Part shown: positions 1 through 64,000 of the stretch, piece after piece | Position numbering within the stretch: the stretch's first letter is position 1 | Layout of the letters: each line of letters begins with the position of its first letter | From: Erysipelotrichaceae bacterium | GTDB taxonomy: Bacteria; Bacillota_I; Bacilli_A; RFN20; DUOF01 | Direction: 5' to 3' | Length of the DNA: 64,000 nt | Assembly: GCA_015058985.1 (NCBI GenBank) | Contig: SVBH01000001.1 | Coordinates: forward strand, 1 to 64,000 | Program-made: the position numbers and the translations under genes | Notes under the pieces: model-generated | What the model was told of the DNA's origin: nothing | What the model saw: the letters and a program-made list of their open reading frames with translations, nothing else | Database searches by the model: none

Positions 1-44
1 TAATCTATGATCACAACTATTTAAGACCTAGCTATGCATTAAAT

Positions 45-85
45 TATAAAACCCCAATCGAGTATAGGACTCAATTAGGGTTTAA
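45..85 (-). terminator. Rho-independent terminator of the YihY-like gene
   Basis: Imperfect inverted repeat (AAACCCTAATTGAGT pairing with ACTCGATTGGGGTTT on the minus strand) followed by a T-rich stretch, just past the stop codon of the gene at 104-952. Confidence 0.6.
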
Positions 86-103
86 ATAAATGTTTTTTAC
101 TGT

Positions 104-952
104 CTACTTTTTGTTGACAAGTTCATAAATAGATAATGTGTTTTTTTCTTGATTTTTCAATGCTTCTTTAATTCGATCCCTATTTGCTTTTATAATGGTA
201 TTTAATAATAAACCACAATAAACACATAGCCCTATAAGTTGGAATAAAAGCAATAAAATTAACAACCAAGTTAATGGTCCATAACTGTTATTGAAATTAC
301 TTAAATATTTACTATATAAACCAAATAAAGAAAGGGATATTGTAATTCCTACTGCGCTAAATAAAGCTCCTTGCCAAACATCTTTTATTCTCAACACTTT
401 ATCACTTGCTACAGAATATAATAACAAAGTCAAAATAAATAACATAATAAATTCCAAGAAAATCTGCATAACTGAACCAAAAGCTTTAACATTTGTTTCT
501 CCAATAAAATAAGCCATTACAGCGCTCAAAGTAAAGAATAGGAACAACAACACTATAAACCCTATTGTAATTAATAATGATTTCAATCTCTTTTTAATAA
601 AATTATTTTTTTTATGATAAAGATTATTACTTACATTAATAAAAGAATTAAATCCATTTGATATGATGATAACTGATACAAATAAGTTAAATAACAAACT
701 TATTATATTTTCCCAAGAATTACTATTGCTCAAAAAATCAATTAAACTAGTTGCAATATTGTTAGGAAAAATTACTCTTAAGTAGTTTTGTAAGAAATCA
801 GCGGGTATGGTAAACAAAGATAGGAAAAATTGCATTATAGTTAAAGATGGAACCAATGCAAAAATCATATAGAAAGCAAAACTTGTAGGGAATAAAGATC
901 CCTTTGTTTTTTTCAGTCCTTCAACCAATTTCTTTAAAACATCATCATACAT
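104..952 (-). CDS. YihY/BrkB-family integral membrane protein
   Basis: A 282-residue membrane protein of the YihY/BrkB family (the old 'ribonuclease BN' annotation, now considered wrong). The family's function is unclear; it is a polytopic inner-membrane protein. Visible here are an N-terminal cytoplasmic helix, then about six hydrophobic segments (roughly residues 25-50, 85-105, 125-150, 160-185, 195-215 and 225-255) and a charged C-terminal tail. The family-like stretch SFAFYMIFALVPSL occurs near residue 25. The length is normal for the family. A Shine-Dalgarno AGGTG lies upstream of the ATG. The gene appears monocistronic, with a hairpin terminator downstream. The family call rests on overall pattern, without an alignment. 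Confidence 0.8.
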   Translation of the reverse strand: MYDDVLKKLVEGLKKTKGSLFPTSFAFYMIFALVPSLTIMQFFLSLFTIPADFLQNYLRVIFPNNIATSLIDFLSNSNSWENIISLLFNLFVSVIIISNGFNSFINVSNNLYHKKNNFIKKRLKSLLITIGFIVLLFLFFTLSAVMAYFIGETNVKAFGSVMQIFLEFIMLFILTLLLYSVASDKVLRIKDVWQGALFSAVGITISLSLFGLYSKYLSNFNNSYGPLTWLLILLLLFQLIGLCVYCGLLLNTIIKANRDRIKEALKNQEKNTLSIYELVNKK

Positions 953-1007
953 AACTTATATCACCTATCTAATATATAGTATATTGCAATTTTTAACTAA
1001 AAAACAA

Positions 1008-1036
1008 TAAAAAAAAGATTGGTTAGCACCAATCTT
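1008..1036 (-). terminator. Rho-independent terminator
   Basis: Stem AAGATTGG/CCAATCTT with a short loop. On the minus strand it is followed by a run of T, directly downstream of the gene at 1057-1497. Confidence 0.75.
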
Positions 1037-1056
1037 AATCATCAATTATCTAATTT

Positions 1057-1497
1057 TTATTTTTTTTCGACTTCTTCTTTGATAACACCAACAAACATTT
1101 TTACATGCTCAGGACTCAACTTAATAGTTTTTTCTTCACCTTTTTCATTAACGTAATCTAAAACTACAATATCTTTTTTAACTTTCTTGAAGAATACCCA
1201 TTGTTCATCAATTCTTACTTGTTTGATATCTGCATAATTAATTGTTTTCTTAGCAAATACATATCTATATACTTCCATACCTTCTTTATTTAATTTGTAG
1301 AAGTCATCAAACAAAAGAACATAGATAGAAAATAATAAGAAATAATCAATAACGATGAACAAAGATAAAGAAATCATTGTTCCAAACATTGAAATTTCCA
1401 TCTTTCTAGTTAAAAAGACTACTAATAAAAGCACAAGTAAGCTTGATCCTAATACGATCATCATTTTGTTCCAATTAATAAAGGATTTAAATTTCAT
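1057..1497 (-). CDS. Two-TM membrane protein, possible bacterial PH-like domain
   Basis: About 146 residues. Two hydrophobic segments (about residues 12-30 and 40-62) are followed by a soluble, beta-rich, basic region of about 80 residues. The layout, two membrane helices then a small domain with a 'KTINYADIKQVRI' strand-turn, resembles the YcxB or PH-like membrane proteins of Firmicutes, but I do not recognise a specific family. I chose the ATG at 1497 because GAGGTGG lies 6 bases upstream; the longer open frame begins inside that site. It is flanked by its own terminator and no operon partner is evident. Function unknown. Confidence 0.6.
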   Translation of the reverse strand: MKFKSFINWNKMMIVLGSSLLVLLLVVFLTRKMEISMFGTMISLSLFIVIDYFLLFSIYVLLFDDFYKLNKEGMEVYRYVFAKKTINYADIKQVRIDEQWVFFKKVKKDIVVLDYVNEKGEEKTIKLSPEHVKMFVGVIKEEVEKK

Positions 1498-1669
1498 ATT
1501 TACCACCTCAACACACTAAAACTATACCATCTAGCCAAATTTATTTCAATTAATATAAATCCAATTGTGAATAAATCCCCAATGTTAAAAACTTACCCCA
1601 AAAAAAATGGAGTCTATTGACTATTAAAAGTATATAAAATATACTAAATATAGTAGGCAGGTGACGCTA

Positions 1670-2905
1670 ATGAGAAAAAAAATATTTGGTTTAATCATTA
1701 ATATTGTTTTCATATTTTCTTGTGTTTTTCCACTAATGGCATGTAGTAGAAAAATCACTCGATCTGATAGACAAATGTATGTCTTAGCATGTAAATCAGT
1801 TAATAACTATGCTGCTTCTAATGGAGGAGTGAACCACATTGCTCAAGCATTTAGTTCCACAAACCCTTTAAGTTGTAATATGTCAGACATTGATAGCAGT
1901 AGCGCTATCAAAAATTCTTTAATCGTTACAGATGTTAGAAGTGAAAGCAGAACTGGACCATTTACTGTTACAGTTACATTTAAAGCTCCTATCAGAGGAA
2001 AAACAAATACTAACGCTCTTTTATCAGTAATGCTTGCATTTAAAATAAAAGACTCTGGAGTAAACGCTGCTTTGGCAGAATATATCTATTGTACCACACA
2101 TTCTTCAGCATCTGATATTCAATGTAAGGATTACACTAATACTGATAAAGCTGCTTATACTACAAGTAAAGTAGCTGAAATAGTTAAAACTGGTAAATAT
2201 ATTAAAACAAATGCAAGTTCAGTTCATGGATCAGTTTCCTCACCTGGAGCTAAACCATCTTTCTCATTCAATGAAACTAACATTGAACTATTAAATGGAG
2301 AAACAATAATAAACAGTCAAAAAATAAAAGTTACCAATGGCGTTGTAAATGTCGTCGTAGAAGTTTCTTTAGATGATCTATACGTTGGACCAGCATCAGC
2401 ACTTAATGACTTCTGTGAAGAAGCATTAGGAACTCTATATTCTTCTATAAGTCAAGGAACATATTCTTATGCTTATCTAAATGATGCTGTAGCAAGATTT
2501 TTCCATCTAGGATATGAGGATTTAAGAGATATTTCAGTCTTAACTAAAACGGAAGTTAAATACGAAGTAGATAGTGATTGGATAGAAGTAAATGCTGAAT
2601 CTGAAAATACATACAAAACAGTTACACTTCAACAACCAGAAGGTACAATTACTTTTACAAGGGGTAACTGTAAATATACATTAAGAGTTTACAACACAAA
2701 TGGATCTTTCGTTATTCCATCAAATGATTATTTAATGTTTGGTAAAGTTGAAAAAAGTGATGGTTCAGATCCTGAGTGGTATATTTTAGATGAATCTTGT
2801 TTAAATGAAGATGGTAGCTTTGATGTAGGAAAAGCTAATCGTATTGAAACAAGTAATGAGTATCGTTGTCCAGATGGAGATAAATGTTTACAAGAATTCC
2901 ATTAA
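1670..2905 (+). CDS. Secreted lipoprotein of unknown function
   Basis: About 411 residues. The N-terminus is a lipoprotein signal: basic MRKK, a hydrophobic core to about residue 25, then a lipobox ending LMAC with Cys at about residue 27. The mature protein is beta-rich, with serine/threonine-rich tracts and several Cys pairs (around residues 120-170 and near the C-terminus, ending in a Cys-containing PDGDKC stretch). This suggests an extracytoplasmic protein with disulfides. I do not recognise the family. The ATG at 1670 is preferred over an upstream GTG because AGGCAGGTG lies before it. A terminator follows directly, so it is probably monocistronic. Confidence 0.65.
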   Translation: MRKKIFGLIINIVFIFSCVFPLMACSRKITRSDRQMYVLACKSVNNYAASNGGVNHIAQAFSSTNPLSCNMSDIDSSSAIKNSLIVTDVRSESRTGPFTVTVTFKAPIRGKTNTNALLSVMLAFKIKDSGVNAALAEYIYCTTHSSASDIQCKDYTNTDKAAYTTSKVAEIVKTGKYIKTNASSVHGSVSSPGAKPSFSFNETNIELLNGETIINSQKIKVTNGVVNVVVEVSLDDLYVGPASALNDFCEEALGTLYSSISQGTYSYAYLNDAVARFFHLGYEDLRDISVLTKTEVKYEVDSDWIEVNAESENTYKTVTLQQPEGTITFTRGNCKYTLRVYNTNGSFVIPSNDYLMFGKVEKSDGSDPEWYILDESCLNEDGSFDVGKANRIETSNEYRCPDGDKCLQEFH

Positions 2906-2931
2906 AAACTAGACTAGGTCTAGTTTTTTTA
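2906..2931 (+). terminator. Rho-independent terminator
   Basis: AACTAGAC/GTCTAGTT stem with a T7 tail, right after the lipoprotein gene stop. Confidence 0.8.
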
Positions 2932-2932
2932 T

Positions 2933-2966
2933 TTGACTTTTATTTGTTAATTATTAACAATATAAA
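2933..2966 (+). promoter_or_regulatory. Promoter with palindromic operator before the ABC exporter operon
   Basis: A TTGACT -35-like hexamer (2933-2938) is followed by the perfect 17-bp palindrome TTGTTAATTATTAACAA (2944-2960) and an A/T-rich -10 region. A palindrome between the promoter hexamers is the usual place for a repressor. The regulator is not encoded next door. Confidence 0.5.
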
Positions 2967-2986
2967 AGAAGTAAGCAGGTGTTTAA

Positions 2987-4825
2987 ATGAAAAAAGAAAA
3001 TCAAACATATAAATCTTTCAAATACTTTTTTAAATTGTACAAACCATATAGTTATTCATATATCATAATATTTCTATTATCAATTGCAGTTGCAGCTTGT
3101 TACTTTTTATTTACACAAGCATCAAAATTGCTAATTGACTACTGTATCGACTATAATGCTGATGCAGTTAAATCAAGCAATATCTTTAATTTTCTTCTAA
3201 ACGGAACATTTGGTGAACCAAAATCAAAGTTATTATTAGCTACTATCGTTTTAGTTTTGTTCCTAACAGTATTACTCAAAAATGGAGCTAGATATGTAAA
3301 GGCTTTATTCTCTACCAAAATAAACGTCCAATATTACGAAGCAGATTTGAGATGTATGGCCTATGAAAAAATGTTAAAGATGAGTCAAGCTGAAATAAAT
3401 AGTTTCACCAGTGGAGAAATACTAGCTACTATTAACACCGACACTACAGAGGTAAAAACTTTAATAGGCACAAGAATAAATGATATCCTCTATCATATAA
3501 TCATGATTATTTTTTCTATCATCTATCTATATCTAATTAACCCTGTTCTCTGTATTGTACCAATGATAGGAATGCCAATTATCCTTATCACCTTATTCAA
3601 ACAATTAGGTAAATCCCAAAGATATGGAAAAATAAAAAGAGAAACGGCAAAAGCGATAAACAATGTTGTTTCAGAAAACATCGCAGGAATTAGAACAGTT
3701 AAAGCATATTCAGCAGAAGAAACTGAAATGAAAAAATTTGATAAAGAAAATTCTGCGTTTGAAAATGTGTCTCAAAAGTTTTCAGCAGCATGGAATAAAT
3801 ATTGGTTATCTGCTCAATTAATAAGAAGTGCAATCCATGTCATTAGTTTATTCTTAGGAACAAAATTAATTTTCGATGGAAAAATAAGTACAGGAAGTTA
3901 TTTTATTTTCCTAAGCTATGTTTCTACCATCATTAGTCATACAAATAGTCTAACAAGAGTCGTCTTCAATTCCTTATATCAAATAACTAGTATGAATAAG
4001 CTTTATACTTTCTTAACATATGAAGAAAAAATAAAAGAAGGGCAAGCAGAAAAAGAAATCAGAGATGAACACCCCATTATTGAATTTAAAAATGTTTCTT
4101 TAACAATCAATGAAAACAAAATTATCGATGACATTTCATTTGTGGTCCCATATGGACAAAAAGTTGCTATCATGGGGGCAACAGGAAGTGGAAAAACCTT
4201 GCTATTCATGCTCCTAAATAGATTTGTAGATCCTACTGAAGGAGAAATATTGATAAATGGTAAAAATATTAAAACATTTGACTTAAACTATTTGAGAAGT
4301 CATTTCAGCTACGTCATGCAAAACACTTTCTTATATTCAAACACAATATATAACAATATTTCCTATTATGACGATGAAACTGTTAACGAAGAAAGACTAT
4401 ATAGTGTCTCCAAAATTGCTTATGCCCATGATTTTATTGAAAAATTAGACAAAAAATATGATACAGTTGTAGGAGAAAGAGGATATGGTTTATCCGGAGG
4501 GCAAAAGCAAAGGGTTACTATTGCCCGAGCTTTATATAAAGATGCTCCAATTTTCTTATTTGATGAAGCTTTTTCTGCATTAGACCAAAAAACAGAAAGT
4601 CAACTTATAAGTAACCTTCATGCTGAATATGATGCCCGTACTTGGATAATTACTTCTCACCGTGCTAATACCGCTAAAGAAATGGATTGCATAATTGTTT
4701 TAGATAATGGAGCGATAAAAGAAAAAGGAACCTTTGAGGAATTAATGAATCTAAAAGGTATTTTCTACAATATTTATTCTTATCAAGAAACATTGAAGAA
4801 AGAAGGTGTTGTAGATGAAAAATAA
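2987..4825 (+). CDS. ABC exporter half-transporter, subunit A (permease fused to ATPase)
   Basis: A 612-residue type I exporter: six membrane helices in residues about 15-320, then a nucleotide-binding domain. The NBD shows Walker A GATGSGKT, signature LSGGQKQR, Walker B IFLFDEAFSALD and H-loop SHR, all with catalytic residues intact. It probably pairs with the next gene, which overlaps it by 11 bases, as a heterodimeric drug or lipid/peptide exporter. The family exports hydrophobic compounds, lipids or peptides; the substrate cannot be read from sequence. A palindromic operator lies upstream. Length is typical. Confidence 0.9.
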   Translation: MKKENQTYKSFKYFFKLYKPYSYSYIIIFLLSIAVAACYFLFTQASKLLIDYCIDYNADAVKSSNIFNFLLNGTFGEPKSKLLLATIVLVLFLTVLLKNGARYVKALFSTKINVQYYEADLRCMAYEKMLKMSQAEINSFTSGEILATINTDTTEVKTLIGTRINDILYHIIMIIFSIIYLYLINPVLCIVPMIGMPIILITLFKQLGKSQRYGKIKRETAKAINNVVSENIAGIRTVKAYSAEETEMKKFDKENSAFENVSQKFSAAWNKYWLSAQLIRSAIHVISLFLGTKLIFDGKISTGSYFIFLSYVSTIISHTNSLTRVVFNSLYQITSMNKLYTFLTYEEKIKEGQAEKEIRDEHPIIEFKNVSLTINENKIIDDISFVVPYGQKVAIMGATGSGKTLLFMLLNRFVDPTEGEILINGKNIKTFDLNYLRSHFSYVMQNTFLYSNTIYNNISYYDDETVNEERLYSVSKIAYAHDFIEKLDKKYDTVVGERGYGLSGGQKQRVTIARALYKDAPIFLFDEAFSALDQKTESQLISNLHAEYDARTWIITSHRANTAKEMDCIIVLDNGAIKEKGTFEELMNLKGIFYNIYSYQETLKKEGVVDEK

Positions 4826-6584
4826 TCGCTTAATTTTTGAAGATGAAAAAGTAGAAGTAAAATTTAATTTCAAATATTTAATGAGAATTATTCGTTATGC
4901 GTTTCCTTTTAAATTTTGGATTGGATTTATCTTCCTATGCTTACTAGGTCTATCCATCATTGAACTTGTAATACCTTTATTTGAATCAAGCATCATTGAA
5001 AAAGTTGTTCCATCAGGAAAATACTCAAAACTAGTAACTGTTATCAGTGTCATCACGATACTAGAAATATTAAAATGTATCTTAGATATTTCTCAAAACT
5101 ATATTGCATATAAATGTGAACATAAAATACTTTATAAAATTAGAAAAGATTTGTTTGAAAAACTCCAAAAACTTTATTTTGATTACTTTGATCGAGTTCC
5201 AACGGGAAAAGTATTAGTTCGTCTAACAAGTTATGTTAACCAACTTAATGGATTCTTTGCATACTATGCCATTAGGTCTGTATTTAGTTTCTTAAAAATA
5301 CTGTTAGTAGTAATCTTTGCTTTCAGAATAAATGTATTATTCACATTGATAGTAATAGGATATATGACCATACTTGCTATCGTTGCAATAGGAATGCGTT
5401 CCATTATGAAAGAAAAGAATAGAATACATAAAAACAAAAACAGCAACAGAATTGCTTTTGTAAGTGAGACTATCACAGGAAATACAGTAAGTAATGCTTT
5501 TGAAAAAAATGAAGCTAACGCTAAAACATTTAAAGAACTTAACGATTTATCAAAGCAAAGTTGGTACAATGTAGTTAAATTAAGAGAACAATATAATGTA
5601 GTGATTTCCATCATTTGGAATTCCATCAATATTACGCTTTATGCAACCGCGTTCTTCCTAATGCTAAAAGGACAAGCAGTCTTAGGAGCAATTCTAGCAT
5701 TCTCATCATACACAGATTTATTTTATGACCCAATCATGCTTATTATTGAAGCTTTACAAGTTTTCTCTGAAAAAAGTGTAAATCTAGAAAGAATGTTTGA
5801 ATTATTGGATTACCCTGTTAGTGTCAAAGAAAAAGAAAATGCTTATCCTTTACCTCCAATAAAAGGAAATATAAAATACGATAATATAACATTTAGCTAC
5901 GATAATTCCTTCACAGTATTAGAAGACTTTTCATTAGATGTTAAGGCAGGAGAAATGATTGCCTTAGTTGGTCCAACTGGAGCAGGTAAATCCACTGTAG
6001 TTAATCTTCTTAATCGTTTTTACGATCCTAACAAAGGAGACATTTTTATAGATGGACACAACATTAAAGATGTAACTACTCATTCATTAAGAAGACAAGT
6101 AGGTATGATGATGCAAGATTCCTTTATCTTTAGAGGAACCATCATTGACAACATTAGATATGGCTGTCCTTCTGCAACTTATGAAGAATGCGTTGAAGCG
6201 GCTAAGAAAATTGGAGCAGATTCTCTAATTGAAAACTTAGAAGGTAAATATCACCATGTTGTAGGAGAAAATGGTGAAGGTTTGTCATCAGGAGAAAAAC
6301 AATTAATTTGTTTTGCTAGAATTATCTTAAATAATCCTAAAGTTTTAATCCTTGATGAAGCTACAAGTAGTATTGATAGTTTAACAGAAAAGAAAATTAT
6401 GGAAGCTTTAGATATTATAACTCAAGATAGAACTTGTTTTGTTATTGCACATAGGTTATCTACTATTAGAAAAGCAGATAAAATCCTTGTAATTAACAAT
6501 AAGGGAATTCAAGAACAAGGAACTCATGAACAATTAATGAAATTGAAAGGTCAATACTATAAATTAGTAAACCATCAAATGTAA
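4815..6584 (+). CDS. ABC exporter half-transporter, subunit B (permease fused to ATPase)
   Basis: A 589-residue partner of the preceding gene with the same TM-NBD layout. Walker A is GPTGAGKST, Walker B is VLILDEATSSID, H-loop is IAHRLST. The signature is degenerate, LSSGEKQ instead of LSGGQ, so the two composite ATP sites may not be equivalent, as in many heterodimeric exporters. The 11-base overlap with the upstream gene implies translational coupling. A bidirectional terminator lies just after the stop. Confidence 0.9.
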   Translation: MKNNRLIFEDEKVEVKFNFKYLMRIIRYAFPFKFWIGFIFLCLLGLSIIELVIPLFESSIIEKVVPSGKYSKLVTVISVITILEILKCILDISQNYIAYKCEHKILYKIRKDLFEKLQKLYFDYFDRVPTGKVLVRLTSYVNQLNGFFAYYAIRSVFSFLKILLVVIFAFRINVLFTLIVIGYMTILAIVAIGMRSIMKEKNRIHKNKNSNRIAFVSETITGNTVSNAFEKNEANAKTFKELNDLSKQSWYNVVKLREQYNVVISIIWNSINITLYATAFFLMLKGQAVLGAILAFSSYTDLFYDPIMLIIEALQVFSEKSVNLERMFELLDYPVSVKEKENAYPLPPIKGNIKYDNITFSYDNSFTVLEDFSLDVKAGEMIALVGPTGAGKSTVVNLLNRFYDPNKGDIFIDGHNIKDVTTHSLRRQVGMMMQDSFIFRGTIIDNIRYGCPSATYEECVEAAKKIGADSLIENLEGKYHHVVGENGEGLSSGEKQLICFARIILNNPKVLILDEATSSIDSLTEKKIMEALDIITQDRTCFVIAHRLSTIRKADKILVINNKGIQEQGTHEQLMKLKGQYYKLVNHQM

Positions 6585-6609
6585 AAAAACTGCACTAGCA
6601 GTTTTTTTT
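6583..6609. terminator. Bidirectional terminator between convergent genes
   Basis: AACTGC/GCAGTT stem flanked by A7 on one side and T8 on the other. It serves the ABC operon (+) and the P-type ATPase (-). Confidence 0.8.
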
Positions 6610-9171
6610 GTTTCTCATATATTTTATGGTTTCCATCACAAAAACAGGAATAATAGCTAAACAAAAAGAGATTATGTAATATTTTACAGGCATTATAGTT
6701 AAACTAAAAATATTAGATAATCCTGGAACAAACAATATAATTGCAATTAATAATAAAGAAGCTATGGAAGCTCCCACCATATATTTATTAGAAAAGAACC
6801 CCACTTTAAATAAAGAGTGGTAACTTCTCATATTGTAAGCTTGAAAAATTTGAGTACTAGATAGAACTATAAAAGCCATCGTTTGACCTGCTTGAAGATT
6901 AATACTATTTTTACCTATAGAAAACGCAATTAAAGTCAAAAAAGAAAACATTAAACCTTGGAAAACAATTTTTATTATCAAACCATTGGCAAATATATCT
7001 TCATCTTTTGACTTTGGTTTCTTTTTCATAATATCTTCTTCTTTTTTCTCGACTCCAAGTGCTAAAGCAGGTAAAGTATCAGTAACCAAATTAACCCAAA
7101 GCAGTTGCATAGAAAGCAAAGGAGTTTCTTTCCATAGTAACATTGCAAATAGCATAGTAAAAATTTCTCCCATATTAGTTCCTAATAAGAATTCAATAGT
7201 TTTTCTAATGTTATCGTAGATACACCTTCCTTCTTTCACACTTTCAACAATGGTAGAAAAATCATCATCTGCCAAAATCAAATCAGAAGCTCTCTTAGCA
7301 ACTTCAGTTCCTGTTTTTCCCATTGCACATCCTATATCAGCAACTTTTAAAGCAGGAGCATCATTAACTCCATCACCAGTCATTGCAACAATTTCATTTT
7401 GTTTTTGCCATGCTTTAACAATTCTTAATTTGTCTTTTGGAGTAACTCTTGCATACACTTTTATTCTTCGAATTCTATTTTCTAATTCTTTATCCGTTAG
7501 TTTAGCCAATTCGATTCCTGTTATAGATTGGTTATCGTTTGTGATAATACCAATATTTTTAGCGATGGCAGTCGCAGTAACAATATTATCGCCTGTAATC
7601 ATCACAGTTTGAATTCCTGCTTCTTTACATTCTTTTAAAGAATTAATTACTTCTTTTCTTGGAGGATCAATCATCGCTAATAATCCTATGAAAGTCAAAT
7701 CTTCCTCTAATCTGCTATTTATTACAAAAGGCAAATGATCAAGTTCTTTATAAGCTACTGCAAGAACACGATTTCCTTGATTAGACATTTCTAAACACTT
7801 TTCTTCTGCTATAGAAGTAACATTGATACATTTTTTAGCAAGATGTTCAAAAGCACCTTTAACGATAACTATATATTTTTCATTTCTTTTATGTATCGTA
7901 CTCATTAATTTACGATCAGAATCAAAAGGTACTTCTCCTACCCTAGGATATAAAGTTTTTTTCTCCTCAATAGATATGCCTATTTCTTTTGCAGCTCTTA
8001 CAATTGCAACTTCAGTAGGATCTCCCATATTTTCATTAGCATTACAGCATAAAAGTGCATATCCTAACATTTCTTTAGAAGAAGTTTGAATAGAATTATT
8101 TAATTTTTCGATTTTATTTTTGGTAAAAACTTCAACTAAAGTCATCTTATTTTGTGTTAATGTTCCTGTCTTATCAGAACAAATAACAGAAGCACTACCC
8201 AATGTTTCCACAGCAGGAAGCTTCCTAATAATAGCATTTCTTTTTGCCATTCTCTGCACTCCAATAGCAAAAATAATAGTTACAATTGCTGGTAATCCTT
8301 CAGGAATCGCAGCTACCGCTAAAGAAATAGAAATCATAAAAATCTCTAGAGGTTTAATGTTTTCAAATAAACCAATAGAAAAAATAATAGCACATATGCT
8401 AACTGCCATAACACCTAAAAACTTACCTAAATTATCTAATTTTTTCTGCAAAGGCGTTAAAGTGGTATCTTGTTCATTCAATAAAGTTGCAACGTTACCA
8501 ATCTCTGTATTCATTCCAGTAGCAACAACCACCATTTTCCCAGTCCCATTTACGACACTACAGCCACTATAAACCATGTTAACACGTTCAGAAATTGGAG
8601 TGTTTTCAGGCACAAAAGACTGTGCACTTTTTTCAACAGGGAAAGACTCACCAGTTAAACTAGCTTCTTCTACTTTTAAAGCATTAGTTTCTAATAATCT
8701 TCCATCTGCACTTATATAATCACCAGCTTCAATAAAAACAATATCACCTGGAACTACTTTTTCCGCTTCGATTTCTAGTTTTTTACCATCTCTTAAAACT
8801 AAACAATGTGTAGCACTCATCTTTTGCAATGCTTCCATCGCTTTTTCTGCTTTTGCTTCTTGTATTACGCCCAGTGTTGCATTCATAAAAACAATCACTA
8901 AAATCACAATAGGTTCAATATAATCAACAGAATCTTTCGATTTAATCGCAATAAAAAAAGAAATAATTGCTGCTCCAATCAAAATCAGAACCATCACATC
9001 TTTAAATTGATTAATGAACTTCAAAAAAAGATTTTTATTCTTTTTAGCATTCAATTTATTAAATCCGTATTTTTCTAATCTTTTGGTAGCTTCATTTTCA
9101 CTTAAACCTTTAACTGCATCAGAATTCAATTCATTAACTACTTCAATATTCTTTTTAGCATGCCAAATCAT
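6595..9171 (-). CDS. P-type cation ATPase, Ca2+-transporting (P2A) type
   Basis: An 858-residue P-type ATPase. In order it has an N-terminal cation-ATPase domain, the actuator motif LTGES (about residue 172), the membrane motif [10 protein letters not shown] (about residue 290), the phosphorylation motif [13 protein letters not shown], the hinge motif [11 protein letters not shown], and a C-terminal cation-ATPase segment with four helices. This order and PEGLP are typical of SERCA/PMR1-like Ca2+ pumps; Mn2+ transport is possible. It uses ATP to expel or sequester cations at the plasma membrane. The SD GGAGGATAG supports the start. It diverges from the Ig-domain gene to its right. Length is normal and no key residue is lost. 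Confidence 0.92.
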
Positions 9172-9249
9172 TACTATCCTCCAATTTATTTAATTTTATT
9201 CTCAGGAATTAAAGAATATTCAGGTAATTATCTATTAGGAGGATTATAT

Positions 9250-10776
9250 ATGAAAAAAATATTTTGTTTTTTAGCTTTATCATTTGCTTTTATTTGTTTT
9301 TTTACCTTAAGCATTAATACTAAAGCAGCTAGTTGTACCATCAACAATGTAGAATATGAATTACCTAAAACCATAGGAATTAAAAATTATCATTCCATTA
9401 CTATTTATGATGCCTTACCAACTAACAATGAATTGCCATCATCATTTGATGAAGGAATAACACTTATCAATATTGAAAACGAATCAAGTTGCCAAAGCAT
9501 AGAAAATTACCAATATCAAATGACGACCACCTATAACAATAAGATGGGCAAAACCATTTATAATTATAAAAACATCATTTTAGATACTAATAATGATTTT
9601 GCTTGGTCATATTCTTATAATTGGCCCAAGTTTACTGCTACTCCAACTAGCTATGAGGTGAAATTTTCTGGTTCTATAACTAGTACAATAGATGTTATTT
9701 ATTATGCAAATGTAGGGCAATTAACTTCTCTCGATAAACTTCTCAGTTACATCAAAGCAAGTGAAGATGTTAAAAACTTAAATGCTATTAATGTTGAACC
9801 TATCAGTAATGAATATGAATCCTCATATAATCAATTAGGAAACTACTTAGTAACTTTTCGAGCAATAGATGCTAACAATAATATCTCTATACTTAATATG
9901 TGGGTAAATGTTGTAGATATCATCTCTCCTACAATCGATGGACCTACATCTTTAGAATCTAAAATGTCTTCACCTTTAACCATAGAAGAAATCACCTCTT
10001 TTTTAATCGTCTCGGACAATTATGACCAAAACGTCAACATTTCCTTATTGGTAGATTGTTTTACATTCAATGAGCAAAAAATAGGTTCTTTTGAAGTTCA
10101 ATTCATTTCCATAGATTCATCTGATAACCAAACGATACACACAATTACTATTACTACTATCGACGATGTTCCACCAATTATAAAAGGAGTAACCAAAATT
10201 ATCAAAGGTAGCAATTCCTCTATGGACACCAATTATGTAATTTCAAAATTGCAAATGATAGACAATATTGAAGGTAGTCAAAACAATTTAACTATCTTTG
10301 AAGATAATTATTCAAACAATGAAAATAAAGAAGGCATATACTATCTTTCTTTAATCGCAACAGACAGTCAAGGCAATTCATCGGAACCATATATCATCAA
10401 TATAGAAGTATACGACAGTGTTCCACCTATTTTCCATGTTGATGAAAACATTATTGTCACCGATACATCAAGATTAGTAACCAAAGAAGAAATATGGCAA
10501 TTATTTATTAAAACTAATCAACTAAAAGAAGAATCAATAGCAAATCTATCTTTAATCCAAGATACATATACAAACAATTACAAAAAAGCCGGAACTTACA
10601 GCATATCTTATTCTTTAGAAACTAACGAACAAATAAAAATCTTATCAGTAGATATTGAAGTTAATAAAAATCGTGATAAAAAAAGCAATAATATTTCTTT
10701 TTTCCTAGGGATTATTGCCTTGCTATCATCTATATTAATAATAAAAACACTAACAAAAAAACTTATAAAAATATAA
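9250..10776 (+). CDS. Chromosomal Ig-like (DUF5011-type) surface protein, homologue of the element-encoded adhesins
   Basis: About 508 residues. The N-terminal signal peptide ends near TKAAS. A first domain starts INNVEYELP, followed by about four Ig-like repeats with the spacing PTIDGP, DVPPIIKG, SVPPIFHV and strand endings of the DUF5011 type, then one C-terminal TM helix (about residues 478-500) with a basic tail. The whole order matches the proteins at 18617-20347 and 35043-36671: the same N-terminal INGFELELP motif, the same SPLTIEE/KNLTIDD start of repeat two, a KGS motif in repeat three and PPIF/APVF in repeat four. It sits alone, with no other element genes near. SD GGAGG 7 bases before the ATG fixes the start; the open frame extends upstream without support. 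Confidence 0.75.
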   Translation: MKKIFCFLALSFAFICFFTLSINTKAASCTINNVEYELPKTIGIKNYHSITIYDALPTNNELPSSFDEGITLINIENESSCQSIENYQYQMTTTYNNKMGKTIYNYKNIILDTNNDFAWSYSYNWPKFTATPTSYEVKFSGSITSTIDVIYYANVGQLTSLDKLLSYIKASEDVKNLNAINVEPISNEYESSYNQLGNYLVTFRAIDANNNISILNMWVNVVDIISPTIDGPTSLESKMSSPLTIEEITSFLIVSDNYDQNVNISLLVDCFTFNEQKIGSFEVQFISIDSSDNQTIHTITITTIDDVPPIIKGVTKIIKGSNSSMDTNYVISKLQMIDNIEGSQNNLTIFEDNYSNNENKEGIYYLSLIATDSQGNSSEPYIINIEVYDSVPPIFHVDENIIVTDTSRLVTKEEIWQLFIKTNQLKEESIANLSLIQDTYTNNYKKAGTYSISYSLETNEQIKILSVDIEVNKNRDKKSNNISFFLGIIALLSSILIIKTLTKKLIKI

Positions 10777-10802
10777 AAGATAGGAAACCCTATCTTTTTT
10801 TC
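10774..10802. terminator. Bidirectional terminator
   Basis: GATAGG/CCTATC stem with A-rich left and T7 right flanks, between convergent genes. Confidence 0.8.
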
Positions 10803-11641
10803 TTTATAAATTTCTTAATTTCATCGACCATTTCTAAAGCATCATTGAATCCATCTTCATACAATTTTTTAATTTTGTTAATATCCTTTTCAAGTCTTCC
10901 TACATTAACAGGAGTTTTAGGTTGAATGACCAAACATTTACCTTCTTCAACTTTATTTTCAATATAACTTAAAGTCTCATTATAAATATTATGTCTTTCC
11001 TTAATTGCCTCCACTAGTTTTGGATAATGGCGATATTTAATTTTAACAATTCCAATAGAAGAACTTTTTTTCTTAACATACCCCTTTTGTCTTGTTAAAA
11101 CCACGATACATTTTTCATTGCCATCGTCAAAAGCTTTTTTCACTGGAATAGAATCAGCCATTCCTCCATCTAAATACCAATTATTATTAATAGGGACAAA
11201 CCTAGAAACGATAGGCAAAGACGCAGATGCCCTAACATAAATATTTTGCTCATCCAAGTTGTTAATCTTTGGATATTCAGCTTTTCCAGTCTCAACATTA
11301 GTCAAAACTACAAATAAATTAGTTTTCGATTCATCAAAAGTTTTTTTATCTAAAGGATAAACTTCATTTGGTAACACGTCATATAAAAAGTCATTGTCCA
11401 AATAATTACCTGTTGAAAAAAGTTTTCTTAAACTTCCCATTTTCTTTTCAGGATTATGAGTCAAAATAGCAAAAGATCTTCCATATTGCCTAGAAATATA
11501 ACTGCAAGCATTGATAGCACCTGCACTAACCCCATAGCAATTATCCACTAAGATATCATGCTTAATAAAGCAATCAATAACTCCTGCTGTATACGATCCA
11601 CGCATACCCCCACCTTCAAGTACCAAAGCAACTTTTCCCAT
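10790..11641 (-). CDS. Patatin-like phospholipase
   Basis: A 283-residue patatin-family serine hydrolase. The oxyanion-hole motif EGGGMRGSYTAG is at residue 9. The nucleophile elbow GVSAGA (GxSxG) is at about residue 38. The second catalytic Asp sits in the DGG of WYLDGGMADSIP (about residue 155). It should hydrolyse acyl esters of membrane lipids in the cytoplasm; it carries no signal peptide. It matches the small bacterial YlbK/RssA-like group, with a basic C-terminal tail. The start is the ATG preceded by AAAGGAG; the upstream in-frame ATG overlaps that site. It has its own upstream terminator and is probably monocistronic. Confidence 0.9.
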   Translation of the reverse strand: MGKVALVLEGGGMRGSYTAGVIDCFIKHDILVDNCYGVSAGAINACSYISRQYGRSFAILTHNPEKKMGSLRKLFSTGNYLDNDFLYDVLPNEVYPLDKKTFDESKTNLFVVLTNVETGKAEYPKINNLDEQNIYVRASASLPIVSRFVPINNNWYLDGGMADSIPVKKAFDDGNEKCIVVLTRQKGYVKKKSSSIGIVKIKYRHYPKLVEAIKERHNIYNETLSYIENKVEEGKCLVIQPKTPVNVGRLEKDINKIKKLYEDGFNDALEMVDEIKKFIKKKR

Positions 11642-11656
11642 AGTAACTCCTTTCAA

Positions 11657-11682
11657 ATAAAAAAGGATTTAAAATCCTTCTT
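11657..11682 (-). terminator. Rho-independent terminator
   Basis: AAGGATT/AATCCTT stem with a T run on the minus strand, after the gene at 11681-12124. Confidence 0.7.
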
Positions 11683-12124
11683 ATAATTCTCTAATTGATG
11701 CAAAAATATTGTATAGTTCTACTTCATTTTTATCTCTATCTGCATTGATGACAATAGAAGCACTGATTAGTATATTTTTAACTCTTGTGAAATAAACACA
11801 GAACTTTAAATCTTTAAATACACAAATAGTCTTATCAATACGACGACCATTTTCAGCGGTAATAAAACTTCTGTTTAGTATTTCCATCCCCATCTTTTGC
11901 ATATTATTAATGTTCAATTGGATTAGTTGTAAATATTGAGAATCTTGAGGACATTCATCGTCTCTAATAATAGAAATACTCTTAGGAGTCTTTCCTTCTA
12001 ATTTAGTAAAAACGTGTAATGTACTTTCTTCTAAATGAAACTTCTTATAATCTGATTTTTTTATTTCAGTATAAGCATCTCCAACTTCAAAACTAAAACC
12101 ATAATCATTATTAATAATTTTCAT
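11681..12124 (-). CDS. Hypothetical protein, 147 aa
   Basis: Soluble protein with no signal peptide or membrane helix. It alternates short beta-like strands with one long helix ending in the tail NEVELYNIFASIREL. The pattern (KIINNDYGFSFEVGDAYTEI at the start) recalls small PsbP/Mog1-like folds, but I do not recognise a family. The ATG at 12124 is chosen because GAGGTG lies 6 bases upstream. It stands alone between terminators. Confidence 0.55.
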   Translation of the reverse strand: MKIINNDYGFSFEVGDAYTEIKKSDYKKFHLEESTLHVFTKLEGKTPKSISIIRDDECPQDSQYLQLIQLNINNMQKMGMEILNRSFITAENGRRIDKTICVFKDLKFCVYFTRVKNILISASIVINADRDKNEVELYNIFASIREL

Positions 12125-12185
12125 ACCAAACACCTCATTGAAGTAATTATATCACAAAAATTAAAGATTAAAAATACTTTATAAC

Positions 12186-12416
12186 TTACTTTTCAATCTC
12201 AATATCCTTTTTAGCAGGACTATCAATTAACTTACCATCTTTATCATACCTAGAACCATGACATGGGTACTCCCAGGTTTTATCAATCTCATTATAATGT
12301 AAAGCACACCCTAAAGGAGAACATCTTGGAGTTTTAATATCTTTTTCTAACTTAGGGAAAGTTAAAGTTTCTATATTATCAATCCATAAAGATTTATCTT
12401 GCATTTTCATCACCAC
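12186..12416 (-). CDS. Rieske-like small protein with missing cluster ligands
   Basis: Up to 76 residues, matching the C-terminal Rieske domain found on FAD-dependent oxidoreductases: TPRCSPLGCALHYN, then TWEYPCHGSRYDKDGKLI. Functional Rieske domains use CxH and CxxH ligands (CTHLGC and CPCHGS). Here the first His is Pro (CSPLGC) and the first Cys of the second box is Tyr (YPCHGS), so two of the four [2Fe-2S] ligands are absent. The two disulfide cysteines and the last His remain. It is either a cluster-less scaffold or a decayed fragment. The exact start among GTG/ATG codons is uncertain. Confidence 0.65.
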   Translation of the reverse strand: MVMKMQDKSLWIDNIETLTFPKLEKDIKTPRCSPLGCALHYNEIDKTWEYPCHGSRYDKDGKLIDSPAKKDIEIEK

Positions 12417-12433
12417 TAATTAGTATTAACAAA

Positions 12434-12465
12434 AAAAAGAAAAAAATCCTTTTTCAAGGATTTAA
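12434..12465 (-). terminator. Rho-independent terminator
   Basis: AAATCCTT/AAGGATTT stem with a T-rich tail on the minus strand, following the DUF3800-like gene. Confidence 0.7.
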
Positions 12466-13268
12466 TCGTTAATATTCTTTTTAAAATTATCGATAATCTT
12501 ATCATAAGAAAATTGTGATAAGTCATCTAAATTAATTTTATTTTTCTTCAGATTAACATAATTATTTTCCAAAGAAGCATAAATTTCCAAAACACGCCTA
12601 TCAATATCATTAATCATTTTTTTATTAGATACCTTATCCATAATGTTTTTAGCTCTAGTAACAAACCATGCAGCATAATCAGCAAGTTGTAATATCCTAT
12701 TAGATTTGGAACTCTCAAATTTCATCTTTAGACTTTCATTCGGAGTTTTCTCAATTATTCCAGCATTTCTCAACCCTTCATCACAAATAATTTCATCAAT
12801 AGAATCATCTTTTACATAAACTTTTGCTTTAATATAAGTCATCAATAATGCTTTAGACTTTTCGTTATTAGGCAAATTAAATAATGAAGTTAAAAATTCT
12901 ACTCCATTTAATAAAGATTGATAGTTTCGCGTTTTTTCATAAGAATTCATAGTAGAAACAAAAATCTTTAGATCAAATATTTGAAACAACTCAGCAAAAG
13001 TTTCTAAAATTTCCAAAGTTTCCTCTATTTTAATATTAGAAAACTTATTTTTATGATTATACATATCCGTAAAATGAAATTCATCTGTACCAAATCTCAA
13101 ATTCAAATTTTTACATAATTCATCCATGACTTTTTCTAGCTCTGGAACCAATTTGCTAGGGATGAGAACACCTGCATAGGTCCCTAATTCATTTCTTAAA
13201 TTTTCACTTTTCTTTTCAAAAGCATTAAACCCTGTATCATCTAGAAATAAGATATATTTATTTCCCAT
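12462..13268 (-). CDS. DUF3800-like protein
   Basis: A 268-residue protein with the two hallmarks I associate with DUF3800: an N-terminal ILFLDDTGF (usually FLDESG) near residue 6, and a C-terminal LQLADYAAW near residue 195. Acidic residues at both sites fit an RNase H-like or nuclease-like fold, though activity is unproven for the family, which is often found near mobile or defence genes. A helical stretch (residues 55-110) lies between them. The ATG overlaps a weak SD GGTG. There are no clear operon partners. The family call is tentative. Confidence 0.6.
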   Translation of the reverse strand: MGNKYILFLDDTGFNAFEKKSENLRNELGTYAGVLIPSKLVPELEKVMDELCKNLNLRFGTDEFHFTDMYNHKNKFSNIKIEETLEILETFAELFQIFDLKIFVSTMNSYEKTRNYQSLLNGVEFLTSLFNLPNNEKSKALLMTYIKAKVYVKDDSIDEIICDEGLRNAGIIEKTPNESLKMKFESSKSNRILQLADYAAWFVTRAKNIMDKVSNKKMINDIDRRVLEIYASLENNYVNLKKNKINLDDLSQFSYDKIIDNFKKNIND

Positions 13269-13331
13269 AATATCACCTATGCTAAATCTACCACATTATT
13301 AATTTAATTAATATGTTTCCATAACAAGTTG

Positions 13332-13838
13332 TTATTTATTTTTTATCAATTGCAAATAATTGTCTTTATTAGACAAGTCTATTTCAGGAGCTTTTCTAAT
13401 AATCATTTCAACAAGATGTTCTCTATCGGGAATATCTTTTGACTTTACAATTTTAAATTCTTCTCTTTCTATATATTTTAAAAACTCCTGATAAGCATCT
13501 TCTATATACTCCTTATCGATGATTCTTACATTTTCATTAATACTGAAACAGTTTGAATGGCCACATTTATTGCTTTGGTTTACTTCGTTGTAATTCTTTT
13601 CCTCTAAAATATAAATATATGCAGGTTTCCCCTTAAACATTTTTTCAAATAAACCAGGAACAACCTCCAAGAACGCCTCTTGTCCGGATTTTAAAGTGGT
13701 AAATAAATTAGGATAACCTCTTACAGCATAAGTCAATGCCACAAGCCTTGAATTAGTAACATAAATCAACTCATCTTCATTATGACTTGTAACTAATTCT
13801 TTTAAATCTCCTTTTTTAGATCCATGATAATATTTCAT
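13332..13838 (-). CDS. Hypothetical protein, possibly ADP-ribosyltransferase-like fold
   Basis: 168 residues, cytoplasmic. The start MKYYHGS followed by LIYVTNSRLVALTYA resembles the YHGS...VYLT...A..YA pattern of small ART/RNA 2'-phosphotransferase-like proteins; this is only a pattern hint. A long acidic helical region fills the C-terminal half. The start is the ATG 7 bases after AAGGAG. The gene ends 3 bases from the stop-proximal end of the metallo-beta-lactamase gene and follows it on the same strand, so the two are probably co-transcribed. Function unknown. Confidence 0.5.
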   Translation of the reverse strand: MKYYHGSKKGDLKELVTSHNEDELIYVTNSRLVALTYAVRGYPNLFTTLKSGQEAFLEVVPGLFEKMFKGKPAYIYILEEKNYNEVNQSNKCGHSNCFSINENVRIIDKEYIEDAYQEFLKYIEREEFKIVKSKDIPDREHLVEMIIRKAPEIDLSNKDNYLQLIKNK

Positions 13839-13840
13839 CA

Positions 13841-14923
13841 CTAAGCTCCTTTCCATGCGTCTGGTACCATTCGATACTGCTTAAACCAATCCGTGTCTTT
13901 CAAAATGGTGTTATTGTTAGAACATTCTACTTTCAAACCTTTTTGAGAAGAAGTAACTACAATATTACCATTGAAAGAAGCAAATCCTTCTTCTCCCACG
14001 TACCCTTCTGCCCCAATTGAAGTTACATAAACTTTATCAGTATATATAGAAATTCGATTTATAAATGCTTGGGAAGGAAATTGACTACTCGCATAATTAG
14101 TATATTCATTATTACCTGCGCAACAACAAACAACCACTATTTTTGGCTTTATTACCGACAACAGAACCTCATTAGAAGAAGTTACCGAACCATGATGTCC
14201 TGCTTTAAATAATTCTACTTCAGGCAAATCATTCAATTCTACTAAAGACTTTTCCCCATCTTTCTCCAAATCACCGGTAAATAAAAAATGTCTATCTCCC
14301 TGATTAATTATAACGCAAACAGAATAATTATTTTCAGAACTAGATTCATTATAATAGTAATAGTTATCTAAAATTTCCAGTTCAATTCCATTACCAAGTT
14401 CAAAAATCTTTTGGCCTCCATTTTCACCCTTAATACAATCAGCAGCAGTATAATGATTTGCTCCATTTTGAGTTTCTAAATCTCTTTGTGAAATATATTT
14501 GTTGTACATATTTTTTCCAACATTATTACTCATAGAAAAATCGATTATATTATTCACTTGATATTCAGTAAAAATATTAATTTCAGTTGTAAAATTAACA
14601 TAATGATCCTCGTGAGCATGAGTAACAACAACATACTCAATAATATCATCACTTATATTATTATCTAAATAAGAATTAACAGTTTCAAAACTAGTTTTCT
14701 TAGAACCAGCATCAATCAAAACATCCGTGTTACCAACTTGGATTAAAACACAATCACCTGTATTAGCGTTACCTAATTCCAAAAAGTGAATCTTTAAATT
14801 TCCACTAACATAAACATCACCATGATCTTTAGGAAATGATGTATACGAAAAAGCACTAAAACCACTGACAAAACCAAAGCACAAAGCAATGATGACGGTT
14901 AAATACAATCTAACCTTATTCAT
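13841..14923 (-). CDS. Secreted ComEC-like metallo-beta-lactamase-fold hydrolase
   Basis: About 360 residues. An N-terminal signal or anchor segment (residues 4-25) is followed by an MBL domain: FLELGNANTGDCVLI, VLIDAGSK, the zinc motif THAHEDH (HxHxDH), then FLFTGDLE and a late GHHGS motif. This is the arrangement of the hydrolase domain of ComEC/Rec2-type proteins and stand-alone secreted relatives, some of which act as nucleases or phosphodiesterases. It likely works outside the membrane with two metal ions. It overlaps the upstream membrane-anchored Ig-like gene, implying coupling. The start is set at the ATG after GGTGG. Confidence 0.8.
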   Translation of the reverse strand: MNKVRLYLTVIIALCFGFVSGFSAFSYTSFPKDHGDVYVSGNLKIHFLELGNANTGDCVLIQVGNTDVLIDAGSKKTSFETVNSYLDNNISDDIIEYVVVTHAHEDHYVNFTTEINIFTEYQVNNIIDFSMSNNVGKNMYNKYISQRDLETQNGANHYTAADCIKGENGGQKIFELGNGIELEILDNYYYYNESSSENNYSVCVIINQGDRHFLFTGDLEKDGEKSLVELNDLPEVELFKAGHHGSVTSSNEVLLSVIKPKIVVVCCCAGNNEYTNYASSQFPSQAFINRISIYTDKVYVTSIGAEGYVGEEGFASFNGNIVVTSSQKGLKVECSNNNTILKDTDWFKQYRMVPDAWKGA

Positions 14924-15278
14924 GACTACCACCTACTTTTACCTTTCTAATCAGTTTATAATTTGCGTATTTCAAATTTTCAATATTATATATAACCGTA
15001 TATTCATTTTCACTACTAGTATCAATACTATCTACCTTATCATCATTAATATCATAAATAGTAATTTTCGTATTTTTTGAAATATCTTTTCCAAAAGAAA
15101 CAACCTTTACTCCTTGTTCAATATAAGTGTCATTTATCTCTAATATAATTTCTTTACTTCCATTTAAGACAAAGCAATCATTTCTAGTTACTAAATAAGA
15201 AGCTCCTATTCCAAATAAAGCACCAACAATAAAGAATATAATAAACACTTTAGAAACTTTCTTTTTTCTTCTTCCCAT
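14916..15278 (-). CDS. Membrane-anchored single Ig-like (DUF5011-type) domain protein
   Basis: 120 residues: basic MGRRKKK, one TM helix (residues 10-30), then one extracellular beta-sandwich of the DUF5011 kind (YIEQGVKVV, ITIYDIND, YTVIYNIEN). Its 3' end overlaps the start of the secreted metallo-beta-lactamase gene, so the two products probably work together at the cell surface. An SD (AGGTGAT) precedes the ATG. Confidence 0.65.
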   Translation of the reverse strand: MGRRKKKVSKVFIIFFIVGALFGIGASYLVTRNDCFVLNGSKEIILEINDTYIEQGVKVVSFGKDISKNTKITIYDINDDKVDSIDTSSENEYTVIYNIENLKYANYKLIRKVKVGGSHE

Positions 15279-15388
15279 CTAATCACCTACTACTTTATCT
15301 AAATTGTAAATTTAGACTCTTTTTATAGTCAAGAAAAAATATCTAAAAAACATAATTACTCAATACTTTTAATTTCAAAAAAATCCTT

Positions 15389-15394
15389 TATAAT
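15389..15394 (+). promoter_or_regulatory. -10 box of the O-methyltransferase promoter
   Basis: TATAAT placed about 18 bases before the start codon and overlapping the approach to the SD AGGTG. The 5' leader would be only about 10 bases. The -35 is weak. Confidence 0.4.
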
Positions 15395-15411
15395 ATTATC
15401 CAGGTGAAATT

Positions 15412-15990
15412 ATGAATACTTTAGAAGAAATAGAACAATACGCTAAAGACAATTATGTCCCTATCGCAAGAAAACAAACAGTAGAATATTTAATTAAACT
15501 AATTAAAGAAAATAAGTACCAATCATTTTTAGAAATTGGTACTGCTATAGGATATACATCTTTGATATTGTCCAAAACATTTGAAAATTTAAAAATATTA
15601 ACAATTGAACATAACGAAAAAAGAGCAAAAATAGCTAAAGAAAACTTCAAAAAATTCAATGTTGAAAAAAACATCAACTTTGTTATTGGAGACGCTGTTT
15701 CTTATCAAGTAGATAAAGAATACGACTTAATTTTCATTGATGCAGCGAAAAAGAAAAATGCTTTATTCTTAGATAAGTTTTCTAATAATTTATCTAAAAA
15801 TGGAACTATCATCGTCGATAATATGAATCTTGATGATTTCAATCATATGGCTAAAGAAAAAAAACAAACTTATTATGAAAAAGTAAATCAAGAATTTAAA
15901 AATTATGTAGCATCCTCAACTAGATACCAATCCACTATCTACGAAAACATTGGAGATGGAATCATGGTAATTAAACTTACTAATAATTAA
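15412..15990 (+). CDS. SAM-dependent O-methyltransferase (TrmR/YrrM-like)
   Basis: 192 residues of the class I O-methyltransferase family 3. The SAM-binding glycine motif is FLEIGTAIGYTSL (about residue 40). An acidic TIEHNEKRA binds the ribose. The metal-binding motif is FIDAAKKK, then IVDNMNLDD (about residues 108 and 141). Firmicute members closest to this short form act as tRNA 5-hydroxyuridine methyltransferase (TrmR); small-molecule catechol methylation is the alternative. SD AGGTG. It ends at a hairpin terminator and is monocistronic. Confidence 0.82.
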   Translation: MNTLEEIEQYAKDNYVPIARKQTVEYLIKLIKENKYQSFLEIGTAIGYTSLILSKTFENLKILTIEHNEKRAKIAKENFKKFNVEKNINFVIGDAVSYQVDKEYDLIFIDAAKKKNALFLDKFSNNLSKNGTIIVDNMNLDDFNHMAKEKKQTYYEKVNQEFKNYVASSTRYQSTIYENIGDGIMVIKLTNN

Positions 15991-16026
15991 ACAAAAAAAG
16001 CATCTCTTTCAGTAAAGAGATGTTTT
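15991..16026. terminator. Bidirectional terminator
   Basis: CATCTCTTTC/AAAGAGATG stem with A7 before and a T-rich tail after, between convergent genes. Confidence 0.75.
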
Positions 16027-16868
16027 TATATGTTATAAAAAATTCTTCCTTTTCTTTTAGTCAATAAAACCCCTAATTTGTAATAAAAATGATAAAAAAT
16101 ATATTCACCTAGATTAATAAGTCTATTGTCCATATATTTACCATATGTACCATGAAACATTTTCACAATTCTTTTATAACAACCATCATAAATTTTTTCT
16201 AATTGTTTAAACTCTTTTCTTGAATAATTCTTTTCAGAATATTTTAAGTATCTATGCTTACCATATATATCACAAGCCAGATATCTAGCACTCATATAGC
16301 AAAATTGATTTATCTTTTTAATCAATAAGTTAGCATCCTCTTTACTAAATTCATTGGTATATACCTTTTGACCAAAATCCAACAATTCTTTATAAGTATT
16401 TACCATTTCCAAAAAAGTTGGATATTCAAAGTGATTTTTATAAACAGCAGAGGATTTATAATAAGCATAAAACTCAGTCCACATTAAAAGCCCTTTCTTC
16501 TCTAAAAATTGTTCTACAGTTTTAGCTTTAGCCCAAAAATTATAATTACTATGTTTGTTACTATGAATACAATTCAAATCATAAAGATGCAACATTTCAT
16601 GATATAAACAAGCATCAAAATAGTCTTCCTTTTCATCAACTAACTCATCAATTAAATTTTCGAAAATTTGAATAGTATTATTATCACTAACAGAAGCAGC
16701 CCATTCATACATTTCATTTTTTATGGTATTTTCAGAATTAATCACTTGAATTTTTAAATCTAGTTTCATAGACATCTTTTCTAAAATTAATTCTGCTGTT
16801 TTTACTATATAATTTTTAACATAGTTGAATTTATTTTTATCTATCCCCTTGTTATAAATACGAACCAT
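16026..16868 (-). CDS. Hypothetical protein with HEMLH zinc-protease-like motif
   Basis: About 280 residues. The motif LYHEMLHLYDL (HExxH) lies at about residue 91, and a following Asp/His-rich stretch could complete a zinc site. The rest is helical and basic with a Tyr-rich C-terminus and no signal peptide. HExxH suggests a gluzincin-like metallopeptidase, but I see no clear third ligand and no family. The ATG is chosen after GGTGG. The gene lies immediately upstream of the element 1 insertion site, transcribed away from it, so its promoter may abut the left direct repeat at 16916-16942. Confidence 0.5.
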   Translation of the reverse strand: MVRIYNKGIDKNKFNYVKNYIVKTAELILEKMSMKLDLKIQVINSENTIKNEMYEWAASVSDNNTIQIFENLIDELVDEKEDYFDACLYHEMLHLYDLNCIHSNKHSNYNFWAKAKTVEQFLEKKGLLMWTEFYAYYKSSAVYKNHFEYPTFLEMVNTYKELLDFGQKVYTNEFSKEDANLLIKKINQFCYMSARYLACDIYGKHRYLKYSEKNYSRKEFKQLEKIYDGCYKRIVKMFHGTYGKYMDNRLINLGEYIFYHFYYKLGVLLTKRKGRIFYNI

Positions 16869-16915
16869 ATAACCACCAATTAAATTATACAACTAATAAA
16901 ACTTATAAACAATTT

Positions 16916-16942
16916 AATATCTCTCAATTGAACTAAAACAAT
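16916..16942. repeat. 27-bp direct repeat, left flank of element 1 (target-site duplication)
   Basis: Begins AATATCTCTC and ends CTAAAACAAT. It is identical over 27 bp to 40161-40187, while the bases just outside differ. It brackets the whole composite mobile region. Confidence 0.9.
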
Positions 16943-16943
16943 T

Positions 16944-16968
16944 GTTGGTTAACAAATGATGTGTCAGT
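16944..16968 (+). repeat. Left terminal inverted repeat of element 1
   Basis: Starts GTTGGTTAAC and ends TGTGTCAGT. It matches 20 of 25 positions with the reverse complement of 40136-40160 and shares the core ATGATGTGTCA with both element 2 tips. Confidence 0.85.
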
Positions 16969-16989
16969 TAGGCACATCATTTTTCTTTT
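16955..16989 (+). terminator. Inward-facing terminator built into the left tip of element 1
   Basis: AATGATGTG/CACATCATT perfect 9-bp stem followed by TTTTCTTTT. It would stop transcripts arriving from the flanking chromosome. Confidence 0.75.
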
Positions 16990-17008
16990 GTTAGATAGGA
17001 GAGATATT

Positions 17009-17047
17009 ATGGTGAATAAATGGAAGAGTAAAATTGAAGATACTTAA
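17009..17047 (+). CDS. Possible 12-residue leader peptide
   Basis: ATG after AGGAGAG encodes MVNKWKSKIEDT and overlaps the TTG start of the next gene (17034). It may serve only to couple translation of the membrane protein. No homologue is seen in element 2. Confidence 0.3.
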   Translation: MVNKWKSKIEDT

Positions 17048-17396
17048 ATCATTAAAAACTGGTGAAAGTAATAGAGCAATGTGGTTGATAGTTCTATTAG
17101 ACCTGGTAGCATTTGCTATAGCATTTTCGTATGGTGTAGAACTTCAATATTGTTATTTTTTCTTACTAATACCAGTTTGTGCAAATGTATTAACTAATTC
17201 ATTTAATTTAATTAGTTTACTGGTGTGTATAGCAAGTATTTTCGCATTCTTATATGGAATAGATGTAAATTTAGATGATGCAATATTCTTTTCAATAATT
17301 ATAGGTTGTGCATTGTCGTTCGTATCGTTTTTAAGATTAAATGGCAAATTTAAATACACTAATAAGACTAACAGAACAGGGAGATGGAAAAAATGA
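17034..17396 (+). CDS. Element 1 small membrane protein
   Basis: 120 residues starting at TTG. There are about four hydrophobic segments (residues 15-35, 38-55, 58-75 and 80-100) and a basic tail ending NRTGRWKK. It is homologous to the element 2 protein at 39553-39930: both have SN..MWL near residue 15, then NSFNL, then a tail ending RTGR(W/Y). It is the first gene of the element and overlaps the next by ATGA. It resembles small phage inner-membrane proteins only in general layout. Function unknown; perhaps part of the secretion or assembly complex. Confidence 0.6.
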   Translation: MKILKSLKTGESNRAMWLIVLLDLVAFAIAFSYGVELQYCYFFLLIPVCANVLTNSFNLISLLVCIASIFAFLYGIDVNLDDAIFFSIIIGCALSFVSFLRLNGKFKYTNKTNRTGRWKK

Positions 17397-17587
17397 AAAA
17401 CTCCATAGAAGCAATATTATTAAGAGTTGAAGTGTTGATTAGTTATGCTAAGCAGAATAAAAAAGATATGACCGCAATGTCTCCAGATTTTTATATTTCA
17501 GAACTTCAAAACATTTATAAAAATTTAGAAAATTTAAAAACTGATAAAAATTTAAATCTTAAAAAACTTAATGAAAAGAAAAGGTAG
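17393..17587 (+). CDS. Element 1 small helical protein
   Basis: 64 residues, mostly helical and charged with a Lys-rich tail. The start at 17393 overlaps the stop of the upstream gene (ATGA) and is 9 bases from AGGGAG. Its counterpart in element 2 is 39335-39553, in the same position with similar size and composition, including a conserved central (A/S)P(D/Q) turn. Function unknown. The open frame can start 9 bases earlier, without SD spacing. Confidence 0.55.
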   Translation: MKNSIEAILLRVEVLISYAKQNKKDMTAMSPDFYISELQNIYKNLENLKTDKNLNLKKLNEKKR

Positions 17588-17597
17588 GTAGATATTT

Positions 17598-18161
17598 ATG
17601 GCAAATGAAACAATGAATACAGAAAATAAGAATACTGCAGCAACTAAAGAAAATAAAATATTTATTCCTAGATATAAATTGTTGGATGAAGAAAATAAAA
17701 AAGAATTAGATTCTAAAATGGATGCACCAGCTAAATTAGTTAAGCGAAAGACAAAAAGTGGACAAGAAATTTATTCTTTAAAAGTTGCAATTTATCCTAA
17801 GGATGTTACTAGACCAACAAAATCAGATCCAACTGTTATTTTAGAAAAACGTATTGATAAAATTAAATATGATTTATACTCAGCTATTTTAGATAAAAAA
17901 GCTGTAAGTAATGGTGGTTCTGATATTGAAGAAATTCAATTTAAGGGAAAGCTTAGATTATCAGTCGGCTTGAATAAAAAAGGCGAAGATTGTTATATTT
18001 ATGATTTTTTCATTATTGGTCAAAAAAATAAGAAATGTATTTCAGACTATGTGAATAGTGATGAAATCGAATATATGCAAATGAAAAACTTTTTGCCTGA
18101 TGTAGAACAAAGAATTTATTCTGAAGATGAAGAAGTTGATAATTTTAACTTTGATTTCTAA
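17598..18161 (+). CDS. Candidate ssDNA-binding protein of element 1
   Basis: 187 residues. A beta-rich core (residues 50-150) ends in an acidic tail finishing NFDF. The homologue at 38721-39332 has the same core (CYIYDFFI versus CYIWDLFI, then NFLPDVEQRIYSEDEE versus NFLPEVEERIYSEDEE) and ends VIDF. An acidic tail closing with an aromatic residue is the partner-docking feature of bacterial SSBs, and the position early in the operon fits a phage ssDNA-binding protein. No classical OB-fold motif is obvious by eye, so this is inference. SD AGGTAG. Confidence 0.55.
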   Translation: MANETMNTENKNTAATKENKIFIPRYKLLDEENKKELDSKMDAPAKLVKRKTKSGQEIYSLKVAIYPKDVTRPTKSDPTVILEKRIDKIKYDLYSAILDKKAVSNGGSDIEEIQFKGKLRLSVGLNKKGEDCYIYDFFIIGQKNKKCISDYVNSDEIEYMQMKNFLPDVEQRIYSEDEEVDNFNFDF

Positions 18162-18215
18162 TAATTTCACTATAATTCCTCATTATCATCGTTGTGCCTA
18201 GTCAATAAATGATGG

Positions 18216-18353
18216 GATGACTGCTAGTATCTGCCATTAACTAGCTTTTTATCAATTATATAATTTTTTTATTCAGTAAAGTTTTTATACTTTTTAACTT
18301 TATACCCTCCTTTCCATTTATTTATTAGTTGATGGTAGGTACTAGTAGTCATC
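18216..18353 (+). promoter_or_regulatory. Long wobble-rich hairpin of element 1
   Basis: Arms 18216-18244 and 18325-18353 pair over 29 of 29 positions, five of them G.U or G.T. The loop is 80 nt and contains CCCTCC, an anti-Shine-Dalgarno-like run. The start codon of the basic protein follows 18 bases later. The equivalent place in element 2 (37981-38096) carries another 29-bp hairpin whose apical part is conserved (GCCATTAAC versus GCCACTAAC) with a compensatory T-A to C-G change. It could be an RNA leader or a ssDNA packaging/origin hairpin. Confidence 0.7.
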
Positions 18354-18370
18354 AGAAAAGGGGAAATATT

Positions 18371-18604
18371 ATGGCAACAAGATATAAGAATTATTTAGCA
18401 AAATTACGTGAGCAATCAAAAAAAGGTTCTACTCATGTTAACAAAAAAGGTGAAGTTGTACAAAACTCAGACTTTCAAAGAGGAGTAGCAATGGGTCGTT
18501 ATAAAGCAGCTTGTGAACAAGCAAAACGTTATAACAATAAAAAGAAAGCTGGAACCACAACAAAAAAGCAGACAACTAAACCTAGAAAGAAAAAGAAAGA
18601 ATAG
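18371..18604 (+). CDS. Element 1 small, strongly basic protein
   Basis: About 77 residues with a C-terminal tail of Lys/Arg and Thr (KKKAGTTTKKQ...KKKKE) and a central DFQRGVAMGRYKAA helix. The position after the hairpin and before the adhesin matches the basic 80-residue protein of element 2 (37683-37925), which has YASGFLKGAE at the same place. It probably binds nucleic acid, or could be a small virion protein; it has no membrane segment. The start is at ATG 18371 after AAGGGGA rather than the longer frame. Confidence 0.55.
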   Translation: MATRYKNYLAKLREQSKKGSTHVNKKGEVVQNSDFQRGVAMGRYKAACEQAKRYNNKKKAGTTTKKQTTKPRKKKKE

Positions 18605-18616
18605 AGGTAGATAAAT

Positions 18617-20347
18617 ATGTCTATAAATGAAAAAGATTTTAAAAAAGCTAAGAAAAAACATAAGTTTATGAAAGTTATGTCTTCTGTAGCTTTATTTGCA
18701 GGTATGACAGGAGCAGTAGTTCCTGCAGTAGCATTAACTAATAATGCTATTTCTATCCATGCGGAAGAACAGGCAAATAATCCGACAATCACGATAAATG
18801 GGTTTGAGTTGGAACTGCCATGCACAATTTATGTTGTTGATTATTATGAAGCTGTCTCACAAGAAGACGGATATATTACCGGACAACGATATTCTAATAT
18901 AAGAACTATTGAATTGGACAGTGCTGAAGATGTTGAATACATTCAGTCATTACGATATGTTTTAACAACAGACCAATTTGAAGATTATGACGATAATGAA
19001 AATTATGTGAAATTCGATAGTTATCAATATAGTAATCAAATATATACAGGGTATCATTCAGGTAACAAAGTTTATACAGGATTGATTACACCTCCTAAAA
19101 GTGGAAGTTATTATACTGCAGTATATGATGCAGGTGATAATTATGCTCCAGTGGTAGATGGTCAATTAACATATATAACATCACCATTTGCACCAGTGAC
19201 AATAGATACAATTATAGCTAATTTAAGAATTGTAGATAATGTGGATGGAGAAATATCTAATGAAAATATTGTTGTAGTTTCTAATGAATATACTGGTAAT
19301 GAGTCTGTACTAGGTGATTATACAATTGTATTAAATGTTACAGATACTGCTGGTAATACTGCTACATGTAATGTACTTATAATGGTTCAAGATTTAGAAG
19401 CACCGGCTATTACTGGTCCTATATCAGTTGATGCATATATATCAAAAAATTTAACTATAGATGATTTTAAGTCTTTATTATCTGTTTCTGATGATATAGA
19501 TGCATTAACTAAAGATGATATAGTTGTTAAAGAGGATAATTTTACAGCTAACAAAAATGTACCTGGTACATATAATGTGATTTTTTTCGCAACAGATACT
19601 GCAGGTAATGAAACTACTCATACGATGTCTGTAGTTGTAAAAGATGATATTAAACCTACTATTACTGGTACTGATGGATATACTAAGGGTTCTACTGATG
19701 TTCAAATGACATTAGATGGAATGTTGAATAATTTATCAGTAAACGATAATGTATCGATTCTAGATAAATCTAATTTAAATATTGTGTCTGATACATATTC
19801 TGGTAACGAAGGTAAAGTAGGAACATATAAAGTAGTTGTTAATATTACTGATGAGGCAGGAAATACATCAGACAATTTCACGATTACAATTGTGATCCTG
19901 GATGATGTGGCACCAGTATTCTGGGCTAACAACTCATTCTATGTACATGTAGATGGTGCAGTTGCATTATCTAATACACAATTAGCATACATAGCTCGTT
20001 CATTAGGCATTGTAGATAATACAAAAGATGCAAGTGTACAAATCATATCAAATGAATATGAGGGTAATGAAAGTACTAAAGGTGAATACATAGTATCTGT
20101 ACTTGCAGTCTATGAAGATGGAACACAAAATACAGGTTCATTCACACTATCAGTTGATAGCGACTTCAATGATGCAGTAATCATACCAGCAGATGAAGAA
20201 CCATTAAAATGGTATGAAAAAGCATGGAATGGAATTAAGTGGTTCTTTAGCTTCAAATGGCTAACAACTCCATTAAAATGGATATGGAATCATATTGTAG
20301 AACCAATATGGGAAGCACTTAAATGGTTAGGTAACAAATTGTTCTAA
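18617..20347 (+). CDS. Element 1 Ig-repeat surface protein (candidate adhesin)
   Basis: 576 residues. A basic N-terminus and signal peptide (to about residue 48, ending IHAEE), an N-terminal domain beginning INGFELELP, four or five DUF5011-type Ig repeats (starting at about residues 175, 260, 345 and 435), then a Trp-rich amphipathic C-terminus ending WLGNKLF, which could insert in membranes. Collinear with element 2's 35043-36671 and with the chromosomal 9250-10776. In filamentous phages the receptor-binding pIII has this place and layout, so I infer an adhesin. SD GAGGTAG. Confidence 0.7.
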   Translation: MSINEKDFKKAKKKHKFMKVMSSVALFAGMTGAVVPAVALTNNAISIHAEEQANNPTITINGFELELPCTIYVVDYYEAVSQEDGYITGQRYSNIRTIELDSAEDVEYIQSLRYVLTTDQFEDYDDNENYVKFDSYQYSNQIYTGYHSGNKVYTGLITPPKSGSYYTAVYDAGDNYAPVVDGQLTYITSPFAPVTIDTIIANLRIVDNVDGEISNENIVVVSNEYTGNESVLGDYTIVLNVTDTAGNTATCNVLIMVQDLEAPAITGPISVDAYISKNLTIDDFKSLLSVSDDIDALTKDDIVVKEDNFTANKNVPGTYNVIFFATDTAGNETTHTMSVVVKDDIKPTITGTDGYTKGSTDVQMTLDGMLNNLSVNDNVSILDKSNLNIVSDTYSGNEGKVGTYKVVVNITDEAGNTSDNFTITIVILDDVAPVFWANNSFYVHVDGAVALSNTQLAYIARSLGIVDNTKDASVQIISNEYEGNESTKGEYIVSVLAVYEDGTQNTGSFTLSVDSDFNDAVIIPADEEPLKWYEKAWNGIKWFFSFKWLTTPLKWIWNHIVEPIWEALKWLGNKLF

Positions 20348-20348
20348 T

Positions 20349-20398
20349 AAAATAAAAAAGATGAGGGGTCTATTTAGACTCTTCATCCTTATGCTTTA
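20349..20398 (-). terminator. Terminator of the reversed gene
   Basis: On the minus strand, GATGAAGAGTCTA pairs with AGACCCCTCATC and is followed by TTTTTTATT. The stop codon of the 61-residue gene lies inside the stem. Confidence 0.7.
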
Positions 20399-20555
20399 TG
20401 TGTTTATAGATAGATATTATTAAAGTGGTAATGCATATACATGCGAAAATAATTCCTATTGTTATAATGTAAGGGTTAGTTTTTGGAGCAGTTCCATAAT
20501 TATGATAGCAACCATCTCCGACACATTCTGCATTATTAAAATCTAATATATTCAT
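20370..20555 (-). CDS. Reversed 61-residue membrane protein carrying a copy of the viral CVGxGCYHxYGTAP motif
   Basis: The only clear gene of element 1 on the opposite strand. It has its own SD (AGAGGTG), a -10-like TATAAT upstream and its own terminator, so it is an independent unit. Residues 10-25 read ECVGDGCYHNYGTAPK; the neighbouring plus-strand protein has PCVGSGCYHDYGTAPT just before its TM helix. Then one TM helix (residues 30-50) and a basic/acidic tail. No cleavable signal, so probably N-out. The motif is conserved as an inverted DNA repeat as well. Possible roles: immunity or exclusion protein mimicking the virion protein, or a minor virion protein. Both are inference. Confidence 0.6.
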   Translation of the reverse strand: MNILDFNNAECVGDGCYHNYGTAPKTNPYIITIGIIFACICITTLIISIYKHIKHKDEESK

Positions 20556-20598
20556 TTATACACCTCTTAATGTGATTATACATAAAGGAGATGATAAT

Positions 20599-21573
20599 TT
20601 GAAGAAGTTAATAAAAAGATTGTTTTTAGTTTTATTCTTGGTTGCTTCGTGTTTATATATTTCACCTACTAAAATTAATGCTGAAACTTCTACTGATTCC
20701 ACAACATTAAAGCAATTTTCTGTAGATTTAGAAGATAGTATAGTATTTAACGTTCGTTATGATGCTAGTCTATCTGAAGCTTATTTAAGTGCAAGTATTA
20801 AAAATTATGAGTATCATTATTATACTGCAATTGCGTTTAATAAATTAGATGAAATAAATGATTTTGCATCATTTGATAGTATCAATTATAAATATAAGTA
20901 TTGTAAAACAGGTATGAATTTAATTCCTGGTGTATCAAGTACACATGTTTGTTTTAAAAAAACATGGTCTAAAGAAAAAGTTGTTTATGCTGAAGATATT
21001 CAAGAAATTAGAGAATTAAAAAGTACTGGTAATTTACTTAATCCATATAAAGTTGAATCTATTGGTACAATTAATCATATAGGTGAAGTTTCAACTTTAA
21101 TGGATATGGGTATTGCCTTTGATATTAAGTATAAAGAAATTGATTTATCAGATTATGATTATTACTTTTTAATGACTAAAAAGTTTACATATGAAGACTT
21201 AATTATAAAGGTCAATTATATAGATAATGATGGAAATTATAATGAAGCTCCTTGTGTTGGTTCTGGATGTTATCATGATTACGGAACAGCACCAACAAAC
21301 ATAGAAGATTTATTAAAAGAAATATGGACGTTTTTAAAAGATTATGGACCATTAATATTATTATTTGTAATAGCTTTTTTAGTAGGAATATGGGTTACAC
21401 CATTAATGAATTTGATAACAGGGGTGATAAAAATGGTAATAAAGATATTAGATTATGCATGGACAACGATAGTAAATGCGTGCATTGGAGTACATAATAT
21501 TTGGTTTTGGTTATGGACAAGAGATGACTATAAACGAAAGCAAAAAATGAAAAGTTACAGAAAGTATAATTAA
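20599..21573 (+). CDS. Element 1 secreted protein with CVGSGCYHDYGTAP motif and membrane C-terminus
   Basis: About 324 residues from a TTG start placed after AAAGGAG. A signal peptide (ends near INAET), a beta-rich ectodomain, the Cys/His-containing motif at about residue 215, then hydrophobic segments (about residues 245-290) and a strongly basic tail ending KSYRKYN. Its counterpart in element 2 is 32104-33264 (386 residues, tail KKKYNKYHY). An internal ATG at 21433 preceded by GGGGTG could give a separate 46-residue product resembling the small gene at 31928-32092. It lies directly upstream of the Zot-like ATPase, where phage pVI-like proteins lie. Confidence 0.6.
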   Translation: MKKLIKRLFLVLFLVASCLYISPTKINAETSTDSTTLKQFSVDLEDSIVFNVRYDASLSEAYLSASIKNYEYHYYTAIAFNKLDEINDFASFDSINYKYKYCKTGMNLIPGVSSTHVCFKKTWSKEKVVYAEDIQEIRELKSTGNLLNPYKVESIGTINHIGEVSTLMDMGIAFDIKYKEIDLSDYDYYFLMTKKFTYEDLIIKVNYIDNDGNYNEAPCVGSGCYHDYGTAPTNIEDLLKEIWTFLKDYGPLILLFVIAFLVGIWVTPLMNLITGVIKMVIKILDYAWTTIVNACIGVHNIWFWLWTRDDYKRKQKMKSYRKYN

Positions 21574-21579
21574 AAATAG

Positions 21580-22875
21580 ATGATTATTAGATTGTTTGAT
21601 TTTGTATCAGAACATATATTTTTTAGTTTAATAACGGGTCTAATAATCATATATGTATTGATACCTTACATAAGGGATGTAATCGATAATAAACGAATGA
21701 AAAAGGCATCAGATATTACACAAGACAAGGTAGATTCTTTGAACAGCTTTGTCTGGGGTGTGTCAGGACCAGTAGGATTTGGTAAAACAACTATGGCATC
21801 TGGAAATGCTCATGGCAAAGTTTTATCTTTGCTTGATCATATTGAAGATGTTTTGAAAGAAACTCAAAGACTAAACTGGACTATAAATTTTAATCATTTG
21901 CATGAGCAAATTGAAAAACTAATGCAAAAAGGTTTGAATACCTTTGAAATACAAGATGAAATAGCAAATAAGATGCCTTATTTATTCTATGCTAAACATG
22001 ATATAGGTACTGAGATAAAAAATGCTTTGGATATGTTAGATGAGTATGTGTCAGCTTACATCCATTCGATTAAAGGGATAACAATCTTATCAAATACAGA
22101 ATTCAGATGCAAATTGACAGGTCAATTATCTAAGTGTTATGAAACTGATATGACTTTCATGAAGGATAGATATATAAGTGGCGACTGGATAATTGATGAT
22201 TACACTATCATTATTGATGATGATGGTAATATGGATACTTTAACAACTGCATTAAACTTCCAAGCTTACGCTAAATTAGATACTGGTGGTTCTTTGTGGA
22301 AAAGACTTTTAAGACAAATGCACTTAGGTACAGTAGTTTTTATTACTACAGCTCAATCAATAGGAAGAATAGTAAAGGAAGAAAGAGAATTGATTCCAGC
22401 ACAATTAAATGTAGAAAAGAAATGTTATATTGCATGTGATTATTGGCGAACACAAAGAAATATCGAACGATTGCTAATAAAACCATGTGAATTCTTAGAA
22501 CGAATGTATTTAAGGATAAAACATGGGAAAGAAAAAGTGGATAGAGCTATGTTGATGCCAAACATCTTTAAAAGATGGCTATATAAACTAACTATACTGC
22601 AGTATAAATATTTCGCAAAAGGATATGTAGTATATCCTACGATAATTGACTATGGAAGTGATTTGATAGAACCTGAGCATTTTGACTTTGTCTATCCAGT
22701 AACATGGTGCTATGGAGCATTAAATAGCACTAATTTTAGATATTTCCAAAAGATGATGGTAGAAGCTAGTAATAAAACAATAGAAGAAGTAGCAGATAAT
22801 GATGGTTCAAAAGAAGCACAAGTAACTATCTTTAACAAGGTCATATCAAAGAGAAATGAAAAAGCGGCTTTTTAA
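21580..22875 (+). CDS. Zot-like (pI-type) assembly ATPase of element 1
   Basis: 431 residues. An N-terminal TM helix (residues 12-32) is followed by a P-loop ATPase: Walker A GPVGFGKTT (about residue 63), an acidic Walker B WIIDDYTIIIDDDG (about residue 206), a sensor-like ITTAQS, and a C-terminal domain. It is homologous throughout to 30627-31934. In filamentous phages the pI/Zot protein is the membrane ATPase that drives extrusion of ssDNA virions; a HerA/FtsK-like DNA pump is the alternative. There is no strong SD, so it is probably coupled to the gene ending 7 bases upstream. Confidence 0.72.
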   Translation: MIIRLFDFVSEHIFFSLITGLIIIYVLIPYIRDVIDNKRMKKASDITQDKVDSLNSFVWGVSGPVGFGKTTMASGNAHGKVLSLLDHIEDVLKETQRLNWTINFNHLHEQIEKLMQKGLNTFEIQDEIANKMPYLFYAKHDIGTEIKNALDMLDEYVSAYIHSIKGITILSNTEFRCKLTGQLSKCYETDMTFMKDRYISGDWIIDDYTIIIDDDGNMDTLTTALNFQAYAKLDTGGSLWKRLLRQMHLGTVVFITTAQSIGRIVKEERELIPAQLNVEKKCYIACDYWRTQRNIERLLIKPCEFLERMYLRIKHGKEKVDRAMLMPNIFKRWLYKLTILQYKYFAKGYVVYPTIIDYGSDLIEPEHFDFVYPVTWCYGALNSTNFRYFQKMMVEASNKTIEEVADNDGSKEAQVTIFNKVISKRNEKAAF

Positions 22876-22909
22876 TCTGCTGAAATCAATGTAAGGTGGG
22901 TGAGATAGT

Positions 22910-24274
22910 ATGGCAAATGAAAAATTTGGCAGTGGGGTATTAGGTAATACCCCACCTACCAATACATTCAGCAAAAAAAATAAGCTTTCAAATCCTTTTG
23001 AAATCTCTGAAAAAGTATTTGTGTGTATCGACTATCTTAAGTTTATGATACCTTATACGGATGAAAATTTGTATCGGGTGTTGGATATGTTAAAAGTAGA
23101 ATATGATAGTTATTTATTGACTGAGGGTCATTACGATGGAATGTTTAGGTATTTGCGCAGGTATGGCGATTTAATAGTTAAATTGCCTGGTGAAAAAGCA
23201 GATATCGATGATGTTTTTGATAATACTTGTTTTTGCATAGAAATGACTGGTCAAGCTTGTAGAAGTTATGAAGACCGTGGAGGATATTGGGATACACTAA
23301 TTTTTTACCTGGATAGTTTGAATGGTGAATGTGTTCGTATTGATACACCATTCGACATTCACGATAAAGATATATTGGAATTTGAAGAGTTTTATAAAAT
23401 GATATCTAAAGGTTGGTTTCAGAAAACTTTTAGAAGTATTAGGATAAATGGAGACCCAGAGTTTATTACTACATTAGATTTTTCAAAAGACTTTACGTTA
23501 TATTTAGGAAAACGTGGCTCTGATAGATTTATGAGAGTGTATAACAAGATGGCAGAACGTATAGCGAATGGATATGAAGTCTTTGATGAATACTGGATAA
23601 GATACGAGTATTCAATGGCACATGATAAATCTAAAATATTTGTTAAAAATTTAGTTAAACAAGGATTTAATAATTTTGGAAAATTAGTATCAGAAGCAAT
23701 ATTGGACTTTTTAGATTTTCGAGTACCTACAATTGATGGAATACCTACGAAAGATAATAATAAGGCAAGATGGGACAGATGGGATAAATGGATAAATATC
23801 CTAAATGTTACCAGTAAATTGAAGTTAACTAATGAGAATAATGTTGAGACCAACATTACTCGACAAAAGATATGGTTTGATAGATCCATGGCAGGACTAA
23901 TCCTGGGGTTCTATCTAACTGCAGATAGTGAACAAGAATTTTTAAACTTAATGTATAACTTTATGTATAAGCATATAACTAATAAAAAATTAGACCCTGT
24001 CAAATTTGAAAGAGTACAATGTGATAGAGTTAAACATGGTAAATGTAGAATTGATAGAACAGAGTTTTTAAATAAATTGGATGGTATAACTAAAATGTTA
24101 GGACCACATAAGACTTTTGAAAATGATGTACTAATGTATTACATGGGCATTTTGTTTAGAAATGGATTTACTGTAAGAGATATTTTGACAGAAGAAGAAT
24201 ATCAAGCAAATGAAGAATCTTTTTTGAAAGAGATGGAAGACATTTTTGGTGATATCTTGGTGGTAGAGGAATAA
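22910..24274 (+). CDS. Rolling-circle replication initiator (Rep_trans-like) of element 1
   Basis: 454 residues with the pattern of the replication-initiation-factor family used by pT181-type plasmids and many inoviruses: RYLRRYGD, IEMTGQACRSYED, RIDTPFD, YLGKRGSDRFMRVYNK (candidate nicking Tyr in VYNK), WIRYEYSMAHDK. It should nick the double-strand origin and start rolling-circle copying. It is homologous along its length to 29288-30604. SD GGTGGGTGA. The acidic C-terminus ends DILVVEE. The origin itself is not identified. Confidence 0.78.
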   Translation: MANEKFGSGVLGNTPPTNTFSKKNKLSNPFEISEKVFVCIDYLKFMIPYTDENLYRVLDMLKVEYDSYLLTEGHYDGMFRYLRRYGDLIVKLPGEKADIDDVFDNTCFCIEMTGQACRSYEDRGGYWDTLIFYLDSLNGECVRIDTPFDIHDKDILEFEEFYKMISKGWFQKTFRSIRINGDPEFITTLDFSKDFTLYLGKRGSDRFMRVYNKMAERIANGYEVFDEYWIRYEYSMAHDKSKIFVKNLVKQGFNNFGKLVSEAILDFLDFRVPTIDGIPTKDNNKARWDRWDKWINILNVTSKLKLTNENNVETNITRQKIWFDRSMAGLILGFYLTADSEQEFLNLMYNFMYKHITNKKLDPVKFERVQCDRVKHGKCRIDRTEFLNKLDGITKMLGPHKTFENDVLMYYMGILFRNGFTVRDILTEEEYQANEESFLKEMEDIFGDILVVEE

Positions 24275-24277
24275 AAT

Positions 24278-24634
24278 ATGAAACAAATTATATTTGATAT
24301 ATCCAATGAATATTTGGATAAGTTAACAGATAAAGATATAGCTATAAGAAGATATGTTGAAAAAGAAATTGAAAAACATATTACCTCTGGTAGCATATAT
24401 CGAATAAGTATAGATAAATTATTTAAGATATATGAAGCAACAAGAAACTATTATTTGCCATATCATTCTACATTAATAGTAGTTTTTGGAGTAAGTATGT
24501 ATGGAAAGGAATTTTTAGATAAATTTGGAACTAAAGATTCTATATGTTGGTCATATCGAATGAGTAAATATCAAAGAATGAGGGAAAAAGTAGCAAATAA
24601 GCACTTGGTTAAACCAAGAATGAGTGAGAATTGA
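24278..24634 (+). CDS. Element 1 Rep-associated small protein
   Basis: 118 residues, soluble, starting 4 bases after the Rep stop, so translationally coupled. It is homologous to 28874-29197, which follows Rep in element 2 (shared YYLP..(S/A)T, then YGK(E/D)FLD(K/E)F). Charged and helical. It may regulate or assist replication. Family not recognised. Confidence 0.6.
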   Translation: MKQIIFDISNEYLDKLTDKDIAIRRYVEKEIEKHITSGSIYRISIDKLFKIYEATRNYYLPYHSTLIVVFGVSMYGKEFLDKFGTKDSICWSYRMSKYQRMREKVANKHLVKPRMSEN

Positions 24635-24639
24635 AAGTA

Positions 24640-24800
24640 AATGCACGTCTGCTCGAAAAGACAGACATTCCCTTAAAAACAAGAAAAAATAACATTCACG
24701 TTATCCCGGTGTGCTCGATAAATGTCTGAACGAAGTGAGAACCTCGAGCAAGACAAACGGAGACTCGAATAAGTCGTAGTATTACCGGTGTGAATGTAGG
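24640..24800 (+). other. GC-richer structured non-coding region with interleaved inverted repeats
   Basis: TGCTCGA (24650-24656) and CAGACATT (24662-24669) pair with TCGAGCA (24744-24750) and AATGTCTG (24721-24728). ACATTCAC (24692-24699) pairs with GTGAATGT (24790-24797). The two sets interleave, so a pseudoknot is possible. CGGTGTG occurs twice. No long ORF. It is the best candidate in element 1 for an origin, packaging signal or ncRNA. Confidence 0.5.
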
Positions 24801-24821
24801 AAAAAGGAGCGGATTAGTTGA

Positions 24822-24998
24822 ATGACAGATAGTATTACAATGCAAGATTATAAAAATGCTGTAGACATCATAATGGAACTTTTAGATTTTGATTTTGGAA
24901 GTAATAGTGTTGAAATAAATTTTAAAAAGCATTGGTTAGATAGTTGGAAAATGAATTTATTGATTAAAATATTTGGAGGAGTAAACAATGACAAGTAA
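24822..24998 (+). CDS. Small acidic protein of element 1 (58 aa)
   Basis: ATG after AAAGGAG encodes 58 residues beginning MTDSITMQDYKNA and ending GGVNNDK. Its last codons overlap the start of the next gene (24988), suggesting coupling. Helical, no TM, unknown function. The wide SD spacing lowers confidence. Confidence 0.45.
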   Translation: MTDSITMQDYKNAVDIIMELLDFDFGSNSVEINFKKHWLDSWKMNLLIKIFGGVNNDK

Positions 24999-25389
24999 AG
25001 AGAAAATAGATAGTAAGGGAATTTTAGAAACTTGGAAAGATACTTTCATAAATTTTTTTCATAAAGATAATCATAAAGTAATAAATGAAGATTATGAAAT
25101 TATTAAAAATGATTTAGATAGATTAGAAGAATTGGAGCAAGAAAAATTAGAATTATCAGCATTAGTAGATAAATTGCAGAGAAAAGAAAATAAATGGTAT
25201 TCAAAATATTCTAAACTAGAAAAAGTAATTGATTTTATTAAAAATTACAATTTTGATATTGAAGACTTTATATACCATACAACATATGAACAATATTTTA
25301 ATTATTATTTTACTAATTATAAATGTTTAATTAGTGAAGAAGTTCCAACTGAAGAACAATACAATTTAGTAAAAGAAGTATTTGGATGA
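24988..25389 (+). CDS. Element 1 coiled-coil protein
   Basis: 133 residues with a coiled coil (about residues 45-80; ELEQEKLELSALVDKLQ). The C-terminus EEQYNLVKEVFG matches EEEYNLLKEVFG at the end of 28208-28564 in element 2, where the N-termini (MTSKE) also agree. SD GGAGGAG. It lies in the small-gene block between Rep and transposase. Function unknown. Confidence 0.55.
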   Translation: MTSKEKIDSKGILETWKDTFINFFHKDNHKVINEDYEIIKNDLDRLEELEQEKLELSALVDKLQRKENKWYSKYSKLEKVIDFIKNYNFDIEDFIYHTTYEQYFNYYFTNYKCLISEEVPTEEQYNLVKEVFG

Positions 25390-25679
25390 TGAAAATAATT
25401 AATACTAAAGATGCAATAGATTATATTGTCTGTTTAAAGAAAGTACTAGGAAGTGAATTGAATGATTTACAATTCACAAAGTATAAAATAGCATGTAATA
25501 TGTTATATCCAATAGCAATAAGAAATAAACCAATGGAAGTTAAATTGATAAGGAAAAAAGAATTTTATTTTTGTCCTAGGTGTGGCCAACAAAATATAAT
25601 GGGATATGGTTTATATTGTCCAGGATGTGGTCAATTAGTTTCTTTTAAAAATTTATCTTTGGGTGGGCATATAAAATAA
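25386..25679 (+). CDS. Element 1 zinc-ribbon protein
   Basis: 97 residues. The C-terminal zinc ribbon is CPRCGQQ...CPGCGQL (two CxxC pairs about 16 residues apart, residues 60-82), preceded by a helical N-terminal half. It overlaps the stop of the upstream gene (GGATGATG). No counterpart is seen in element 2, so it is an accessory gene. A role in DNA or RNA binding is likely from the ribbon but unproven. Confidence 0.55.
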   Translation: MMKIINTKDAIDYIVCLKKVLGSELNDLQFTKYKIACNMLYPIAIRNKPMEVKLIRKKEFYFCPRCGQQNIMGYGLYCPGCGQLVSFKNLSLGGHIK

Positions 25680-25719
25680 CAAAAAGAAAACAAGTAGTAT
25701 GAAACTACTTGCTAAAGAA

Positions 25720-25821
25720 TTAATTATTCTTTATAATAGTAAATGTTAAAATCAATTTGGAAGCTTTGATTTTAATTTGATAAGTAGTCTTCGGACTACT
25801 TTTTTTATTTTTCCGTTTCAT
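25720..25821 (-). CDS. Possible 33-residue basic peptide
   Basis: ATG with an excellent SD (AGGAGG) on the minus strand, encoding MKRKNKKSSPKTTYQ and a further 18 residues. It overlaps the UUCG-loop terminator at 25780-25806, which sits in its coding region. A perfect palindrome (25850-25866) lies upstream. No homologue recognised. Confidence 0.35.
   Translation of the reverse strand: MKRKNKKSSPKTTYQIKIKASKLILTFTIIKNN
25780..25806 (+). terminator. Terminator with UUCG tetraloop
   Basis: AGTAGTC-TTCG-GACTACT followed by T7. It ends the element 1 plus-strand operon after the zinc-ribbon gene. Confidence 0.8.
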
Positions 25822-25849
25822 AGCTTTACCTCCTTTCGTGAAAGACAAA

Positions 25850-25866
25850 ACATATCCTGGATATGT
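25850..25866. promoter_or_regulatory. 17-bp perfect palindrome, likely operator
   Basis: ACATATCCTGGATATGT lies between the divergent 33-residue minus ORF and a tiny plus ORF (25900-25959, 19 residues, SD AAGGTGG). It is a plausible operator controlling the switch region ahead of the transposase. Confidence 0.5.
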
Positions 25867-25979
25867 TATAATTTCTTGGCTCACAAAGGTGGTTAAGAAA
25901 TGAAATATAAATATAATATCGGGTGGGAGATAAATCCACAACCTTATGGCAAGTGGTAAATATTAAAATTATTTTAAGT

Positions 25980-26005
25980 TAAAATCTAATTGAGGTGAGA
26001 TTTTA
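25980..26005 (+). promoter_or_regulatory. SD-sequestering hairpin at the transposase start
   Basis: TAAAATCT pairs perfectly with AGATTTTA; the loop holds the SD GAGGTG, and the A of the start codon closes the stem. It would damp translation of the transposase. Confidence 0.5.
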
Positions 26006-26982
26006 TGGAAAATAGGTTGCCACATACTTTGGAAACTAGATATTATGCAGTTAAATTATTGATGAGTGGTAGTGATATAAATTACGTAGCACGTAAATAT
26101 CATGTAAGCATTAGATCCTTGTATCGATGGAAGAAAAGGTACAATGGTTCTAAAGCTAGTTTGGAAGATAAAAGTCATAGACCACTTAAACCACATCCTA
26201 ATTCACACACAGCAGAGGAAATTAAACATATAAATGATTATTTAAGAAGAAATCCAGAAAGTTCCAGATTGGAAATATGGTACAAATTAAAAGTTAATTG
26301 TGGATATACAAGACATCCAATCTCATTTTATAGATGGTGTATTAAAAATTTAGGGTATCGTTTTAAAGGAAAACCAAAGGTTAAGAGAATAAATCAAAAT
26401 TACGATACTCCTATATTTGCAGGAGCTAAGTGGCAGATGGATGTAAAATACATTCCTATAGAATGTAAATCTATAAAAATGCATGGCGATGATAAGTATT
26501 ATCAATACACTATTATAGATGAAGCGAGTAGAAAAAGGTTTATATGGCCATATCGTGATAAGTCTAGTTATAGCACGTGTGATTTTATAAAAAAAGCTAT
26601 TAGATTTTTTGGCTACATTCCTTATGAGATACAAACAGATAATGGTGGTGAGTTTACTCATACACAAGAATCTAGTAGTGTACATCCAGTCGATGCACTT
26701 ATGAATGCATTGCATATTCATCACAAATTGATTAGGCCTCGTACTCCTCGACATAATGGAAAAGTAGAAAGAAGTCATAGAAAAGACTCTGAGTGCTTTT
26801 ATAGAACTTTGAAATTCTACTCTTATGATGATTTAATTCTACAAATGAAAAGGTGGAATTATAGATATAATAATACTCCAATGAGAACATTAAAATATTT
26901 AACTCCATGCGAAAAAGAAAAAGAAGCTAAGGGGTTAAAATTCTTAGCTTCAATTTATTTAAAATTGTATAGTAACCGATGA
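26005..26982 (+). CDS. DDE (rve/IS481-like) transposase of element 1, 3' end altered by element 2
   Basis: 325 residues. An N-terminal helix-turn-helix (YVARKYHVSIRSLYRWKKR, about residue 28), a linker, then an integrase core with D in WQMDVKY, D in TDNGGEF and E in KVERSH. It is homologous throughout to the element 2 transposase. Element 2 inserted 13 codons or so before its original end: the last residues LYSNR and the stop come from element 2, whereas the continuation past the right repeat (40053 on) would read FSCKETPLMLSYS and stop. All catalytic residues are intact. It presumably integrates the element with a 27-bp duplication. Confidence 0.85.
   Translation: MENRLPHTLETRYYAVKLLMSGSDINYVARKYHVSIRSLYRWKKRYNGSKASLEDKSHRPLKPHPNSHTAEEIKHINDYLRRNPESSRLEIWYKLKVNCGYTRHPISFYRWCIKNLGYRFKGKPKVKRINQNYDTPIFAGAKWQMDVKYIPIECKSIKMHGDDKYYQYTIIDEASRKRFIWPYRDKSSYSTCDFIKKAIRFFGYIPYEIQTDNGGEFTHTQESSSVHPVDALMNALHIHHKLIRPRTPRHNGKVERSHRKDSECFYRTLKFYSYDDLILQMKRWNYRYNNTPMRTLKYLTPCEKEKEAKGLKFLASIYLKLYSNR
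26940..26966. repeat. 27-bp direct repeat, left flank of element 2 (target-site duplication)
   Basis: Begins ATTCTTAGCTT and ends ATTTAAAATT, inside the transposase gene. It is identical over 27 bp to 40026-40052; flanking bases differ on both sides. Confidence 0.92.
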
Positions 26983-26990
26983 TGTGTCAG
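26967..26990 (+). repeat. Terminal inverted repeat of element 2, transposase end
   Basis: GTATAGTAACCGATGATGTGTCAG region. It matches 17 of 24 positions with the reverse complement of 40002-40025, including the unbroken core ATGATGTGTCA. Confidence 0.85.
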
Positions 26991-27026
26991 AGATTCAATT
27001 AAGAGAATAATCAATCTCTTTTGCTT
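26989..27026 (+). terminator. Inward-facing terminator at the transposase end of element 2
   Basis: AGAGATT/AATCTCT stem, then TTTTGCTT, on the plus strand. It would stop transcripts from element 1's transposase entering element 2. Confidence 0.6.
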
Positions 27027-27040
27027 AAGTTTATTATAAA

Positions 27041-27991
27041 CTAACCATCTTTACTTTGTAAAGAACTTTTCAATTCAATTTCAATCTGGTTAGGCGATTT
27101 CCAACCTAGAACACTCATTGGAATATTATTTGACCTAATTAAATATAATTTCATCTGGTATCTTAAATCAGCTAAAGAGAAAAACTTAAGGTATTTATAA
27201 AATCTATTATTGTCATTCCTATGAGACCTTTCAACTTTTCCATTATGTCTAGGAGTTCTAGGTCTTATCAATTTATGATTTATATTTAACTGCTTACAGA
27301 GGACATCTAATGGATGTTCTCTTTTAGTGTCTTTCAAATAAGTAAACTCATATCCATTATCAGTCTGAATACACTTTGGAACATATCCAAAGAATACGAC
27401 AGCTCTTTTAACAAAATCTATTGTTGAATAACTACTATGCTCATCATAAGCAAATATGAATCTTTTTCTACTTGCTTCATCCAATATAGTATATTGATAA
27501 TAATTATTAGAACCTGGTAATTTTACTGACTTACATTCAGATGGAACATATTTAACATCCATTTGCCACTTAATACCAATCATTTTAGGAGTCTCATACT
27601 CTCTTTGTTTAGGTTTATGATATTCTTTATGTTCTTTTAAATGTTGTTTCCTAATGAAACGAAAAAGACTATTTGCATGTCTTGAATATGCATATTCAGT
27701 TTTCAATTTTCCATAAAGTTCACATAAAGTTATATTTGGATTTCTTCTCAATAAATCATAGATATGTTTTATTTCTTCCTTAGTATGACTATTTGGATGA
27801 GGAGTTAATGGTTTATGACTTTTGTTTCTTAAACTCTCCATAGTTCCATCAAACTTTTGTAACCATCTATACAACGATCTTGCTGAGATTTTATATCTCC
27901 TACAGACATATTGTATAGAATTATTTTGTGCCAATTTACAAGCATAATATTTTGTTTCTATAGTATGTGGCAATCTACATACAGTTCCCAT
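27041..27991 (-). CDS. DDE (rve/IS481-like) transposase of element 2
   Basis: 316 residues from the ATG after AGGAGG (the open frame can extend three codons). An N-terminal helix-turn-helix (YVCRRYKISARSLYRWLQK), then D in WQMDVKY, D in TDNGYEF and E in KVERSH, with 42 residues between the second D and E, and the family motif LIRPRTPRHNGKVERSH. It cuts and joins element ends; the 27-bp duplication resembles the IS1202 group. It lies last in the element, with a cruciform-prone leader upstream. Intact. Confidence 0.87.
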   Translation of the reverse strand: MGTVCRLPHTIETKYYACKLAQNNSIQYVCRRYKISARSLYRWLQKFDGTMESLRNKSHKPLTPHPNSHTKEEIKHIYDLLRRNPNITLCELYGKLKTEYAYSRHANSLFRFIRKQHLKEHKEYHKPKQREYETPKMIGIKWQMDVKYVPSECKSVKLPGSNNYYQYTILDEASRKRFIFAYDEHSSYSTIDFVKRAVVFFGYVPKCIQTDNGYEFTYLKDTKREHPLDVLCKQLNINHKLIRPRTPRHNGKVERSHRNDNNRFYKYLKFFSLADLRYQMKLYLIRSNNIPMSVLGWKSPNQIEIELKSSLQSKDG

Positions 27992-28014
27992 AAGTTTCAA
28001 CCTCCTTTATTAAA

Positions 28015-28093
28015 GTAAGATTAAAACTTTATTTCATATTTTAAAATGATTAACAGTCTATTCTGTTAATAATATTTTAAGTTTTAATCTTAC
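28015..28093 (-). promoter_or_regulatory. Nested perfect inverted repeats before transposase 2
   Basis: Outer 15-bp arms GTAAGATTAAAACTT (28015-28029) and its complement (28079-28093); inner arms ATTAACAG/CTGTTAAT (28049-28070). A 22-codon ORF with SD AAGGAG (28058-28126, minus) overlaps them. Probably attenuates or regulates the transposase. Confidence 0.5.
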
Positions 28094-28134
28094 ATAACAT
28101 TTAAAATTCAAACTTGTATTTTTCATAAATTTAA

Positions 28135-28215
28135 TCACTCCTTTTCTAATTTTATTTTTATTATCTTACTAACAAGCAATAAGATTATTCCTATTGATAT
28201 AATTATTCTAATCAC
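28135..28215 (-). CDS. Possible 26-residue hydrophobic peptide
   Basis: A GTG start overlaps the end of the 118-residue gene. It encodes one very hydrophobic helix (IRIIISIGIILLLVS) with a basic tail. Coupled, but no proper SD of its own; low confidence. Confidence 0.3.
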   Translation of the reverse strand: MIRIIISIGIILLLVSKIIKIKLEKE

Positions 28216-28564
28216 ATCCAAACACCTCTTTTAATAAGTTGTATTCTTCTTCTTTAAGATTATCTTCCCAAGGGTCTAATAAAGAAATGTAATGGCCATA
28301 ATTATTAGCAAATAATATTAAGTGTATATCTACTTTCTTTGTTTTAAGAATCTCAATTGCTTTTTCTAGCTTTTCATTTCGTTCTTTAAGTTCTTCAATT
28401 GTTACTTTATCAAGTCTTCTTTTCTGTAAATCTATTTTACTAAATAGTTGATTATGCCGACGAGCATAAGTAATATAATCAGTTATTGCTAAATCACTTT
28501 GATTTAATATTTTATATTCCATTTCTAAATCTTTTATTTCTTGTTCTAATTCTTTACTTGTCAT
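28208..28564 (-). CDS. Element 2 coiled-coil protein
   Basis: 118 residues with two coiled-coil stretches (residues 1-20 and 55-78) and the C-terminus EEEYNLLKEVFGCD, matching the end of element 1's 24988-25389. It overlaps the upstream gene by 4 bases. Unknown function in the small-gene block after Rep. Confidence 0.55.
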   Translation of the reverse strand: MTSKELEQEIKDLEMEYKILNQSDLAITDYITYARRHNQLFSKIDLQKRRLDKVTIEELKERNEKLEKAIEILKTKKVDIHLILFANNYGHYISLLDPWEDNLKEEEYNLLKEVFGCD

Positions 28565-28788
28565 TGTAAACTGCCTCCAGAATATAATTCTAACTCGCCA
28601 GTATAAAATAATTTTTCACAATTATTATATTCTTCTTCAGATATTTCTTTTTTATTTAATAAGAACCTAAGTTCTTCAGTATCGTTAGCTTTTATAGTTC
28701 TTACTTCTTTTTCAATTATTACAAAGTAATTATTTCTTTCATCCTTATTGAAAATTCTTTTTACTTTCAATAATTTTTTATTTTGCAT
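28561..28788 (-). CDS. Element 2 small protein (75 aa)
   Basis: 75 residues, soluble, basic N-terminal half and acidic C-terminal half, with SD AAAGGATG. It overlaps the next gene. No relative in element 1 is evident, and I do not recognise it. Confidence 0.45.
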   Translation of the reverse strand: MQNKKLLKVKRIFNKDERNNYFVIIEKEVRTIKANDTEELRFLLNKKEISEEEYNNCEKLFYTGELELYSGGSLQ

Positions 28789-28825
28789 ATAATCATCCTT
28801 TCTTTAATTTCACGGAGGAGGAGAA

Positions 28826-28871
28826 AAATATTGCTGACCAATATTTCAACAAAAAGAGCTGACCTCTTTTT
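28826..28871. repeat. Tandem hairpins with identical CTGAC loops
   Basis: AAATATTG-CTGAC-CAATATTT (28826-28846) and AAAAAGAG-CTGAC-CTCTTTTT (28851-28871), both with perfect 8-bp stems, four bases apart. The stems differ but the loops are identical. The second could also terminate transcription. Confidence 0.6.
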
Positions 28872-28873
28872 TC

Positions 28874-29197
28874 CTACAACCTAGTATTTAATAATTTATA
28901 TTTTCTATGTCTCCACATAAAATGCTCATCCTGGATTGAAAATTCATCCAAAAAATCTTTTCCATATTTTGCGGTTCCATATAACAAAACAAATGTAGCA
29001 TAATTAGGTAGATAATAATCTCTACATTTTTTATATACTGAATATAATCGTTCTTTAGTAAAAGAACTTATTTCATCTGTTTGAATTATCTTATCTATAG
29101 ACAATTCAATATGTCTTCGACTTTTTAAATCTCTTTCTGTGAATTTATCAATTTCCGAAAAAGAGACTTCCCAAACTATATCTTTTCTAGAATCCAT
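28874..29197 (-). CDS. Element 2 Rep-associated small protein
   Basis: 107 residues from the ATG after GGAGGAG (MDSRK start); the longer frame runs through the upstream 34-codon gene. Homologue of element 1's 24278-24634 (shared YYLP, YGK.FLDEF). Position just after Rep is conserved in both elements, so a replication role is likely. Confidence 0.6.
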   Translation of the reverse strand: MDSRKDIVWEVSFSEIDKFTERDLKSRRHIELSIDKIIQTDEISSFTKERLYSVYKKCRDYYLPNYATFVLLYGTAKYGKDFLDEFSIQDEHFMWRHRKYKLLNTRL

Positions 29198-29291
29198 ATC
29201 TATCATCTCCTCCAGGAAGATACCAATCACATATATTTCCAGCTATAAAACCTAAAAAGAAAGCAAATATAAACATCAATAATTTAATCAT
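29187..29291 (-). CDS. 34-residue single-TM peptide coupled to Rep
   Basis: Its ATG overlaps the Rep stop (ATGA), giving translational coupling. It encodes MIKLLMFIFAFFLGFIAG, then NICDWYLPGG and an acidic end. Its 3' end overlaps the next gene. Size and hydrophobicity fit a small phage membrane or coat-type protein, but the acidic region follows the helix. No element 1 equivalent. Confidence 0.45.
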   Translation of the reverse strand: MIKLLMFIFAFFLGFIAGNICDWYLPGGDDRYGF

Positions 29292-30604
29292 TGTTCTATT
29301 ACCTCAAATATATCTCCAAATGTTTTACAAGCCCATTCTAAAGTGGCCTGTTCCTCATTTAATTTTTTAGCTGTTTCATAAATTGGAAGTTTGTATAATT
29401 TTTGACTATAATAAATTTTATCTTTTATATCAAATTCTTTACCAGGAGTCTTTTTAGCTATCAACTCTATCTTTTGAATAAAATCTTCATATGACAAATC
29501 CTCTAGTCCTTTTTTCTTTCTGTCATTTATAACTACACCAAATTTAACATTGTCTAAACGATGTTCTTTCAAAAATTTAAAGATTGATAAATGTAAGTGA
29601 TGAACAAATTCTTCATATGAATCTGAAGATAAATAAAATTGAGTGATCATCCCTGCTATTGATTTATCAAACCAAATTTTCTTTCTAGTTATTGAAGACT
29701 CTACATCATTTTGAACCCTTAGTTTAATTTTAGATGTAGCTTGTAAGAAATATCTCCAATTAAGCCATATATCCCATCTAGATTTATTACTATCATTTGT
29801 AGGAATACCAGCTATAGTTGGATTTCTAAAATCTAAAAAACATAATATTGAACTTGTTACTAATTCTGTAAAATAATCCATTCCATTATCTACTATCATT
29901 CTTACAAGTTTATCAGCTTTATCATGAGCAAATCTCATTTCATATCTAATCCAATATGTAGCAAATACATCTACCCCTGCATGTATTCTCTCTCCTATTT
30001 TATTATAAATACACATTGAACGGTCTGAACCTCTACGACCTAGATAAACAGTAAAATTTCCATAATTGCCATTCATTATATCTGCCAAATTTCCATTTAC
30101 TGTTAAATTTTGAAATGTAGCTACATATTCTTTCATTCTCAACTTTCTAACTACTTCAGATATAGGTATTAAATCCCCTTTAAAGTCATCTATTGGAGTA
30201 TCTATTCTTGTTGCATGACCTCCAGACTCTACTATCGCACTCAATAGTGCATACCAAGAACCTTTTCTATCTTCAAAAGTTCTACATGCTTGTCCTGATA
30301 AATCCACCTCAAAAAAAGTGTCTTTATACATAGGATTAGTATAATGACTAGGTAACTTAATCACTACATCTCCATATCTTCTTAAGAAAGAAAACATGTT
30401 ATTATACTTCCCTGATGTTTCCTCAAAGGAATCATAATCTAATTTTAATAACATTAAAAAGTTATAAAAATTATGTTCGGTATATGGAATCATACATGTT
30501 AACCAGTCTATACAGACATTAACATCAACTTTGATTTCATTCTCATATGTATCAGTTAGGTGGCTATTAGTAATAGCCACCTTATCTAAGAAATCATATT
30601 CCAT
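29288..30604 (-). CDS. Rolling-circle replication initiator (Rep_trans-like) of element 2
   Basis: 438 residues, same family as 22910-24274: CIDWLTCMIPYTEHN, FLRRYGDVVIKLP, LSGQACRTFED, RIDTPIDDF, YLGRRGSDRSMCIYNK (candidate nicking Tyr), YWIRYEMRFAHDK. Expected to nick the origin and begin rolling-circle replication. It lies between the Zot-like ATPase and the 34-codon peptide. SD AGGAGG upstream. Intact and similar in length to its relative. Confidence 0.78.
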   Translation of the reverse strand: MEYDFLDKVAITNSHLTDTYENEIKVDVNVCIDWLTCMIPYTEHNFYNFLMLLKLDYDSFEETSGKYNNMFSFLRRYGDVVIKLPSHYTNPMYKDTFFEVDLSGQACRTFEDRKGSWYALLSAIVESGGHATRIDTPIDDFKGDLIPISEVVRKLRMKEYVATFQNLTVNGNLADIMNGNYGNFTVYLGRRGSDRSMCIYNKIGERIHAGVDVFATYWIRYEMRFAHDKADKLVRMIVDNGMDYFTELVTSSILCFLDFRNPTIAGIPTNDSNKSRWDIWLNWRYFLQATSKIKLRVQNDVESSITRKKIWFDKSIAGMITQFYLSSDSYEEFVHHLHLSIFKFLKEHRLDNVKFGVVINDRKKKGLEDLSYEDFIQKIELIAKKTPGKEFDIKDKIYYSQKLYKLPIYETAKKLNEEQATLEWACKTFGDIFEVIEQ

Positions 30605-30626
30605 AGTTACACCTCCTAACTAACTA

Positions 30627-31934
30627 TTAGAATCCTGAAACCATCCTAGCTTCAGTTGAATTTCTTTTAATAATCTTTAAAAATATTTGATTATGAACTT
30701 CAGATGAGCCGTCATTATCCAGCACATCTTCTATTCTTTTTGTAGAGTTCTTTGTCATTATTTCTTGGAAATATCTAAAGTTTTCACTATTTAATGCTCC
30801 AAAAGCAAACTGAACAGGAACTACAAAATCAAATTCCTCATTTTCTACCAAATCAGAACCATAATCTAGAATTGTTGGATATACAACAAATCCTTTTGAA
30901 TATAATTTATATTGATAGATAGTGAATTTATACATTAACTTTTTGAATCTATTTGGCTTTAACAATGCTTTTTCAACATTGTTTTTTCCATATTTTAGCC
31001 ATAAATAAATGAATTCTAATTTTGTTAAAGGTTTTATAACAAACCTTTCAATTATTCTTTGAGTTCTCCAAAAATCACAACAAACATAACAATGTTTTTG
31101 ATTTTTAATTTGACATGGTATAAGTTCTCTTTCCTCAAGCACTATTCTTTTAATAGATTGAGAAGAACTTAATAGATATACTGTCCCCTGGTACATCTGT
31201 CTGATCAGTCTTCTGAACAAAGGAGAACCAGTGTCAGCTTTAGCAAACTTTTGAAAGTTTAATGAATTAGTAAACGAATCCATATTAGAATCATCATCAA
31301 TGATTATAGTGTAATCATCTATTACCCAGTCAGCTTGTTCCCATCTTTCTTTCATATATACCATATCGGAACTATAACATTTTGATAATTTACCAGTTAA
31401 TTTACATCTAAATTCACTGTTGCTTAAAATAGTAATTCCTTTTATTGAATGTATATATGCAGAGATATAGGAGTCTAACATATCCATTGCATATTTTCTT
31501 TCTACACCTAAATCATGCTTATTGATAAATGCATATCCGTATCGATATTTAATAATGTCAGTTATTTCAAAAGTATTGTATCCCTCTACCATTGATTTTT
31601 TTATATTCAAATCTAACCAATTATAATCAATATTCCAGTTTAATTTTCTAAATTCACTAATTATATCTTCCATTTTCTTTTGTAGCTTTAATACCAAGAA
31701 ATGAGTCAATGCACTGATAAGAGTAGTTTTTCCATATCCAACAGGACCATCTGTTCCTGTTACATAGCACTGTAATGAATTTATTTTATCTTGAGTTATT
31801 GCTACTGGAGTTTTCATTCGTTTTTGGTCAATTAAATCAAGAATAAAAGGAAAAAATATAAATATGACTAAAAAGCCAATTATTATACTTAATCCAAGAT
31901 TATTGATTACAAACCTAAATAAATTTGTTACCAA
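30627..31934 (-). CDS. Zot-like (pI-type) assembly ATPase of element 2
   Basis: 435 residues starting at a TTG that overlaps the stop of the 54-codon gene. N-terminal TM helix (residues 12-32), Walker A GPVGYGKTT, Walker B WVIDDYTIIIDDDS, then SSSQS sensor. Homologous over its full length to 21580-22875, including LDYGSDLVE and the GALN..NFRYFQ region near the C-terminus. Inferred to power virion extrusion at the membrane. Confidence 0.72.
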   Translation of the reverse strand: MVTNLFRFVINNLGLSIIIGFLVIFIFFPFILDLIDQKRMKTPVAITQDKINSLQCYVTGTDGPVGYGKTTLISALTHFLVLKLQKKMEDIISEFRKLNWNIDYNWLDLNIKKSMVEGYNTFEITDIIKYRYGYAFINKHDLGVERKYAMDMLDSYISAYIHSIKGITILSNSEFRCKLTGKLSKCYSSDMVYMKERWEQADWVIDDYTIIIDDDSNMDSFTNSLNFQKFAKADTGSPLFRRLIRQMYQGTVYLLSSSQSIKRIVLEERELIPCQIKNQKHCYVCCDFWRTQRIIERFVIKPLTKLEFIYLWLKYGKNNVEKALLKPNRFKKLMYKFTIYQYKLYSKGFVVYPTILDYGSDLVENEEFDFVVPVQFAFGALNSENFRYFQEIMTKNSTKRIEDVLDNDGSSEVHNQIFLKIIKRNSTEARMVSGF

Positions 31935-32092
31935 TTATATTTATGTCTTTTCTTGTATTTATAAGTTCTCTTTTGCTTTCCTCTTACAAATAGGAAAATA
32001 AAGAAATTATAAATATCGATTCCTAAGTTCTTTACTCCAGTCCAAGCTACTCCTAATAGCTTTTTAATAAAATTTAATAATTCAGGTATCAT
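31928..32092 (-). CDS. 54-residue hydrophobic-basic protein before the Zot-like gene
   Basis: ATG preceded by a perfect AGGAGG. An amphipathic N-terminal helix, a central hydrophobic stretch IDIYNFFIFLFV, then a strongly basic tail (KQKRTYKYKKRHKYNW). It resembles the C-terminal part of element 1's 20599-21573 (hydrophobic, then YKRKQKMKSYRKYN), as if one gene had been split or duplicated. Hydrophobic centre plus basic C-terminus is the layout of filamentous-phage coat proteins, but the acidic N-terminus and signal are missing. Confidence 0.55.
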   Translation of the reverse strand: MIPELLNFIKKLLGVAWTGVKNLGIDIYNFFIFLFVRGKQKRTYKYKKRHKYNW

Positions 32093-32103
32093 AAATTGTC
32101 CTC

Positions 32104-33264
32104 CTAATAATGATATTTGTTATATTTTTTCTTAGGTACAAATAAAAATCTAAATAATGATTTAATACCTTTCCATACTGCACCTATTATTTCAAAAATT
32201 GGTTTTCTAAAAATTAAAAATAATCCAACAATAAATACTGCATTTATATTTTCAATTAGCCAATCAATTAATCTTGTTAAAAATCCTGGTTGATGAACAT
32301 TAACTCCTGTTGGAAAATCTAGCAATTCTGCAGTAGTATATTCTCCATCCTTATAATAAGTAATCTTAAACATTGCAACATCTTCTATATATTGCTTTTC
32401 ATAATATAATCCCCATACTGATGAATCTACTTTTTTAACCCCATCAACATAAGTTCTGTATTTATATTCTCCATCTTCTAAAGTTTCAATCGAATAAACT
32501 TTATCATATCTTAGACCATTTTGAATTCTCACTTTTTCGTTATAAACGATAGTAGCTTCATGTGTGGTTCTATCATATTTCTTTTTACCACCTAAAGCTC
32601 CAAATAGTCCGTGTCTTGTTTCATAAGTTACATATTCTATATCCAAAGAATATATATAATCGAAGTTTATTCCTAATTCTTCAGTATTTAAATTGAAATA
32701 AAGAAAATACAAATCATCACATTGTTGACCACCAAAATAGTGATTTAAAAAAGTATTGCATGTCAAACCAGATTCTACTTCTACTAACTTATCATCTGTT
32801 ACTTCTAACCATTTCAACCTTACTACATTTTCAAAATTATGAGAATTCCAAGTAAAATTTCCCTCTGTCATATGATTAGGAAAATATTCAGATGATTTTT
32901 TATACTGAACTTTATGAACTTTTAATCCTATTACTTCTTGTTCTGTTTCACTTTCAACATTAAAAGAATATTTTCCTGTTGAAACTCTTGTTAATCCTCC
33001 AACTTTATTTTTTAAATAAGATACTTTTGTAGCTTTAGATTCATCAGAATATGTAACATATTCATAGGTTAATGATTCAACCTCCAAATCTTTATCTAAA
33101 GTAATGTAAAATAGATCATCTTTTTTAATGACTTCATTTACATAAACTTTCACTGTCTCTGTAGATAAAGCTTGTGAACCTTTTGCTCCTAAAAATAAGC
33201 ATGTAGTAATAGAAGAAAAGATAGTTAATATAGCAAGAAATATTTTTAATATTTTACTTTTCAT
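32104..33264 (-). CDS. Element 2 secreted protein with membrane C-terminus
   Basis: 386 residues: signal peptide (to about residue 32), beta-rich ectodomain with one CNTF...QQCDD Cys pair (about residues 178-190), a TM helix (about residues 340-358) and a basic tail KKKYNKYHY. It is the positional and structural counterpart of 20599-21573 but lacks the CVGxGCYH motif. It probably forms part of the virion tip or assembly complex (inference). Confidence 0.58.
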   Translation of the reverse strand: MKSKILKIFLAILTIFSSITTCLFLGAKGSQALSTETVKVYVNEVIKKDDLFYITLDKDLEVESLTYEYVTYSDESKATKVSYLKNKVGGLTRVSTGKYSFNVESETEQEVIGLKVHKVQYKKSSEYFPNHMTEGNFTWNSHNFENVVRLKWLEVTDDKLVEVESGLTCNTFLNHYFGGQQCDDLYFLYFNLNTEELGINFDYIYSLDIEYVTYETRHGLFGALGGKKKYDRTTHEATIVYNEKVRIQNGLRYDKVYSIETLEDGEYKYRTYVDGVKKVDSSVWGLYYEKQYIEDVAMFKITYYKDGEYTTAELLDFPTGVNVHQPGFLTRLIDWLIENINAVFIVGLFLIFRKPIFEIIGAVWKGIKSLFRFLFVPKKKYNKYHY

Positions 33265-34680
33265 TTATATCAATCCTCCAAGTATCTTTTCTAAAAATGC
33301 TAATAACATTTGCCATAACATTTCTAAAAATCTTAACAATTTATTTTTGTCAGAATTATATTCATTAGCTCTATCATTATCACTTAAATACTTACTATCT
33401 ACAGTTTTAAATACAGCAGAGCATTCTTTAGTTCTATCATCATTAAATGTAAATTCAACATCTACTTGTGCTCCTCTTTCAACTAATCCAGCTTTATATT
33501 GTGTACTGACATAATCATCATTATCTAATGAATAAATATATTCTTTAGAAGAAAAACCATTTATATAAGCAACAACATATGCTAAAGAATCAGGTTCTAA
33601 ATATGAATTGCTAAGCACTAAATTAGTGTTAGTAATAGCAATAGGTAAAATTAAATCATCCGTTACAATTACTTTTATCACTTTTTCTTCACTAACATTT
33701 CCAGATTTGTCTGTTGCTTTATAAGAAAATTCATATTCTCCTACTATAAGTTGTTTTTGCTGATAAGTATTATTTATTACTTGAACATCTATATTCTCAT
33801 AGGAATCAACATTATCTTTAATTCCTAAAAATGAATATAAAACTTCTGGAGATAATATAACAGTGTTAGAAACTAGTATTTCTTCAAAATTAGAATCAAA
33901 GGTAGGAGCTATATTATCTGTAACAGTAATTAGAATTTCTAAAACTTGAGTGTAAGTTGTTCCATCTACAATCATTTGAGCTGTAACAATTACTTTATGA
34001 AAACCTACTTCAGAATAATGACTAGAGTATTCATCTTCGTAGGTATAAGTAGCAGTATAATCAGGAACTAATGATTTTACCTCAACATTAGCTAAAATTT
34101 CTTCAACATCTATTTTATTAGTTGCTGTAGTTTCATATTTTGTTTGACCATCGATATATAAATAATCACTAGGGTCTTCAAAAATACATACAGTTGCCAC
34201 TGCAGAATAATTTTTTCCATCATAATTTAAAGTAGCTGTGAATTTATAAACACCATATTGGCCAAGAACCCAATTATCATCATTAGAAAATGTTAAATCA
34301 GATTCTTGATAATCATCATACATCCATAACATTTCATATTCAGATGTACCAGCACATGTATCAACAGAGGCTTCATAGAAATAAAAATCAGATTCTAACA
34401 TCCATATTAGATTTTCTAAATTAAAATCTTTTCTGTATGCTGTTTCAAAATCTTCTGGAATAATATAAAAATTAGAATGTTTAATTAGAGAGCCATCAGG
34501 TTCCCTAGGGTCAGTGAAACTAGCTTCTAAATATGTACTAGAACCACAAGAACCGCCTCCACCTAAATCAGAGTCAGGTAATACCATATATGCTTTAGAA
34601 GATTGACTATTTTTTAATGAAAAAGAAAATGAGGAAAACAACATAAATAACAGACAAATAAATTTTCCAAGTCTTTTCAT
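33265..34680 (-). CDS. Element 2 second Ig-like surface protein
   Basis: About 471 residues. A signal peptide (to about residue 30), a Cys-containing N-terminal domain, two or three Ig-like repeats (IAPTFDSN, YEFSYKATDKSGNVSEE), and an amphipathic/hydrophobic C-terminus. It has no counterpart in element 1, so element 2 has an expanded adhesin set. The start at 34680 follows GAGGTG; it overlaps the upstream gene's stop region. Confidence 0.58.
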   Translation of the reverse strand: MKRLGKFICLLFMLFSSFSFSLKNSQSSKAYMVLPDSDLGGGGSCGSSTYLEASFTDPREPDGSLIKHSNFYIIPEDFETAYRKDFNLENLIWMLESDFYFYEASVDTCAGTSEYEMLWMYDDYQESDLTFSNDDNWVLGQYGVYKFTATLNYDGKNYSAVATVCIFEDPSDYLYIDGQTKYETTATNKIDVEEILANVEVKSLVPDYTATYTYEDEYSSHYSEVGFHKVIVTAQMIVDGTTYTQVLEILITVTDNIAPTFDSNFEEILVSNTVILSPEVLYSFLGIKDNVDSYENIDVQVINNTYQQKQLIVGEYEFSYKATDKSGNVSEEKVIKVIVTDDLILPIAITNTNLVLSNSYLEPDSLAYVVAYINGFSSKEYIYSLDNDDYVSTQYKAGLVERGAQVDVEFTFNDDRTKECSAVFKTVDSKYLSDNDRANEYNSDKNKLLRFLEMLWQMLLAFLEKILGGLI

Positions 34681-34685
34681 TACAT

Positions 34686-35039
34686 TCACCTCAAATCCCT
34701 CATATAAAATTTGTGTTTGTTTTTAAGTCTAATTGAACAATTCAATGAAATATTTTTAATATCAACATTTTCTATTGTTCTCATATCAAATGCACTATAT
34801 CTAGGTAAATTTATATCTTCTCTTGCTATTGGAACTAAAAGTCCCTTTTCTAATTCATTAAATTTTTTTCTTATAAATTCCCCTTTAGAATCTTTTAAAG
34901 ATACTATTGTATATACTGAGCATTTATCATCTTTTATATTTTTAATAAAAACATAGTGTCCTCCAGGCTTATTTTCTAAACCTGGAAGATTTATGTTTAA
35001 TGCATAACCAATTTTTCCAATTAAATTATTTTTTTTCAA
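34686..35039 (-). CDS. Element 2 hypothetical protein (117 aa)
   Basis: 117 residues, no signal or TM. A beta-rich run (GGHYVFIKNI, CSVYTIVSLKD, GLLVPIARED) has the feel of a PemK/MazF-like SH3 barrel, but the catalytic pattern is not clear, so I leave it unnamed. It sits between the two Ig-protein genes. It starts 3 bases after the stop of the upstream adhesin. Confidence 0.45.
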   Translation of the reverse strand: MKKNNLIGKIGYALNINLPGLENKPGGHYVFIKNIKDDKCSVYTIVSLKDSKGEFIRKKFNELEKGLLVPIAREDINLPRYSAFDMRTIENVDIKNISLNCSIRLKNKHKFYMRDLR

Positions 35040-35042
35040 TTA

Positions 35043-36671
35043 TTAGAACAATTTATTCCATACCCATTTTACTGCAGTCCATAGTTTTAAAACTATATCC
35101 CACAAGAACAAAGCAATACTTTCAACTATGTTGAATACAAAGACAACTAAATCTACTAACCATTCAAAAGTAATAACATATAGGAATCCATCTACAAACT
35201 TATCCCATCCGCTTTTTTTGACTGGTTTTTCTTCTCCTTGAATGATAACAGTACCTAAAGTTTCACTTACTGCAAATGTTACTACACCTGTAGTTGATTC
35301 TCCATTTGCATAAGTTCCTCTTAAATAAACTTGATATTCACCCTCTACAGTTTCATTTCCTACATAATCATTTTGAAGAATATCAATTTCTACTGTTCTT
35401 GTTTTGTCAAACATTCCTAATTCTCGAGCTACATAAGCAATATTTTGTTCAGTTAATAATGTTGTAGGCTTCACAACTACATAAAATTCTCCATTTGCCC
35501 AAAATACAGGTGGAATTTCATCGCTAACTGTTACTGTAATTGTATAGTCATCAGAAACATTATTTGAACCATCCGTTACATTAACTACAATTTTATATGA
35601 ACCAGGCTTATTAGCATTACCAGTTAACTCATCAGAAACAATATATACATCATCTGTTGTTACAGTGTAATAGTTATCTGAATAAGTTAATTCTGATAAT
35701 ATTGAGTCAATAGTTAATGTAACATTGTAAGCTTTAGTCCATTCATTTATACCTGAAATGGTAGGTTTAATATCATCAATAACAGAAACAACAGTAGTCT
35801 TAGTTGTTTCGTTTCCAGAACTATCAGTTGCCTTAACAACAACTTCGTATTGTCCAGGAACACCTTTATTAGAAGTATAATTGTCAGTAACTAGAACAGC
35901 TGTTAAACCAACATCTGCATTATCAGTAACAGTGAATAGTAACAAGAGTTCTTCAATATTTAAATCAGAAGATAAATATCTAGATACTGTAGCTGGACCA
36001 TTTATAATTGGATCAGTAGTATCTACTCTAATTACATTAATTGTTACTTGACTTGAATTTCCACTTCTATCAGTTGCACTGAAAACAATAGTACATGTTC
36101 CTAACTTTTTCTCAGTACAATTATTTTCAACTAATTCTTTTTCTACTTCTCCATCAACTTCATCTATTGCAGTTAAATTAGATTTTAATTCATCAATATC
36201 TAATTCTTCATCATAATTGATTGTATATGATAATTGACCATCAATAACAGGAGCATAAATATCCAATATTACATTCAATGTTACCGTCTTTGTAACATCT
36301 TCATAAGAAACTGAATAATTATTGTCTGATGTTTCACTAATAACTAAAGAATCAGAAGACATCGTATGAGTTGATGAACTTAAATTGCCTGTAGCTAAGC
36401 AAGTAGTAGAAGTATAAGAAAGTTCAAAATTTTCTCGAATAACAGCAATTCTTTCTTCTTCTGTAAGTTGAGAAGAAACATCAATCGTTGATGGACCACT
36501 TATACTATAAACGGTAGAATTCATTGAAGAATCACATTCTAATCCTCCAGGTAAGTCAATATATGCTTTTACATCACTTGCATTACTGCTTGAAAAAGCA
36601 GTTGCTCCTGCTGTGAAAATTGAACCTAAAATAAGAAGACTAGATAATATAAATTTCGATATTTTTTTCAT
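35043..36671 (-). CDS. Element 2 Ig-repeat surface protein (candidate adhesin)
   Basis: 542 residues. Signal peptide (to about residue 35), N-terminal domain, then four Ig repeats beginning APVIDGQL, DPIINGPA, IKPTISGI and IPPVFWAN, and a Trp-rich amphipathic end finishing VWNKLF. Collinear with 18617-20347 (APVVDGQL, APAITGPI, IKPTITGT, VAPVFWAN, ...GNKLF) and with chromosomal 9250-10776. Conserved repeats but divergent N-terminal domain fit a receptor-binding protein under diversifying pressure. Confidence 0.7.
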   Translation of the reverse strand: MKKISKFILSSLLILGSIFTAGATAFSSSNASDVKAYIDLPGGLECDSSMNSTVYSISGPSTIDVSSQLTEEERIAVIRENFELSYTSTTCLATGNLSSSTHTMSSDSLVISETSDNNYSVSYEDVTKTVTLNVILDIYAPVIDGQLSYTINYDEELDIDELKSNLTAIDEVDGEVEKELVENNCTEKKLGTCTIVFSATDRSGNSSQVTINVIRVDTTDPIINGPATVSRYLSSDLNIEELLLLFTVTDNADVGLTAVLVTDNYTSNKGVPGQYEVVVKATDSSGNETTKTTVVSVIDDIKPTISGINEWTKAYNVTLTIDSILSELTYSDNYYTVTTDDVYIVSDELTGNANKPGSYKIVVNVTDGSNNVSDDYTITVTVSDEIPPVFWANGEFYVVVKPTTLLTEQNIAYVARELGMFDKTRTVEIDILQNDYVGNETVEGEYQVYLRGTYANGESTTGVVTFAVSETLGTVIIQGEEKPVKKSGWDKFVDGFLYVITFEWLVDLVVFVFNIVESIALFLWDIVLKLWTAVKWVWNKLF

Positions 36672-36692
36672 TTATATCAATCCTCCTTTACT

Positions 36693-37667
36693 TTACTTAA
36701 TTAACAATATTCTTAATATATTACAAGAACCTGAAGGAGTATATTCTTGACCATCTTTAATAACAACAGCATTAGTTATATCTATATTTCCAAAATCGCT
36801 AATACGCATATTGAATCTTAATTCAGCATTACCTGTTGTATCAAGACCAATAAATGTGTTATTCATACTTGTGTGGTCTGAAATAATCCCATACATTAAC
36901 GGAACATTTCCATAGAAATAATAAGTTGTACCATCAATTGTTAATCCCATATCAAATTGAACAAAAGCAAAGTAAAATTGATGATTTAATAATTCTGAAA
37001 CACTAAATTGTTTTGAATTACCTGAAATCGAATCACTCGGTATGCTTTCAATTATGTAAGTAGATGTTCCACCTGAAGAACTATCATCTGCAACTGCTTC
37101 ATTCCAAGTAACATTACCATCTGAAATTGCTAAATAATAATTTCCATCTCCAGTTGGCATTACTGGAATATAATCCAACTCATTTTCTAAAGTTGTAATT
37201 TTATTTTCTATAGTAGAAATATTAGTCTCTACATTAGCTATTTGAGCTTTCATTTCTGAAATTTCAGTTTCTAAATTGTTGATTTCAGATTCTTTAGTAG
37301 AAATAGAAGTTTGTAAAGTAACTATATCACTTTGTAATGTTTCAATAGCGATTTTATTAGAATTGACATCTTCTTGTAAACTAGCTAATTCAGTTTCTTT
37401 TTCTTCTAATTCTTGACTTAATACTGCTAATTCACTTTTCTTTATTTCTAGATCAGCATTAGCTGAACTTAATAAAGAATTGACTCTATCTAACTCTTGT
37501 TGTTTAGTGACCAAACTAGCTTTATAAGAATCTATATCTTCTTGTGTATATACAATTTCTTCTTCATCAGAAAAACTTTGTTTTTCCTCTTCATTAGAAC
37601 AACCAGCAGTTAATCCTAATAAAGCAGAACAGACTATCGGTAATTTTAATAAACTTTTCTTTTTCAC
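36693..37667 (-). CDS. Element 2 lipoprotein with long coiled coil and fibre-like tip
   Basis: 324 residues. A lipoprotein signal with lipobox LTAGC (Cys about residue 23), a coiled coil over residues 45-165 (repeats of LE..I/L..Q), then a beta-rich domain of about 150 residues (YYLAISDGNVTWNEAV onward). Stalk plus globular tip is the architecture of phage fibres and surface adhesins, here membrane-tethered by a lipid. Only in element 2. SD is AGGAG. Confidence 0.6.
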   Translation of the reverse strand: MKKKSLLKLPIVCSALLGLTAGCSNEEEKQSFSDEEEIVYTQEDIDSYKASLVTKQQELDRVNSLLSSANADLEIKKSELAVLSQELEEKETELASLQEDVNSNKIAIETLQSDIVTLQTSISTKESEINNLETEISEMKAQIANVETNISTIENKITTLENELDYIPVMPTGDGNYYLAISDGNVTWNEAVADDSSSGGTSTYIIESIPSDSISGNSKQFSVSELLNHQFYFAFVQFDMGLTIDGTTYYFYGNVPLMYGIISDHTSMNNTFIGLDTTGNAELRFNMRISDFGNIDITNAVVIKDGQEYTPSGSCNILRILLIK

Positions 37668-37682
37668 TTTTTATCATTCTCC

Positions 37683-37925
37683 TTAATTAAATTTAATATT
37701 ATGAGCCTTATCTCTAGCTCTTTGTCCTGCTAATTGACCAGCTTTTGCAGGTTTAGGTAATTTATTGAAATTTTTAGAACATCCACTTTCAGCACCTTTT
37801 AAAAACCCACTTGCATATTGGCTTTTTGCTGACAAGTTTCCATATCCATTTTTTGAGACTTCATCTTGAAGTTCTTTCTTCCAATAAGATTTTCTTTGAT
37901 TCAAAGAATATTTTTGTTTTTTCAT
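37683..37925 (-). CDS. Element 2 small basic protein
   Basis: 80 residues, Lys/Arg-rich with QYASGFLKGAE and AGQLAGQRARDKAH helices. Positional counterpart of 18371-18604. SD AAGGAG. Probably binds nucleic acid, or is a minor virion protein. No TM or signal. Confidence 0.5.
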   Translation of the reverse strand: MKKQKYSLNQRKSYWKKELQDEVSKNGYGNLSAKSQYASGFLKGAESGCSKNFNKLPKPAKAGQLAGQRARDKAHNIKFN

Positions 37926-37980
37926 ATATTCTCCTTTTTAATTTTTAAGGGACTAAAACCGCAGTTTATTGTCCTCTGAA

Positions 37981-38096
37981 CTTTTGAGTGCTAGAACTAA
38001 CCACCAACCTAAAATAAAAATAAACAAATTTTTAAAATGTGTGTAAAAAAGAAAAATACAGGAGGTAGTTAGTGGCTAGTCCTAACACTCAAAAAG
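37981..38096 (-). promoter_or_regulatory. Long wobble-rich hairpin of element 2
   Basis: Arms 38067-38096 and 37981-38009 (read on the minus strand) pair over 29 positions with one bulged T and several G.T/U pairs. The loop contains CCTCC. The apical segment GCCACTAAC/GTTGGTGGT corresponds to GCCATTAAC/GTTGATGGT in element 1. A further hairpin-rich stretch (38105-38220, including CTTGCT/AAGCAAG) precedes it. No gene lies in 37926-38262. Confidence 0.7.
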
Positions 38097-38262
38097 TTTT
38101 TTTGTTGATAATTTATAAAATTCTTGCAAGTCTTTTATAGATTAGCTATACTAAATATAGTGAATCAACACTCACTTGCTTATGATTAGCAAGGGTGTGG
38201 AACTTGCTAACAGGTGAGTTCCTTAAGAATATTGGAAGTCCACCATGCAATGACTTAATAAC

Positions 38263-38721
38263 TCATTGCTTTTTTTTATACCTATTATTCATTTTAATTT
38301 TGTCATATTCCGTTAAAGGATTTAGATTAGAAACATATTTTGTTTCATATACCTCAGACCTATCTATTGAAGTAATTCTACTATCAACTTGTCTATCAGG
38401 TGTTCTATCTAAAACAATGGAGTCTGTAGTCCTTTTATTAACCGATGCTATAATTAGTTTGCCTTTAGCATCTTTATCAACAACAACAGCTACTCTAGGC
38501 TTTGATATCCCATTTTTAAAATGTTTATCATTTGTAACAATTAAGGTAGGTTCTTCAAAAGACCTACTTTTTAATTTTTCTAGTTCAGGAATTCTTTTTT
38601 TTGCTTTTAACAAATCTTCAGAACTTACTGACCTAGGATTGTTAATCATTTTTTTATAATAATTTAATTTTTCATTTACCGAATAATAGGTATAACCTGT
38701 TTTCCCATGTACAAAGCTCAT
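38263..38721 (-). CDS. Element 2 accessory protein (152 aa)
   Basis: 152 residues; starts in a TAATG overlap with the SSB-like gene. A helical N-terminus (ELEKLKSRSF), then a beta-rich region (TLIVTNDKHF, RVAVVVDKD, KLIIASVNKR) and a basic C-terminal tail. Absent from element 1. No family recognised; the beta region might be a small nuclease- or PemK-like fold, but no catalytic motif is visible. Confidence 0.45.
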   Translation of the reverse strand: MSFVHGKTGYTYYSVNEKLNYYKKMINNPRSVSSEDLLKAKKRIPELEKLKSRSFEEPTLIVTNDKHFKNGISKPRVAVVVDKDAKGKLIIASVNKRTTDSIVLDRTPDRQVDSRITSIDRSEVYETKYVSNLNPLTEYDKIKMNNRYKKKQ

Positions 38722-39332
38722 TAGAAATCAATTACTTGTTCAAATTCTTCATCTTCAGAATATATTCTTTCTTCTACTTCTGGTAGAAAGTTTTTAGCTT
38801 CCATTAACTCTAAATCTACATCTTTAACATAATCAGATTCATATTTTTTACCTGCTATAAATAAATCCCATATATAACATGGATTTCCTAATCTATTTAG
38901 TCCATAACTAATTCTGAATGGAGCTTTGAAAGCACATTCACTTCTTCCGTTACCACCATCAGTTAATTCTTTTCCTAAATAATGCAAATACAAATCAAAA
39001 TGAGACCTATCTAATTGTTTAGTAATAATAACTCTTGGAGTATTATCTAAAACAACTTTTGTTCCAGCTGGTAAAATAACAGCTCTTAATTCATATCTTT
39101 CTCTTTTTGATTTTTGATTAATTGTCTTAACTAATTTAGCTTGGATTTCAGATAATTTATCTAAATCTGCTTTATGTTCTTCAGACAACATTTTAGATCT
39201 ACTTATAAATAGAACTTTACCTGTTGCTGAATCTATTACTGTTCCATCTTTGGAAATAGTCTTTCCTGCAATTTCTTTTGTTCCATCTTCATTAACTTTT
39301 AAATTTTTAATATCTAAATTTTCATTTGTCAT
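38721..39332 (-). CDS. Candidate ssDNA-binding protein of element 2
   Basis: 203 residues. Homologue of 17598-18161 with the same core and acidic tail, ending EEFEQVIDF. Beta-rich centre, basic N-terminal part. SD GAGGATAA. The tail ending in aromatic Phe after acidic residues is the SSB-like feature. Function inferred from tail, operon position and conservation. Confidence 0.55.
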   Translation of the reverse strand: MTNENLDIKNLKVNEDGTKEIAGKTISKDGTVIDSATGKVLFISRSKMLSEEHKADLDKLSEIQAKLVKTINQKSKRERYELRAVILPAGTKVVLDNTPRVIITKQLDRSHFDLYLHYLGKELTDGGNGRSECAFKAPFRISYGLNRLGNPCYIWDLFIAGKKYESDYVKDVDLELMEAKNFLPEVEERIYSEDEEFEQVIDF

Positions 39333-39334
39333 AA

Positions 39335-39553
39335 TTATTTATCCTCTTTCTTCCCTAATTTTCTTAATTTTCTTAAATCTTCAATTTTTAAAATTTTCCC
39401 AACTTTTACATTTGCTGTTTTCAACTTTTCACTTATTTTTTCTAATTGCTTTAATACCAATTGTGGATTTATTGCTACTAAGTCCTTACTTTGCATAGAC
39501 ACTGTGTCAGATAATATGTCTATCATCAATATTGCTGATTCTAATTCTTTCAT
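39335..39553 (-). CDS. Element 2 small helical protein
   Basis: 72 residues, helical with a Lys-rich end. Start overlaps the stop of the membrane-protein gene (TAATG). Counterpart of 17393-17587. Confidence 0.5.
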   Translation of the reverse strand: MKELESAILMIDILSDTVSMQSKDLVAINPQLVLKQLEKISEKLKTANVKVGKILKIEDLRKLRKLGKKEDK

Positions 39554-39930
39554 TATCTGTATCTTCCAGTTCTGGTTCTTCTTACTTTATACTCTTGCTT
39601 AAATCTTACATTGTGCTTAAAGAAACCTATAAGTGATAATCCTGCACCAACTAAAACAGAATAGAATAATGCATTTTCTATACTCCCAGTAGTTGTATAG
39701 ATAACTGTGAATAGTTCCAAAATGCATAACATCAATGAAACTAAATTAAATGAATTTGTTATGATGTTTATTAACACTGGAATTATTAAGAATACTGAAC
39801 AATATATAAGTGGAACATCAAACTTAATAGCAAATGCAAAAGCTACTAATTCAATAATGATAGTTAGCCACATCACATTATTACTTTCATTCTTCTTTAT
39901 TGCCCTTACAGAATTCTTAACTAAACTCAT
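39553..39930 (-). CDS. Element 2 small membrane protein
   Basis: 125 residues with four hydrophobic segments and a basic tail TRTGRYR. Homologue of 17034-17396 (SN..MWL, NSFNL, RTGR). First gene of the element, overlapping the next by one base. Unknown function, possibly in assembly or membrane insertion. Confidence 0.6.
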   Translation of the reverse strand: MSLVKNSVRAIKKNESNNVMWLTIIIELVAFAFAIKFDVPLIYCSVFLIIPVLINIITNSFNLVSLMLCILELFTVIYTTTGSIENALFYSVLVGAGLSLIGFFKHNVRFKQEYKVRRTRTGRYR

Positions 39931-39981
39931 AACTCTCTACCTTACAATTTGAACTGTAATTTTCTCCTTTCCTCAATATAG

Positions 39982-40011
39982 CAAAAAAGATGTGCCATTT
40001 TGTGACACATC
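39982..40011 (-). terminator. Inward-facing terminator at the left tip of element 2
   Basis: GATGTG/CACATC stem followed by TTTTTTGC on the minus strand, overlapping the terminal inverted repeat, as at the element 1 left tip. Confidence 0.65.
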
Positions 40012-40025
40012 ATTTGTTCAGTTAC
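40002..40025 (-). repeat. Terminal inverted repeat of element 2, operon-start end
   Basis: On the minus strand it starts GTAACTGAAC and ends ATGTGTCAC; partner of 26967-26990. Confidence 0.85.
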
Positions 40026-40052
40026 ATTCTTAGCTTCAATTTATTTAAAATT
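40026..40052. repeat. 27-bp direct repeat, right flank of element 2
   Basis: Second copy of 26940-26966. The following bases 40053-40160 are the displaced right end of element 1, including the lost 3' codons of its transposase. Confidence 0.92.
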
Positions 40053-40135
40053 TTCTTGTAAAGAAACTCCTTTAATGTTATCATATTCATAACAAAAGAA
40101 ATGTATTTTTGCTAGAGTTCTAGCATAATATATTT
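40053..40135 (+). other. Displaced right end of element 1
   Basis: Contains the original last 13 codons and stop of transposase 1 (in frame after the repeat) and a perfect TGCTAGA/TCTAGCA hairpin (40110-40125), leading into the right inverted repeat. Confidence 0.75.
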
Positions 40136-40160
40136 ACTGACACAACATCGGCTAACCTAC
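40136..40160 (-). repeat. Right terminal inverted repeat of element 1
   Basis: On the minus strand it starts GTAGGTTAGCC and ends TTGTGTCAGT; partner of 16944-16968. Confidence 0.85.
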
Positions 40161-40187
40161 AATATCTCTCAATTGAACTAAAACAAT
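40161..40187. repeat. 27-bp direct repeat, right flank of element 1
   Basis: Second copy of 16916-16942. It lies about 30 bases before the start of the downstream chromosomal gene. Confidence 0.9.
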
Positions 40188-40217
40188 AAAAATATTACTA
40201 TGCAAATGGTGATGAAA

Positions 40218-40616
40218 ATGAAAGATCTAGATTATTTAAGTCTTCTTCAAGACAAAGATATTCCCAATGAAATATTATTGTTGTACGCTATTGATAATAA
40301 AGATTACCAGTTAAAGATTCTTTATGATTATCGTATATATGGAAAAACATTTGAAAAGTTATATCAACTCTGTGATGAAGATTTCAAATTATTCAATACT
40401 ACACTTCATTTTATTAATATGAGCGATTTTATAACTTTAGAAAGACTCCATATTAATTTAAATTTTGATGATCCTATTCCTTTTTTACAAGATATTCCAG
40501 AAGAAGTCCCATTCGATGATATGGAAATTTATTTTCAAGGTTGTGAATTCATCAAAAAATACAACAAAAAAATAGACGATCTTATAGATCAACATAGAAC
40601 AATATTTCCAAGATAA
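40218..40616 (+). CDS. Hypothetical protein, paralogue of 51903-52307
   Basis: 132 residues, acidic, helical, cytoplasmic. It shares with the protein at 51903-52307 the pattern YGxxxEKLxxLCxxD, then NFxxPIPFLxx and a QGxxFxxKxxK tail. Family not recognised. The start follows GGTG. Element 1 inserted immediately upstream, so its original promoter region is now split by the mobile DNA. Confidence 0.55.
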   Translation: MKDLDYLSLLQDKDIPNEILLLYAIDNKDYQLKILYDYRIYGKTFEKLYQLCDEDFKLFNTTLHFINMSDFITLERLHINLNFDDPIPFLQDIPEEVPFDDMEIYFQGCEFIKKYNKKIDDLIDQHRTIFPR

Positions 40617-40640
40617 AAAGTAGGTTGCCCTACTTTTTTT
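40612..40640. terminator. Bidirectional terminator
   Basis: AAAAGTAGG/CCTACTTTT stem with a T8 tail, between convergent genes. Confidence 0.8.
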
Positions 40641-41395
40641 TAAATATCATAAGTTAAATCATAACACTTGTTTTTGATTCTTTTATTTCTAAAGTGAACT
40701 AACGACTTAGAAACCATAACGAATAAACAAAATATTAAGAATAAAAACAATAAATACAAACTATAACCTTTTAAGATTTCAAATGGTTTATCTTCTAATA
40801 AGCTAGTCCATAAATATCTAGGACTAATAAAAGGATAAGGAAACCAATTAGGTTCTAAAATAACTCCTCTTATCAAACTAAAAACATAATAAGCAAAAGG
40901 AAAAATAAGGGTTAGATAAATAAATTTTTTATTCAATCCTCGATTATTAAAAGGAAAGAACCATAAAACAGTCATAAATAAAGGCATAATCAAATGATTC
41001 CAAAAGTTAACAATATTTCCAAAAGCCATAGGGCCATCCCAAGGATACAACAAAATATGAGGTCCCAAAATGGTCCAATAAATAACTCCTGTAATAAAAA
41101 TATAAACAGTTAAGCATCCTTGGATATAAGGATTATAAGCTAAAGACAATAGTTTTTTATTACCTAATCTTCCTATTCCTAAAAGAATTAAATATACATC
41201 TACTAAAAAATTGGATAAAAAGGTGAAATAAGCAAAAAAGTTCCATCCTCCAATATTGTTGTTAGTATTCACAGGAACATATAAATCCAAATTTAACATT
41301 GCTATCTTTTCAAAAGATATCGCGTGATAAAAAAGAAAACCTAAACCTAATAAACCTATAGCAATAAAAATGACAGAACTAATCTTTTTCTTCAT
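40640..41395 (-). CDS. Pr6Pr-family membrane protein
   Basis: 251 residues with six to seven membrane helices. The features GWNFFAYFTFLSNFLVD, HLIMPLFM and a late WFPYPFISPRYLW match the bacterial Pr6Pr/FAR-17a-AIG1-like family, whose eukaryotic relatives are membrane hydrolases; the bacterial role is unknown. Stand-alone gene with an SD AAGGAG upstream. Confidence 0.72.
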   Translation of the reverse strand: MKKKISSVIFIAIGLLGLGFLFYHAISFEKIAMLNLDLYVPVNTNNNIGGWNFFAYFTFLSNFLVDVYLILLGIGRLGNKKLLSLAYNPYIQGCLTVYIFITGVIYWTILGPHILLYPWDGPMAFGNIVNFWNHLIMPLFMTVLWFFPFNNRGLNKKFIYLTLIFPFAYYVFSLIRGVILEPNWFPYPFISPRYLWTSLLEDKPFEILKGYSLYLLFLFLIFCLFVMVSKSLVHFRNKRIKNKCYDLTYDI

Positions 41396-41456
41396 ATAAA
41401 CTCCTTAAAAATGTATCAAAAATTTTAACATTTAATCAATAAAAAAACAATGAAAA

Positions 41457-41681
41457 TCAATCATTATTTTCGCCTAATAAAGATAAGAAATCTTCTCTTA
41501 CCGCTCTTTTTCTAACATTAATAACCATCTTGATATTATCATATAAATCAAGATAATCACCTACTCTACAACCCTCTGGTAAATATCTTGTATGAATCTC
41601 ATGAATTTTATCCTTTCTTTGATTCTCTAGATAAGCTTTATTCTTTTCAATTTTTAAAATTAGATAAGACCCTGTAATCAT
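41457..41681 (-). CDS. DUF3006-like small protein
   Basis: 74 residues; MITGSYLILKIEKNKAYLE, then RYLPEGCRVGDYL resembles the small beta-barrel DUF3006 family. Start chosen after GGAGGTAATG. Cytoplasmic. Function unknown. Confidence 0.5.
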   Translation of the reverse strand: MITGSYLILKIEKNKAYLENQRKDKIHEIHTRYLPEGCRVGDYLDLYDNIKMVINVRKRAVREDFLSLLGENND

Positions 41682-41769
41682 AACATTACCTCCAAGCACA
41701 TACATTATAAATAACTTTTGTCCTTGCGACCACTAATAAAGAAAAAATGTGCAAAACATTTAAAATAAG

Positions 41770-41796
41770 AAAAAGAGTTAGTTGCCTAACTCCTTA
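41770..41796 (-). terminator. Rho-independent terminator
   Basis: GAGTTAGG/CTAACTC stem with T5 on the minus strand, after the DMP19-like gene. Confidence 0.65.
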
Positions 41797-42533
41797 TTAT
41801 TTGCGATTTCTTCTAATATTTTTTCAATTTCTTCATCATTATATTTTTCATCAAACAAAGAACAATCCTTCCCTTTTTGACTATTTAAATATGCTTTGTG
41901 AAAATTATCATAAATTTCTTTTGGTAAATATTGTTTAAACAACAAATCAGTTTCTTTTAAATTCCAATCATTTTTATTATCAAAAAATTGATCATGACCT
42001 CCATTACAAACTTCATTATGATACCACATAAATTGATAAACAAACTTATCTTCTCCCTCTAATAAGTTCTCATCACAATTAGACCACCACTCAACAAATT
42101 TATTCCACTTGTCATAAGACTTAATTTCTAGTTCACTACAACTAATTATATTTTTAAAATTCTCTGGGAAAGATAAACAAATCTTTTTATCATCCATTGA
42201 AAATATAATGTTATATTTATTACATATGCCTACCAACATATCTTTCCATTTACTAGAAGTACTACTATTTAATAAATACTTATACTTTTTATTAGCTCTC
42301 CTTTTATATCCATGAAAGGAAGCAAAAATGATTGCTACAACAGAACCTGGTAAAGATTTGTCCTTATTCATATAAGATAAAAAAAACTTTTTGTCTTCAT
42401 CTATAGTAACCAAAAAATACATCAATTTATCAATATCATCTTGATATTTTTCAGTCCAATTCTTAGAAAACTTTCTCTCCCAAATATTAGAACATAATAC
42501 ACGAAACATATTTTGTTGTTCAATACCAATCAT
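41778..42533 (-). CDS. DMP19/DUF4375-like protein
   Basis: 251 residues. The C-terminal half has QFMWYHNEVCNGGHDQFFDN, close to the NEV.NGG..QYF motif of DMP19/DUF4375 proteins. DMP19 of Neisseria is a DNA-mimic protein; whether this protein mimics DNA is unknown. It ends with a strongly acidic tail. SD AGGAGG. Immediately downstream of rmuC, 19 bases apart. Confidence 0.55.
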   Translation of the reverse strand: MIGIEQQNMFRVLCSNIWERKFSKNWTEKYQDDIDKLMYFLVTIDEDKKFFLSYMNKDKSLPGSVVAIIFASFHGYKRRANKKYKYLLNSSTSSKWKDMLVGICNKYNIIFSMDDKKICLSFPENFKNIISCSELEIKSYDKWNKFVEWWSNCDENLLEGEDKFVYQFMWYHNEVCNGGHDQFFDNKNDWNLKETDLLFKQYLPKEIYDNFHKAYLNSQKGKDCSLFDEKYNDEEIEKILEEIANNKELGN

Positions 42534-42552
42534 ACATATTCCTCCTTAGAAA

Positions 42553-43992
42553 TTAATTATCCTCTAATTCAAGAACCTCTTTACTTTCAATTGAAGAAAC
42601 ACCCTCAATATCTCTTAATTTTCTTTGCATTGCTCTAGTTCTAGTTCCTACCAAATCATTCAATTCTTTTCCTGCTGCATCCATCTTCTTTTGAGTCTTT
42701 TCCAATGCCTCAGCAAAAGTATTGAATTCAGTTTTTATAGCTCCTAATAATTTAAATACTTCAGCACTCTTCTTTTGAATAACTAAAGACTTAAAGCCCA
42801 TTTGTAAAGCATTTAACAATGCTGCAAATGTTGAAGGGCCACAGACACAAACTTTATAATCCCTTTGCAATTCTTCAAACATTCCCATATTTATTACCTC
42901 TGCATATAACCCTTCAATTGGTAAAAACATTATTGCAAATCCAGTGGTATTTGGTTCATCAATATACTTAGTTGAAATGTCTTTTGCAAAATTCTTAATG
43001 TTGGTTCTTAAAGCTTTACGAGAATTCTCAACACCTGCTTTGTCCCCTGCCTCAATTGCCTCTAAAATTCTAGTATAAGATTCTGTAGGAAATTTAGAAT
43101 CTACTGGTAGGTATACACTTTCATCATCCTTGTCTCCAGGCATCTTAATCGCATATTCAACAGGATCATTACTACCTTTCTTAGTTTTAACATTTTCTTC
43201 ATATTGTCCAGGGACTAATATTTCTCTAATTAAATTTCCTAAAATAACTTCTCCTACAATACCTTTTGTTTTAACATTAGCTAACACATTTTTTAAAGAA
43301 CTAACATCAGTAGCTAAACCTTTAATTTCTCCAATTGCCTTATTAACCCCACCAATTTGTTCAATAACGTTTTTGAAAGAATTACTTAACCTTTCTTCCA
43401 AAGTTTTTTGTAATTTTTCATCTACTACGCCTTGAATCTTGTCAAGTTTTTCATTGTTATCTTTTCTTATATTATCTAAATTAGTCGCTACACTCTTATC
43501 AATAGAATCCATCTTTTCTTTAATAATTTTAGCAAACTCATCGAATTTATTAGAAATCTGTTTAGTAGACTTTTCATTATTTTCTGCTATCAGACTATTA
43601 ATGGATTTAAATTCACTAACTAAAGCATTACTATTCTTTTCTTGATTTTCTTGAATTCTCTTATTCAATTTATCAAAACTATCAGCATTATCCTTAGTTA
43701 ATTTCAATTGGAAATCATTATTTTTAGTAGCAATTTCATCCACCAATTTCTTAACCTCTCCAATTTTATTTTCAACTTGTTCCATATAAATTTTATTTTG
43801 AGAATTAAGATTTGAAGAAATAATTTCATTCAATTTAGTCATTGAAGAAGACACTGTTTCTTCTATCCTTTTAATATCATCAACACTTAAAGCACTATTT
43901 TCTTCCTTTTTATTTTTTACAATTAAAGTTAACCAAATATTGACACCACATACAATTATTAATATCACGACTGCTATTTCCAAAAAACTCAT
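42553..43992 (-). CDS. rmuC: RmuC-family DNA recombination protein
   Basis: 479 residues. An N-terminal TM anchor (residues 3-20), a long coiled coil (residues 30-235), then the RmuC nuclease-like domain: TKGIVGEVILGNLI, LPVDSKFPTESYTRI, TGFAIMFLPIEGLYAEV, CGPSTFAALLNALQMGF. It limits DNA inversions and handles DNA structures in E. coli. Normal length. SD AGGAGGTA. Close to addB (divergent), so a DNA-repair cluster. Confidence 0.92.
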   Translation of the reverse strand: MSFLEIAVVILIIVCGVNIWLTLIVKNKKEENSALSVDDIKRIEETVSSSMTKLNEIISSNLNSQNKIYMEQVENKIGEVKKLVDEIATKNNDFQLKLTKDNADSFDKLNKRIQENQEKNSNALVSEFKSINSLIAENNEKSTKQISNKFDEFAKIIKEKMDSIDKSVATNLDNIRKDNNEKLDKIQGVVDEKLQKTLEERLSNSFKNVIEQIGGVNKAIGEIKGLATDVSSLKNVLANVKTKGIVGEVILGNLIREILVPGQYEENVKTKKGSNDPVEYAIKMPGDKDDESVYLPVDSKFPTESYTRILEAIEAGDKAGVENSRKALRTNIKNFAKDISTKYIDEPNTTGFAIMFLPIEGLYAEVINMGMFEELQRDYKVCVCGPSTFAALLNALQMGFKSLVIQKKSAEVFKLLGAIKTEFNTFAEALEKTQKKMDAAGKELNDLVGTRTRAMQRKLRDIEGVSSIESKEVLELEDN

Positions 43993-44097
43993 ACCATTAC
44001 CTCCTAATACACTAATTTAATTATATAAAATCCTGATCCTTTTTGAAACATATTTTATTAAATAATAAAATAATCTATTTTAATTCAAAATTTATAG

Positions 44098-44103
44098 TAT
44101 AAT
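44098..44103 (+). promoter_or_regulatory. -10 box of the addBA operon
   Basis: TATAAT 18 bases before the addB start, with SD AGGAG between. The -35 is weak. Confidence 0.45.
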
Positions 44104-44121
44104 TTATTTAGGAGTGATTTG

Positions 44122-46419
44122 ATGGAAGACTATTCATATATTATTTGCCCTAATAGCATTAAAGAAAAAATACTTAAAACTACCACAGATATATTGCATT
44201 TAAAGTTTATAGACAAAAGTGCTTTACTAAAGAACACTTATTTTGATTATGACTATCGAGCAATTTATTACTTGCATCAAAAATACAACTATAAATTCGA
44301 TAACGCAAAAGAAATATTAGACAATTTAATAAACTTATCTCCTAAAAACGAAAAACTAGCTATGCTAGAAAACATTTACAAAGAATTAGTAAAAAAAGAG
44401 CTTTTAATCTTTAATCCTCATTTTTCCTTATCCTTTAACAATTATAAAATCAAAATTCTAGGATATTCCCAAAAAGATGAAGAAATCAAATCAGCTTTAA
44501 ATAACTTAAACCTTCAATATGAATATTTACAAGAAGACAATCAAATATATAAACATCAGTTTATCACTTTCAATAATATTGATGATGAAGTTTTATATGT
44601 CTTCAACCAAATCGCAAAATTGGTAGAAAAAGGAACTTCATTAAACAATATTTATTTATACAAATTACCAAGTGAATATAATCTTATTGTTAAAAAGCTT
44701 TCGCATTACTATAATCTTCCAATTGAAAACTTAGAGACAATAAAATTATATGACTCACCAATTTACAAAGAGTTTATCGATTTACTACTAGAATTAGGAT
44801 ATCAACAAGCATATCAAAAGTTAGCAAATGAAATAGCTTATGATTCATTAAGTGCTTTACCTAAGCTTGCTAATATTTTAATAAAATTATCATCTCTTAA
44901 GTTAGATAAAGAGGAGTTACTTCCTATTTTAAATTACGTTGCAAAAAACACCACTTTAAAAAACGTTACTTACTCACAATCAATTAAAATATGTGATGAA
45001 ACTACCACAATCAATAATGATGATTACATTTTCATGTTAGGATTTTCTTTAAACGATTATCCTCATATCTGTAAAGACACAGATTTTTTAAATGATCAAG
45101 AAAAAACAATTGTTAAGAAAAATACTTCTATTTTACAAAATCAAATAAATAAGGAATTATTAAAAAAATTTATTTCACATCATCAAAATATTATCATAAC
45201 TTTTAAGAAAAAATTAGGAAAAATAGAATATACTCCTTCTTTACTAGTCGAAGAACTAGCACTAGAAAAAAAAGAAGGTTTATTAGATAACAAAAGATAC
45301 TCCAAAGAATATACAATGCTTGAAACTGCTAACTACAAAGATATGTACTATAAATACCATGTAGTAAGTAAATATATTGATGAATTTAAAGAATCAATAG
45401 AGTATAAAAATTTTTCTCATCATTTCAAAGGAATCGTCAGAAATGAAGATAAGCTATTTTTATCTTATTCTCAATTAAATGAATATTATAAATGTGCTTT
45501 TATGTTCTTCATTAAAAGAGTTCTAAAAGCTAACATTTTTGAAGAAAGTTTTGAAATCAAACTAGGATCTCTATTTCATACAATCTTAGAAGATTCCTTA
45601 ACTAAATCAATCAACTTAAAAGATTATCAGACATTAATTAAAGAAACATTTACTACTAATAAAGAATTGTTTTTCGTTGAATTATTATTACCTCAAATAG
45701 AAACTGTTCTAGAAAAAATAAGAGATTTTCATAATACAACTCAATATTCTTGTATCAAAGGTGAATATGAATTCAAATATCAATTAGATCAAGATACCAC
45801 TATCGTAGGAAAAGCTGATAAAATTATGATTGATGAAGAAAACAAAAAAGCTATTGTCATTGACTATAAAACTGGAAAAGATACTTTTGAAAGTTATAAA
45901 GTGAATTATGGTCTTAATATGCAATTACCTTTATATGCTACTTTGATCAAAGACCAATTTCCAAATATAGAACTTACAGGAATGTTTCTTCAAAACATTC
46001 TTGCAGACACAAGAGAAAATGATCTTGAAGAAATCAATAAATTGTATCTTCTTTCAGGAATATGTGTAAATGATTCGTATTCCTTCAAAAGATTAGATCC
46101 TTCAATAGGAACAGAAGTCGATGAAAACGGCAAAACCATCAAAAATTCTAAGTTTATTAAAGGATGTAAAATTAGTAAAAATGACTCTATCACAGGATGT
46201 ACCGAAAAAGAAAAATTTAATAAACTAATAGACACTGCTTTTAATAAAACTAAAGAAGCTAGCATTTCTATAAAGAATAATCAGTTTTCAATTAATCCAA
46301 AAGCAGAATCATATCAATTAAATCATCTGCCTTGTAAATACTGTGAATGTTTTGATATTTGTTTTAGAAAAACAAAAGATATTGTAATCATTAAAAAAGA
46401 TAAAGAAGGTGATAAATAA
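44122..46419 (+). CDS. addB: AddB/RexB-like helicase-nuclease subunit
   Basis: About 765 residues. The C-terminal PD-(D/E)XK nuclease domain includes LGSLFHTILED, GKADKIMID and IVIDYKTGK. An iron-sulfur set is visible: Cys in YYKCAFMFF plus the C-terminal CKYCECFDIC. The protein is clearly shorter than typical AddB (over 1,100 residues); the lost part is in the N-terminal helicase-like region, and no Walker A is seen. It forms the AddAB end-resection complex with the next gene, overlapping it in TAATG. The ATG follows AGGAG. Confidence 0.82.
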   Translation: MEDYSYIICPNSIKEKILKTTTDILHLKFIDKSALLKNTYFDYDYRAIYYLHQKYNYKFDNAKEILDNLINLSPKNEKLAMLENIYKELVKKELLIFNPHFSLSFNNYKIKILGYSQKDEEIKSALNNLNLQYEYLQEDNQIYKHQFITFNNIDDEVLYVFNQIAKLVEKGTSLNNIYLYKLPSEYNLIVKKLSHYYNLPIENLETIKLYDSPIYKEFIDLLLELGYQQAYQKLANEIAYDSLSALPKLANILIKLSSLKLDKEELLPILNYVAKNTTLKNVTYSQSIKICDETTTINNDDYIFMLGFSLNDYPHICKDTDFLNDQEKTIVKKNTSILQNQINKELLKKFISHHQNIIITFKKKLGKIEYTPSLLVEELALEKKEGLLDNKRYSKEYTMLETANYKDMYYKYHVVSKYIDEFKESIEYKNFSHHFKGIVRNEDKLFLSYSQLNEYYKCAFMFFIKRVLKANIFEESFEIKLGSLFHTILEDSLTKSINLKDYQTLIKETFTTNKELFFVELLLPQIETVLEKIRDFHNTTQYSCIKGEYEFKYQLDQDTTIVGKADKIMIDEENKKAIVIDYKTGKDTFESYKVNYGLNMQLPLYATLIKDQFPNIELTGMFLQNILADTRENDLEEINKLYLLSGICVNDSYSFKRLDPSIGTEVDENGKTIKNSKFIKGCKISKNDSITGCTEKEKFNKLIDTAFNKTKEASISIKNNQFSINPKAESYQLNHLPCKYCECFDICFRKTKDIVIIKKDKEGDK

Positions 46420-49400
46420 TGAGGTTTGAAGATTTCACTAAAGAACAACAGCAAGCAATAACCCAAAAAGGTTCAAACATCATTGTTTCTGCAGGTGCTG
46501 GAAGTGGTAAAACCGCCGTCCTTACCCAAAGGGTTTTACATTTTATTGAAAAAGAAGGATATCACCTCAATGAGTTCCTAATTCTTACTTTCACTAAACT
46601 AGCAGCCAGTGAAATGAAAGAAAGAATTAGAAAAGCTTTAACAGAAAAAAATCTTGAAGATGCGTTATTAGTGGATACATCTGATATTACAACTTTTGAT
46701 GCTTATGCCCTTTCTATAGTTAAAAGATATCATAACATTTTAAATGTCTCTCCAAATGTATCCATCATTGATTCTAATATTATTTCTGTCAAAAAAAGAA
46801 ACATCATCAAAGATATTTTTGAAGAAAACTACATCAAAAAAGATCCAATTTTCATCGAAATGGTGTCTAAGTTTTGTTTAAAAGATGATGACTTATTACA
46901 AGATTTAGTCTTAAAACTTCATAACGCAGCAACGCTAGAAATTAATTTTGACCATTATTTAAACAACTTTATTGATACCTTTTACAATGAAGAAATGATC
47001 CAAGAACATTTAAACTATTATCTAGAAATTATAAAAACTGAAAGAGAAAACATTTTAAATATAATCGAAGATCTACCAAATATTCCTCTTACTAGAAACA
47101 GTGAAGAATTATTAGTAGATAAAATCAAAGAAATATGTGAATTCTTATTAGAAAATGAAGATTATGATAACCTTATTATTTCTTTAAAGGATGCCTCTTT
47201 ACCTAGACAACCATCTGGATTACAAGATGAAGAAAAGAATCTTTTTTCTGAACTAAAAAAATCCTTTGATAAATTAAAAGAACTCTTATCAAGCTTACCT
47301 CAAAGCGAAAAAGAGTTCCATGAATACTTTACTAATTTATTTCCATATATCAACACTTTAATAGACTTTACTAAAAAACTTGAGAATACATTATGGGAAT
47401 ATAAAAGTAGTAACAACATTTATGAATTCCAAGATATCGCCAAAATGGCTTTACAACTCTTTGAAAATCATGAAGAAATTCGCTTAGAAATCAAAAATAA
47501 TTTAAAAATGATTATGATAGATGAATATCAAGATACCTCTTTAATCCAAGAAAAATTTATCCAACAAATATCAAATAACAACGTCTATATGGTAGGAGAT
47601 ATCAAACAATCCATCTATCGTTTTAGAAACGCAGTAAGTGATATTTTCAAGGATAAATATCAAGCTTATCGCAACAACGAAAATGGTGTAGCCATCGATT
47701 TAAACAAAAACTTTAGATCCAGAAAAGAAGTCTTAGATGATATTAACTATATTTTTAAACAAATCATGACTCTTAATATGGGAGGAGCAGATTATAGAGA
47801 AACGCACATTATTGAATATGGTAATAAAGATTACATAAAAAAGGGAATGTCCTCCCAAAATAACAATTCAACTTTTCTTTTCTACGATACAAAAGACACC
47901 AACAAAATTGAAACCGAAATTGAAATAATTGCCAAAGACATTATCAATAAAATAAACAATAAATATCAAGTTTATGATAAGGATAAGAAGTTATTAAGAC
48001 CATGCACTTTTTCTGATTTCTGTATTCTTTTAGATCGTGGCTCATCATTTGAAACATATGTCAAAATATTCAATGACCACCATATTCCTTTATTTGTAGA
48101 AAACGATGAAAACATTTCAAGTAACATCGTGGTTTTAGTGTTTACTAATATCTTAAAATTAGTGAAATGTATCTTAAACAATGACTATAACAATAAAGAA
48201 TTCATTCATGCTTTTCTTTCTTTAGCGAGATCTTTTATCTATCAATACGATGATCAAACATTATATAACATTTGTGCTAATAATAGTTTCCAAAACGATC
48301 GCATTATTATCGATTTCAAACAAATTATCCTTGCGAATAAAGATTTGCCAACTTATCAATTATTCTTAAAACTTGTACTTGAATTGAATATCTATACCTC
48401 TTTCATTTCTCTAGGAGATGTTAAAAAAAATGAGAGCTACTTGGATGCTTTCTTAGAAATTTTCAAACAAATGAGCGAATTAGATTATACTATTGATGAC
48501 TTTATAACTTACTTAAAGCATATCAATGAATATAATTTAAAAATAGTTTTGCCTAGTCTTAATGATTCCATTGATAGTGTTAAACTAATGAATATTCATA
48601 AATCCAAAGGATTAGAGTTTTCACTTGTCTATTTCGCAGGTTTAACAAAACAATACAATCGCGAAGAATTAAAACAAAAATATGGTGTTTCCAGCAAATA
48701 TGGTCTTTATTTTCCAACATTCAAAGAAAAAGAAAATATTATTAAAACAAGAAATGCTGAATATGAAGCATATCAAGATTCTTCTGAAAAAATCAGATTA
48801 TTCTATGTTGCTTTAACTAGAACAAAAGAAAAGATGCATTTTGTTATACCTACTTCTCTTTATAAACAAAAAACTTATTTAATTAACAGACATAAAGCAA
48901 AGGAACTATTCCAAAATCATAACACCATTGAAGACATATTTAGTTTATTTATTAATAAAGAAATCAACTATGAAACATTTATTCTTTTAGTTAAAAAAAT
49001 TAACTTTTCTCTACCTTTAAGTTTTTTTAAATCACTTGATAAAACTAGTTATACATTAGAACAGTTGTTCCTAGAAATATCTAATGAAAAAAATCTTTTA
49101 AATAAGGCAGAAAAATTAATAAGGGATTTACGAGAAGAAAAAATAACGCTTGAAGATTTTCACTCATATCTAAATGAATATCCTCTTTTAAAATACCTAA
49201 TAGATAAAGACCATGTTCTTAATCAAAACAGGGATATTGATTCCTTATTTATTGATGTAATGAAATATTATACTGATCCTACTATTGAAGAATTATATTA
49301 CGATTGGTTAAATGGTAAAATTGCTGATGATTTATTCTTTCAAAAAAGTGAAGCACTAATTGGTAATTTTTCTATGCACTTCTATTCTGTGCGAGATTTT

Positions 49401-50483
49401 AACAATATACCTTGGGATGACAAATTTATCAAAACAAGATGGGATTGTATAGATCTTAAAGGTTTCCTTTTTAAACTCTTTATTAAAATTGAAAATGAAA
49501 ATGAATTTAAATCAATATTTGAATTCTTAGGATACACAGTAAATTTAAACGCGAAACTTCAATCTGAAAAACGAGAAGACATTGATAATTTCTTCTATGA
49601 AACATTAAATATTGACTCTGATTTAGAACCAATAGAAAAAGATATAATCCTATTCGAAAAATATAAATTCAAAGATGGCAAAGACCCTAAAGAAGGACCT
49701 TTAAAAACATTATTAAATTACTATAAAACTGAACAAATAAATTTAGAAAAATTCACAGAACTACTAGAAATCTATGACTATGAAACCACTATCCACTTCA
49801 ATACTTCTACTTTTGAAGAAAGACAAAATTTATCATTCGAAGATTCAATTGTAGAAAAAGGAGATACTTGTTCTAGCAAATCATCAATTTGCTTTGCAGA
49901 CTTAATATTTCCTTTCTCTCAATATTCTTTATTCAGCCAAGAATACTGTGATACCGAAGTTACTTATCCTGGATTAATATTCCAAGAAAACAACGAAAGG
50001 GAATGTTATGATTTAAAAGAATTAAATATTGATTTTAAGCAAGAATACGTTTCTAAAGCTAGCAAAGATATCGATATTACATCTTCACTTAAAAATCTAG
50101 AATTTGGAACGAAAATGCATTATTTTTTAGAACTCTTAGACTTTACAAATCCTAACTATGATTTCATTGATAATGATTTCTATAAAAATATCCTCATAAA
50201 ATTCATAAATTCATCTTTAATGAAAAACATCAAAGAAGGAGACATTTATAAAGAACTAGAATTTATTGATGAAGAATCCAATACAAGAGGAATCATAGAC
50301 TTATTAGTAATCTATCCTAATCATATTGATATTATTGATTACAAAACAAAAAATATTGATGATCAAGGTTATGAAAAACAATTAAAGATTTATAAAGATT
50401 ATATCTCTAAAATTCATAAAAAACCTATAAATACTTATTTATATTCACTTTTAACAGGAGAATGTAAATTAGTAAATCATTAA
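46419..50483 (+). CDS. addA: AddA helicase-nuclease subunit
   Basis: 1,354 residues. UvrD-like helicase with SAGAGSGKTAVLTQR (Walker A), DEYQDTS (motif II), VGDIKQSIYRFR, MNIHKSKGLEF and RLFYVALTRTKEK (motif VI). A C-terminal PD-(D/E)XK nuclease: GIIDLLVIY...IIDYKTKN. It resects double-strand breaks for recombination and, with CRISPR, can feed spacers in other bacteria. Length and motifs are complete. Confidence 0.93.
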   Translation: MRFEDFTKEQQQAITQKGSNIIVSAGAGSGKTAVLTQRVLHFIEKEGYHLNEFLILTFTKLAASEMKERIRKALTEKNLEDALLVDTSDITTFDAYALSIVKRYHNILNVSPNVSIIDSNIISVKKRNIIKDIFEENYIKKDPIFIEMVSKFCLKDDDLLQDLVLKLHNAATLEINFDHYLNNFIDTFYNEEMIQEHLNYYLEIIKTERENILNIIEDLPNIPLTRNSEELLVDKIKEICEFLLENEDYDNLIISLKDASLPRQPSGLQDEEKNLFSELKKSFDKLKELLSSLPQSEKEFHEYFTNLFPYINTLIDFTKKLENTLWEYKSSNNIYEFQDIAKMALQLFENHEEIRLEIKNNLKMIMIDEYQDTSLIQEKFIQQISNNNVYMVGDIKQSIYRFRNAVSDIFKDKYQAYRNNENGVAIDLNKNFRSRKEVLDDINYIFKQIMTLNMGGADYRETHIIEYGNKDYIKKGMSSQNNNSTFLFYDTKDTNKIETEIEIIAKDIINKINNKYQVYDKDKKLLRPCTFSDFCILLDRGSSFETYVKIFNDHHIPLFVENDENISSNIVVLVFTNILKLVKCILNNDYNNKEFIHAFLSLARSFIYQYDDQTLYNICANNSFQNDRIIIDFKQIILANKDLPTYQLFLKLVLELNIYTSFISLGDVKKNESYLDAFLEIFKQMSELDYTIDDFITYLKHINEYNLKIVLPSLNDSIDSVKLMNIHKSKGLEFSLVYFAGLTKQYNREELKQKYGVSSKYGLYFPTFKEKENIIKTRNAEYEAYQDSSEKIRLFYVALTRTKEKMHFVIPTSLYKQKTYLINRHKAKELFQNHNTIEDIFSLFINKEINYETFILLVKKINFSLPLSFFKSLDKTSYTLEQLFLEISNEKNLLNKAEKLIRDLREEKITLEDFHSYLNEYPLLKYLIDKDHVLNQNRDIDSLFIDVMKYYTDPTIEELYYDWLNGKIADDLFFQKSEALIGNFSMHFYSVRDFNNIPWDDKFIKTRWDCIDLKGFLFKLFIKIENENEFKSIFEFLGYTVNLNAKLQSEKREDIDNFFYETLNIDSDLEPIEKDIILFEKYKFKDGKDPKEGPLKTLLNYYKTEQINLEKFTELLEIYDYETTIHFNTSTFEERQNLSFEDSIVEKGDTCSSKSSICFADLIFPFSQYSLFSQEYCDTEVTYPGLIFQENNERECYDLKELNIDFKQEYVSKASKDIDITSSLKNLEFGTKMHYFLELLDFTNPNYDFIDNDFYKNILIKFINSSLMKNIKEGDIYKELEFIDEESNTRGIIDLLVIYPNHIDIIDYKTKNIDDQGYEKQLKIYKDYISKIHKKPINTYLYSLLTGECKLVNH

Positions 50484-50512
50484 AAAATGGACCATAAGTC
50501 CATTTTTTTATA
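50482..50512 (+). terminator. Rho-independent terminator of addBA
   Basis: AATGGACC/AAGTCCATT-type stem followed by T7. Confidence 0.7.
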
Positions 50513-50600
50513 TATCAATATAAACTTTTTTGAACATGATTTATATTTAAAGTTTAAAATTCATTTTTCATCACAAAATATAAAAGGAAAGGAAATAAAC

Positions 50601-50858
50601 ATGGAAAATTTAGGAACAATCAACATTTTCATTCATCATCCAGATGAAGATATAACATTAAACATACAAAAACTTTTAACTTCATATGCTTCTTTAATCA
50701 TAGGAAGATTGGGAATACCCGACAGAGAAAGTGGCTACAACCTAATAACAGCAATAGTCAAAGGAAGAATTGAAGATATTACCTCTCTTAGCAATAAATT
50801 AAATGATTTAGACCATGTCAGCGCTACTCCTGTTTTAACCACTATTGATATACAATAA
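50601..50858 (+). CDS. TM1266-like ACT-fold regulator (paralogue 1)
   Basis: 85 residues of the TM1266 family (often annotated as iron-only hydrogenase system regulator): SLIIGRLGIPDRESGYNLIT and ALSxKLxxL-like SLSNKLNDL. Homologue of 52440-52697. ACT-like fold, probably ligand-binding and not DNA-binding by itself. The start follows AAAGGAAAGG; the open frame is longer but unsupported. No hydrogenase genes are in the window. Confidence 0.72.
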   Translation: MENLGTINIFIHHPDEDITLNIQKLLTSYASLIIGRLGIPDRESGYNLITAIVKGRIEDITSLSNKLNDLDHVSATPVLTTIDIQ

Positions 50859-50885
50859 AAAAAGACCAGCTGGTCTTTTTTATGT
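50859..50885. terminator. Bidirectional terminator
   Basis: GACCAGCTGGTC palindrome with A6 before and T6 after, between convergent genes. Confidence 0.8.
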
Positions 50886-50886
50886 A

Positions 50887-51741
50887 TTAAATTTTTGGTC
50901 CTTTTACCCCTAAAGGATCTCTGTCTCCATGTTTATTTATTAAACTAATAATTTCTTTTTTAGAAAGTTTTTTCATTTTCTTTAATCCTTCATAAAGATG
51001 AAAAGCGTATCTAAACAATTCACTATACTCTTCCCTGATTAATTTATTTTTATAATCTAATAAATACGGTAAATCTTCCTCTAAAGATTTTGAAGAAAAA
51101 GGATGATCCTCATCAAAATCACTTTTCTTCTTTTCTACATCTTTATTATATAAAGCTGTTTTAACATCTTTTTCAAATTTTTTGAAATTGTGTCCTTTCT
51201 CTTTAACAATTTCCTTCACAGTGTTTAAATCACAATATTCACCTTGATCATTTTCATCTTTGATAGCCCAAATATTCGAAGATTTAGTACCAACCTTCAC
51301 ATATAAAGAATAATCTTTTTTGTCTTTACCTACAAAATCGCAACATTTTACTTCTTTATAAGCAGCCATAAAACCACCATCAATAATTTGAGTAAGTTTT
51401 AAATTTTTATAAGTACATCCAGTTCTTCCATTTGCATCCTGATAAATATGAACCCCTTTTTCAGCATCTTCATATGTATTATCTTCTCTATCAATCACAG
51501 GAAATTCAGCATGAGTAAATTTTTCATGATTTATTTGATGTTCAACAGTAAATCCCATCAATTTCATACTATCTAAATCTACCCCTGATCCTTCAAAACC
51601 AGCAGAGAAAATAGTAACATTACCTTTTTCATCTTTATCCTTAAAACTAGCAATAGCTTGATAAGATTTATGCTTCTTTTTAAGGTCTAATTCTATATTA
51701 TTTTTTTCGATTAAATCTTTAATTTCTTTTTCAGTAAACAT
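50887..51741 (-). CDS. Hypothetical protein, 284 aa
   Basis: Soluble, charged. The first half is beta-rich (FSAGFEGSGVDLDSMKLMG, HIYQDANGRTGCTYKNLKL); the second half is helical and Lys-rich. A Cys pair at KCCDF. No family recognised, no signal. The start at 51741 follows GAGGTG; the longer open frame includes an unsupported 39-residue leader. Confidence 0.5.
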   Translation of the reverse strand: MFTEKEIKDLIEKNNIELDLKKKHKSYQAIASFKDKDEKGNVTIFSAGFEGSGVDLDSMKLMGFTVEHQINHEKFTHAEFPVIDREDNTYEDAEKGVHIYQDANGRTGCTYKNLKLTQIIDGGFMAAYKEVKCCDFVGKDKKDYSLYVKVGTKSSNIWAIKDENDQGEYCDLNTVKEIVKEKGHNFKKFEKDVKTALYNKDVEKKKSDFDEDHPFSSKSLEEDLPYLLDYKNKLIREEYSELFRYAFHLYEGLKKMKKLSKKEIISLINKHGDRDPLGVKGPKI

Positions 51742-51902
51742 ATAAAACACCTCATTCATATTTCCTAACAATATAATTATCTCATAAAATGAGATTATTT
51801 GAAATAAAATCATCGAATGTTGTTTATATGATTTACTAACAATCCTCCTCAATAACATTGTTTATCACTAAAATATATTCTACACTTTTTATGGTGATAT
51901 AA

Positions 51903-52307
51903 ATGGACAATGAAAAAATTAAAGCACTGTGTGAAAAAGTTAATGATGAAGGGTTAATATTGTTTTTTTTAATAAACAATGAATACGAAGCATTAGAAAC
52001 AATCGAAGAATATGAACTATATGGAGACAAATTAGAAAAACTTTTTAAACTATGCAACGACGATGAAAAACTAATAAATTATTCATTAAAAGTAATCAAA
52101 AATTACTATTATATAACAAAAGAAATCGTCGACATCAATTTTAATCTAGAAGAACCCATTCCTTTCATAGAAAATTTCCAAAAACCCGCTTTAAACATTG
52201 AACAACTTTATATCAGTTTGCAAGGTGCCACTTTTAAGCAAAAATTTAAAAAAGCTACTCAACCTGAATATTTGAATAAAATAGAAAATTTTTTCAAAAA
52301 TAAATAG
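51903..52307 (+). CDS. Hypothetical protein, paralogue of 40218-40616
   Basis: 134 residues, acidic and helical. It shares YGDKLEKLFKLCNDD and NFNLEEPIPFIEN with its paralogue. SD GGTGATA. Family not recognised. The two copies flank the repair/AddAB block about 11 kb apart. Confidence 0.55.
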   Translation: MDNEKIKALCEKVNDEGLILFFLINNEYEALETIEEYELYGDKLEKLFKLCNDDEKLINYSLKVIKNYYYITKEIVDINFNLEEPIPFIENFQKPALNIEQLYISLQGATFKQKFKKATQPEYLNKIENFFKNK

Positions 52308-52315
52308 ACATATGT

Positions 52316-52321
52316 TATAAT
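52316..52321 (+). promoter_or_regulatory. Extended -10 promoter of the TM1266/ABC operon
   Basis: TGTTATAAT (extended -10 plus TATAAT). Predicted transcript start is about 52328, giving a leader of roughly 110 nt. Confidence 0.55.
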
Positions 52322-52327
52322 TAATTT

Positions 52328-52439
52328 GTAAATCTAAATCGATGACTTTTCGGAGAGTAAGATGAACAAATATATTTTATATTGTTTATGATTCTCTCCA
52401 TGCATGGAGAGATTTTTTATTTACAGAAAGGAGAAAACT
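52328..52439 (+). promoter_or_regulatory. Candidate riboswitch/attenuator leader
   Basis: GGAGAG (52352-52357) can pair with CTCTCC (52394-52399), enclosing AACAA/TTGTT. That pairing would break the terminator TCTCTCCATGCATGGAGAGA (52393-52412, perfect palindrome) plus T6. This is the mutually exclusive antiterminator/terminator layout of riboswitches and attenuators. I do not recognise a known class; GGAGAGUAAGAUGA faintly recalls the start of the THF riboswitch, but the rest does not fit. Confidence 0.6.
52393..52418 (+). terminator. Attenuator terminator
   Basis: Perfect 20-nt palindrome followed by T6, ahead of the TM1266-like gene and not after any gene. Confidence 0.75.
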
Positions 52440-52697
52440 ATGAAAAGACTAGGAATAATTGCTATTATTGTAGAATGTCAAAATGAATGTACACCATTAG
52501 AGATTCAAAAACTGCTAACTTCTTACGCCCATATTATCATAGGAAGATTAGGCGTTCCTGACAGAGAAAGTGGTTATAACACAATTTCAATTATCGTAAA
52601 AGGAACTTTAGAAGACATCTCTGCTTTGTCTGGCAAATTAGGAAAATTAAAAAATGTTGCTGTTAAATCAGCACTTACTTCAGTAGAAATTAATTAA
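52440..52697 (+). CDS. TM1266-like ACT-fold regulator (paralogue 2)
   Basis: 85 residues: IAIIVECQNECTPLEIQKL, HIIIGRLGVPDRESGYNTIS, ALSGKLGKLKNVAVKSA, closely matching the TM1266 family. It precedes the ABC transporter genes by 11 bases, hinting at control of uptake or at sensing of the same compound. SD AAAGGAG. Confidence 0.78.
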   Translation: MKRLGIIAIIVECQNECTPLEIQKLLTSYAHIIIGRLGVPDRESGYNTISIIVKGTLEDISALSGKLGKLKNVAVKSALTSVEIN

Positions 52698-52708
52698 GGA
52701 GGATATTT

Positions 52709-53695
52709 ATGAAAAAATTATTTCGTTTTTTATCTATTTTTTTGCTTTCTTTATCTATCGGGGCTTGCTCCAACAACAAAGATAAAACTGTTGATGTTTA
52801 TATGCCTGATGGAGCACCTGCTCTAGCTATGGCCAAATTAATGTATGAAAAATATACAACAAAAGGTTATACGGTTAAATATCATATTGTAGCAAGTGAA
52901 ACCATTACTTCTCATATAACAAATGGAGATGCTGATATTGCTATCGTTCCTACCAACGCTGCTGCTAATCTTTATAATAAAGGCAACAAAATAAAAATTG
53001 TTTCTTCAAATACTTGGGGTTTATTATATATGGTTGGAAATGCTAACAATACTACTCCTATCACTGACTTAAATTCTTTAAAAGGAGAAGTTGTAGGTAT
53101 CATAGGTCAAGGACAAGTTCCTGATTTAGTATTCAAATACATACTTAAAGCAAATAACATTGAATATGTTGCAAGTGATACTGCTATTGATAATAAAGTT
53201 GCTTTGAAGTATTTTGCAGATGGACCTTCTATGATTCCTTTATTAAAACAAAAACAATTGAAATATGGAATTTTAGGAGAACCAGCTGTATCCACTTCCG
53301 TCGCTAATGCTTCAACATCCATTGTTTTAGATATTCAATCAGCTTGGCAAGAAGCATCAGGGCAATCTTCAAGTTATCCGCAAGCTTCTTTAGTTGTTAA
53401 ATCTTCTTTTTTAGAAAATCATAGTGATTTTATCAATTCTATGTTAGAAGAACTAGAAACATCAAATACATGGATTTTAGATAACATTGATAAATTAAAC
53501 GACACTTTAAAAGATCATGGCAGTACCACTAATATATCTTATACTGTTGAAATCTTACAAAGATGTAACATTAGACTCGTTAAGGGAATAGAAATGAAAA
53601 CAGCAGTAAATGCGTTCTTGGATTCTATATATTCAATAGTTCCAAATAGTATAGGAGGACAATTGCCAAATGACTCTTTCTACTACATACCATAA
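52709..53695 (+). CDS. ABC transporter substrate-binding lipoprotein
   Basis: 328 residues. Lipoprotein signal with lipobox SIGAC (Cys about residue 20). The mature protein is an NMT1/SsuA-like periplasmic-binding fold: VYMPDGAPALAMA, HITNGDADIAIVPTNAAA, VGIIGQGQVPDLV, GILGEPAVSTS. It delivers a small organic ligand (sulfonate, pyrimidine precursor or similar; not resolvable) to the permease/ATPase downstream. SD AAGGAGGA. Confidence 0.82.
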   Translation: MKKLFRFLSIFLLSLSIGACSNNKDKTVDVYMPDGAPALAMAKLMYEKYTTKGYTVKYHIVASETITSHITNGDADIAIVPTNAAANLYNKGNKIKIVSSNTWGLLYMVGNANNTTPITDLNSLKGEVVGIIGQGQVPDLVFKYILKANNIEYVASDTAIDNKVALKYFADGPSMIPLLKQKQLKYGILGEPAVSTSVANASTSIVLDIQSAWQEASGQSSSYPQASLVVKSSFLENHSDFINSMLEELETSNTWILDNIDKLNDTLKDHGSTTNISYTVEILQRCNIRLVKGIEMKTAVNAFLDSIYSIVPNSIGGQLPNDSFYYIP

Positions 53696-54445
53696 AACTA
53701 AAAAATTTCTATACGCTTCAATATCTATTTTATTAGTTATATTAATATGGTATTTTTTAGCGTATTTCATCAATAAGAGTATTTAATCCCTTATCCCTTA
53801 ACTGTATTAAAAACATTGATTAGCTTAATTAAAAACAATGATTTTTTACCAACTTTATCTACCACTCTTAAAAACTGTTTAATAAGTTTTACTATTTCCT
53901 TTATCTTAGCATTAACCTTTGCTATTATAAGTTATTTATCTACATCTATCGAAATGATAATTAAACCCATCATTAACATTTTAAAAGCAATTCCAACCAT
54001 CTCTATCTTACTTATTGTCCTAATATGGTTGCCTGCTTCACAATCTCCTATTTTAGTAGGTTCAATTATCTTATTTCCAATGATGTATGCAGCTTTTCTA
54101 TCATCATTAAAAAATGTCGATATAAATTTAATAGAGATGTCTTTAATATATAAAGTCTCTTTAAAAGATAAAATATTAAAACTGTATATTCCTTCAATAA
54201 CTTCTCCTTTGCTAACTCAATCAAAAAGTTGTATTTCACTTTCTGTTAAATTAACAATTGCAGCAGAAGTATTAGCCCACACAATGAATAGTATCGGAAT
54301 CCAAATGCAAATCGCTAAAACTTACATTGAAATGGATGTCATCTTTGCTTGGACTATTATTGCTATCATACTTTCATATCTATTAGAACTTCTTATTGTA
54401 TTAATTTACAAAATAATAGCAAGGAGGAAAATATATGGACATTAA
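53670..54445 (+). pseudogene. ABC transporter permease, frameshifted
   Basis: SsuC/TauC-type permease. An ATG at 53670 after GGAGG encodes the expected N-terminal TM helix (FLYASISILLVILIWYFLAYF) but runs into TAA at 53784. The rest of the protein (IPYPLTVLKTLISLI onward, including the EAA-like loop region) continues in the -1 frame to 54445 and ends overlapping the ATPase start. A single missing base near 53775-53783 explains it. The downstream part could be translated from TTG 53816 but would lack helix one. Sequence error, real inactivation or recoding remain possible. Confidence 0.7.
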
Positions 54446-55067
54446 ACTAGAAAACGTTTCCAAAAAATATGGAGATAAAACGATCTTTTCTTCATTGAGT
54501 TTCACTTTCAAAGAAAATAAAATTACTTGTCTTATGGGACCATCTGGAATAGGAAAAACAACTTTAGTAAGAATGATTGCAGGATTAACTCCATTCCAAG
54601 GTAATATTACCAAACCAAATGCTATTTCATATATTTTTCAAGAAGCAAGACTTATAAATAATTTAACAGTTTATGAAAACCTAGATTATGTTATAAAAAA
54701 TATTTATAAAGACAAAAACGAAAGAAAACAAATAATTGAAAATACATTAAAAAAAGTTGAATTATTGGAATACGCTTCTTTCTACCCTAACCAATTATCA
54801 GGAGGAATGGCTCAAAGAGTTTCAATCGCAAGAGCTTTTATCTATCCATCTTCCCTATTAATCATGGATGAACCATTTAAACAATTAGACGAAGAATTAA
54901 GGACTAAAGTAATCAAAGAATTTTTAAAACTTCTAAAAGAAAACAAAAAAACTGTAATTTACATTACCCATGACATAGAAGAAGCAAAACTATTAACTAA
55001 TAATATCTATATAATTAAAAATGAATCAGAAATAACAAAAAATAACAAACAAAAAAACCTCATCTGA
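54435..55067 (+). CDS. ABC transporter ATP-binding protein (SsuB/TauB-like)
   Basis: 210 residues: Walker A GPSGIGKTT, a Q-loop FQEARLINN, signature LSGGMAQRVSIARAF, Walker B LLIMDEPFKQLD, and H-loop ITHDIEEA. Powers uptake with the upstream permease and lipoprotein. SD GGAGG. It overlaps the permease ORF by 11 bases. Complete. Confidence 0.9.
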   Translation: MDIKLENVSKKYGDKTIFSSLSFTFKENKITCLMGPSGIGKTTLVRMIAGLTPFQGNITKPNAISYIFQEARLINNLTVYENLDYVIKNIYKDKNERKQIIENTLKKVELLEYASFYPNQLSGGMAQRVSIARAFIYPSSLLIMDEPFKQLDEELRTKVIKEFLKLLKENKKTVIYITHDIEEAKLLTNNIYIIKNESEITKNNKQKNLI

Positions 55068-55078
55068 GGTTTTTTATC
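55053..55078. terminator. Bidirectional terminator
   Basis: AACCTCA/TGAGGTT stem with A6 before and T6 after. Confidence 0.75.
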
Positions 55079-56252
55079 TTTTAATATTTAAATCTATATC
55101 CAATTTTCCCCTGTCCTTAAGAGATTGATAAGAAGATCCTTTTCTTCCCAACAAAGTATCAAATTCCTTATTCTGACGATTATACTCTTGCTCTAGCAAA
55201 AACATTCTTTCTTCATAGACACTTATCACTGCATGCTTAACCACATCTAAATCTTGCTTATCAATTTCCTTATCACAAATATGCTCTATATCAACGCTTT
55301 TTAGTTTTTTATAAAACTCATATAACTCAGGATTAAGACGCATTTCCTCAGCCAAATCAATCAATTGTTGATGAGCATTCATATTAGCACTTTCCTTTAA
55401 AGTTAAAGCATTACCATATTCTTTACTCGTACTATTAATAGCATCAACATCTTCTTTAGTTAAATTTTCATCATTTAAACTAGCCAAATTAAAACTTTCT
55501 CCATTATCAAACAAAGGAGCAACTTCTAACTTGTAATTTTTTCCATTTCTAATCAAAGCAAGATGCAAATTATGACTACTCATATCCATTTGACAAGTAG
55601 CATATCCTAACAAAGCAATCTTCTTTAAATCCAAATCAAAATCAGAAGATAAATCAACATGCTTTTTAATTTTCAATTGCTTCCTTAATTTCTTACCAAT
55701 TACACTATCACTAACTAACTCATTGGCAATCTTATTATAAGTCTCAATTGCATAAGTGCCATCACTACCCGTAACATTGCAATAAGCACAAACCAATTCA
55801 TCCAATTTAATAATTTGAGCATTATTATAAGGTTCATCAATTTTATAATCATAAGATACTACCGCATTATGAACCCTTTCTTTCTCCATAATGGCTAAAT
55901 AATTATTATAATATTGTTCTATCTTATTAATATCTTCAATATGAAAATTAGACTTACAAAAATCCTTGTATTCCTCAAAATTCATTTTCTTCTTTTCATC
56001 AACCTGAGGAAAATCTTTCATCAAAACAAGATCACAGTCAGCACATTTAACACCAACCTCATCACATAAAGATTTAGAAATCACATCAGCATAATCAGAA
56101 GCTCCAGTACCCTGTTTCAAAAAAACATCACAAGAATTAGAGAGAGTTATTTGATAATTATTATGACAACCTAAAAGTTTCTTATGTTTCAAAGGTTTCT
56201 TAGAACCTTCTTTGTATATTTTACCATTAGAATAAACAAAAACCTCTCTCAT
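55074..56252 (-). CDS. HipA-like kinase-fold protein (divergent)
   Basis: About 392 residues. An early FLKQGTGASDYADVISKSLCDEVGV resembles the ATP-binding and SE.iaS part of HipA-like kinases. MDMSSHNLHLALI followed by LEVAPLFDNGESF resembles the catalytic/metal segment (DxHxxN, then ApLYD). The canonical catalytic Asp of that loop appears changed to Ser (MSSHN). It may be a divergent or inactive kinase. No HipB-like antitoxin is adjacent. Tentative. Confidence 0.45.
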   Translation of the reverse strand: MREVFVYSNGKIYKEGSKKPLKHKKLLGCHNNYQITLSNSCDVFLKQGTGASDYADVISKSLCDEVGVKCADCDLVLMKDFPQVDEKKKMNFEEYKDFCKSNFHIEDINKIEQYYNNYLAIMEKERVHNAVVSYDYKIDEPYNNAQIIKLDELVCAYCNVTGSDGTYAIETYNKIANELVSDSVIGKKLRKQLKIKKHVDLSSDFDLDLKKIALLGYATCQMDMSSHNLHLALIRNGKNYKLEVAPLFDNGESFNLASLNDENLTKEDVDAINSTSKEYGNALTLKESANMNAHQQLIDLAEEMRLNPELYEFYKKLKSVDIEHICDKEIDKQDLDVVKHAVISVYEERMFLLEQEYNRQNKEFDTLLGRKGSSYQSLKDRGKLDIDLNIKR

Positions 56253-56331
56253 ATACAAATCACTACTTCCTTACTTATAGTATAACATAACAAATTATTA
56301 ATAATATAAAAATAATATCATTGTGTTGATA

Positions 56332-57234
56332 TTATAAAACACCTTTATACCAAGTAGGAACAACTAAATTCATATTATCATACCATTTCATTATCTTATT
56401 ATGAATCTCATATCCTTTTTGAGTTTCTTCATCCCCAAATTTCAAAGCCCATGGAATAAAAGATATCAAATGTTCAACAGCATACAAAGCTAAAATAGGA
56501 AAGAAATCACTAGGAACCTTATTATCAAAATAACCATTGATTAAACCAGTTTCAAAATATTCACTGACACTAACATTCCAAACAAAAGGTTTAAACTCAT
56601 CATAAGGATCTGCCACAGTATTCTTATCAAAATCAATAACACCAATCTTACCATCACAAACAATCAAATTACCAACATGATAATCAGCATGCGTAAAAGT
56701 TTGTTTCCTATCCTTAACAAGATACATATGTTCATCCATATATTTCTTTAATAACTCTTTATTAGGAACTTCCACAGGACAATCATCCATTGCTTTATAC
56801 TTTCTAACCATCTTTGTAGTATACTTTTCCCACCAAGAAGGCACATCATCTAAACTAACAGGTAAAGCATGTAACTTTTGTAATATCTTACCAGCTTCAA
56901 TACCTAACAAATAAGCTTCCTTATCACCAAGTTTAGCAACCGCAGTTTCAGCATCTTCACCTTCAAGCCAAGTCAAAACAGTATAAACTTCATCATCATT
57001 TAATCTACCAAAACAAATAGGTTTAGAAGCATTAATTCCTAACTTCTCAACTTCTTGTAACAACTTAAACTGTTTAGCTTTCTTCTCATACAACTCAGAA
57101 GAAGTAATCCTTAACAAAAACTTATTACCATCTTCATCTTTAACAATATACTTAGTATCCACTGACCATCCCTTAGTCAACTTCTCAATACTAACCCAAC
57201 TATCATATCCTGGTATCACTTTAAACTTTTCCAT
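56332..57234 (-). CDS. Aminoglycoside phosphotransferase-family (APH/ChoK-like) kinase
   Basis: 300 residues. ATP-binding N-lobe with FLLRITSSELYEKKAKQF, hinge LTWLEGEDAE, the catalytic Brenner loop THADYHVGNLI (HxDxxxxN) and the metal-binding VIDFDKN. Complete for the family, which phosphorylates sugars, choline, fructosamine or aminoglycosides; the substrate is not predictable. Start at ATG after GGTGGGATAGG. Confidence 0.82.
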   Translation of the reverse strand: MEKFKVIPGYDSWVSIEKLTKGWSVDTKYIVKDEDGNKFLLRITSSELYEKKAKQFKLLQEVEKLGINASKPICFGRLNDDEVYTVLTWLEGEDAETAVAKLGDKEAYLLGIEAGKILQKLHALPVSLDDVPSWWEKYTTKMVRKYKAMDDCPVEVPNKELLKKYMDEHMYLVKDRKQTFTHADYHVGNLIVCDGKIGVIDFDKNTVADPYDEFKPFVWNVSVSEYFETGLINGYFDNKVPSDFFPILALYAVEHLISFIPWALKFGDEETQKGYEIHNKIMKWYDNMNLVVPTWYKGVL

Positions 57235-57279
57235 CCTATCCCACCTTTCTAAAGTCATATTTTATCATATAAAATCATA

Positions 57280-57320
57280 ATAAAAAAACATCAATCTTTT
57301 TGTTAAATTGATTTTTTTGA
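57280..57320. terminator. Terminator beside the distal end of the CRISPR array
   Basis: ATCAAT/ATTGAT stem with T-rich tails on both strands; it would end the minus-strand CRISPR transcript. Confidence 0.55.
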
Positions 57321-57348
57321 ATTTTCCTACATAAAAAAAGCACATAAG

Positions 57349-58837
57349 ACATCTTATATGCTTTAAATTACATTACTCTCAAACATAGGAAGAGATAGTA
57401 ACAATAACAACGCAGGTACTTTATATGCTTTAAATTACATTACTCTCAAACTACGCTCATCTATTCCCATCAGAAACTCAAGTACTTTATATGCTTTAAA
57501 TTACATTACTCTCAAACATCCTTTGCTGCTAGATATAATCTCATAATGTACTTTATATGCTTTAAATTACATTACTCTCAAACATAAATCTACCCAATTC
57601 CACTTACATAAAAGTACTTTATATGCTTTAAATTACATTACTCTCAAACCTTCATCATCTATTTGTCTGACATATTTTGGTACTTTATATGCTTTAAATT
57701 ACATTACTCTCAAACTTTAATCGAATTTTTCATACCGTTTTTAATGTACTTTATATGCTTTAAATTACATTACTCTCAAACTGACCAATTCCTCTAAAAG
57801 CAAGACTGTTTGTACTTTATATGCTTTAAATTACATTACTCTCAAACTCTGTTCTGATAATATTTTTTATTTTTCTTGTACTTTATATGCTTTAAATTAC
57901 ATTACTCTCAAACGGCCTTCTTCATATTATCCACATATTATCCGTACTTTATATGCTTTAAATTACATTACTCTCAAACATAGTGAGGATGATTGGGTTA
58001 TAAATTTAAGTACTTTATATGCTTTAAATTACATTACTCTCAAACTAGACGATGTTATTTTTAGTTTCTTGAAATGTACTTTATATGCTTTAAATTACAT
58101 TACTCTCAAACACTAGTTATTTAAACTACTTAATGTTATTAGTACTTTATATGCTTTAAATTACATTACTCTCAAACCCAGGAGAGCCAGGTATACAAGG
58201 ACCACAAGTACTTTATATGCTTTAAATTACATTACTCTCAAACAACATAGTATTTTTAATCAATAATAGTTTAGTACTTTATATGCTTTAAATTACATTA
58301 CTCTCAAACCAATAAATTATATATGCTTTTTTTTGTTGCGTACTTTATATGCTTTAAATTACATTACTCTCAAACACTATTAGTACGGAAAGTACCATCA
58401 AGCGAGTACTTTATATGCTTTAAATTACATTACTCTCAAACTATCTATTATAAGTATATATCAAAAAGAAAGTACTTTATATGCTTTAAATTACATTACT
58501 CTCAAACATATGGGCCAATATTACAAAAGTATATTTTGTACTTTATATGCTTTAAATTACATTACTCTCAAACATAACACCTAAGACAACAAACATTGCT
58601 GTAGTACTTTATATGCTTTAAATTACATTACTCTCAAACCCTATTTTTTCAAATTGCAATAGGGAAAAAGTACTTTATATGCTTTAAATTACATTACTCT
58701 CAAACATTAGAGGTAGAAAGGGGGAAGAAAGACAAGTACTTTATATGCTTTAAATTACATTACTCTCAAACTACTGGGATGACACCAACGAATGGTTAAT
58801 TGTACTTTATATGCTTTAAATTACATTACTCTCAAAC
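57349..58837 (-). CRISPR. Type II-A CRISPR array, 23 repeats and 22 spacers
   Basis: 36-bp repeats (minus strand starts GTTTGAGAGTAATG and ends AAAGTAC) with a 66-bp period and 30-nt spacers; the one next to the left-most repeat is 31 nt. All repeats are identical by eye except 57349-57384, which differs at about four of its terminal bases (3' end in transcript orientation). A degenerate repeat marks the leader-distal end, so transcription runs right to left, away from csn2. Confidence 0.97.
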
Positions 58838-58914
58838 CTCAAATAGAGTAAAAAATTCAAGAATATACAGCTTACGACCTATAAAATAAAGCATATATAT
58901 GATACATGTTTATG
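58838..58914 (-). promoter_or_regulatory. CRISPR leader with ATTTGAG anchoring motif
   Basis: 77 bp between csn2 and the first repeat. On the minus strand its last seven bases read ATTTGAG, matching the leader-anchoring sequence known in streptococcal type II-A systems for spacer integration. Confidence 0.75.
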
Positions 58915-59574
58915 TTAACATATTTGGCATAAATCTTCATCTATTATTATAGTTTTATCTACATCAAAAGGTTTATGATGACCAGAAATATTAAATAAAC
59001 AAATATTCATGTATTCCAAATCTTTTCTTATTAGTTTGTATTCCTCTGATGTAATAAAATCAAACAGATTCAATACAAATAATATTTTTATTTCATTGTT
59101 TATCTTTATATTTTTAACATAATTGATAAAATCTTCTACAAAAGATTCTTTATTATATGAACACTTCAATGACGTCATGTTAAAAATATCACTAAAAGAA
59201 ATATTAGTGTTATATTCTAATTTCATATCATAGGATAGAGAAATTTTATCTAGCATTGTAATAATATTAGAGTTTATATTTGCAAGTATAATTTTTTCCT
59301 CATCACCTAAATAATAATTTTCAATGTTTTTATATGTAGCAGTTAAAGATTTTTTTGTATTTAAATTTAAATCGAATATATCCGTGATAAAAAATGACTC
59401 CTTACCCACATCCAACAATTTGTCTTGATATAAAATGATTTCATCATTATTAGCTTCTTTTATATAATTTATCAGTTTATATAAATATTTAGGATTTTCA
59501 AAAACAAGATTATATACAATTCCTGCTTCAATCCTAAAAACGTAATCTATCCTTTTAATTTTTAAAGTTTTCAC
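58915..59574 (-). CDS. csn2: Csn2, type II-A adaptation protein
   Basis: 219 residues. The N-terminus YVFRIEAGIVYNLVFENPKY and the C-terminal ILFVLNLFDFITSEEY, then FDVDKTIIIDEDLCQIC are typical of Csn2. It forms a DNA-encircling tetramer that binds free ends during spacer acquisition. It overlaps cas2 by 4 bases, last gene of the cas operon and next to the leader. Identifies the system as subtype II-A. Confidence 0.87.
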   Translation of the reverse strand: MKTLKIKRIDYVFRIEAGIVYNLVFENPKYLYKLINYIKEANNDEIILYQDKLLDVGKESFFITDIFDLNLNTKKSLTATYKNIENYYLGDEEKIILANINSNIITMLDKISLSYDMKLEYNTNISFSDIFNMTSLKCSYNKESFVEDFINYVKNIKINNEIKILFVLNLFDFITSEEYKLIRKDLEYMNICLFNISGHHKPFDVDKTIIIDEDLCQIC

Positions 59575-59891
59575 AATTCAGTAATCCTTTCATCAGTATT
59601 TAAAACGTCCGTATAATGTTCGCCTACCACAAAATTCATCTCTGAAAATTGTTTTTCAGTAACAGTAAGTATGGCTACGCTTCCTTCACTAGGAGCAATT
59701 TTTTCAACTGATGTTTCTATAGACGATGCCATCCGAGAATCAGAACATAACTTTAAATATACGGATTCTTGCAACATATAGAAACCCAATTTCTTTATAT
59801 CTTTAACAAACTTAGCATAACTCTTTCTTTGTGATACTTTTTCAACGGGCAAATCAAAAAATAATATTAATCTCATATATCTATAACTCAT
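59571..59891 (-). CDS. cas2: Cas2
   Basis: 106 residues from MSYRYMRLILFFDLPV (conserved first strand with the Asp). It ends TEKQFSEMNF. With Cas1 it forms the integrase complex. The start at 59891 overlaps the cas1 end; a start at MRLI (59876) is the alternative. Confidence 0.9.
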   Translation of the reverse strand: MSYRYMRLILFFDLPVEKVSQRKSYAKFVKDIKKLGFYMLQESVYLKLCSDSRMASSIETSVEKIAPSEGSVAILTVTEKQFSEMNFVVGEHYTDVLNTDERITEL

Positions 59892-60744
59892 AATCAATAA
59901 ATTCAATTGATCCTTTTCCATTCTTTAATACATTTAAAACATTTTGAACATATAATTTTATAGCATTTTCTAAATACATTTCTTGATTTTTAAACTTAAC
60001 CTTATCATTTAACATATATGATAGCTGTTTCTTAAAATTATCATCATCTAATTTACCATTTATAACATACAAATCAACATAAGGTCTAAGAGGTTCTATT
60101 AAATCACAAGAAAGATTAAATGAATTAATTTCACCAATGTGATGTATGCCAACTTCAGTTAAGTAACCATAGCACTTTATTTCTCTATTAATTGCGCTTA
60201 ATACAATTGAGTATCCATAATCTAAATATGTGTTAATTAAACAATCTTTATTTCTAGAAAACTCATTTCCAAATAAAGCATTAAAATACACTTTAGCAGC
60301 ATGCCCCTCTCTGTTAGTTGCATCTCCATTTACAACTTCTTTACTGTAATCTAAAAGCTTATTAAAATTGCTATTATTAATTTTCATTAGATTCCTAGCT
60401 TGATTTATAATTTTTCTAACTATTAAATCTTTCCAAATTTCATCTTTTAATAACTCATTCCATTTAGTTTGACTCATTATTTTTCTATATGAATCATTTG
60501 TCCCATATATGGGTAATAATTGAGATTGAGGGTTATGTTTGCCATCACAAAACACAACCCTTATATTCTTTTCAGACAAAGCAGAAAGCAACGCTGTAGT
60601 AATAGATACCTCAGTAGAATGTATAACTAGAGATGAAATTTCATCTAATAGAATCCTTGTTTCAGTTTCACTTCTACATACAAGATAATTTAATGAATAT
60701 TCAAGCTTACATCTATTTCTAATAATAACAGTTCTGAATGCCAT
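59881..60744 (-). CDS. cas1: Cas1 integrase
   Basis: 287 residues: MAFRTVIIRNRCKLEYSLN, NREGHAAKVYF (catalytic Glu), EVGIHHIGE (catalytic His) and CDLIEPLRPYVD (Asp), all typical of type II-A Cas1. Inserts new spacers at the leader-proximal repeat. The start overlaps the cas9 stop (TAATG). Confidence 0.95.
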   Translation of the reverse strand: MAFRTVIIRNRCKLEYSLNYLVCRSETETRILLDEISSLVIHSTEVSITTALLSALSEKNIRVVFCDGKHNPQSQLLPIYGTNDSYRKIMSQTKWNELLKDEIWKDLIVRKIINQARNLMKINNSNFNKLLDYSKEVVNGDATNREGHAAKVYFNALFGNEFSRNKDCLINTYLDYGYSIVLSAINREIKCYGYLTEVGIHHIGEINSFNLSCDLIEPLRPYVDLYVINGKLDDDNFKKQLSYMLNDKVKFKNQEMYLENAIKLYVQNVLNVLKNGKGSIEFIDYEL

Positions 60745-63700
60745 TATTGATTACTCCATATAACCTTAGTGTAATAACCTGTAATTGATTCGGAAATAAT
60801 AGAAATAGGTGATGATATTTTTTTACTCATAGACAATACACCTGCTTGTCCAGCTCCATTAATTAATCTTAAATCTGAACTTTCTCTATCGCATTTTGTC
60901 AATTTTAGCAATTGATTCAATACGAAGCACAGATCGTATAAAGATAATGAGTCAATTTTTTCTTTTATATCATTTGATTTCAACAAATTTCCTTGATTTG
61001 CTAAATTAGAAATTCCTTGATAAATACTAGAATTCAATTTTTCCTTTATTGCAGTAAATAATTCATAACATTCTTTTTTTGTAATTATGACAGCCTTATT
61101 ATTTTTTCTTGCTGGAGAAATTACATATTCTTCGCATTCATCATCTATTTTGTCCTTAGAAATTGCAAGTAATTTTGAAAGTTTTCTAATTATTAATAAT
61201 TGATTGTAGTTCCAATTTGCTTCATAAACATTTTTTAATACATATTTATTACCAGTTTTTCCTGTTATAGCAAACTTACTTCCATTAGACTTGATAATAG
61301 TATTAATTTTTAATTCATCTACCAAAATTTTCGGTTCTATTAATTCTAATCCTGTTATTAAATAATTCAATTTCTTTTTAAGATTTGAATTATACATCGT
61401 AGGAATCGCTTCAATGGTTACTTGCTTATTACCCTTTTTATCTAATGATTCTACTAATGTATAGGAGCCAAAGGCAAGATCAGAGTATCCACCATATTTA
61501 CTAGCAACTAATCCCTGTTTCTTTTCTAATAAATTCCCATCCTTATATTCACTAGCCTTCTTTAATGAAACTTTAGAAAACAATTCCGTTCCTCTATATG
61601 CTCTAGTAGTTACCATAATATCAAACTTATTAATAATCTGATTTTTAGTTTTCTTTAGGGACTCATCGTTACAATAATTCCAAACCACATTATTATCCTT
61701 ATCTAGTATAGGTTTCTTATCAAAACCATCACCATTATCAAATATTTTAGTTATATTAGTGGTTCTTTTCTTAGTTTCATCTCCAGAAACTAAATTTTCT
61801 TGAATCCATTCACTTATTTTACCTTCAATATACATATTTTTTTGACCATCTTTCGTTGTATAATCAAAATATGTATGTCCCATCCTACCCACAACAACAT
61901 TCAAATAAGCATCATGAGCATGGTGATAATTATTAGCATCCCTACATTTTAAAATATCGTATTTATTTCTAAAATCTGAAATATTTTCTGCCTTAGATAA
62001 AACAACAAGTGGATTGATGTTATACTTACTAGCATGGTAATTGTAAATTAGATCTTTAAGAGCTTTGATACTTTGGTTTGTGTATACTAGTTGTCTGTTA
62101 ACAAAACTCATTAATTCTTCATTTGTTATAGGATCTTTTCTGATTAATCTATCCATTTTTTCTTCACTAATAAATTTCAATTGATGTAATTGCTTAATAA
62201 AATGTCTTTGATTAAAACTATTACTTAATTGGGTAAATGGCACAGGATATATATCGCTTTTAACTCTATTGGCTTCATTAAGTACAAGTACTTTATTATC
62301 CATGCTGTCATCTTTAATCAAACATTGAGGAATGATATGGTCAATATCGTATTTATCAGATATCATAACTTCTTCCAAATCTAATGGTTTTCCAGTATAT
62401 AAACATTTTCCTAATTGAGTAAAATATAAAAACACTCTATCACTATTAAAACAAGTAGGATCATTTTTGAATTTAGTATCTAATTGTTTTCTCAATTCGC
62501 TAGAAACAAATTCTTTAGCATTGTCATACAAATTTTTTATTTTTTTATATCTCGAATCAGTTCTTTTCTTTTCAGCTTTATTTGTTCTAGGAGTCTCAAT
62601 ATAAAACTCGTCAATATGTGTTCCTATAATTTTTTCTAATTCCTCTATAATTTTATACGCTTGAATAAGTGGTCTTTTCATACCAGGAGAAACATATAGA
62701 TTATTTACATAGGTCTTTAAATCCTGATTGTACAACTCAGGGCAATGTCTTTCATTATATAAATCAATGGCAACTCCAAATCCCAATTCTGTTTTATTTA
62801 AAGCTTCCATTAAATTGTCATTTGTATCATGTAAATGAGACAATAAAGAACATGACATTATTTCCCCATTATTATCTACTCCTTGTAATAATAGTAAGTT
62901 TTTAGACAACCTACCATATTTTTTATATGTGAATCCTTTTATATTTTTTCTAATCTTTTCATCTTTTATGCCATATACATTATACAATCTTTGATCTAGT
63001 ACTTTTTTATCCTCAAATATAACAATATCTTTAATAATATTTTCAATTATATCAATATTATTTTTAATATAATCCAACCCATATATTGAAGAAAAATCTA
63101 CGAGGGATGCTAAAGATGCATTAAGTTCTTCCAATTGTTTACCAGAAGAAGTAGTGATATCTACGTCTTCACCAAATTTAGATTTAAACCATGCTAACAA
63201 ATCTTTTTTAGTAACTTTCCTTTTCTTTAAATATAAATCTTTTAGTAAAGCATCTTTTACTTCTACAGTTATAAAGGAACCATTAATTCTAATCTTATTA
63301 AGTTCTTGCAAAACACAGTAATATGAGAAATAAATGGAATTTTTAGGTAAACAATAACAATCATCACCTCGTAAATATTCACATTTGCTTTGCATCCTTT
63401 GAATGAATTCTTTAGCTGTCTCATCTTTATTCACAATCTTATCAATATTCCAAGGTTTGATCTTTTCATTACTATTTCTTTTAACCCATGCAAATTTGCT
63501 GGAACTGTATAAAGGCCCAACATAATATGGAATCTTATATTTTAGTATAGAAATAATTTTATCTTTAACACTACCATATTCATCTACTAAATTTAAGAAG
63601 TTATAAAATTTAGATTGTGTATCTAAAATTGTTCTCATCTCTATTTCATTAAGTTGATGAGGAAATACTCCGTTATCAGCGGAATTCAACCTAGGGAGAT

Positions 63701-64000
63701 ATTCATAACTAGACATTTTATCAAATATTTCCTTTAAATATCCATCTGACTTGTCATTTATATTCAAAGTATTTTTTAAAAACTTATAAAAATCGTCTTG
63801 TTTACAATGTTCTACTCTTATACCTTTGCCATCAGTTCTATTAGATCCTACATAATGAACATAATTGCTAGGATTTTTATCACTAGCATCTCTAAAGATC
63901 GCAAAATATTTATCCTTTGCATTTTCCTTAACATATGACTTTAACAATTTGAGCTCTTCTTTATGTCTTTCATATCTATTTACCATAGCAAGCGATAAAT
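60744..64000 (-). CDS. cas9: Cas9, N-terminus beyond the window
   Basis: At least 1,085 residues visible; the frame is open to the edge, and LSLAMVNRYERHKEELKLLK aligns with an internal part of streptococcal Cas9 near residue 320. So RuvC-I, the bridge helix and part of REC lie outside; the full protein should be about 1,400 residues. Visible: RuvC-II FYIETPR, HNH YDIDHIIPQ (catalytic His), RuvC-III HHAHDAYLN, and the PAM-interacting domain ending SESITGYYTKVIW. All catalytic residues inside the window are present. It is RNA-guided DNA endonuclease. Its tracrRNA was not found and may lie upstream of cas9. Confidence 0.95.
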   Translation of the reverse strand, partial: LSLAMVNRYERHKEELKLLKSYVKENAKDKYFAIFRDASDKNPSNYVHYVGSNRTDGKGIRVEHCKQDDFYKFLKNTLNINDKSDGYLKEIFDKMSSYEYLPRLNSADNGVFPHQLNEIEMRTILDTQSKFYNFLNLVDEYGSVKDKIISILKYKIPYYVGPLYSSSKFAWVKRNSNEKIKPWNIDKIVNKDETAKEFIQRMQSKCEYLRGDDCYCLPKNSIYFSYYCVLQELNKIRINGSFITVEVKDALLKDLYLKKRKVTKKDLLAWFKSKFGEDVDITTSSGKQLEELNASLASLVDFSSIYGLDYIKNNIDIIENIIKDIVIFEDKKVLDQRLYNVYGIKDEKIRKNIKGFTYKKYGRLSKNLLLLQGVDNNGEIMSCSLLSHLHDTNDNLMEALNKTELGFGVAIDLYNERHCPELYNQDLKTYVNNLYVSPGMKRPLIQAYKIIEELEKIIGTHIDEFYIETPRTNKAEKKRTDSRYKKIKNLYDNAKEFVSSELRKQLDTKFKNDPTCFNSDRVFLYFTQLGKCLYTGKPLDLEEVMISDKYDIDHIIPQCLIKDDSMDNKVLVLNEANRVKSDIYPVPFTQLSNSFNQRHFIKQLHQLKFISEEKMDRLIRKDPITNEELMSFVNRQLVYTNQSIKALKDLIYNYHASKYNINPLVVLSKAENISDFRNKYDILKCRDANNYHHAHDAYLNVVVGRMGHTYFDYTTKDGQKNMYIEGKISEWIQENLVSGDETKKRTTNITKIFDNGDGFDKKPILDKDNNVVWNYCNDESLKKTKNQIINKFDIMVTTRAYRGTELFSKVSLKKASEYKDGNLLEKKQGLVASKYGGYSDLAFGSYTLVESLDKKGNKQVTIEAIPTMYNSNLKKKLNYLITGLELIEPKILVDELKINTIIKSNGSKFAITGKTGNKYVLKNVYEANWNYNQLLIIRKLSKLLAISKDKIDDECEEYVISPARKNNKAVIITKKECYELFTAIKEKLNSSIYQGISNLANQGNLLKSNDIKEKIDSLSLYDLCFVLNQLLKLTKCDRESSDLRLINGAGQAGVLSMSKKISSPISIISESITGYYTKVIWSNQ

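Follow-up and report, generated by a model that had tools for sequence, protein, structure and literature searches.

The Ig-repeat gene and its surroundings

Within the window, the whole 64,000-nt stretch of DNA analyzed here, positions 9250–10776 of the forward strand carry an intact ORF of 508 codons that encodes a chromosomal Ig-repeat surface protein, denoted HOSTIG. Its neighbors are cellular, namely a divergent Ca-ATPase gene and a convergent patatin gene, and no genes of the two resident elements (E1 and E2) adjoin it. The ATG at 9250 is preceded, 7 nt upstream, by the Shine-Dalgarno sequence AGGAGG (9237–9242, +), and an alternative start at ATG 9160 would run into the start of the divergent Ca-ATPase gene. 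Downstream, a bidirectional terminator-like hairpin (10775–10798) is common to HOSTIG and the patatin gene. With its own Shine-Dalgarno sequence, a terminator-like hairpin and an intact ORF, HOSTIG is thus a stand-alone, intact gene. Base composition gives no sign of a foreign gene, the GC fraction of HOSTIG (0.283) being close to that of the window (0.278).

The encoded protein (508 aa) begins with a likely signal peptide, MKKIFCFLALSFAFICFFTLSINTKAAS (9250–9333, +), which was identified by inspection of the sequence alone, without a predictor. Next comes a poorly conserved N-terminal domain that opens with CTINNVEYELPKTI (9334–9699, +), followed by Ig-like domains 1 (9700–9918, +), 2 (9919–10164, +), 3 (10165–10416, +) and 4 (10417–10665, +); they were delimited by alignment, domain comparison and the AlphaFold model. 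The second of these is the best conserved relative to the element proteins, and the fourth, which is divergent and membrane-proximal, is typical of the family. The protein ends in a C-terminal transmembrane helix, FFLGIIALLSSILIIKTL (10699–10752, +), called from hydropathy and a predicted helix, and then basic residues.

The AlphaFold model, computed from a five-sequence alignment, has a mean pLDDT of 68 and is confident over most of Ig domains 1–4 (about 90 in Ig2), but not over the N-terminal domain or the tail. Foldseek searches with this model retrieved strings of cadherin-like domains, mostly cadherin ectodomains, and bacterial adhesin domains at low overall similarity (TM below 0.3). Such matches are consistent with an adhesin stalk, but are generic rather than specific.

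At its far end (58300–63986) the window carries a Cas9-like gene (1080 aa) whose neighbors are ordered as in a type II CRISPR locus; an 84-aa ORF there (58323–58577) yields on translation a recurring motif, YFICFKLHYSQT, of the kind that a repeat array would give.

Homology to the Ig proteins of elements E1 and E2

Elements E1 and E2 are putatively viral and are so called because of Rep_trans, a putative Zot-like gene and their gene order. The name Zot-like was given on the strength of a Walker motif and gene position, the putative ATPase being recognized by neither Pfam nor PHROGs. Each element encodes a homologue of HOSTIG, identified by blastp and tail analysis: that of E1 (18617–20347, +) has a W-rich amphipathic tail, and that of E2 (35043–36671, −) a hydrophobic W-rich tail. 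Near its main Ig protein, E2 encodes another Ig-like protein of weaker similarity (474 aa; 33265–34689, −; blastp against HOSTIG, 9e-9).

The first-pass annotation of this DNA had regarded HOSTIG as a stand-alone host homologue of both element proteins, and blastp bears this out at levels well beyond chance, the E1 protein aligning at 26% identity over 544 aa (E = 4e-36) and the E2 protein at 29% over 304 aa (E = 1e-32); the two element proteins are 40% identical to each other over 416 aa. Within the window's own genome the element proteins score 105 and 100 bits against HOSTIG, whereas giant surface proteins with Ig repeats of the generic type reach 25 bits at most. Another protein of this genome, L273:6942-8606 (G000:C8; 554 aa), contains Ig-like domains and is hydrophobic near its C-terminus, but its N-terminal part is unrelated.

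The same annotation described the three proteins as collinear domain by domain, with the same repeat order and the same N-terminal motif. When HOSTIG was compared domain by domain with shuffled controls, Ig2 and Ig3 were found to lie on the diagonal, with z-scores of 15.2 and 12.1 against E1 and of 15.0 and 11.3 against E2, but Ig1 was ambiguous and Ig4 was weak against the elements (z = 4.1 and 5.0), although strong against chromosomal relatives (z = 8–12). The likeness of the N-terminal motif (TINNVEYELP/TINGFELELP) is marginal for E1 (z = 3.4) and absent for E2 (z = 1.6), and the same pattern is present in L056 and L057, chromosomal proteins of another bacterial family. Nor did the true transmembrane anchor credited to HOSTIG survive as a distinction. 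The C-terminal segment is indeed hydrophobic (Kyte-Doolittle mean over 19 residues peaking at 2.22) and a helix is predicted at residues 483–507, where pLDDT is low, but the E2 protein (2.32), many provirus proteins and further chromosomal members likewise end in a hydrophobic segment. Because chromosomal and viral members alike include some with membrane-helix tails and some with amphipathic W/F-rich ones, the anchor is no mark of a host protein, and this comparison of tails across the family ruled it out as a host/virus discriminator.

Beyond the window, comparison of the Ig proteins with PHROGs yielded nothing more than weak matches, and scans of viral contigs with the E1 protein or HOSTIG as a single query detected no relative. 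An alignment of the Rep proteins matched seven viral contigs, in none of which an Ig homologue was found by blastp against the window proteins. A genome scan with alignment A3 returned two family relatives and two distant matches.

Chromosomal relatives and their genomic context

Genomes, loci and bacterial families are denoted here by G, L and f numbers, f1 being the family of the window, and the assemblies are mostly from uncultured organisms; G003, for example, represents uncultured Bacilli (CALVUJ01), and G011 represents UBA1709. Relatives of HOSTIG were detected in 29 of 58 genomes of the order (a count that includes provirus copies), and a profile search gave matches in 93 of 394 genomes of the class, stand-alone and provirus copies being counted alike. 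Most are ORFs of ∼530–650 aa, with a few longer (to about 800 aa) or short (<300 aa), and they are built alike: a signal-like N-terminus is followed by several Ig domains, of which the last is the same divergent one, and a short tail ends the protein. Intact chromosomal relatives exist in other genera. The window's family is represented by four genomes, each of which has a chromosomal copy; the elements' Rep is confined to the window's own genome among these four and is absent from the other three.

In several families the gene occupies a conserved position, with strong local synteny in f3, f16 and f23. Nine f3 genomes have a class-II tRNA synthetase gene and its neighbor upstream of it, and four of the nine have HSP90 on the opposite flank; in f2 it lies beside ECF-like transporter genes (named from ABC matches and position); a block of at least 10 genes is common to three f16 genomes, and the downstream genes are common to eight genomes of f23. 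The closest relative of HOSTIG, L055 in G003, adjoins a gene named by sequence as enolase, and the two loci show little sign of synteny, having patatin alone in common within three genes. Short versions (about 285–340 aa) occur in five f3 genomes (L087 and L088; G047:C16, G012:C4 and G026:C21), and that of L088 has the location common in f3, next to the tRNA synthetase gene.

Phylogenetic position

Three trees were examined: an order tree of 33 proteins and a class tree of 75, both midpoint-rooted, and a third tree of 80 rows that includes the envelope protein of plasmavirus L2 (see below) and generic Ig repeats as an outgroup. The first-pass annotation had asked for a phylogeny that would reveal whether the chromosomal copy nests inside viral ones, and HOSTIG was nested inside viral proteins in none of the three trees; it groups instead with chromosomal proteins of its own family. 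In the order tree it is placed with the chromosomal L055, L058 and L075 (support 94/89) and the E1 and E2 proteins with chromosomal proteins of f2 and f1 (L056, L057 and L074; 89/90), all nine being held together at 98/97. In the class tree its sister is L055, from a genome of the same family (98/94), and the E1 and E2 proteins are placed elsewhere. With the outgroup, the f1 chromosomal quartet is retained (93/93), but the pair formed by HOSTIG and L055 falls to 91/64; here the E1 and E2 proteins join chromosomal proteins of f19 (98/81), and the L2 protein joins provirus proteins (95/95). Chromosomal and viral members together form one group apart from the generic Ig repeats (95/97), so that the outcome named at the outset as contrary, a branching among generic DUF5011 proteins, did not occur.

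Across the family, viral proteins make up several separate groups among chromosomal ones, most of which track bacterial families. In AU tests on the order tree, a single clade of all viral proteins gave p = 0.044. A clade of HOSTIG, E1 and E2 was not rejected (p = 0.096 for the order tree, p = 0.307 for the class tree), so the deep branching order is poorly resolved; HOSTIG is a long branch, and the neighbors of E1 and E2 differ between trees.

Plasmavirus L2 and provirus loci

Plasmaviruses are enveloped, budding viruses that infect wall-less Acholeplasma, and their entry is thought to proceed by membrane fusion. A tblastn search against phage records gave a match (2e-9) to the envelope protein (ORF13) of plasmavirus L2, with which HOSTIG shares 25% identity over 333 aa (E = 5e-19) and the E2 protein aligns at E = 2e-25. 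The viral module ORF13-ORF1-ORF3-integrase was not found around HOSTIG, and no window protein beside it matches L2 proteins. Alignment with hhalign of the Zot-like ATPase family and L2 ORF3 covered just 29 columns around the Walker A motif, for which homology is not claimed, and the element proteins E1_d333 and E2_d386 gave no usable alignment with L2 ORF1.

The L2 gene order is seen in several provirus loci of other families, in the form Ig/ORF13, ORF1-like, small gene, ORF3-like ATPase, ORF4-position gene and integrase, with blastp matches to L2 ORF1, ORF3 and integrase. Three loci of class genomes (L214, L218 and L221) combine an L2-like Ig gene, a gene in the ORF1 position and an integrase gene with Rep and Zot-like genes of the E1/E2 type and apparently bridge plasmaviruses and Rep-bearing elements; in L211 and L213 a Zot-like gene lies two genes past the Ig gene. 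Much of the L2 order is also retained in L212, L215, L216, L217, L219, L220, L222 and L223 (f16 and f21), with blastp matches to ORF1, ORF3, integrase or the envelope protein. Pairs of Ig genes within one element were observed at L070:6653-10756 and L076:7145-10602; the members of the L070 pair are identical in their last 37 residues and different in their N-terminal parts, as if one anchor carried exchangeable heads.

The plasmavirus envelope protein has cellular homologues across the class, as well as homologues in Rep-bearing elements. The membership of L2 ORF13 and the provirus loci in this family was unexpected, and it contrasts with the ICTV statement of 2018 that plasmaviruses have only the integrase in common with other viruses (PMC12662186).

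Origin and possible role of HOSTIG

We consider it probable that HOSTIG is the window's copy of an old chromosomal surface-protein family of small-genome Bacilli, members of which are carried by viruses as envelope or attachment proteins, and that it was not taken from the resident elements, transfer from host to virus being the likelier direction. In this scheme the signal peptide would export the protein and the C-terminal helix would hold it in the membrane with the remainder outside, where the stalk of four Ig domains may present the variable N-terminal domain as in an adhesin or surface-contact protein. Plasmavirus L2, the viruses related to it and elements with Rep, E1 and E2 among them, would use family members as envelope or attachment proteins, acquired from hosts long ago and more than once. 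HOSTIG is probably not a gene captured from E1 or E2, because each of the four genomes of the family carries a stand-alone homologue, three of these genomes being without Rep, and because class-wide relatives lie in conserved neighborhoods beside housekeeping genes. What emerges is probably an ancient cell-surface Ig family that was exchanged with viruses and donated to them. The distribution of the cellular family suggests where viral envelope proteins had their source, which upholds in part the proposal that HOSTIG is the source of the viral adhesin; nothing singles out this gene as the direct donor of the E1 and E2 proteins, and the deep direction of transfer is unproven. For a virus surface protein, the family is a concrete candidate source and possibly also supplies the receptor side.

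A viral Ig protein might bind the cell's Ig protein like-to-like, the spike being an acquired host self-adhesion protein. Of 25 order genomes with element genes, 7 have elements that bear an Ig gene; a cellular Ig gene accompanies these in 6 of the 7, and it is present in 3 of the remaining 18 genomes (Fisher p = 0.003, with element classes assigned by hand). The families f4 and f8, whose elements lack an Ig gene, also lack a chromosomal one; the predominance of cadherin ectodomains in the fold search points the same way. This association is confounded by bacterial phylogeny, however, most double negatives being from one family, and G019 has an Ig-bearing element, yet no cellular copy was found in it; moreover, the partners are low in identity and the cadherin similarity is generic, so that we regard homophilic binding as unlikely. 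A broader form of the idea, in which plasmaviruses and the Rep-bearing elements of small-genome Bacilli use former cellular adhesion proteins, taken from hosts more than once, for their envelope or for attachment and enter by binding the host's chromosomal member, with HOSTIG as such a partner, seems to us equally doubtful.

Capture may also have run the other way: cells deep in the class would have domesticated an envelope protein of viral origin, from which the whole family would descend by vertical inheritance. The family root is not resolved and some virus proteins lie near the base of the midpoint-rooted trees, but with generic cellular Ig repeats as the outgroup no viral group is basal with support, and the scatter of viral proteins in separate groups, with chromosomal ones mostly following bacterial families, makes such a history improbable.

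A further reading, suggested by the first-pass annotation, is a captured viral gene kept for exclusion, in which a displayed attachment protein of viral type would occupy the receptor and block related viruses. The principle is documented for Ff phages, where resident pIII saturates TolA and thereby confers immunity to superinfection (PMC7070036). HOSTIG has the layout expected of such a protein (a signal peptide, Ig domains on the outside and an anchor at the C-terminus), and its genome carries two elements with homologues. By analogy, exclusion of this kind is possibly feasible in mechanical terms, but the distribution lends it no support: HOSTIG lies outside viral clades in all trees, genomes of the same family that lack the elements' Rep have the gene too, conserved chromosomal loci hold it across the class, and HOSTIG is only 24–29% identical to the E1 and E2 proteins, with little likeness in the N-terminal domain, the part expected to bind a receptor. 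We think it an improbable role. That HOSTIG is a relic of a decayed third element, as the distance of about 6 kb between it and the beginning of E1 might suggest, is scarcely credible given an intact ORF with a Shine-Dalgarno sequence and its own terminator, no further element genes around it, and intact chromosomal relatives in other genera.

Comparison with known systems

The pIII protein of filamentous phages, with its signal peptide, outside domains and C-terminal anchor, resembles HOSTIG in layout alone, no sequence relation being seen. The Ig-like repeat type of HOSTIG is that of PF16403 (Bact_surface_Ig-like), which we take to be DUF5011, and of LapB_rpt_80 (NF033932), although the matches are weak. 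These models describe single repeats, whereas HOSTIG is a short protein in which the membrane-proximal domain and the tail are fixed; it scores 23.3 bits against PF16403, below the Pfam gathering cut-off of 27, which is exceeded by its relatives L231 (40.2) and L249 (41.6). The Ig proteins of E1 and E2 are like HOSTIG in family membership and in the order of Ig2 and Ig3, but differ from it in sequence (24–29% identity), in their diverged Ig4 and N-terminal domains and in their W-rich tails, and they are not its nearest neighbors in the trees. ORF13 of Acholeplasma virus L2 (Plasmaviridae; NC_001447) shares with HOSTIG a homologous Ig-like region, and both proteins have a signal peptide, a variable N-terminal part, Ig-like domains, a C-terminal hydrophobic helix and a basic end. 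The L2 protein is longer (738 aa), with a far longer N-terminal part, and its gene sits in a viral module, whereas HOSTIG stands alone among cellular genes.

Follow-up and report, generated by a model that had tools for sequence, protein, structure and literature searches.

The window, a stretch of 64,000 nucleotides from an Erysipelotrichaceae bacterium, contains two related elements, E1 and E2, the second inserted within the first in inverted orientation (Table 1). An earlier note, made from the letters alone, had described a nested pair bracketed by exact 27-bp direct repeats, and these are indeed found at 16916-16942/40161-40187 and 26940-26966/40026-40052. Together with a CRISPR-like array and one 22-bp repeat inside E2, the two pairs make up all exact direct repeats of at least 20 bp in the window. 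The four ends can be aligned without gaps solely if each element starts with TGT and ends with ACA, so the true target duplications are shorter, 26 bp for E1 and 25 bp for E2. The inverted repeats are imperfect, as the note had it, but clear, and those of both elements have in common the core ATG(A/T)TGTGTCA. That one insertion lies within the other, and that each has a transposase of its own and a duplication of about 25 bp, is borne out by the ends, the repeats and many like insertions of the same transposase group. The argument that removal of E2 restores the reading frame of the E1 transposase proved weak: the frame does stay open (334 amino acids without E2 and 325 with it, by conceptual translation), but the change is confined to a C-terminal tail that is not conserved. 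The evidence for the second insertion is the duplication, not the reading frame. The CRISPR spacers of the array in the window match neither E1, E2 nor any compared locus when up to 5 mismatches are allowed.

Table 1. Features of the nested elements and their insertion sites (positions in the window).
Feature	Coordinates	Strand	Basis or remark
Element E1	16943..40161	+	23,219 bp including E2, ~10.1 kb without it; TGT...ACA ends; 21/26 inverted repeat; 26-bp duplication
Element E2, nested in E1	26966..40026	-	13,061 bp; TGT...ACA ends; 19/26 inverted repeat; 25-bp duplication
E1 target duplication, left copy	16917..16942	.	Identical to 40162-40187
E1 target duplication, right copy	40162..40187	.	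Identical to 16917-16942
E2 target duplication, left copy	26941..26965	.	In 3' tail of E1 transposase gene; identical to 40027-40051
E2 target duplication, right copy	40027..40051	.	Identical to 26941-26965
Promoter beside E1 insertion, TTGTTT-17-TATAAT	16884..16912	-	Reads toward host gene with ATG near 16868 (-)
Promoter-like sequence beside E2 insertion, TTGTAA-17-TATCAT	40056..40084	+	Inside right end of E1
E1 conserved soluble protein, acidic phenylalanine-ending tail	17598..18161	+	Homologue in E2
E1 secreted Ig-like protein, possible adhesin	18617..20347	+	Ig-like Pfam matches
E1 membrane P-loop ATPase, possibly Zot/pI-like	21580..22875	+	Hydrophobic N-terminus, GPVGFGKTT; remote profile similarity
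E1 replication initiator (Rep_trans)	22910..24274	+	PF02486, E 6.9e-25
E1 DDE transposase, 325 aa	26005..26982	+	Pfam rve, E 8.7e-19; triad D146 D212 E255; AF2 fold match
E2 DDE transposase, 319 aa	27041..28000	-	Pfam rve, E 1.2e-15; alignment (55% identical to E1's); triad
E2 replication initiator (Rep_trans)	29288..30604	-	PF02486, E 4.4e-26; best phage match an Inoviridae genome, E 6e-19
E2 membrane P-loop ATPase	30627..31934	-	57% identical to E1's
E2 homologue of E1 Ig-like protein	35043..36671	-	Homology to E1 protein
E2 homologue of E1 soluble protein	38721..39332	-	Homology to E1 protein

In both E1 and E2 the IS481-like DDE transposase is intact, and it is accompanied by a Rep_trans initiator, by a P-loop ATPase and by secreted or membrane proteins; Pfam confirms the initiator and the transposase that the earlier note had named. 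The conserved soluble protein of E1 has no Pfam match, and our guess would be that it binds single-stranded DNA.

The AF2 model of the E1 transposase (pLDDT 84.7) matches the fold of IstA, TnsB and retroviral integrase. The best family model for the two transposases is NCBIfam IS481 (NF033577), with 169 and 173 bits, below the cut-off of 224, and the rve DDE core, the complete catalytic triad and the TGT...ACA ends are IS481-type features. Both enzymes group with plain Firmicute insertion sequences of ~1.1-1.3 kb, whose duplications are 24-27 bp long (n = 19 copies), and the same range of 24-27 bp is seen across 22 insertions of the transposase group; absent or unlinked repeats at other insertions, the outcome that the earlier note had set against its own model, were not what was found. 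The likeness to the IS1202 group suggested there holds for the length class and the ends, since that group has 24-26-bp terminal inverted repeats, TGT...ACA ends and 16-29-bp duplications (PMC10132070, PMC10045372). It fails for the enzymes, which are shorter than the IS1202 transposases of 394-507 aa (PMC10132070) and score best, although below the cut-off, to IS481. IS1202 and IS481/IS481EU resemble E1 and E2 in their DDE transposase, their TGT...ACA ends and their discrete duplication classes, 24-29 bp included (PMC10045372, PMC10132070), whereas most IS481 members produce 6-bp duplications against 25-26 bp in E1/E2, and no phage cargo is described for IS1202/IS481 (PMC10045372, PMC10132070). 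For the long-duplication members of IS1202 no target was found (PMC10045372, PMC10132070). The duplications studied here are no more palindromic than shuffles, and inspection by eye of the targets in the window against dif sequences showed no dif/Xer target like that of ISAjo2. A stagger of 25-26 bp corresponds to about 2.5 helical turns, so the relative faces on which the two joining events fall would be those of the ~5-bp class.

The earlier note had taken the ATPases as Zot-like and the elements as filamentous phages moving as transposons. The former rests on motifs and a remote profile similarity; Pfam Zot (PF05707) matches neither the E1 nor the E2 ATPase. A shared invariant pattern (P-loop, then D, R, Q and R) was seen; direct profile comparison with annotated Zots gave an alignment confined to the P-loop. 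A remote match is reached via ORF2 of Spiroplasma phage, a bridge that gives support but no proof. Comparison of the ATPase profile with PDB sequences gave nothing meaningful, and the AF2 model, built from two sequences, had a pLDDT of only 34. A rolling-circle initiator is present, of Rep_trans type with Inoviridae matches in E1/E2 and of G2P type in sister elements, and the E2 Rep matches Inoviridae genomes with the same Zot-then-Rep gene order. The Rep_trans family also occurs in plasmids and relaxases. None of the small ORFs of the elements could be assigned as the gene of a major coat protein. The putative filamentous-phage identity itself rests on the Rep and the remote ATPase similarity.

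There are precedents for filamentous phages that move by transposition (PMC8295915, PMC4471427). Vespertiliovirus (Plectroviridae; Spiroplasma phages C74 and SkV1) is a filamentous phage with an rve-type transposase, whose genome has been described as a circular intermediate of transposition (PMC8295915). Its ORF3 and the E1/E2 transposase are distant relatives, and its Zot-like ORF2 has a hydrophobic N-terminus ahead of the ATPase, as in E1/E2. The Vespertiliovirus genome of ~8 kb has the transposase in place of a p2-type Rep (ICTV description, PMC8295915), whereas E1/E2, whose phage nature is deduced from genes, have both, and its description mentions no 25-bp duplication or promoter rule (PMC8295915). 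The Neisseria Nf filamentous phages are integrated by their own transposase, as proposed for E1/E2, but this is of Piv type (pivNM/irg), targets the dRS3 repeat and duplicates 2 bp (CT) (PMC4471427).

Five other genomes of the class have the same transposase within phage-like operons; their Rep is of G2P type (PF23343), unlike the Rep_trans of E1/E2, and their ATPases are homologous to those of E1/E2 (hhalign 97%, E 5e-11). Three of these five elements could be delimited and have duplications of 25-26 bp. An empty site with a single target copy, which the earlier note had named as a check in related strains, was found for the homologous phage-like element of G110 in the sister species G102; for the insertions in the window itself, the three family relatives have neither of the neighbouring genes tested. 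ATPase relatives without this transposase have a tyrosine integrase (5/5 by Pfam, 6 more by profile), and no element checked has the two enzymes together. The comparison shows a swap of integrase and transposase within one phage-like lineage; the captures may have been one or several, the tree having long branches. A related transposase is present in the fecal phage contigs MT836237 and MT838633, which are without Zot or Rep of the E1/E2 kind. Scans of viral contigs with transposase, ATPase and Rep queries gave no relatives, the peptide patterns, drawn from one sequence or two, being poor seeds, and a degenerate pattern for the end-to-end circle junction found none in viral contigs. The junction promoter known from relatives is absent in E1/E2.

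E1 and E2 might instead be mobilizable, IME-like elements, in which the Rep_trans protein would be a relaxase of MobT type, the ATPase would transfer DNA and the DDE transposase would serve for integration, as in TnGBS, conjugative elements that use a promoter-targeting DDE transposase. Many mobilizable plasmids carry Rep_trans proteins, and the E2 Rep weakly matches MobT (54 bits, cut-off 600). However, its best phage match (E 6e-19) is stronger than its best plasmid match (E 4e-14), the ATPase has no plasmid match, homologous ATPases in the sister elements accompany a phage Rep of G2P type, and the ATPase-then-Rep order is that of Inoviridae. Conjugation families were not found among the E1/E2 proteins searched, and we consider this reading unlikely.

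The duplication lies upstream of a sigmaA promoter, with 4 bp between its edge and the -35 box, and covers roughly -40 to -65; the promoter points away from the transposase-distal end of the element, which faces it. In a first set of 22 sites the mean promoter score was 9.27/12, against 5.45 in the opposite flank and 5.82 +/- 0.25 in shuffles, and 16 sites scored at least 9, as do 1% of random positions. A second set (n = 25) gave a mean of 9.16 vs 5.78, with scores of at least 9 in 17/25 sites vs a background of 1.6%. In most sites the first base of the -35 box is base 5 counted from the edge of the duplication, the spacer is mostly of 17 bp and the orientation is fixed; the rule holds at all five delimited phage-like elements, including those of genomes G488 and G512. 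It is shown here as a new feature, a fixed target position for a long-duplication transposase group. Neither this promoter position nor the exchange of integrase for transposase had been noticed in the earlier note. Every insertion has survived selection, and AT-rich intergenic DNA contains many near-promoter hexamers, but to explain promoter proximity by these causes rather than by transposase targeting seems very improbable in view of the fixed -35 position, spacer and orientation, the lack of signal in the opposite flank, the low score of same-flank shuffles and the replication in the second set. TnGBS and the insertion sequences of the ISLre2/ISKra4 groups likewise have a DDE transposase instead of a phage-like integrase and insert in an oriented manner upstream of sigmaA promoters (PMC3942029). 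The TnGBS transposase is, however, unrelated, of Mutator type (p-MULT) and not rve/IS481-like; it inserts 15-17 bp upstream of the -35 box instead of 4 bp, with IR-right and not the transposase-distal end facing the promoter, and its cargo is conjugation genes where that of E1/E2 is phage-like (PMC3942029).

A composite structure, with phage genomes that had another means of integration and unrelated insertion sequences at their ends, can be practically discarded, even if the same transposase also occurs as plain insertion sequences: each element has a single transposase and one end per extremity, the duplication brackets the whole unit, the arrangement is common to seven phage-like elements, and the whole unit is absent from the empty site.

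We therefore propose, with good though not full confidence, that E1 and E2 are genomes, in integrated form, of a filamentous-phage-like lineage, and that an IS481-related DDE transposase integrates them, taking the role of the tyrosine integrase found in ATPase relatives. The sequence shows E1 inserted upstream of the host gene that has its ATG near 16868 (-), and E2 inserted later into E1. In the model, the transposase would join both element ends into a double-stranded circle, which the Rep would use for rolling-circle replication, and the membrane ATPase may help single-stranded DNA to leave the cell in a filamentous particle. The transposase would find its target via RNA polymerase bound at the promoter or via the structure of the DNA upstream. 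A wider proposal, to which we give an even chance, is that a group of filamentous phages replaced site-specific integrases by an IS-derived DDE transposase recognising the promoter-bound transcription machinery, one circle being both transposition intermediate and replicative form. The phage would then have many equivalent and nearly harmless integration sites, with an intact copy of the upstream element left at each promoter, and the target spacing of two and a half turns would, if true, follow from recognition of that machinery.

These elements connect the long target duplications of IS481/IS1202-like sequences, the promoter-targeted transposition of the Mutator-type TnGBS and the transposing filamentous phages of Spiroplasma and Neisseria. 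A concrete target rule is now available for a long-duplication transposase group, and the route by which a DDE enzyme reaches 25-bp staggers, as well as its possible reading of RNA polymerase, become directly testable questions.

All four copies of the exact 27-mers reported in the earlier note were found where it had placed them, and the only other exact direct repeats of at least 20 bp in the window belong to a CRISPR-like array and to one 22-bp repeat within E2. The four ends of the related elements E1 and E2 (TGTTGGTTAACAAATGATGTGTCAG, TGTAGGTTAGCCGATGTTGTGTCAG, TGTAACTGAACAAATGATGTGTCAC and TGTATAGTAACCGATGATGTGTCAG) align without gaps only if each element starts with TGT and ends with ACA, which fixes the limits of both elements and the lengths of their duplications (Table). 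E1 and E2 have several homologous proteins in common, encoded in the same order: small membrane protein, possible ssDNA-binding protein, secreted Ig-like protein, membrane protein, membrane P-loop ATPase, replication initiator (Rep), small protein and transposase. For the additional lipoprotein-like ORF of E2 no homologue was found in E1. The spacers of the CRISPR-like array matched neither the elements nor any of the loci collected, allowing up to 5 mismatches.

Table. Elements, their target promoters and other located features
Feature	Location	Size	Duplication	Promoter	Comment
E1	16943-40161	10.1 kb without E2	26 bp	TTGTTT-17-TATAAT	
E2	26966-40026	13.1 kb	25 bp	TTGTAA-17-TATCAT	promoter inside E1
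Lipoprotein-like coiled-coil ORF	36693-37667	324 aa			in E2
Ig-like protein ORF	9106-10773				outside elements; homologous to E1/E2 secreted protein (phmmer E 2e-32)
CRISPR-like array	57416-58867				22 regular 36-bp repeats, 30-bp spacers
G110 element		13,051 bp	26 bp	TTGACA-17-TTTAAT	
G512 element		11,064 bp	26 bp	TTGAAA-17-TATAAT	upstream of ribosomal protein operon, first protein S10-like
G488 element		15,486 bp	25 bp	TTGATT-16-TATACT	
Related phage-transposons	L198:398-15883; L199:5031-16094				one genus; different promoters and duplications
Clostridial transposase relatives	L067:9983-11017; L072:9920-10963				adjoin apparent tailed-prophage tail genes
Saliva inovirus D_HF3_12 (OR148970) gene	L164:1703-2653				annotated transposase, between Zot and Rep

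An empty site with a single target copy, which the earlier note had looked to as support for insertion, exists for the homologous element of genome G110. This element is inserted at a nucleotidase-like gene's 3′ end and lies upstream of a promoter whose operon looks, by its protein sequences, like IF-3/L35/L20. Its flanks, joined through one 26-bp copy (660 bases), match the sister species G102 in one unbroken stretch, with 84% identity and small indels only. Both genes tested beside the window's own insertion site are absent from the three relatives of the family.

In the E1 and E2 enzymes the rve catalytic core has all three residues of its DDE triad; IS481 is the top NCBIfam model, scoring under its cut-off, and the predicted structure (pLDDT 84.7) resembles IstA, TnsB and retroviral integrases, the usual outcome in this superfamily. 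Scanning one genome per species, we found 58 loci in Bacilli, Clostridia and streptococci that encode relatives, mostly 45–57% identical. The majority are plain insertion sequences of ~1.1–1.3 kb, with the left end ~93–119 bp ahead of the match. Both ends and exact 24–27-bp duplications were found in 19 of them, so that long duplication characterizes this transposase group. Such duplications have been described for IS1202/IS481-like elements, and no target had been found for those of the IS1202 group that make long ones (PMC10132070, PMC10045372). To judge from the two clostridial loci, tailed phages may use the present transposase group as well; a search there for delimiting ends with a duplication of at least 14 bp found none. 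The saliva inovirus gene gave no match in a search with the E1/E2 transposase.

E1 and E2 are probably filamentous phages. The E2 Rep is similar to Inoviridae genomes where Zot precedes Rep, the element ATPases share an invariant motif pattern with annotated Zots, and a remote link runs through ORF2 of a Spiroplasma phage, itself Zot-like by profile (hhalign 96.6%). The G2P-type Reps of sister elements also favour this reading, whereas Rep_trans, being a plasmid family as well, counts against it. Also against it, a Pfam Zot search of the ATPases gave no match, and no coat gene was identified.

Elsewhere in the class, five genomes (three from the same order, two from another family) have the transposase associated with a phage-like operon. 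Three of these elements, in G110, G512 and G488, could be delimited (Table). The operon encodes small membrane and secreted proteins, a ~710–730-aa membrane ATPase and an ORF2/G2P-type Rep (PF23343; a Pfam match in the first three genomes, a profile match in the remaining two). This ATPase is homologous to that of E1 and E2 (hhalign 97%, E 5e-11). Where relatives of the ATPase occur without the transposase, a tyrosine integrase is encoded close to the ATPase/Rep genes (Pfam Phage_integrase in 5/5 tested, profile match in six more), and no element checked carries both enzymes. The transposase would thus fill the integrase role. One tyrosine-integrase relative of the ATPase lineage (L116/L117, G028:C14) occurs as two near-identical tandem copies ~10.5 kb apart. 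In the L198 and L199 phage-transposons, ORFs on the plus strand, running against the phage operon, are possibly cargo.

A promoter formed where the two ends meet is familiar from insertion sequences with a circular intermediate (IS3 group). In 18/22 elements, G110 included, a TTGACA-like hexamer lies 8 bases from the terminus of the right end, and TACAAT begins at base 9 of the left end; the G488 and G512 ends have both. Ends joined with a 1–2 base spacer would form a promoter with 17–18-bp spacing, suggesting an end-joined circle. E1 and E2 lack this arrangement and a search of viral contigs yielded no circle junction, so that the circular step stays conjectural.

When every insertion is oriented by its transposase gene, the transposase-distal duplication is followed, after four bases, by a −35 hexamer and then, ~17 bases further on, by a −10 hexamer, the promoter being directed away from the element. 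Scored against TTGACA/TATAAT (out of 12), the 22 delimited insertions average 9.27 vs 5.45 on the opposite flank, with 5.82 ± 0.25 for shuffles and 5.27 for random positions; 16 of the 22 score at least 9, vs 1% of random positions. Two sites, L049 and L139, do not conform, the latter scoring 9 on its opposite flank. Another 25 insertions, of which the left end alone is known, gave 9.16 vs 5.78 (at least 9 in 17), and the five delimited phage-like elements (E1, E2, G110, G488, G512) all keep the rule. We hold movement driven by the transposase, together with promoter targeting, to be nearly certain. Conjugative TnGBS elements likewise insert upstream of promoters, but with an unrelated Mutator-type transposase and another spacing (PMC3942029). 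Transposing filamentous phages are known, namely the vespertilioviruses of Spiroplasma (PMC8295915) and Neisseria Nf (PMC4471427), and inovirus transposases have been pooled with those of selfish elements, being inseparable by sequence alone (Roux et al. 2019, PMC6813254). In the open-access literature searched, no precedent was found for the combination of features, for the target rule or for the swap between integrase and transposase. The 25–26 bp upstream of the promoter are kept as an intact copy and, therefore, insertion should be nearly harmless.
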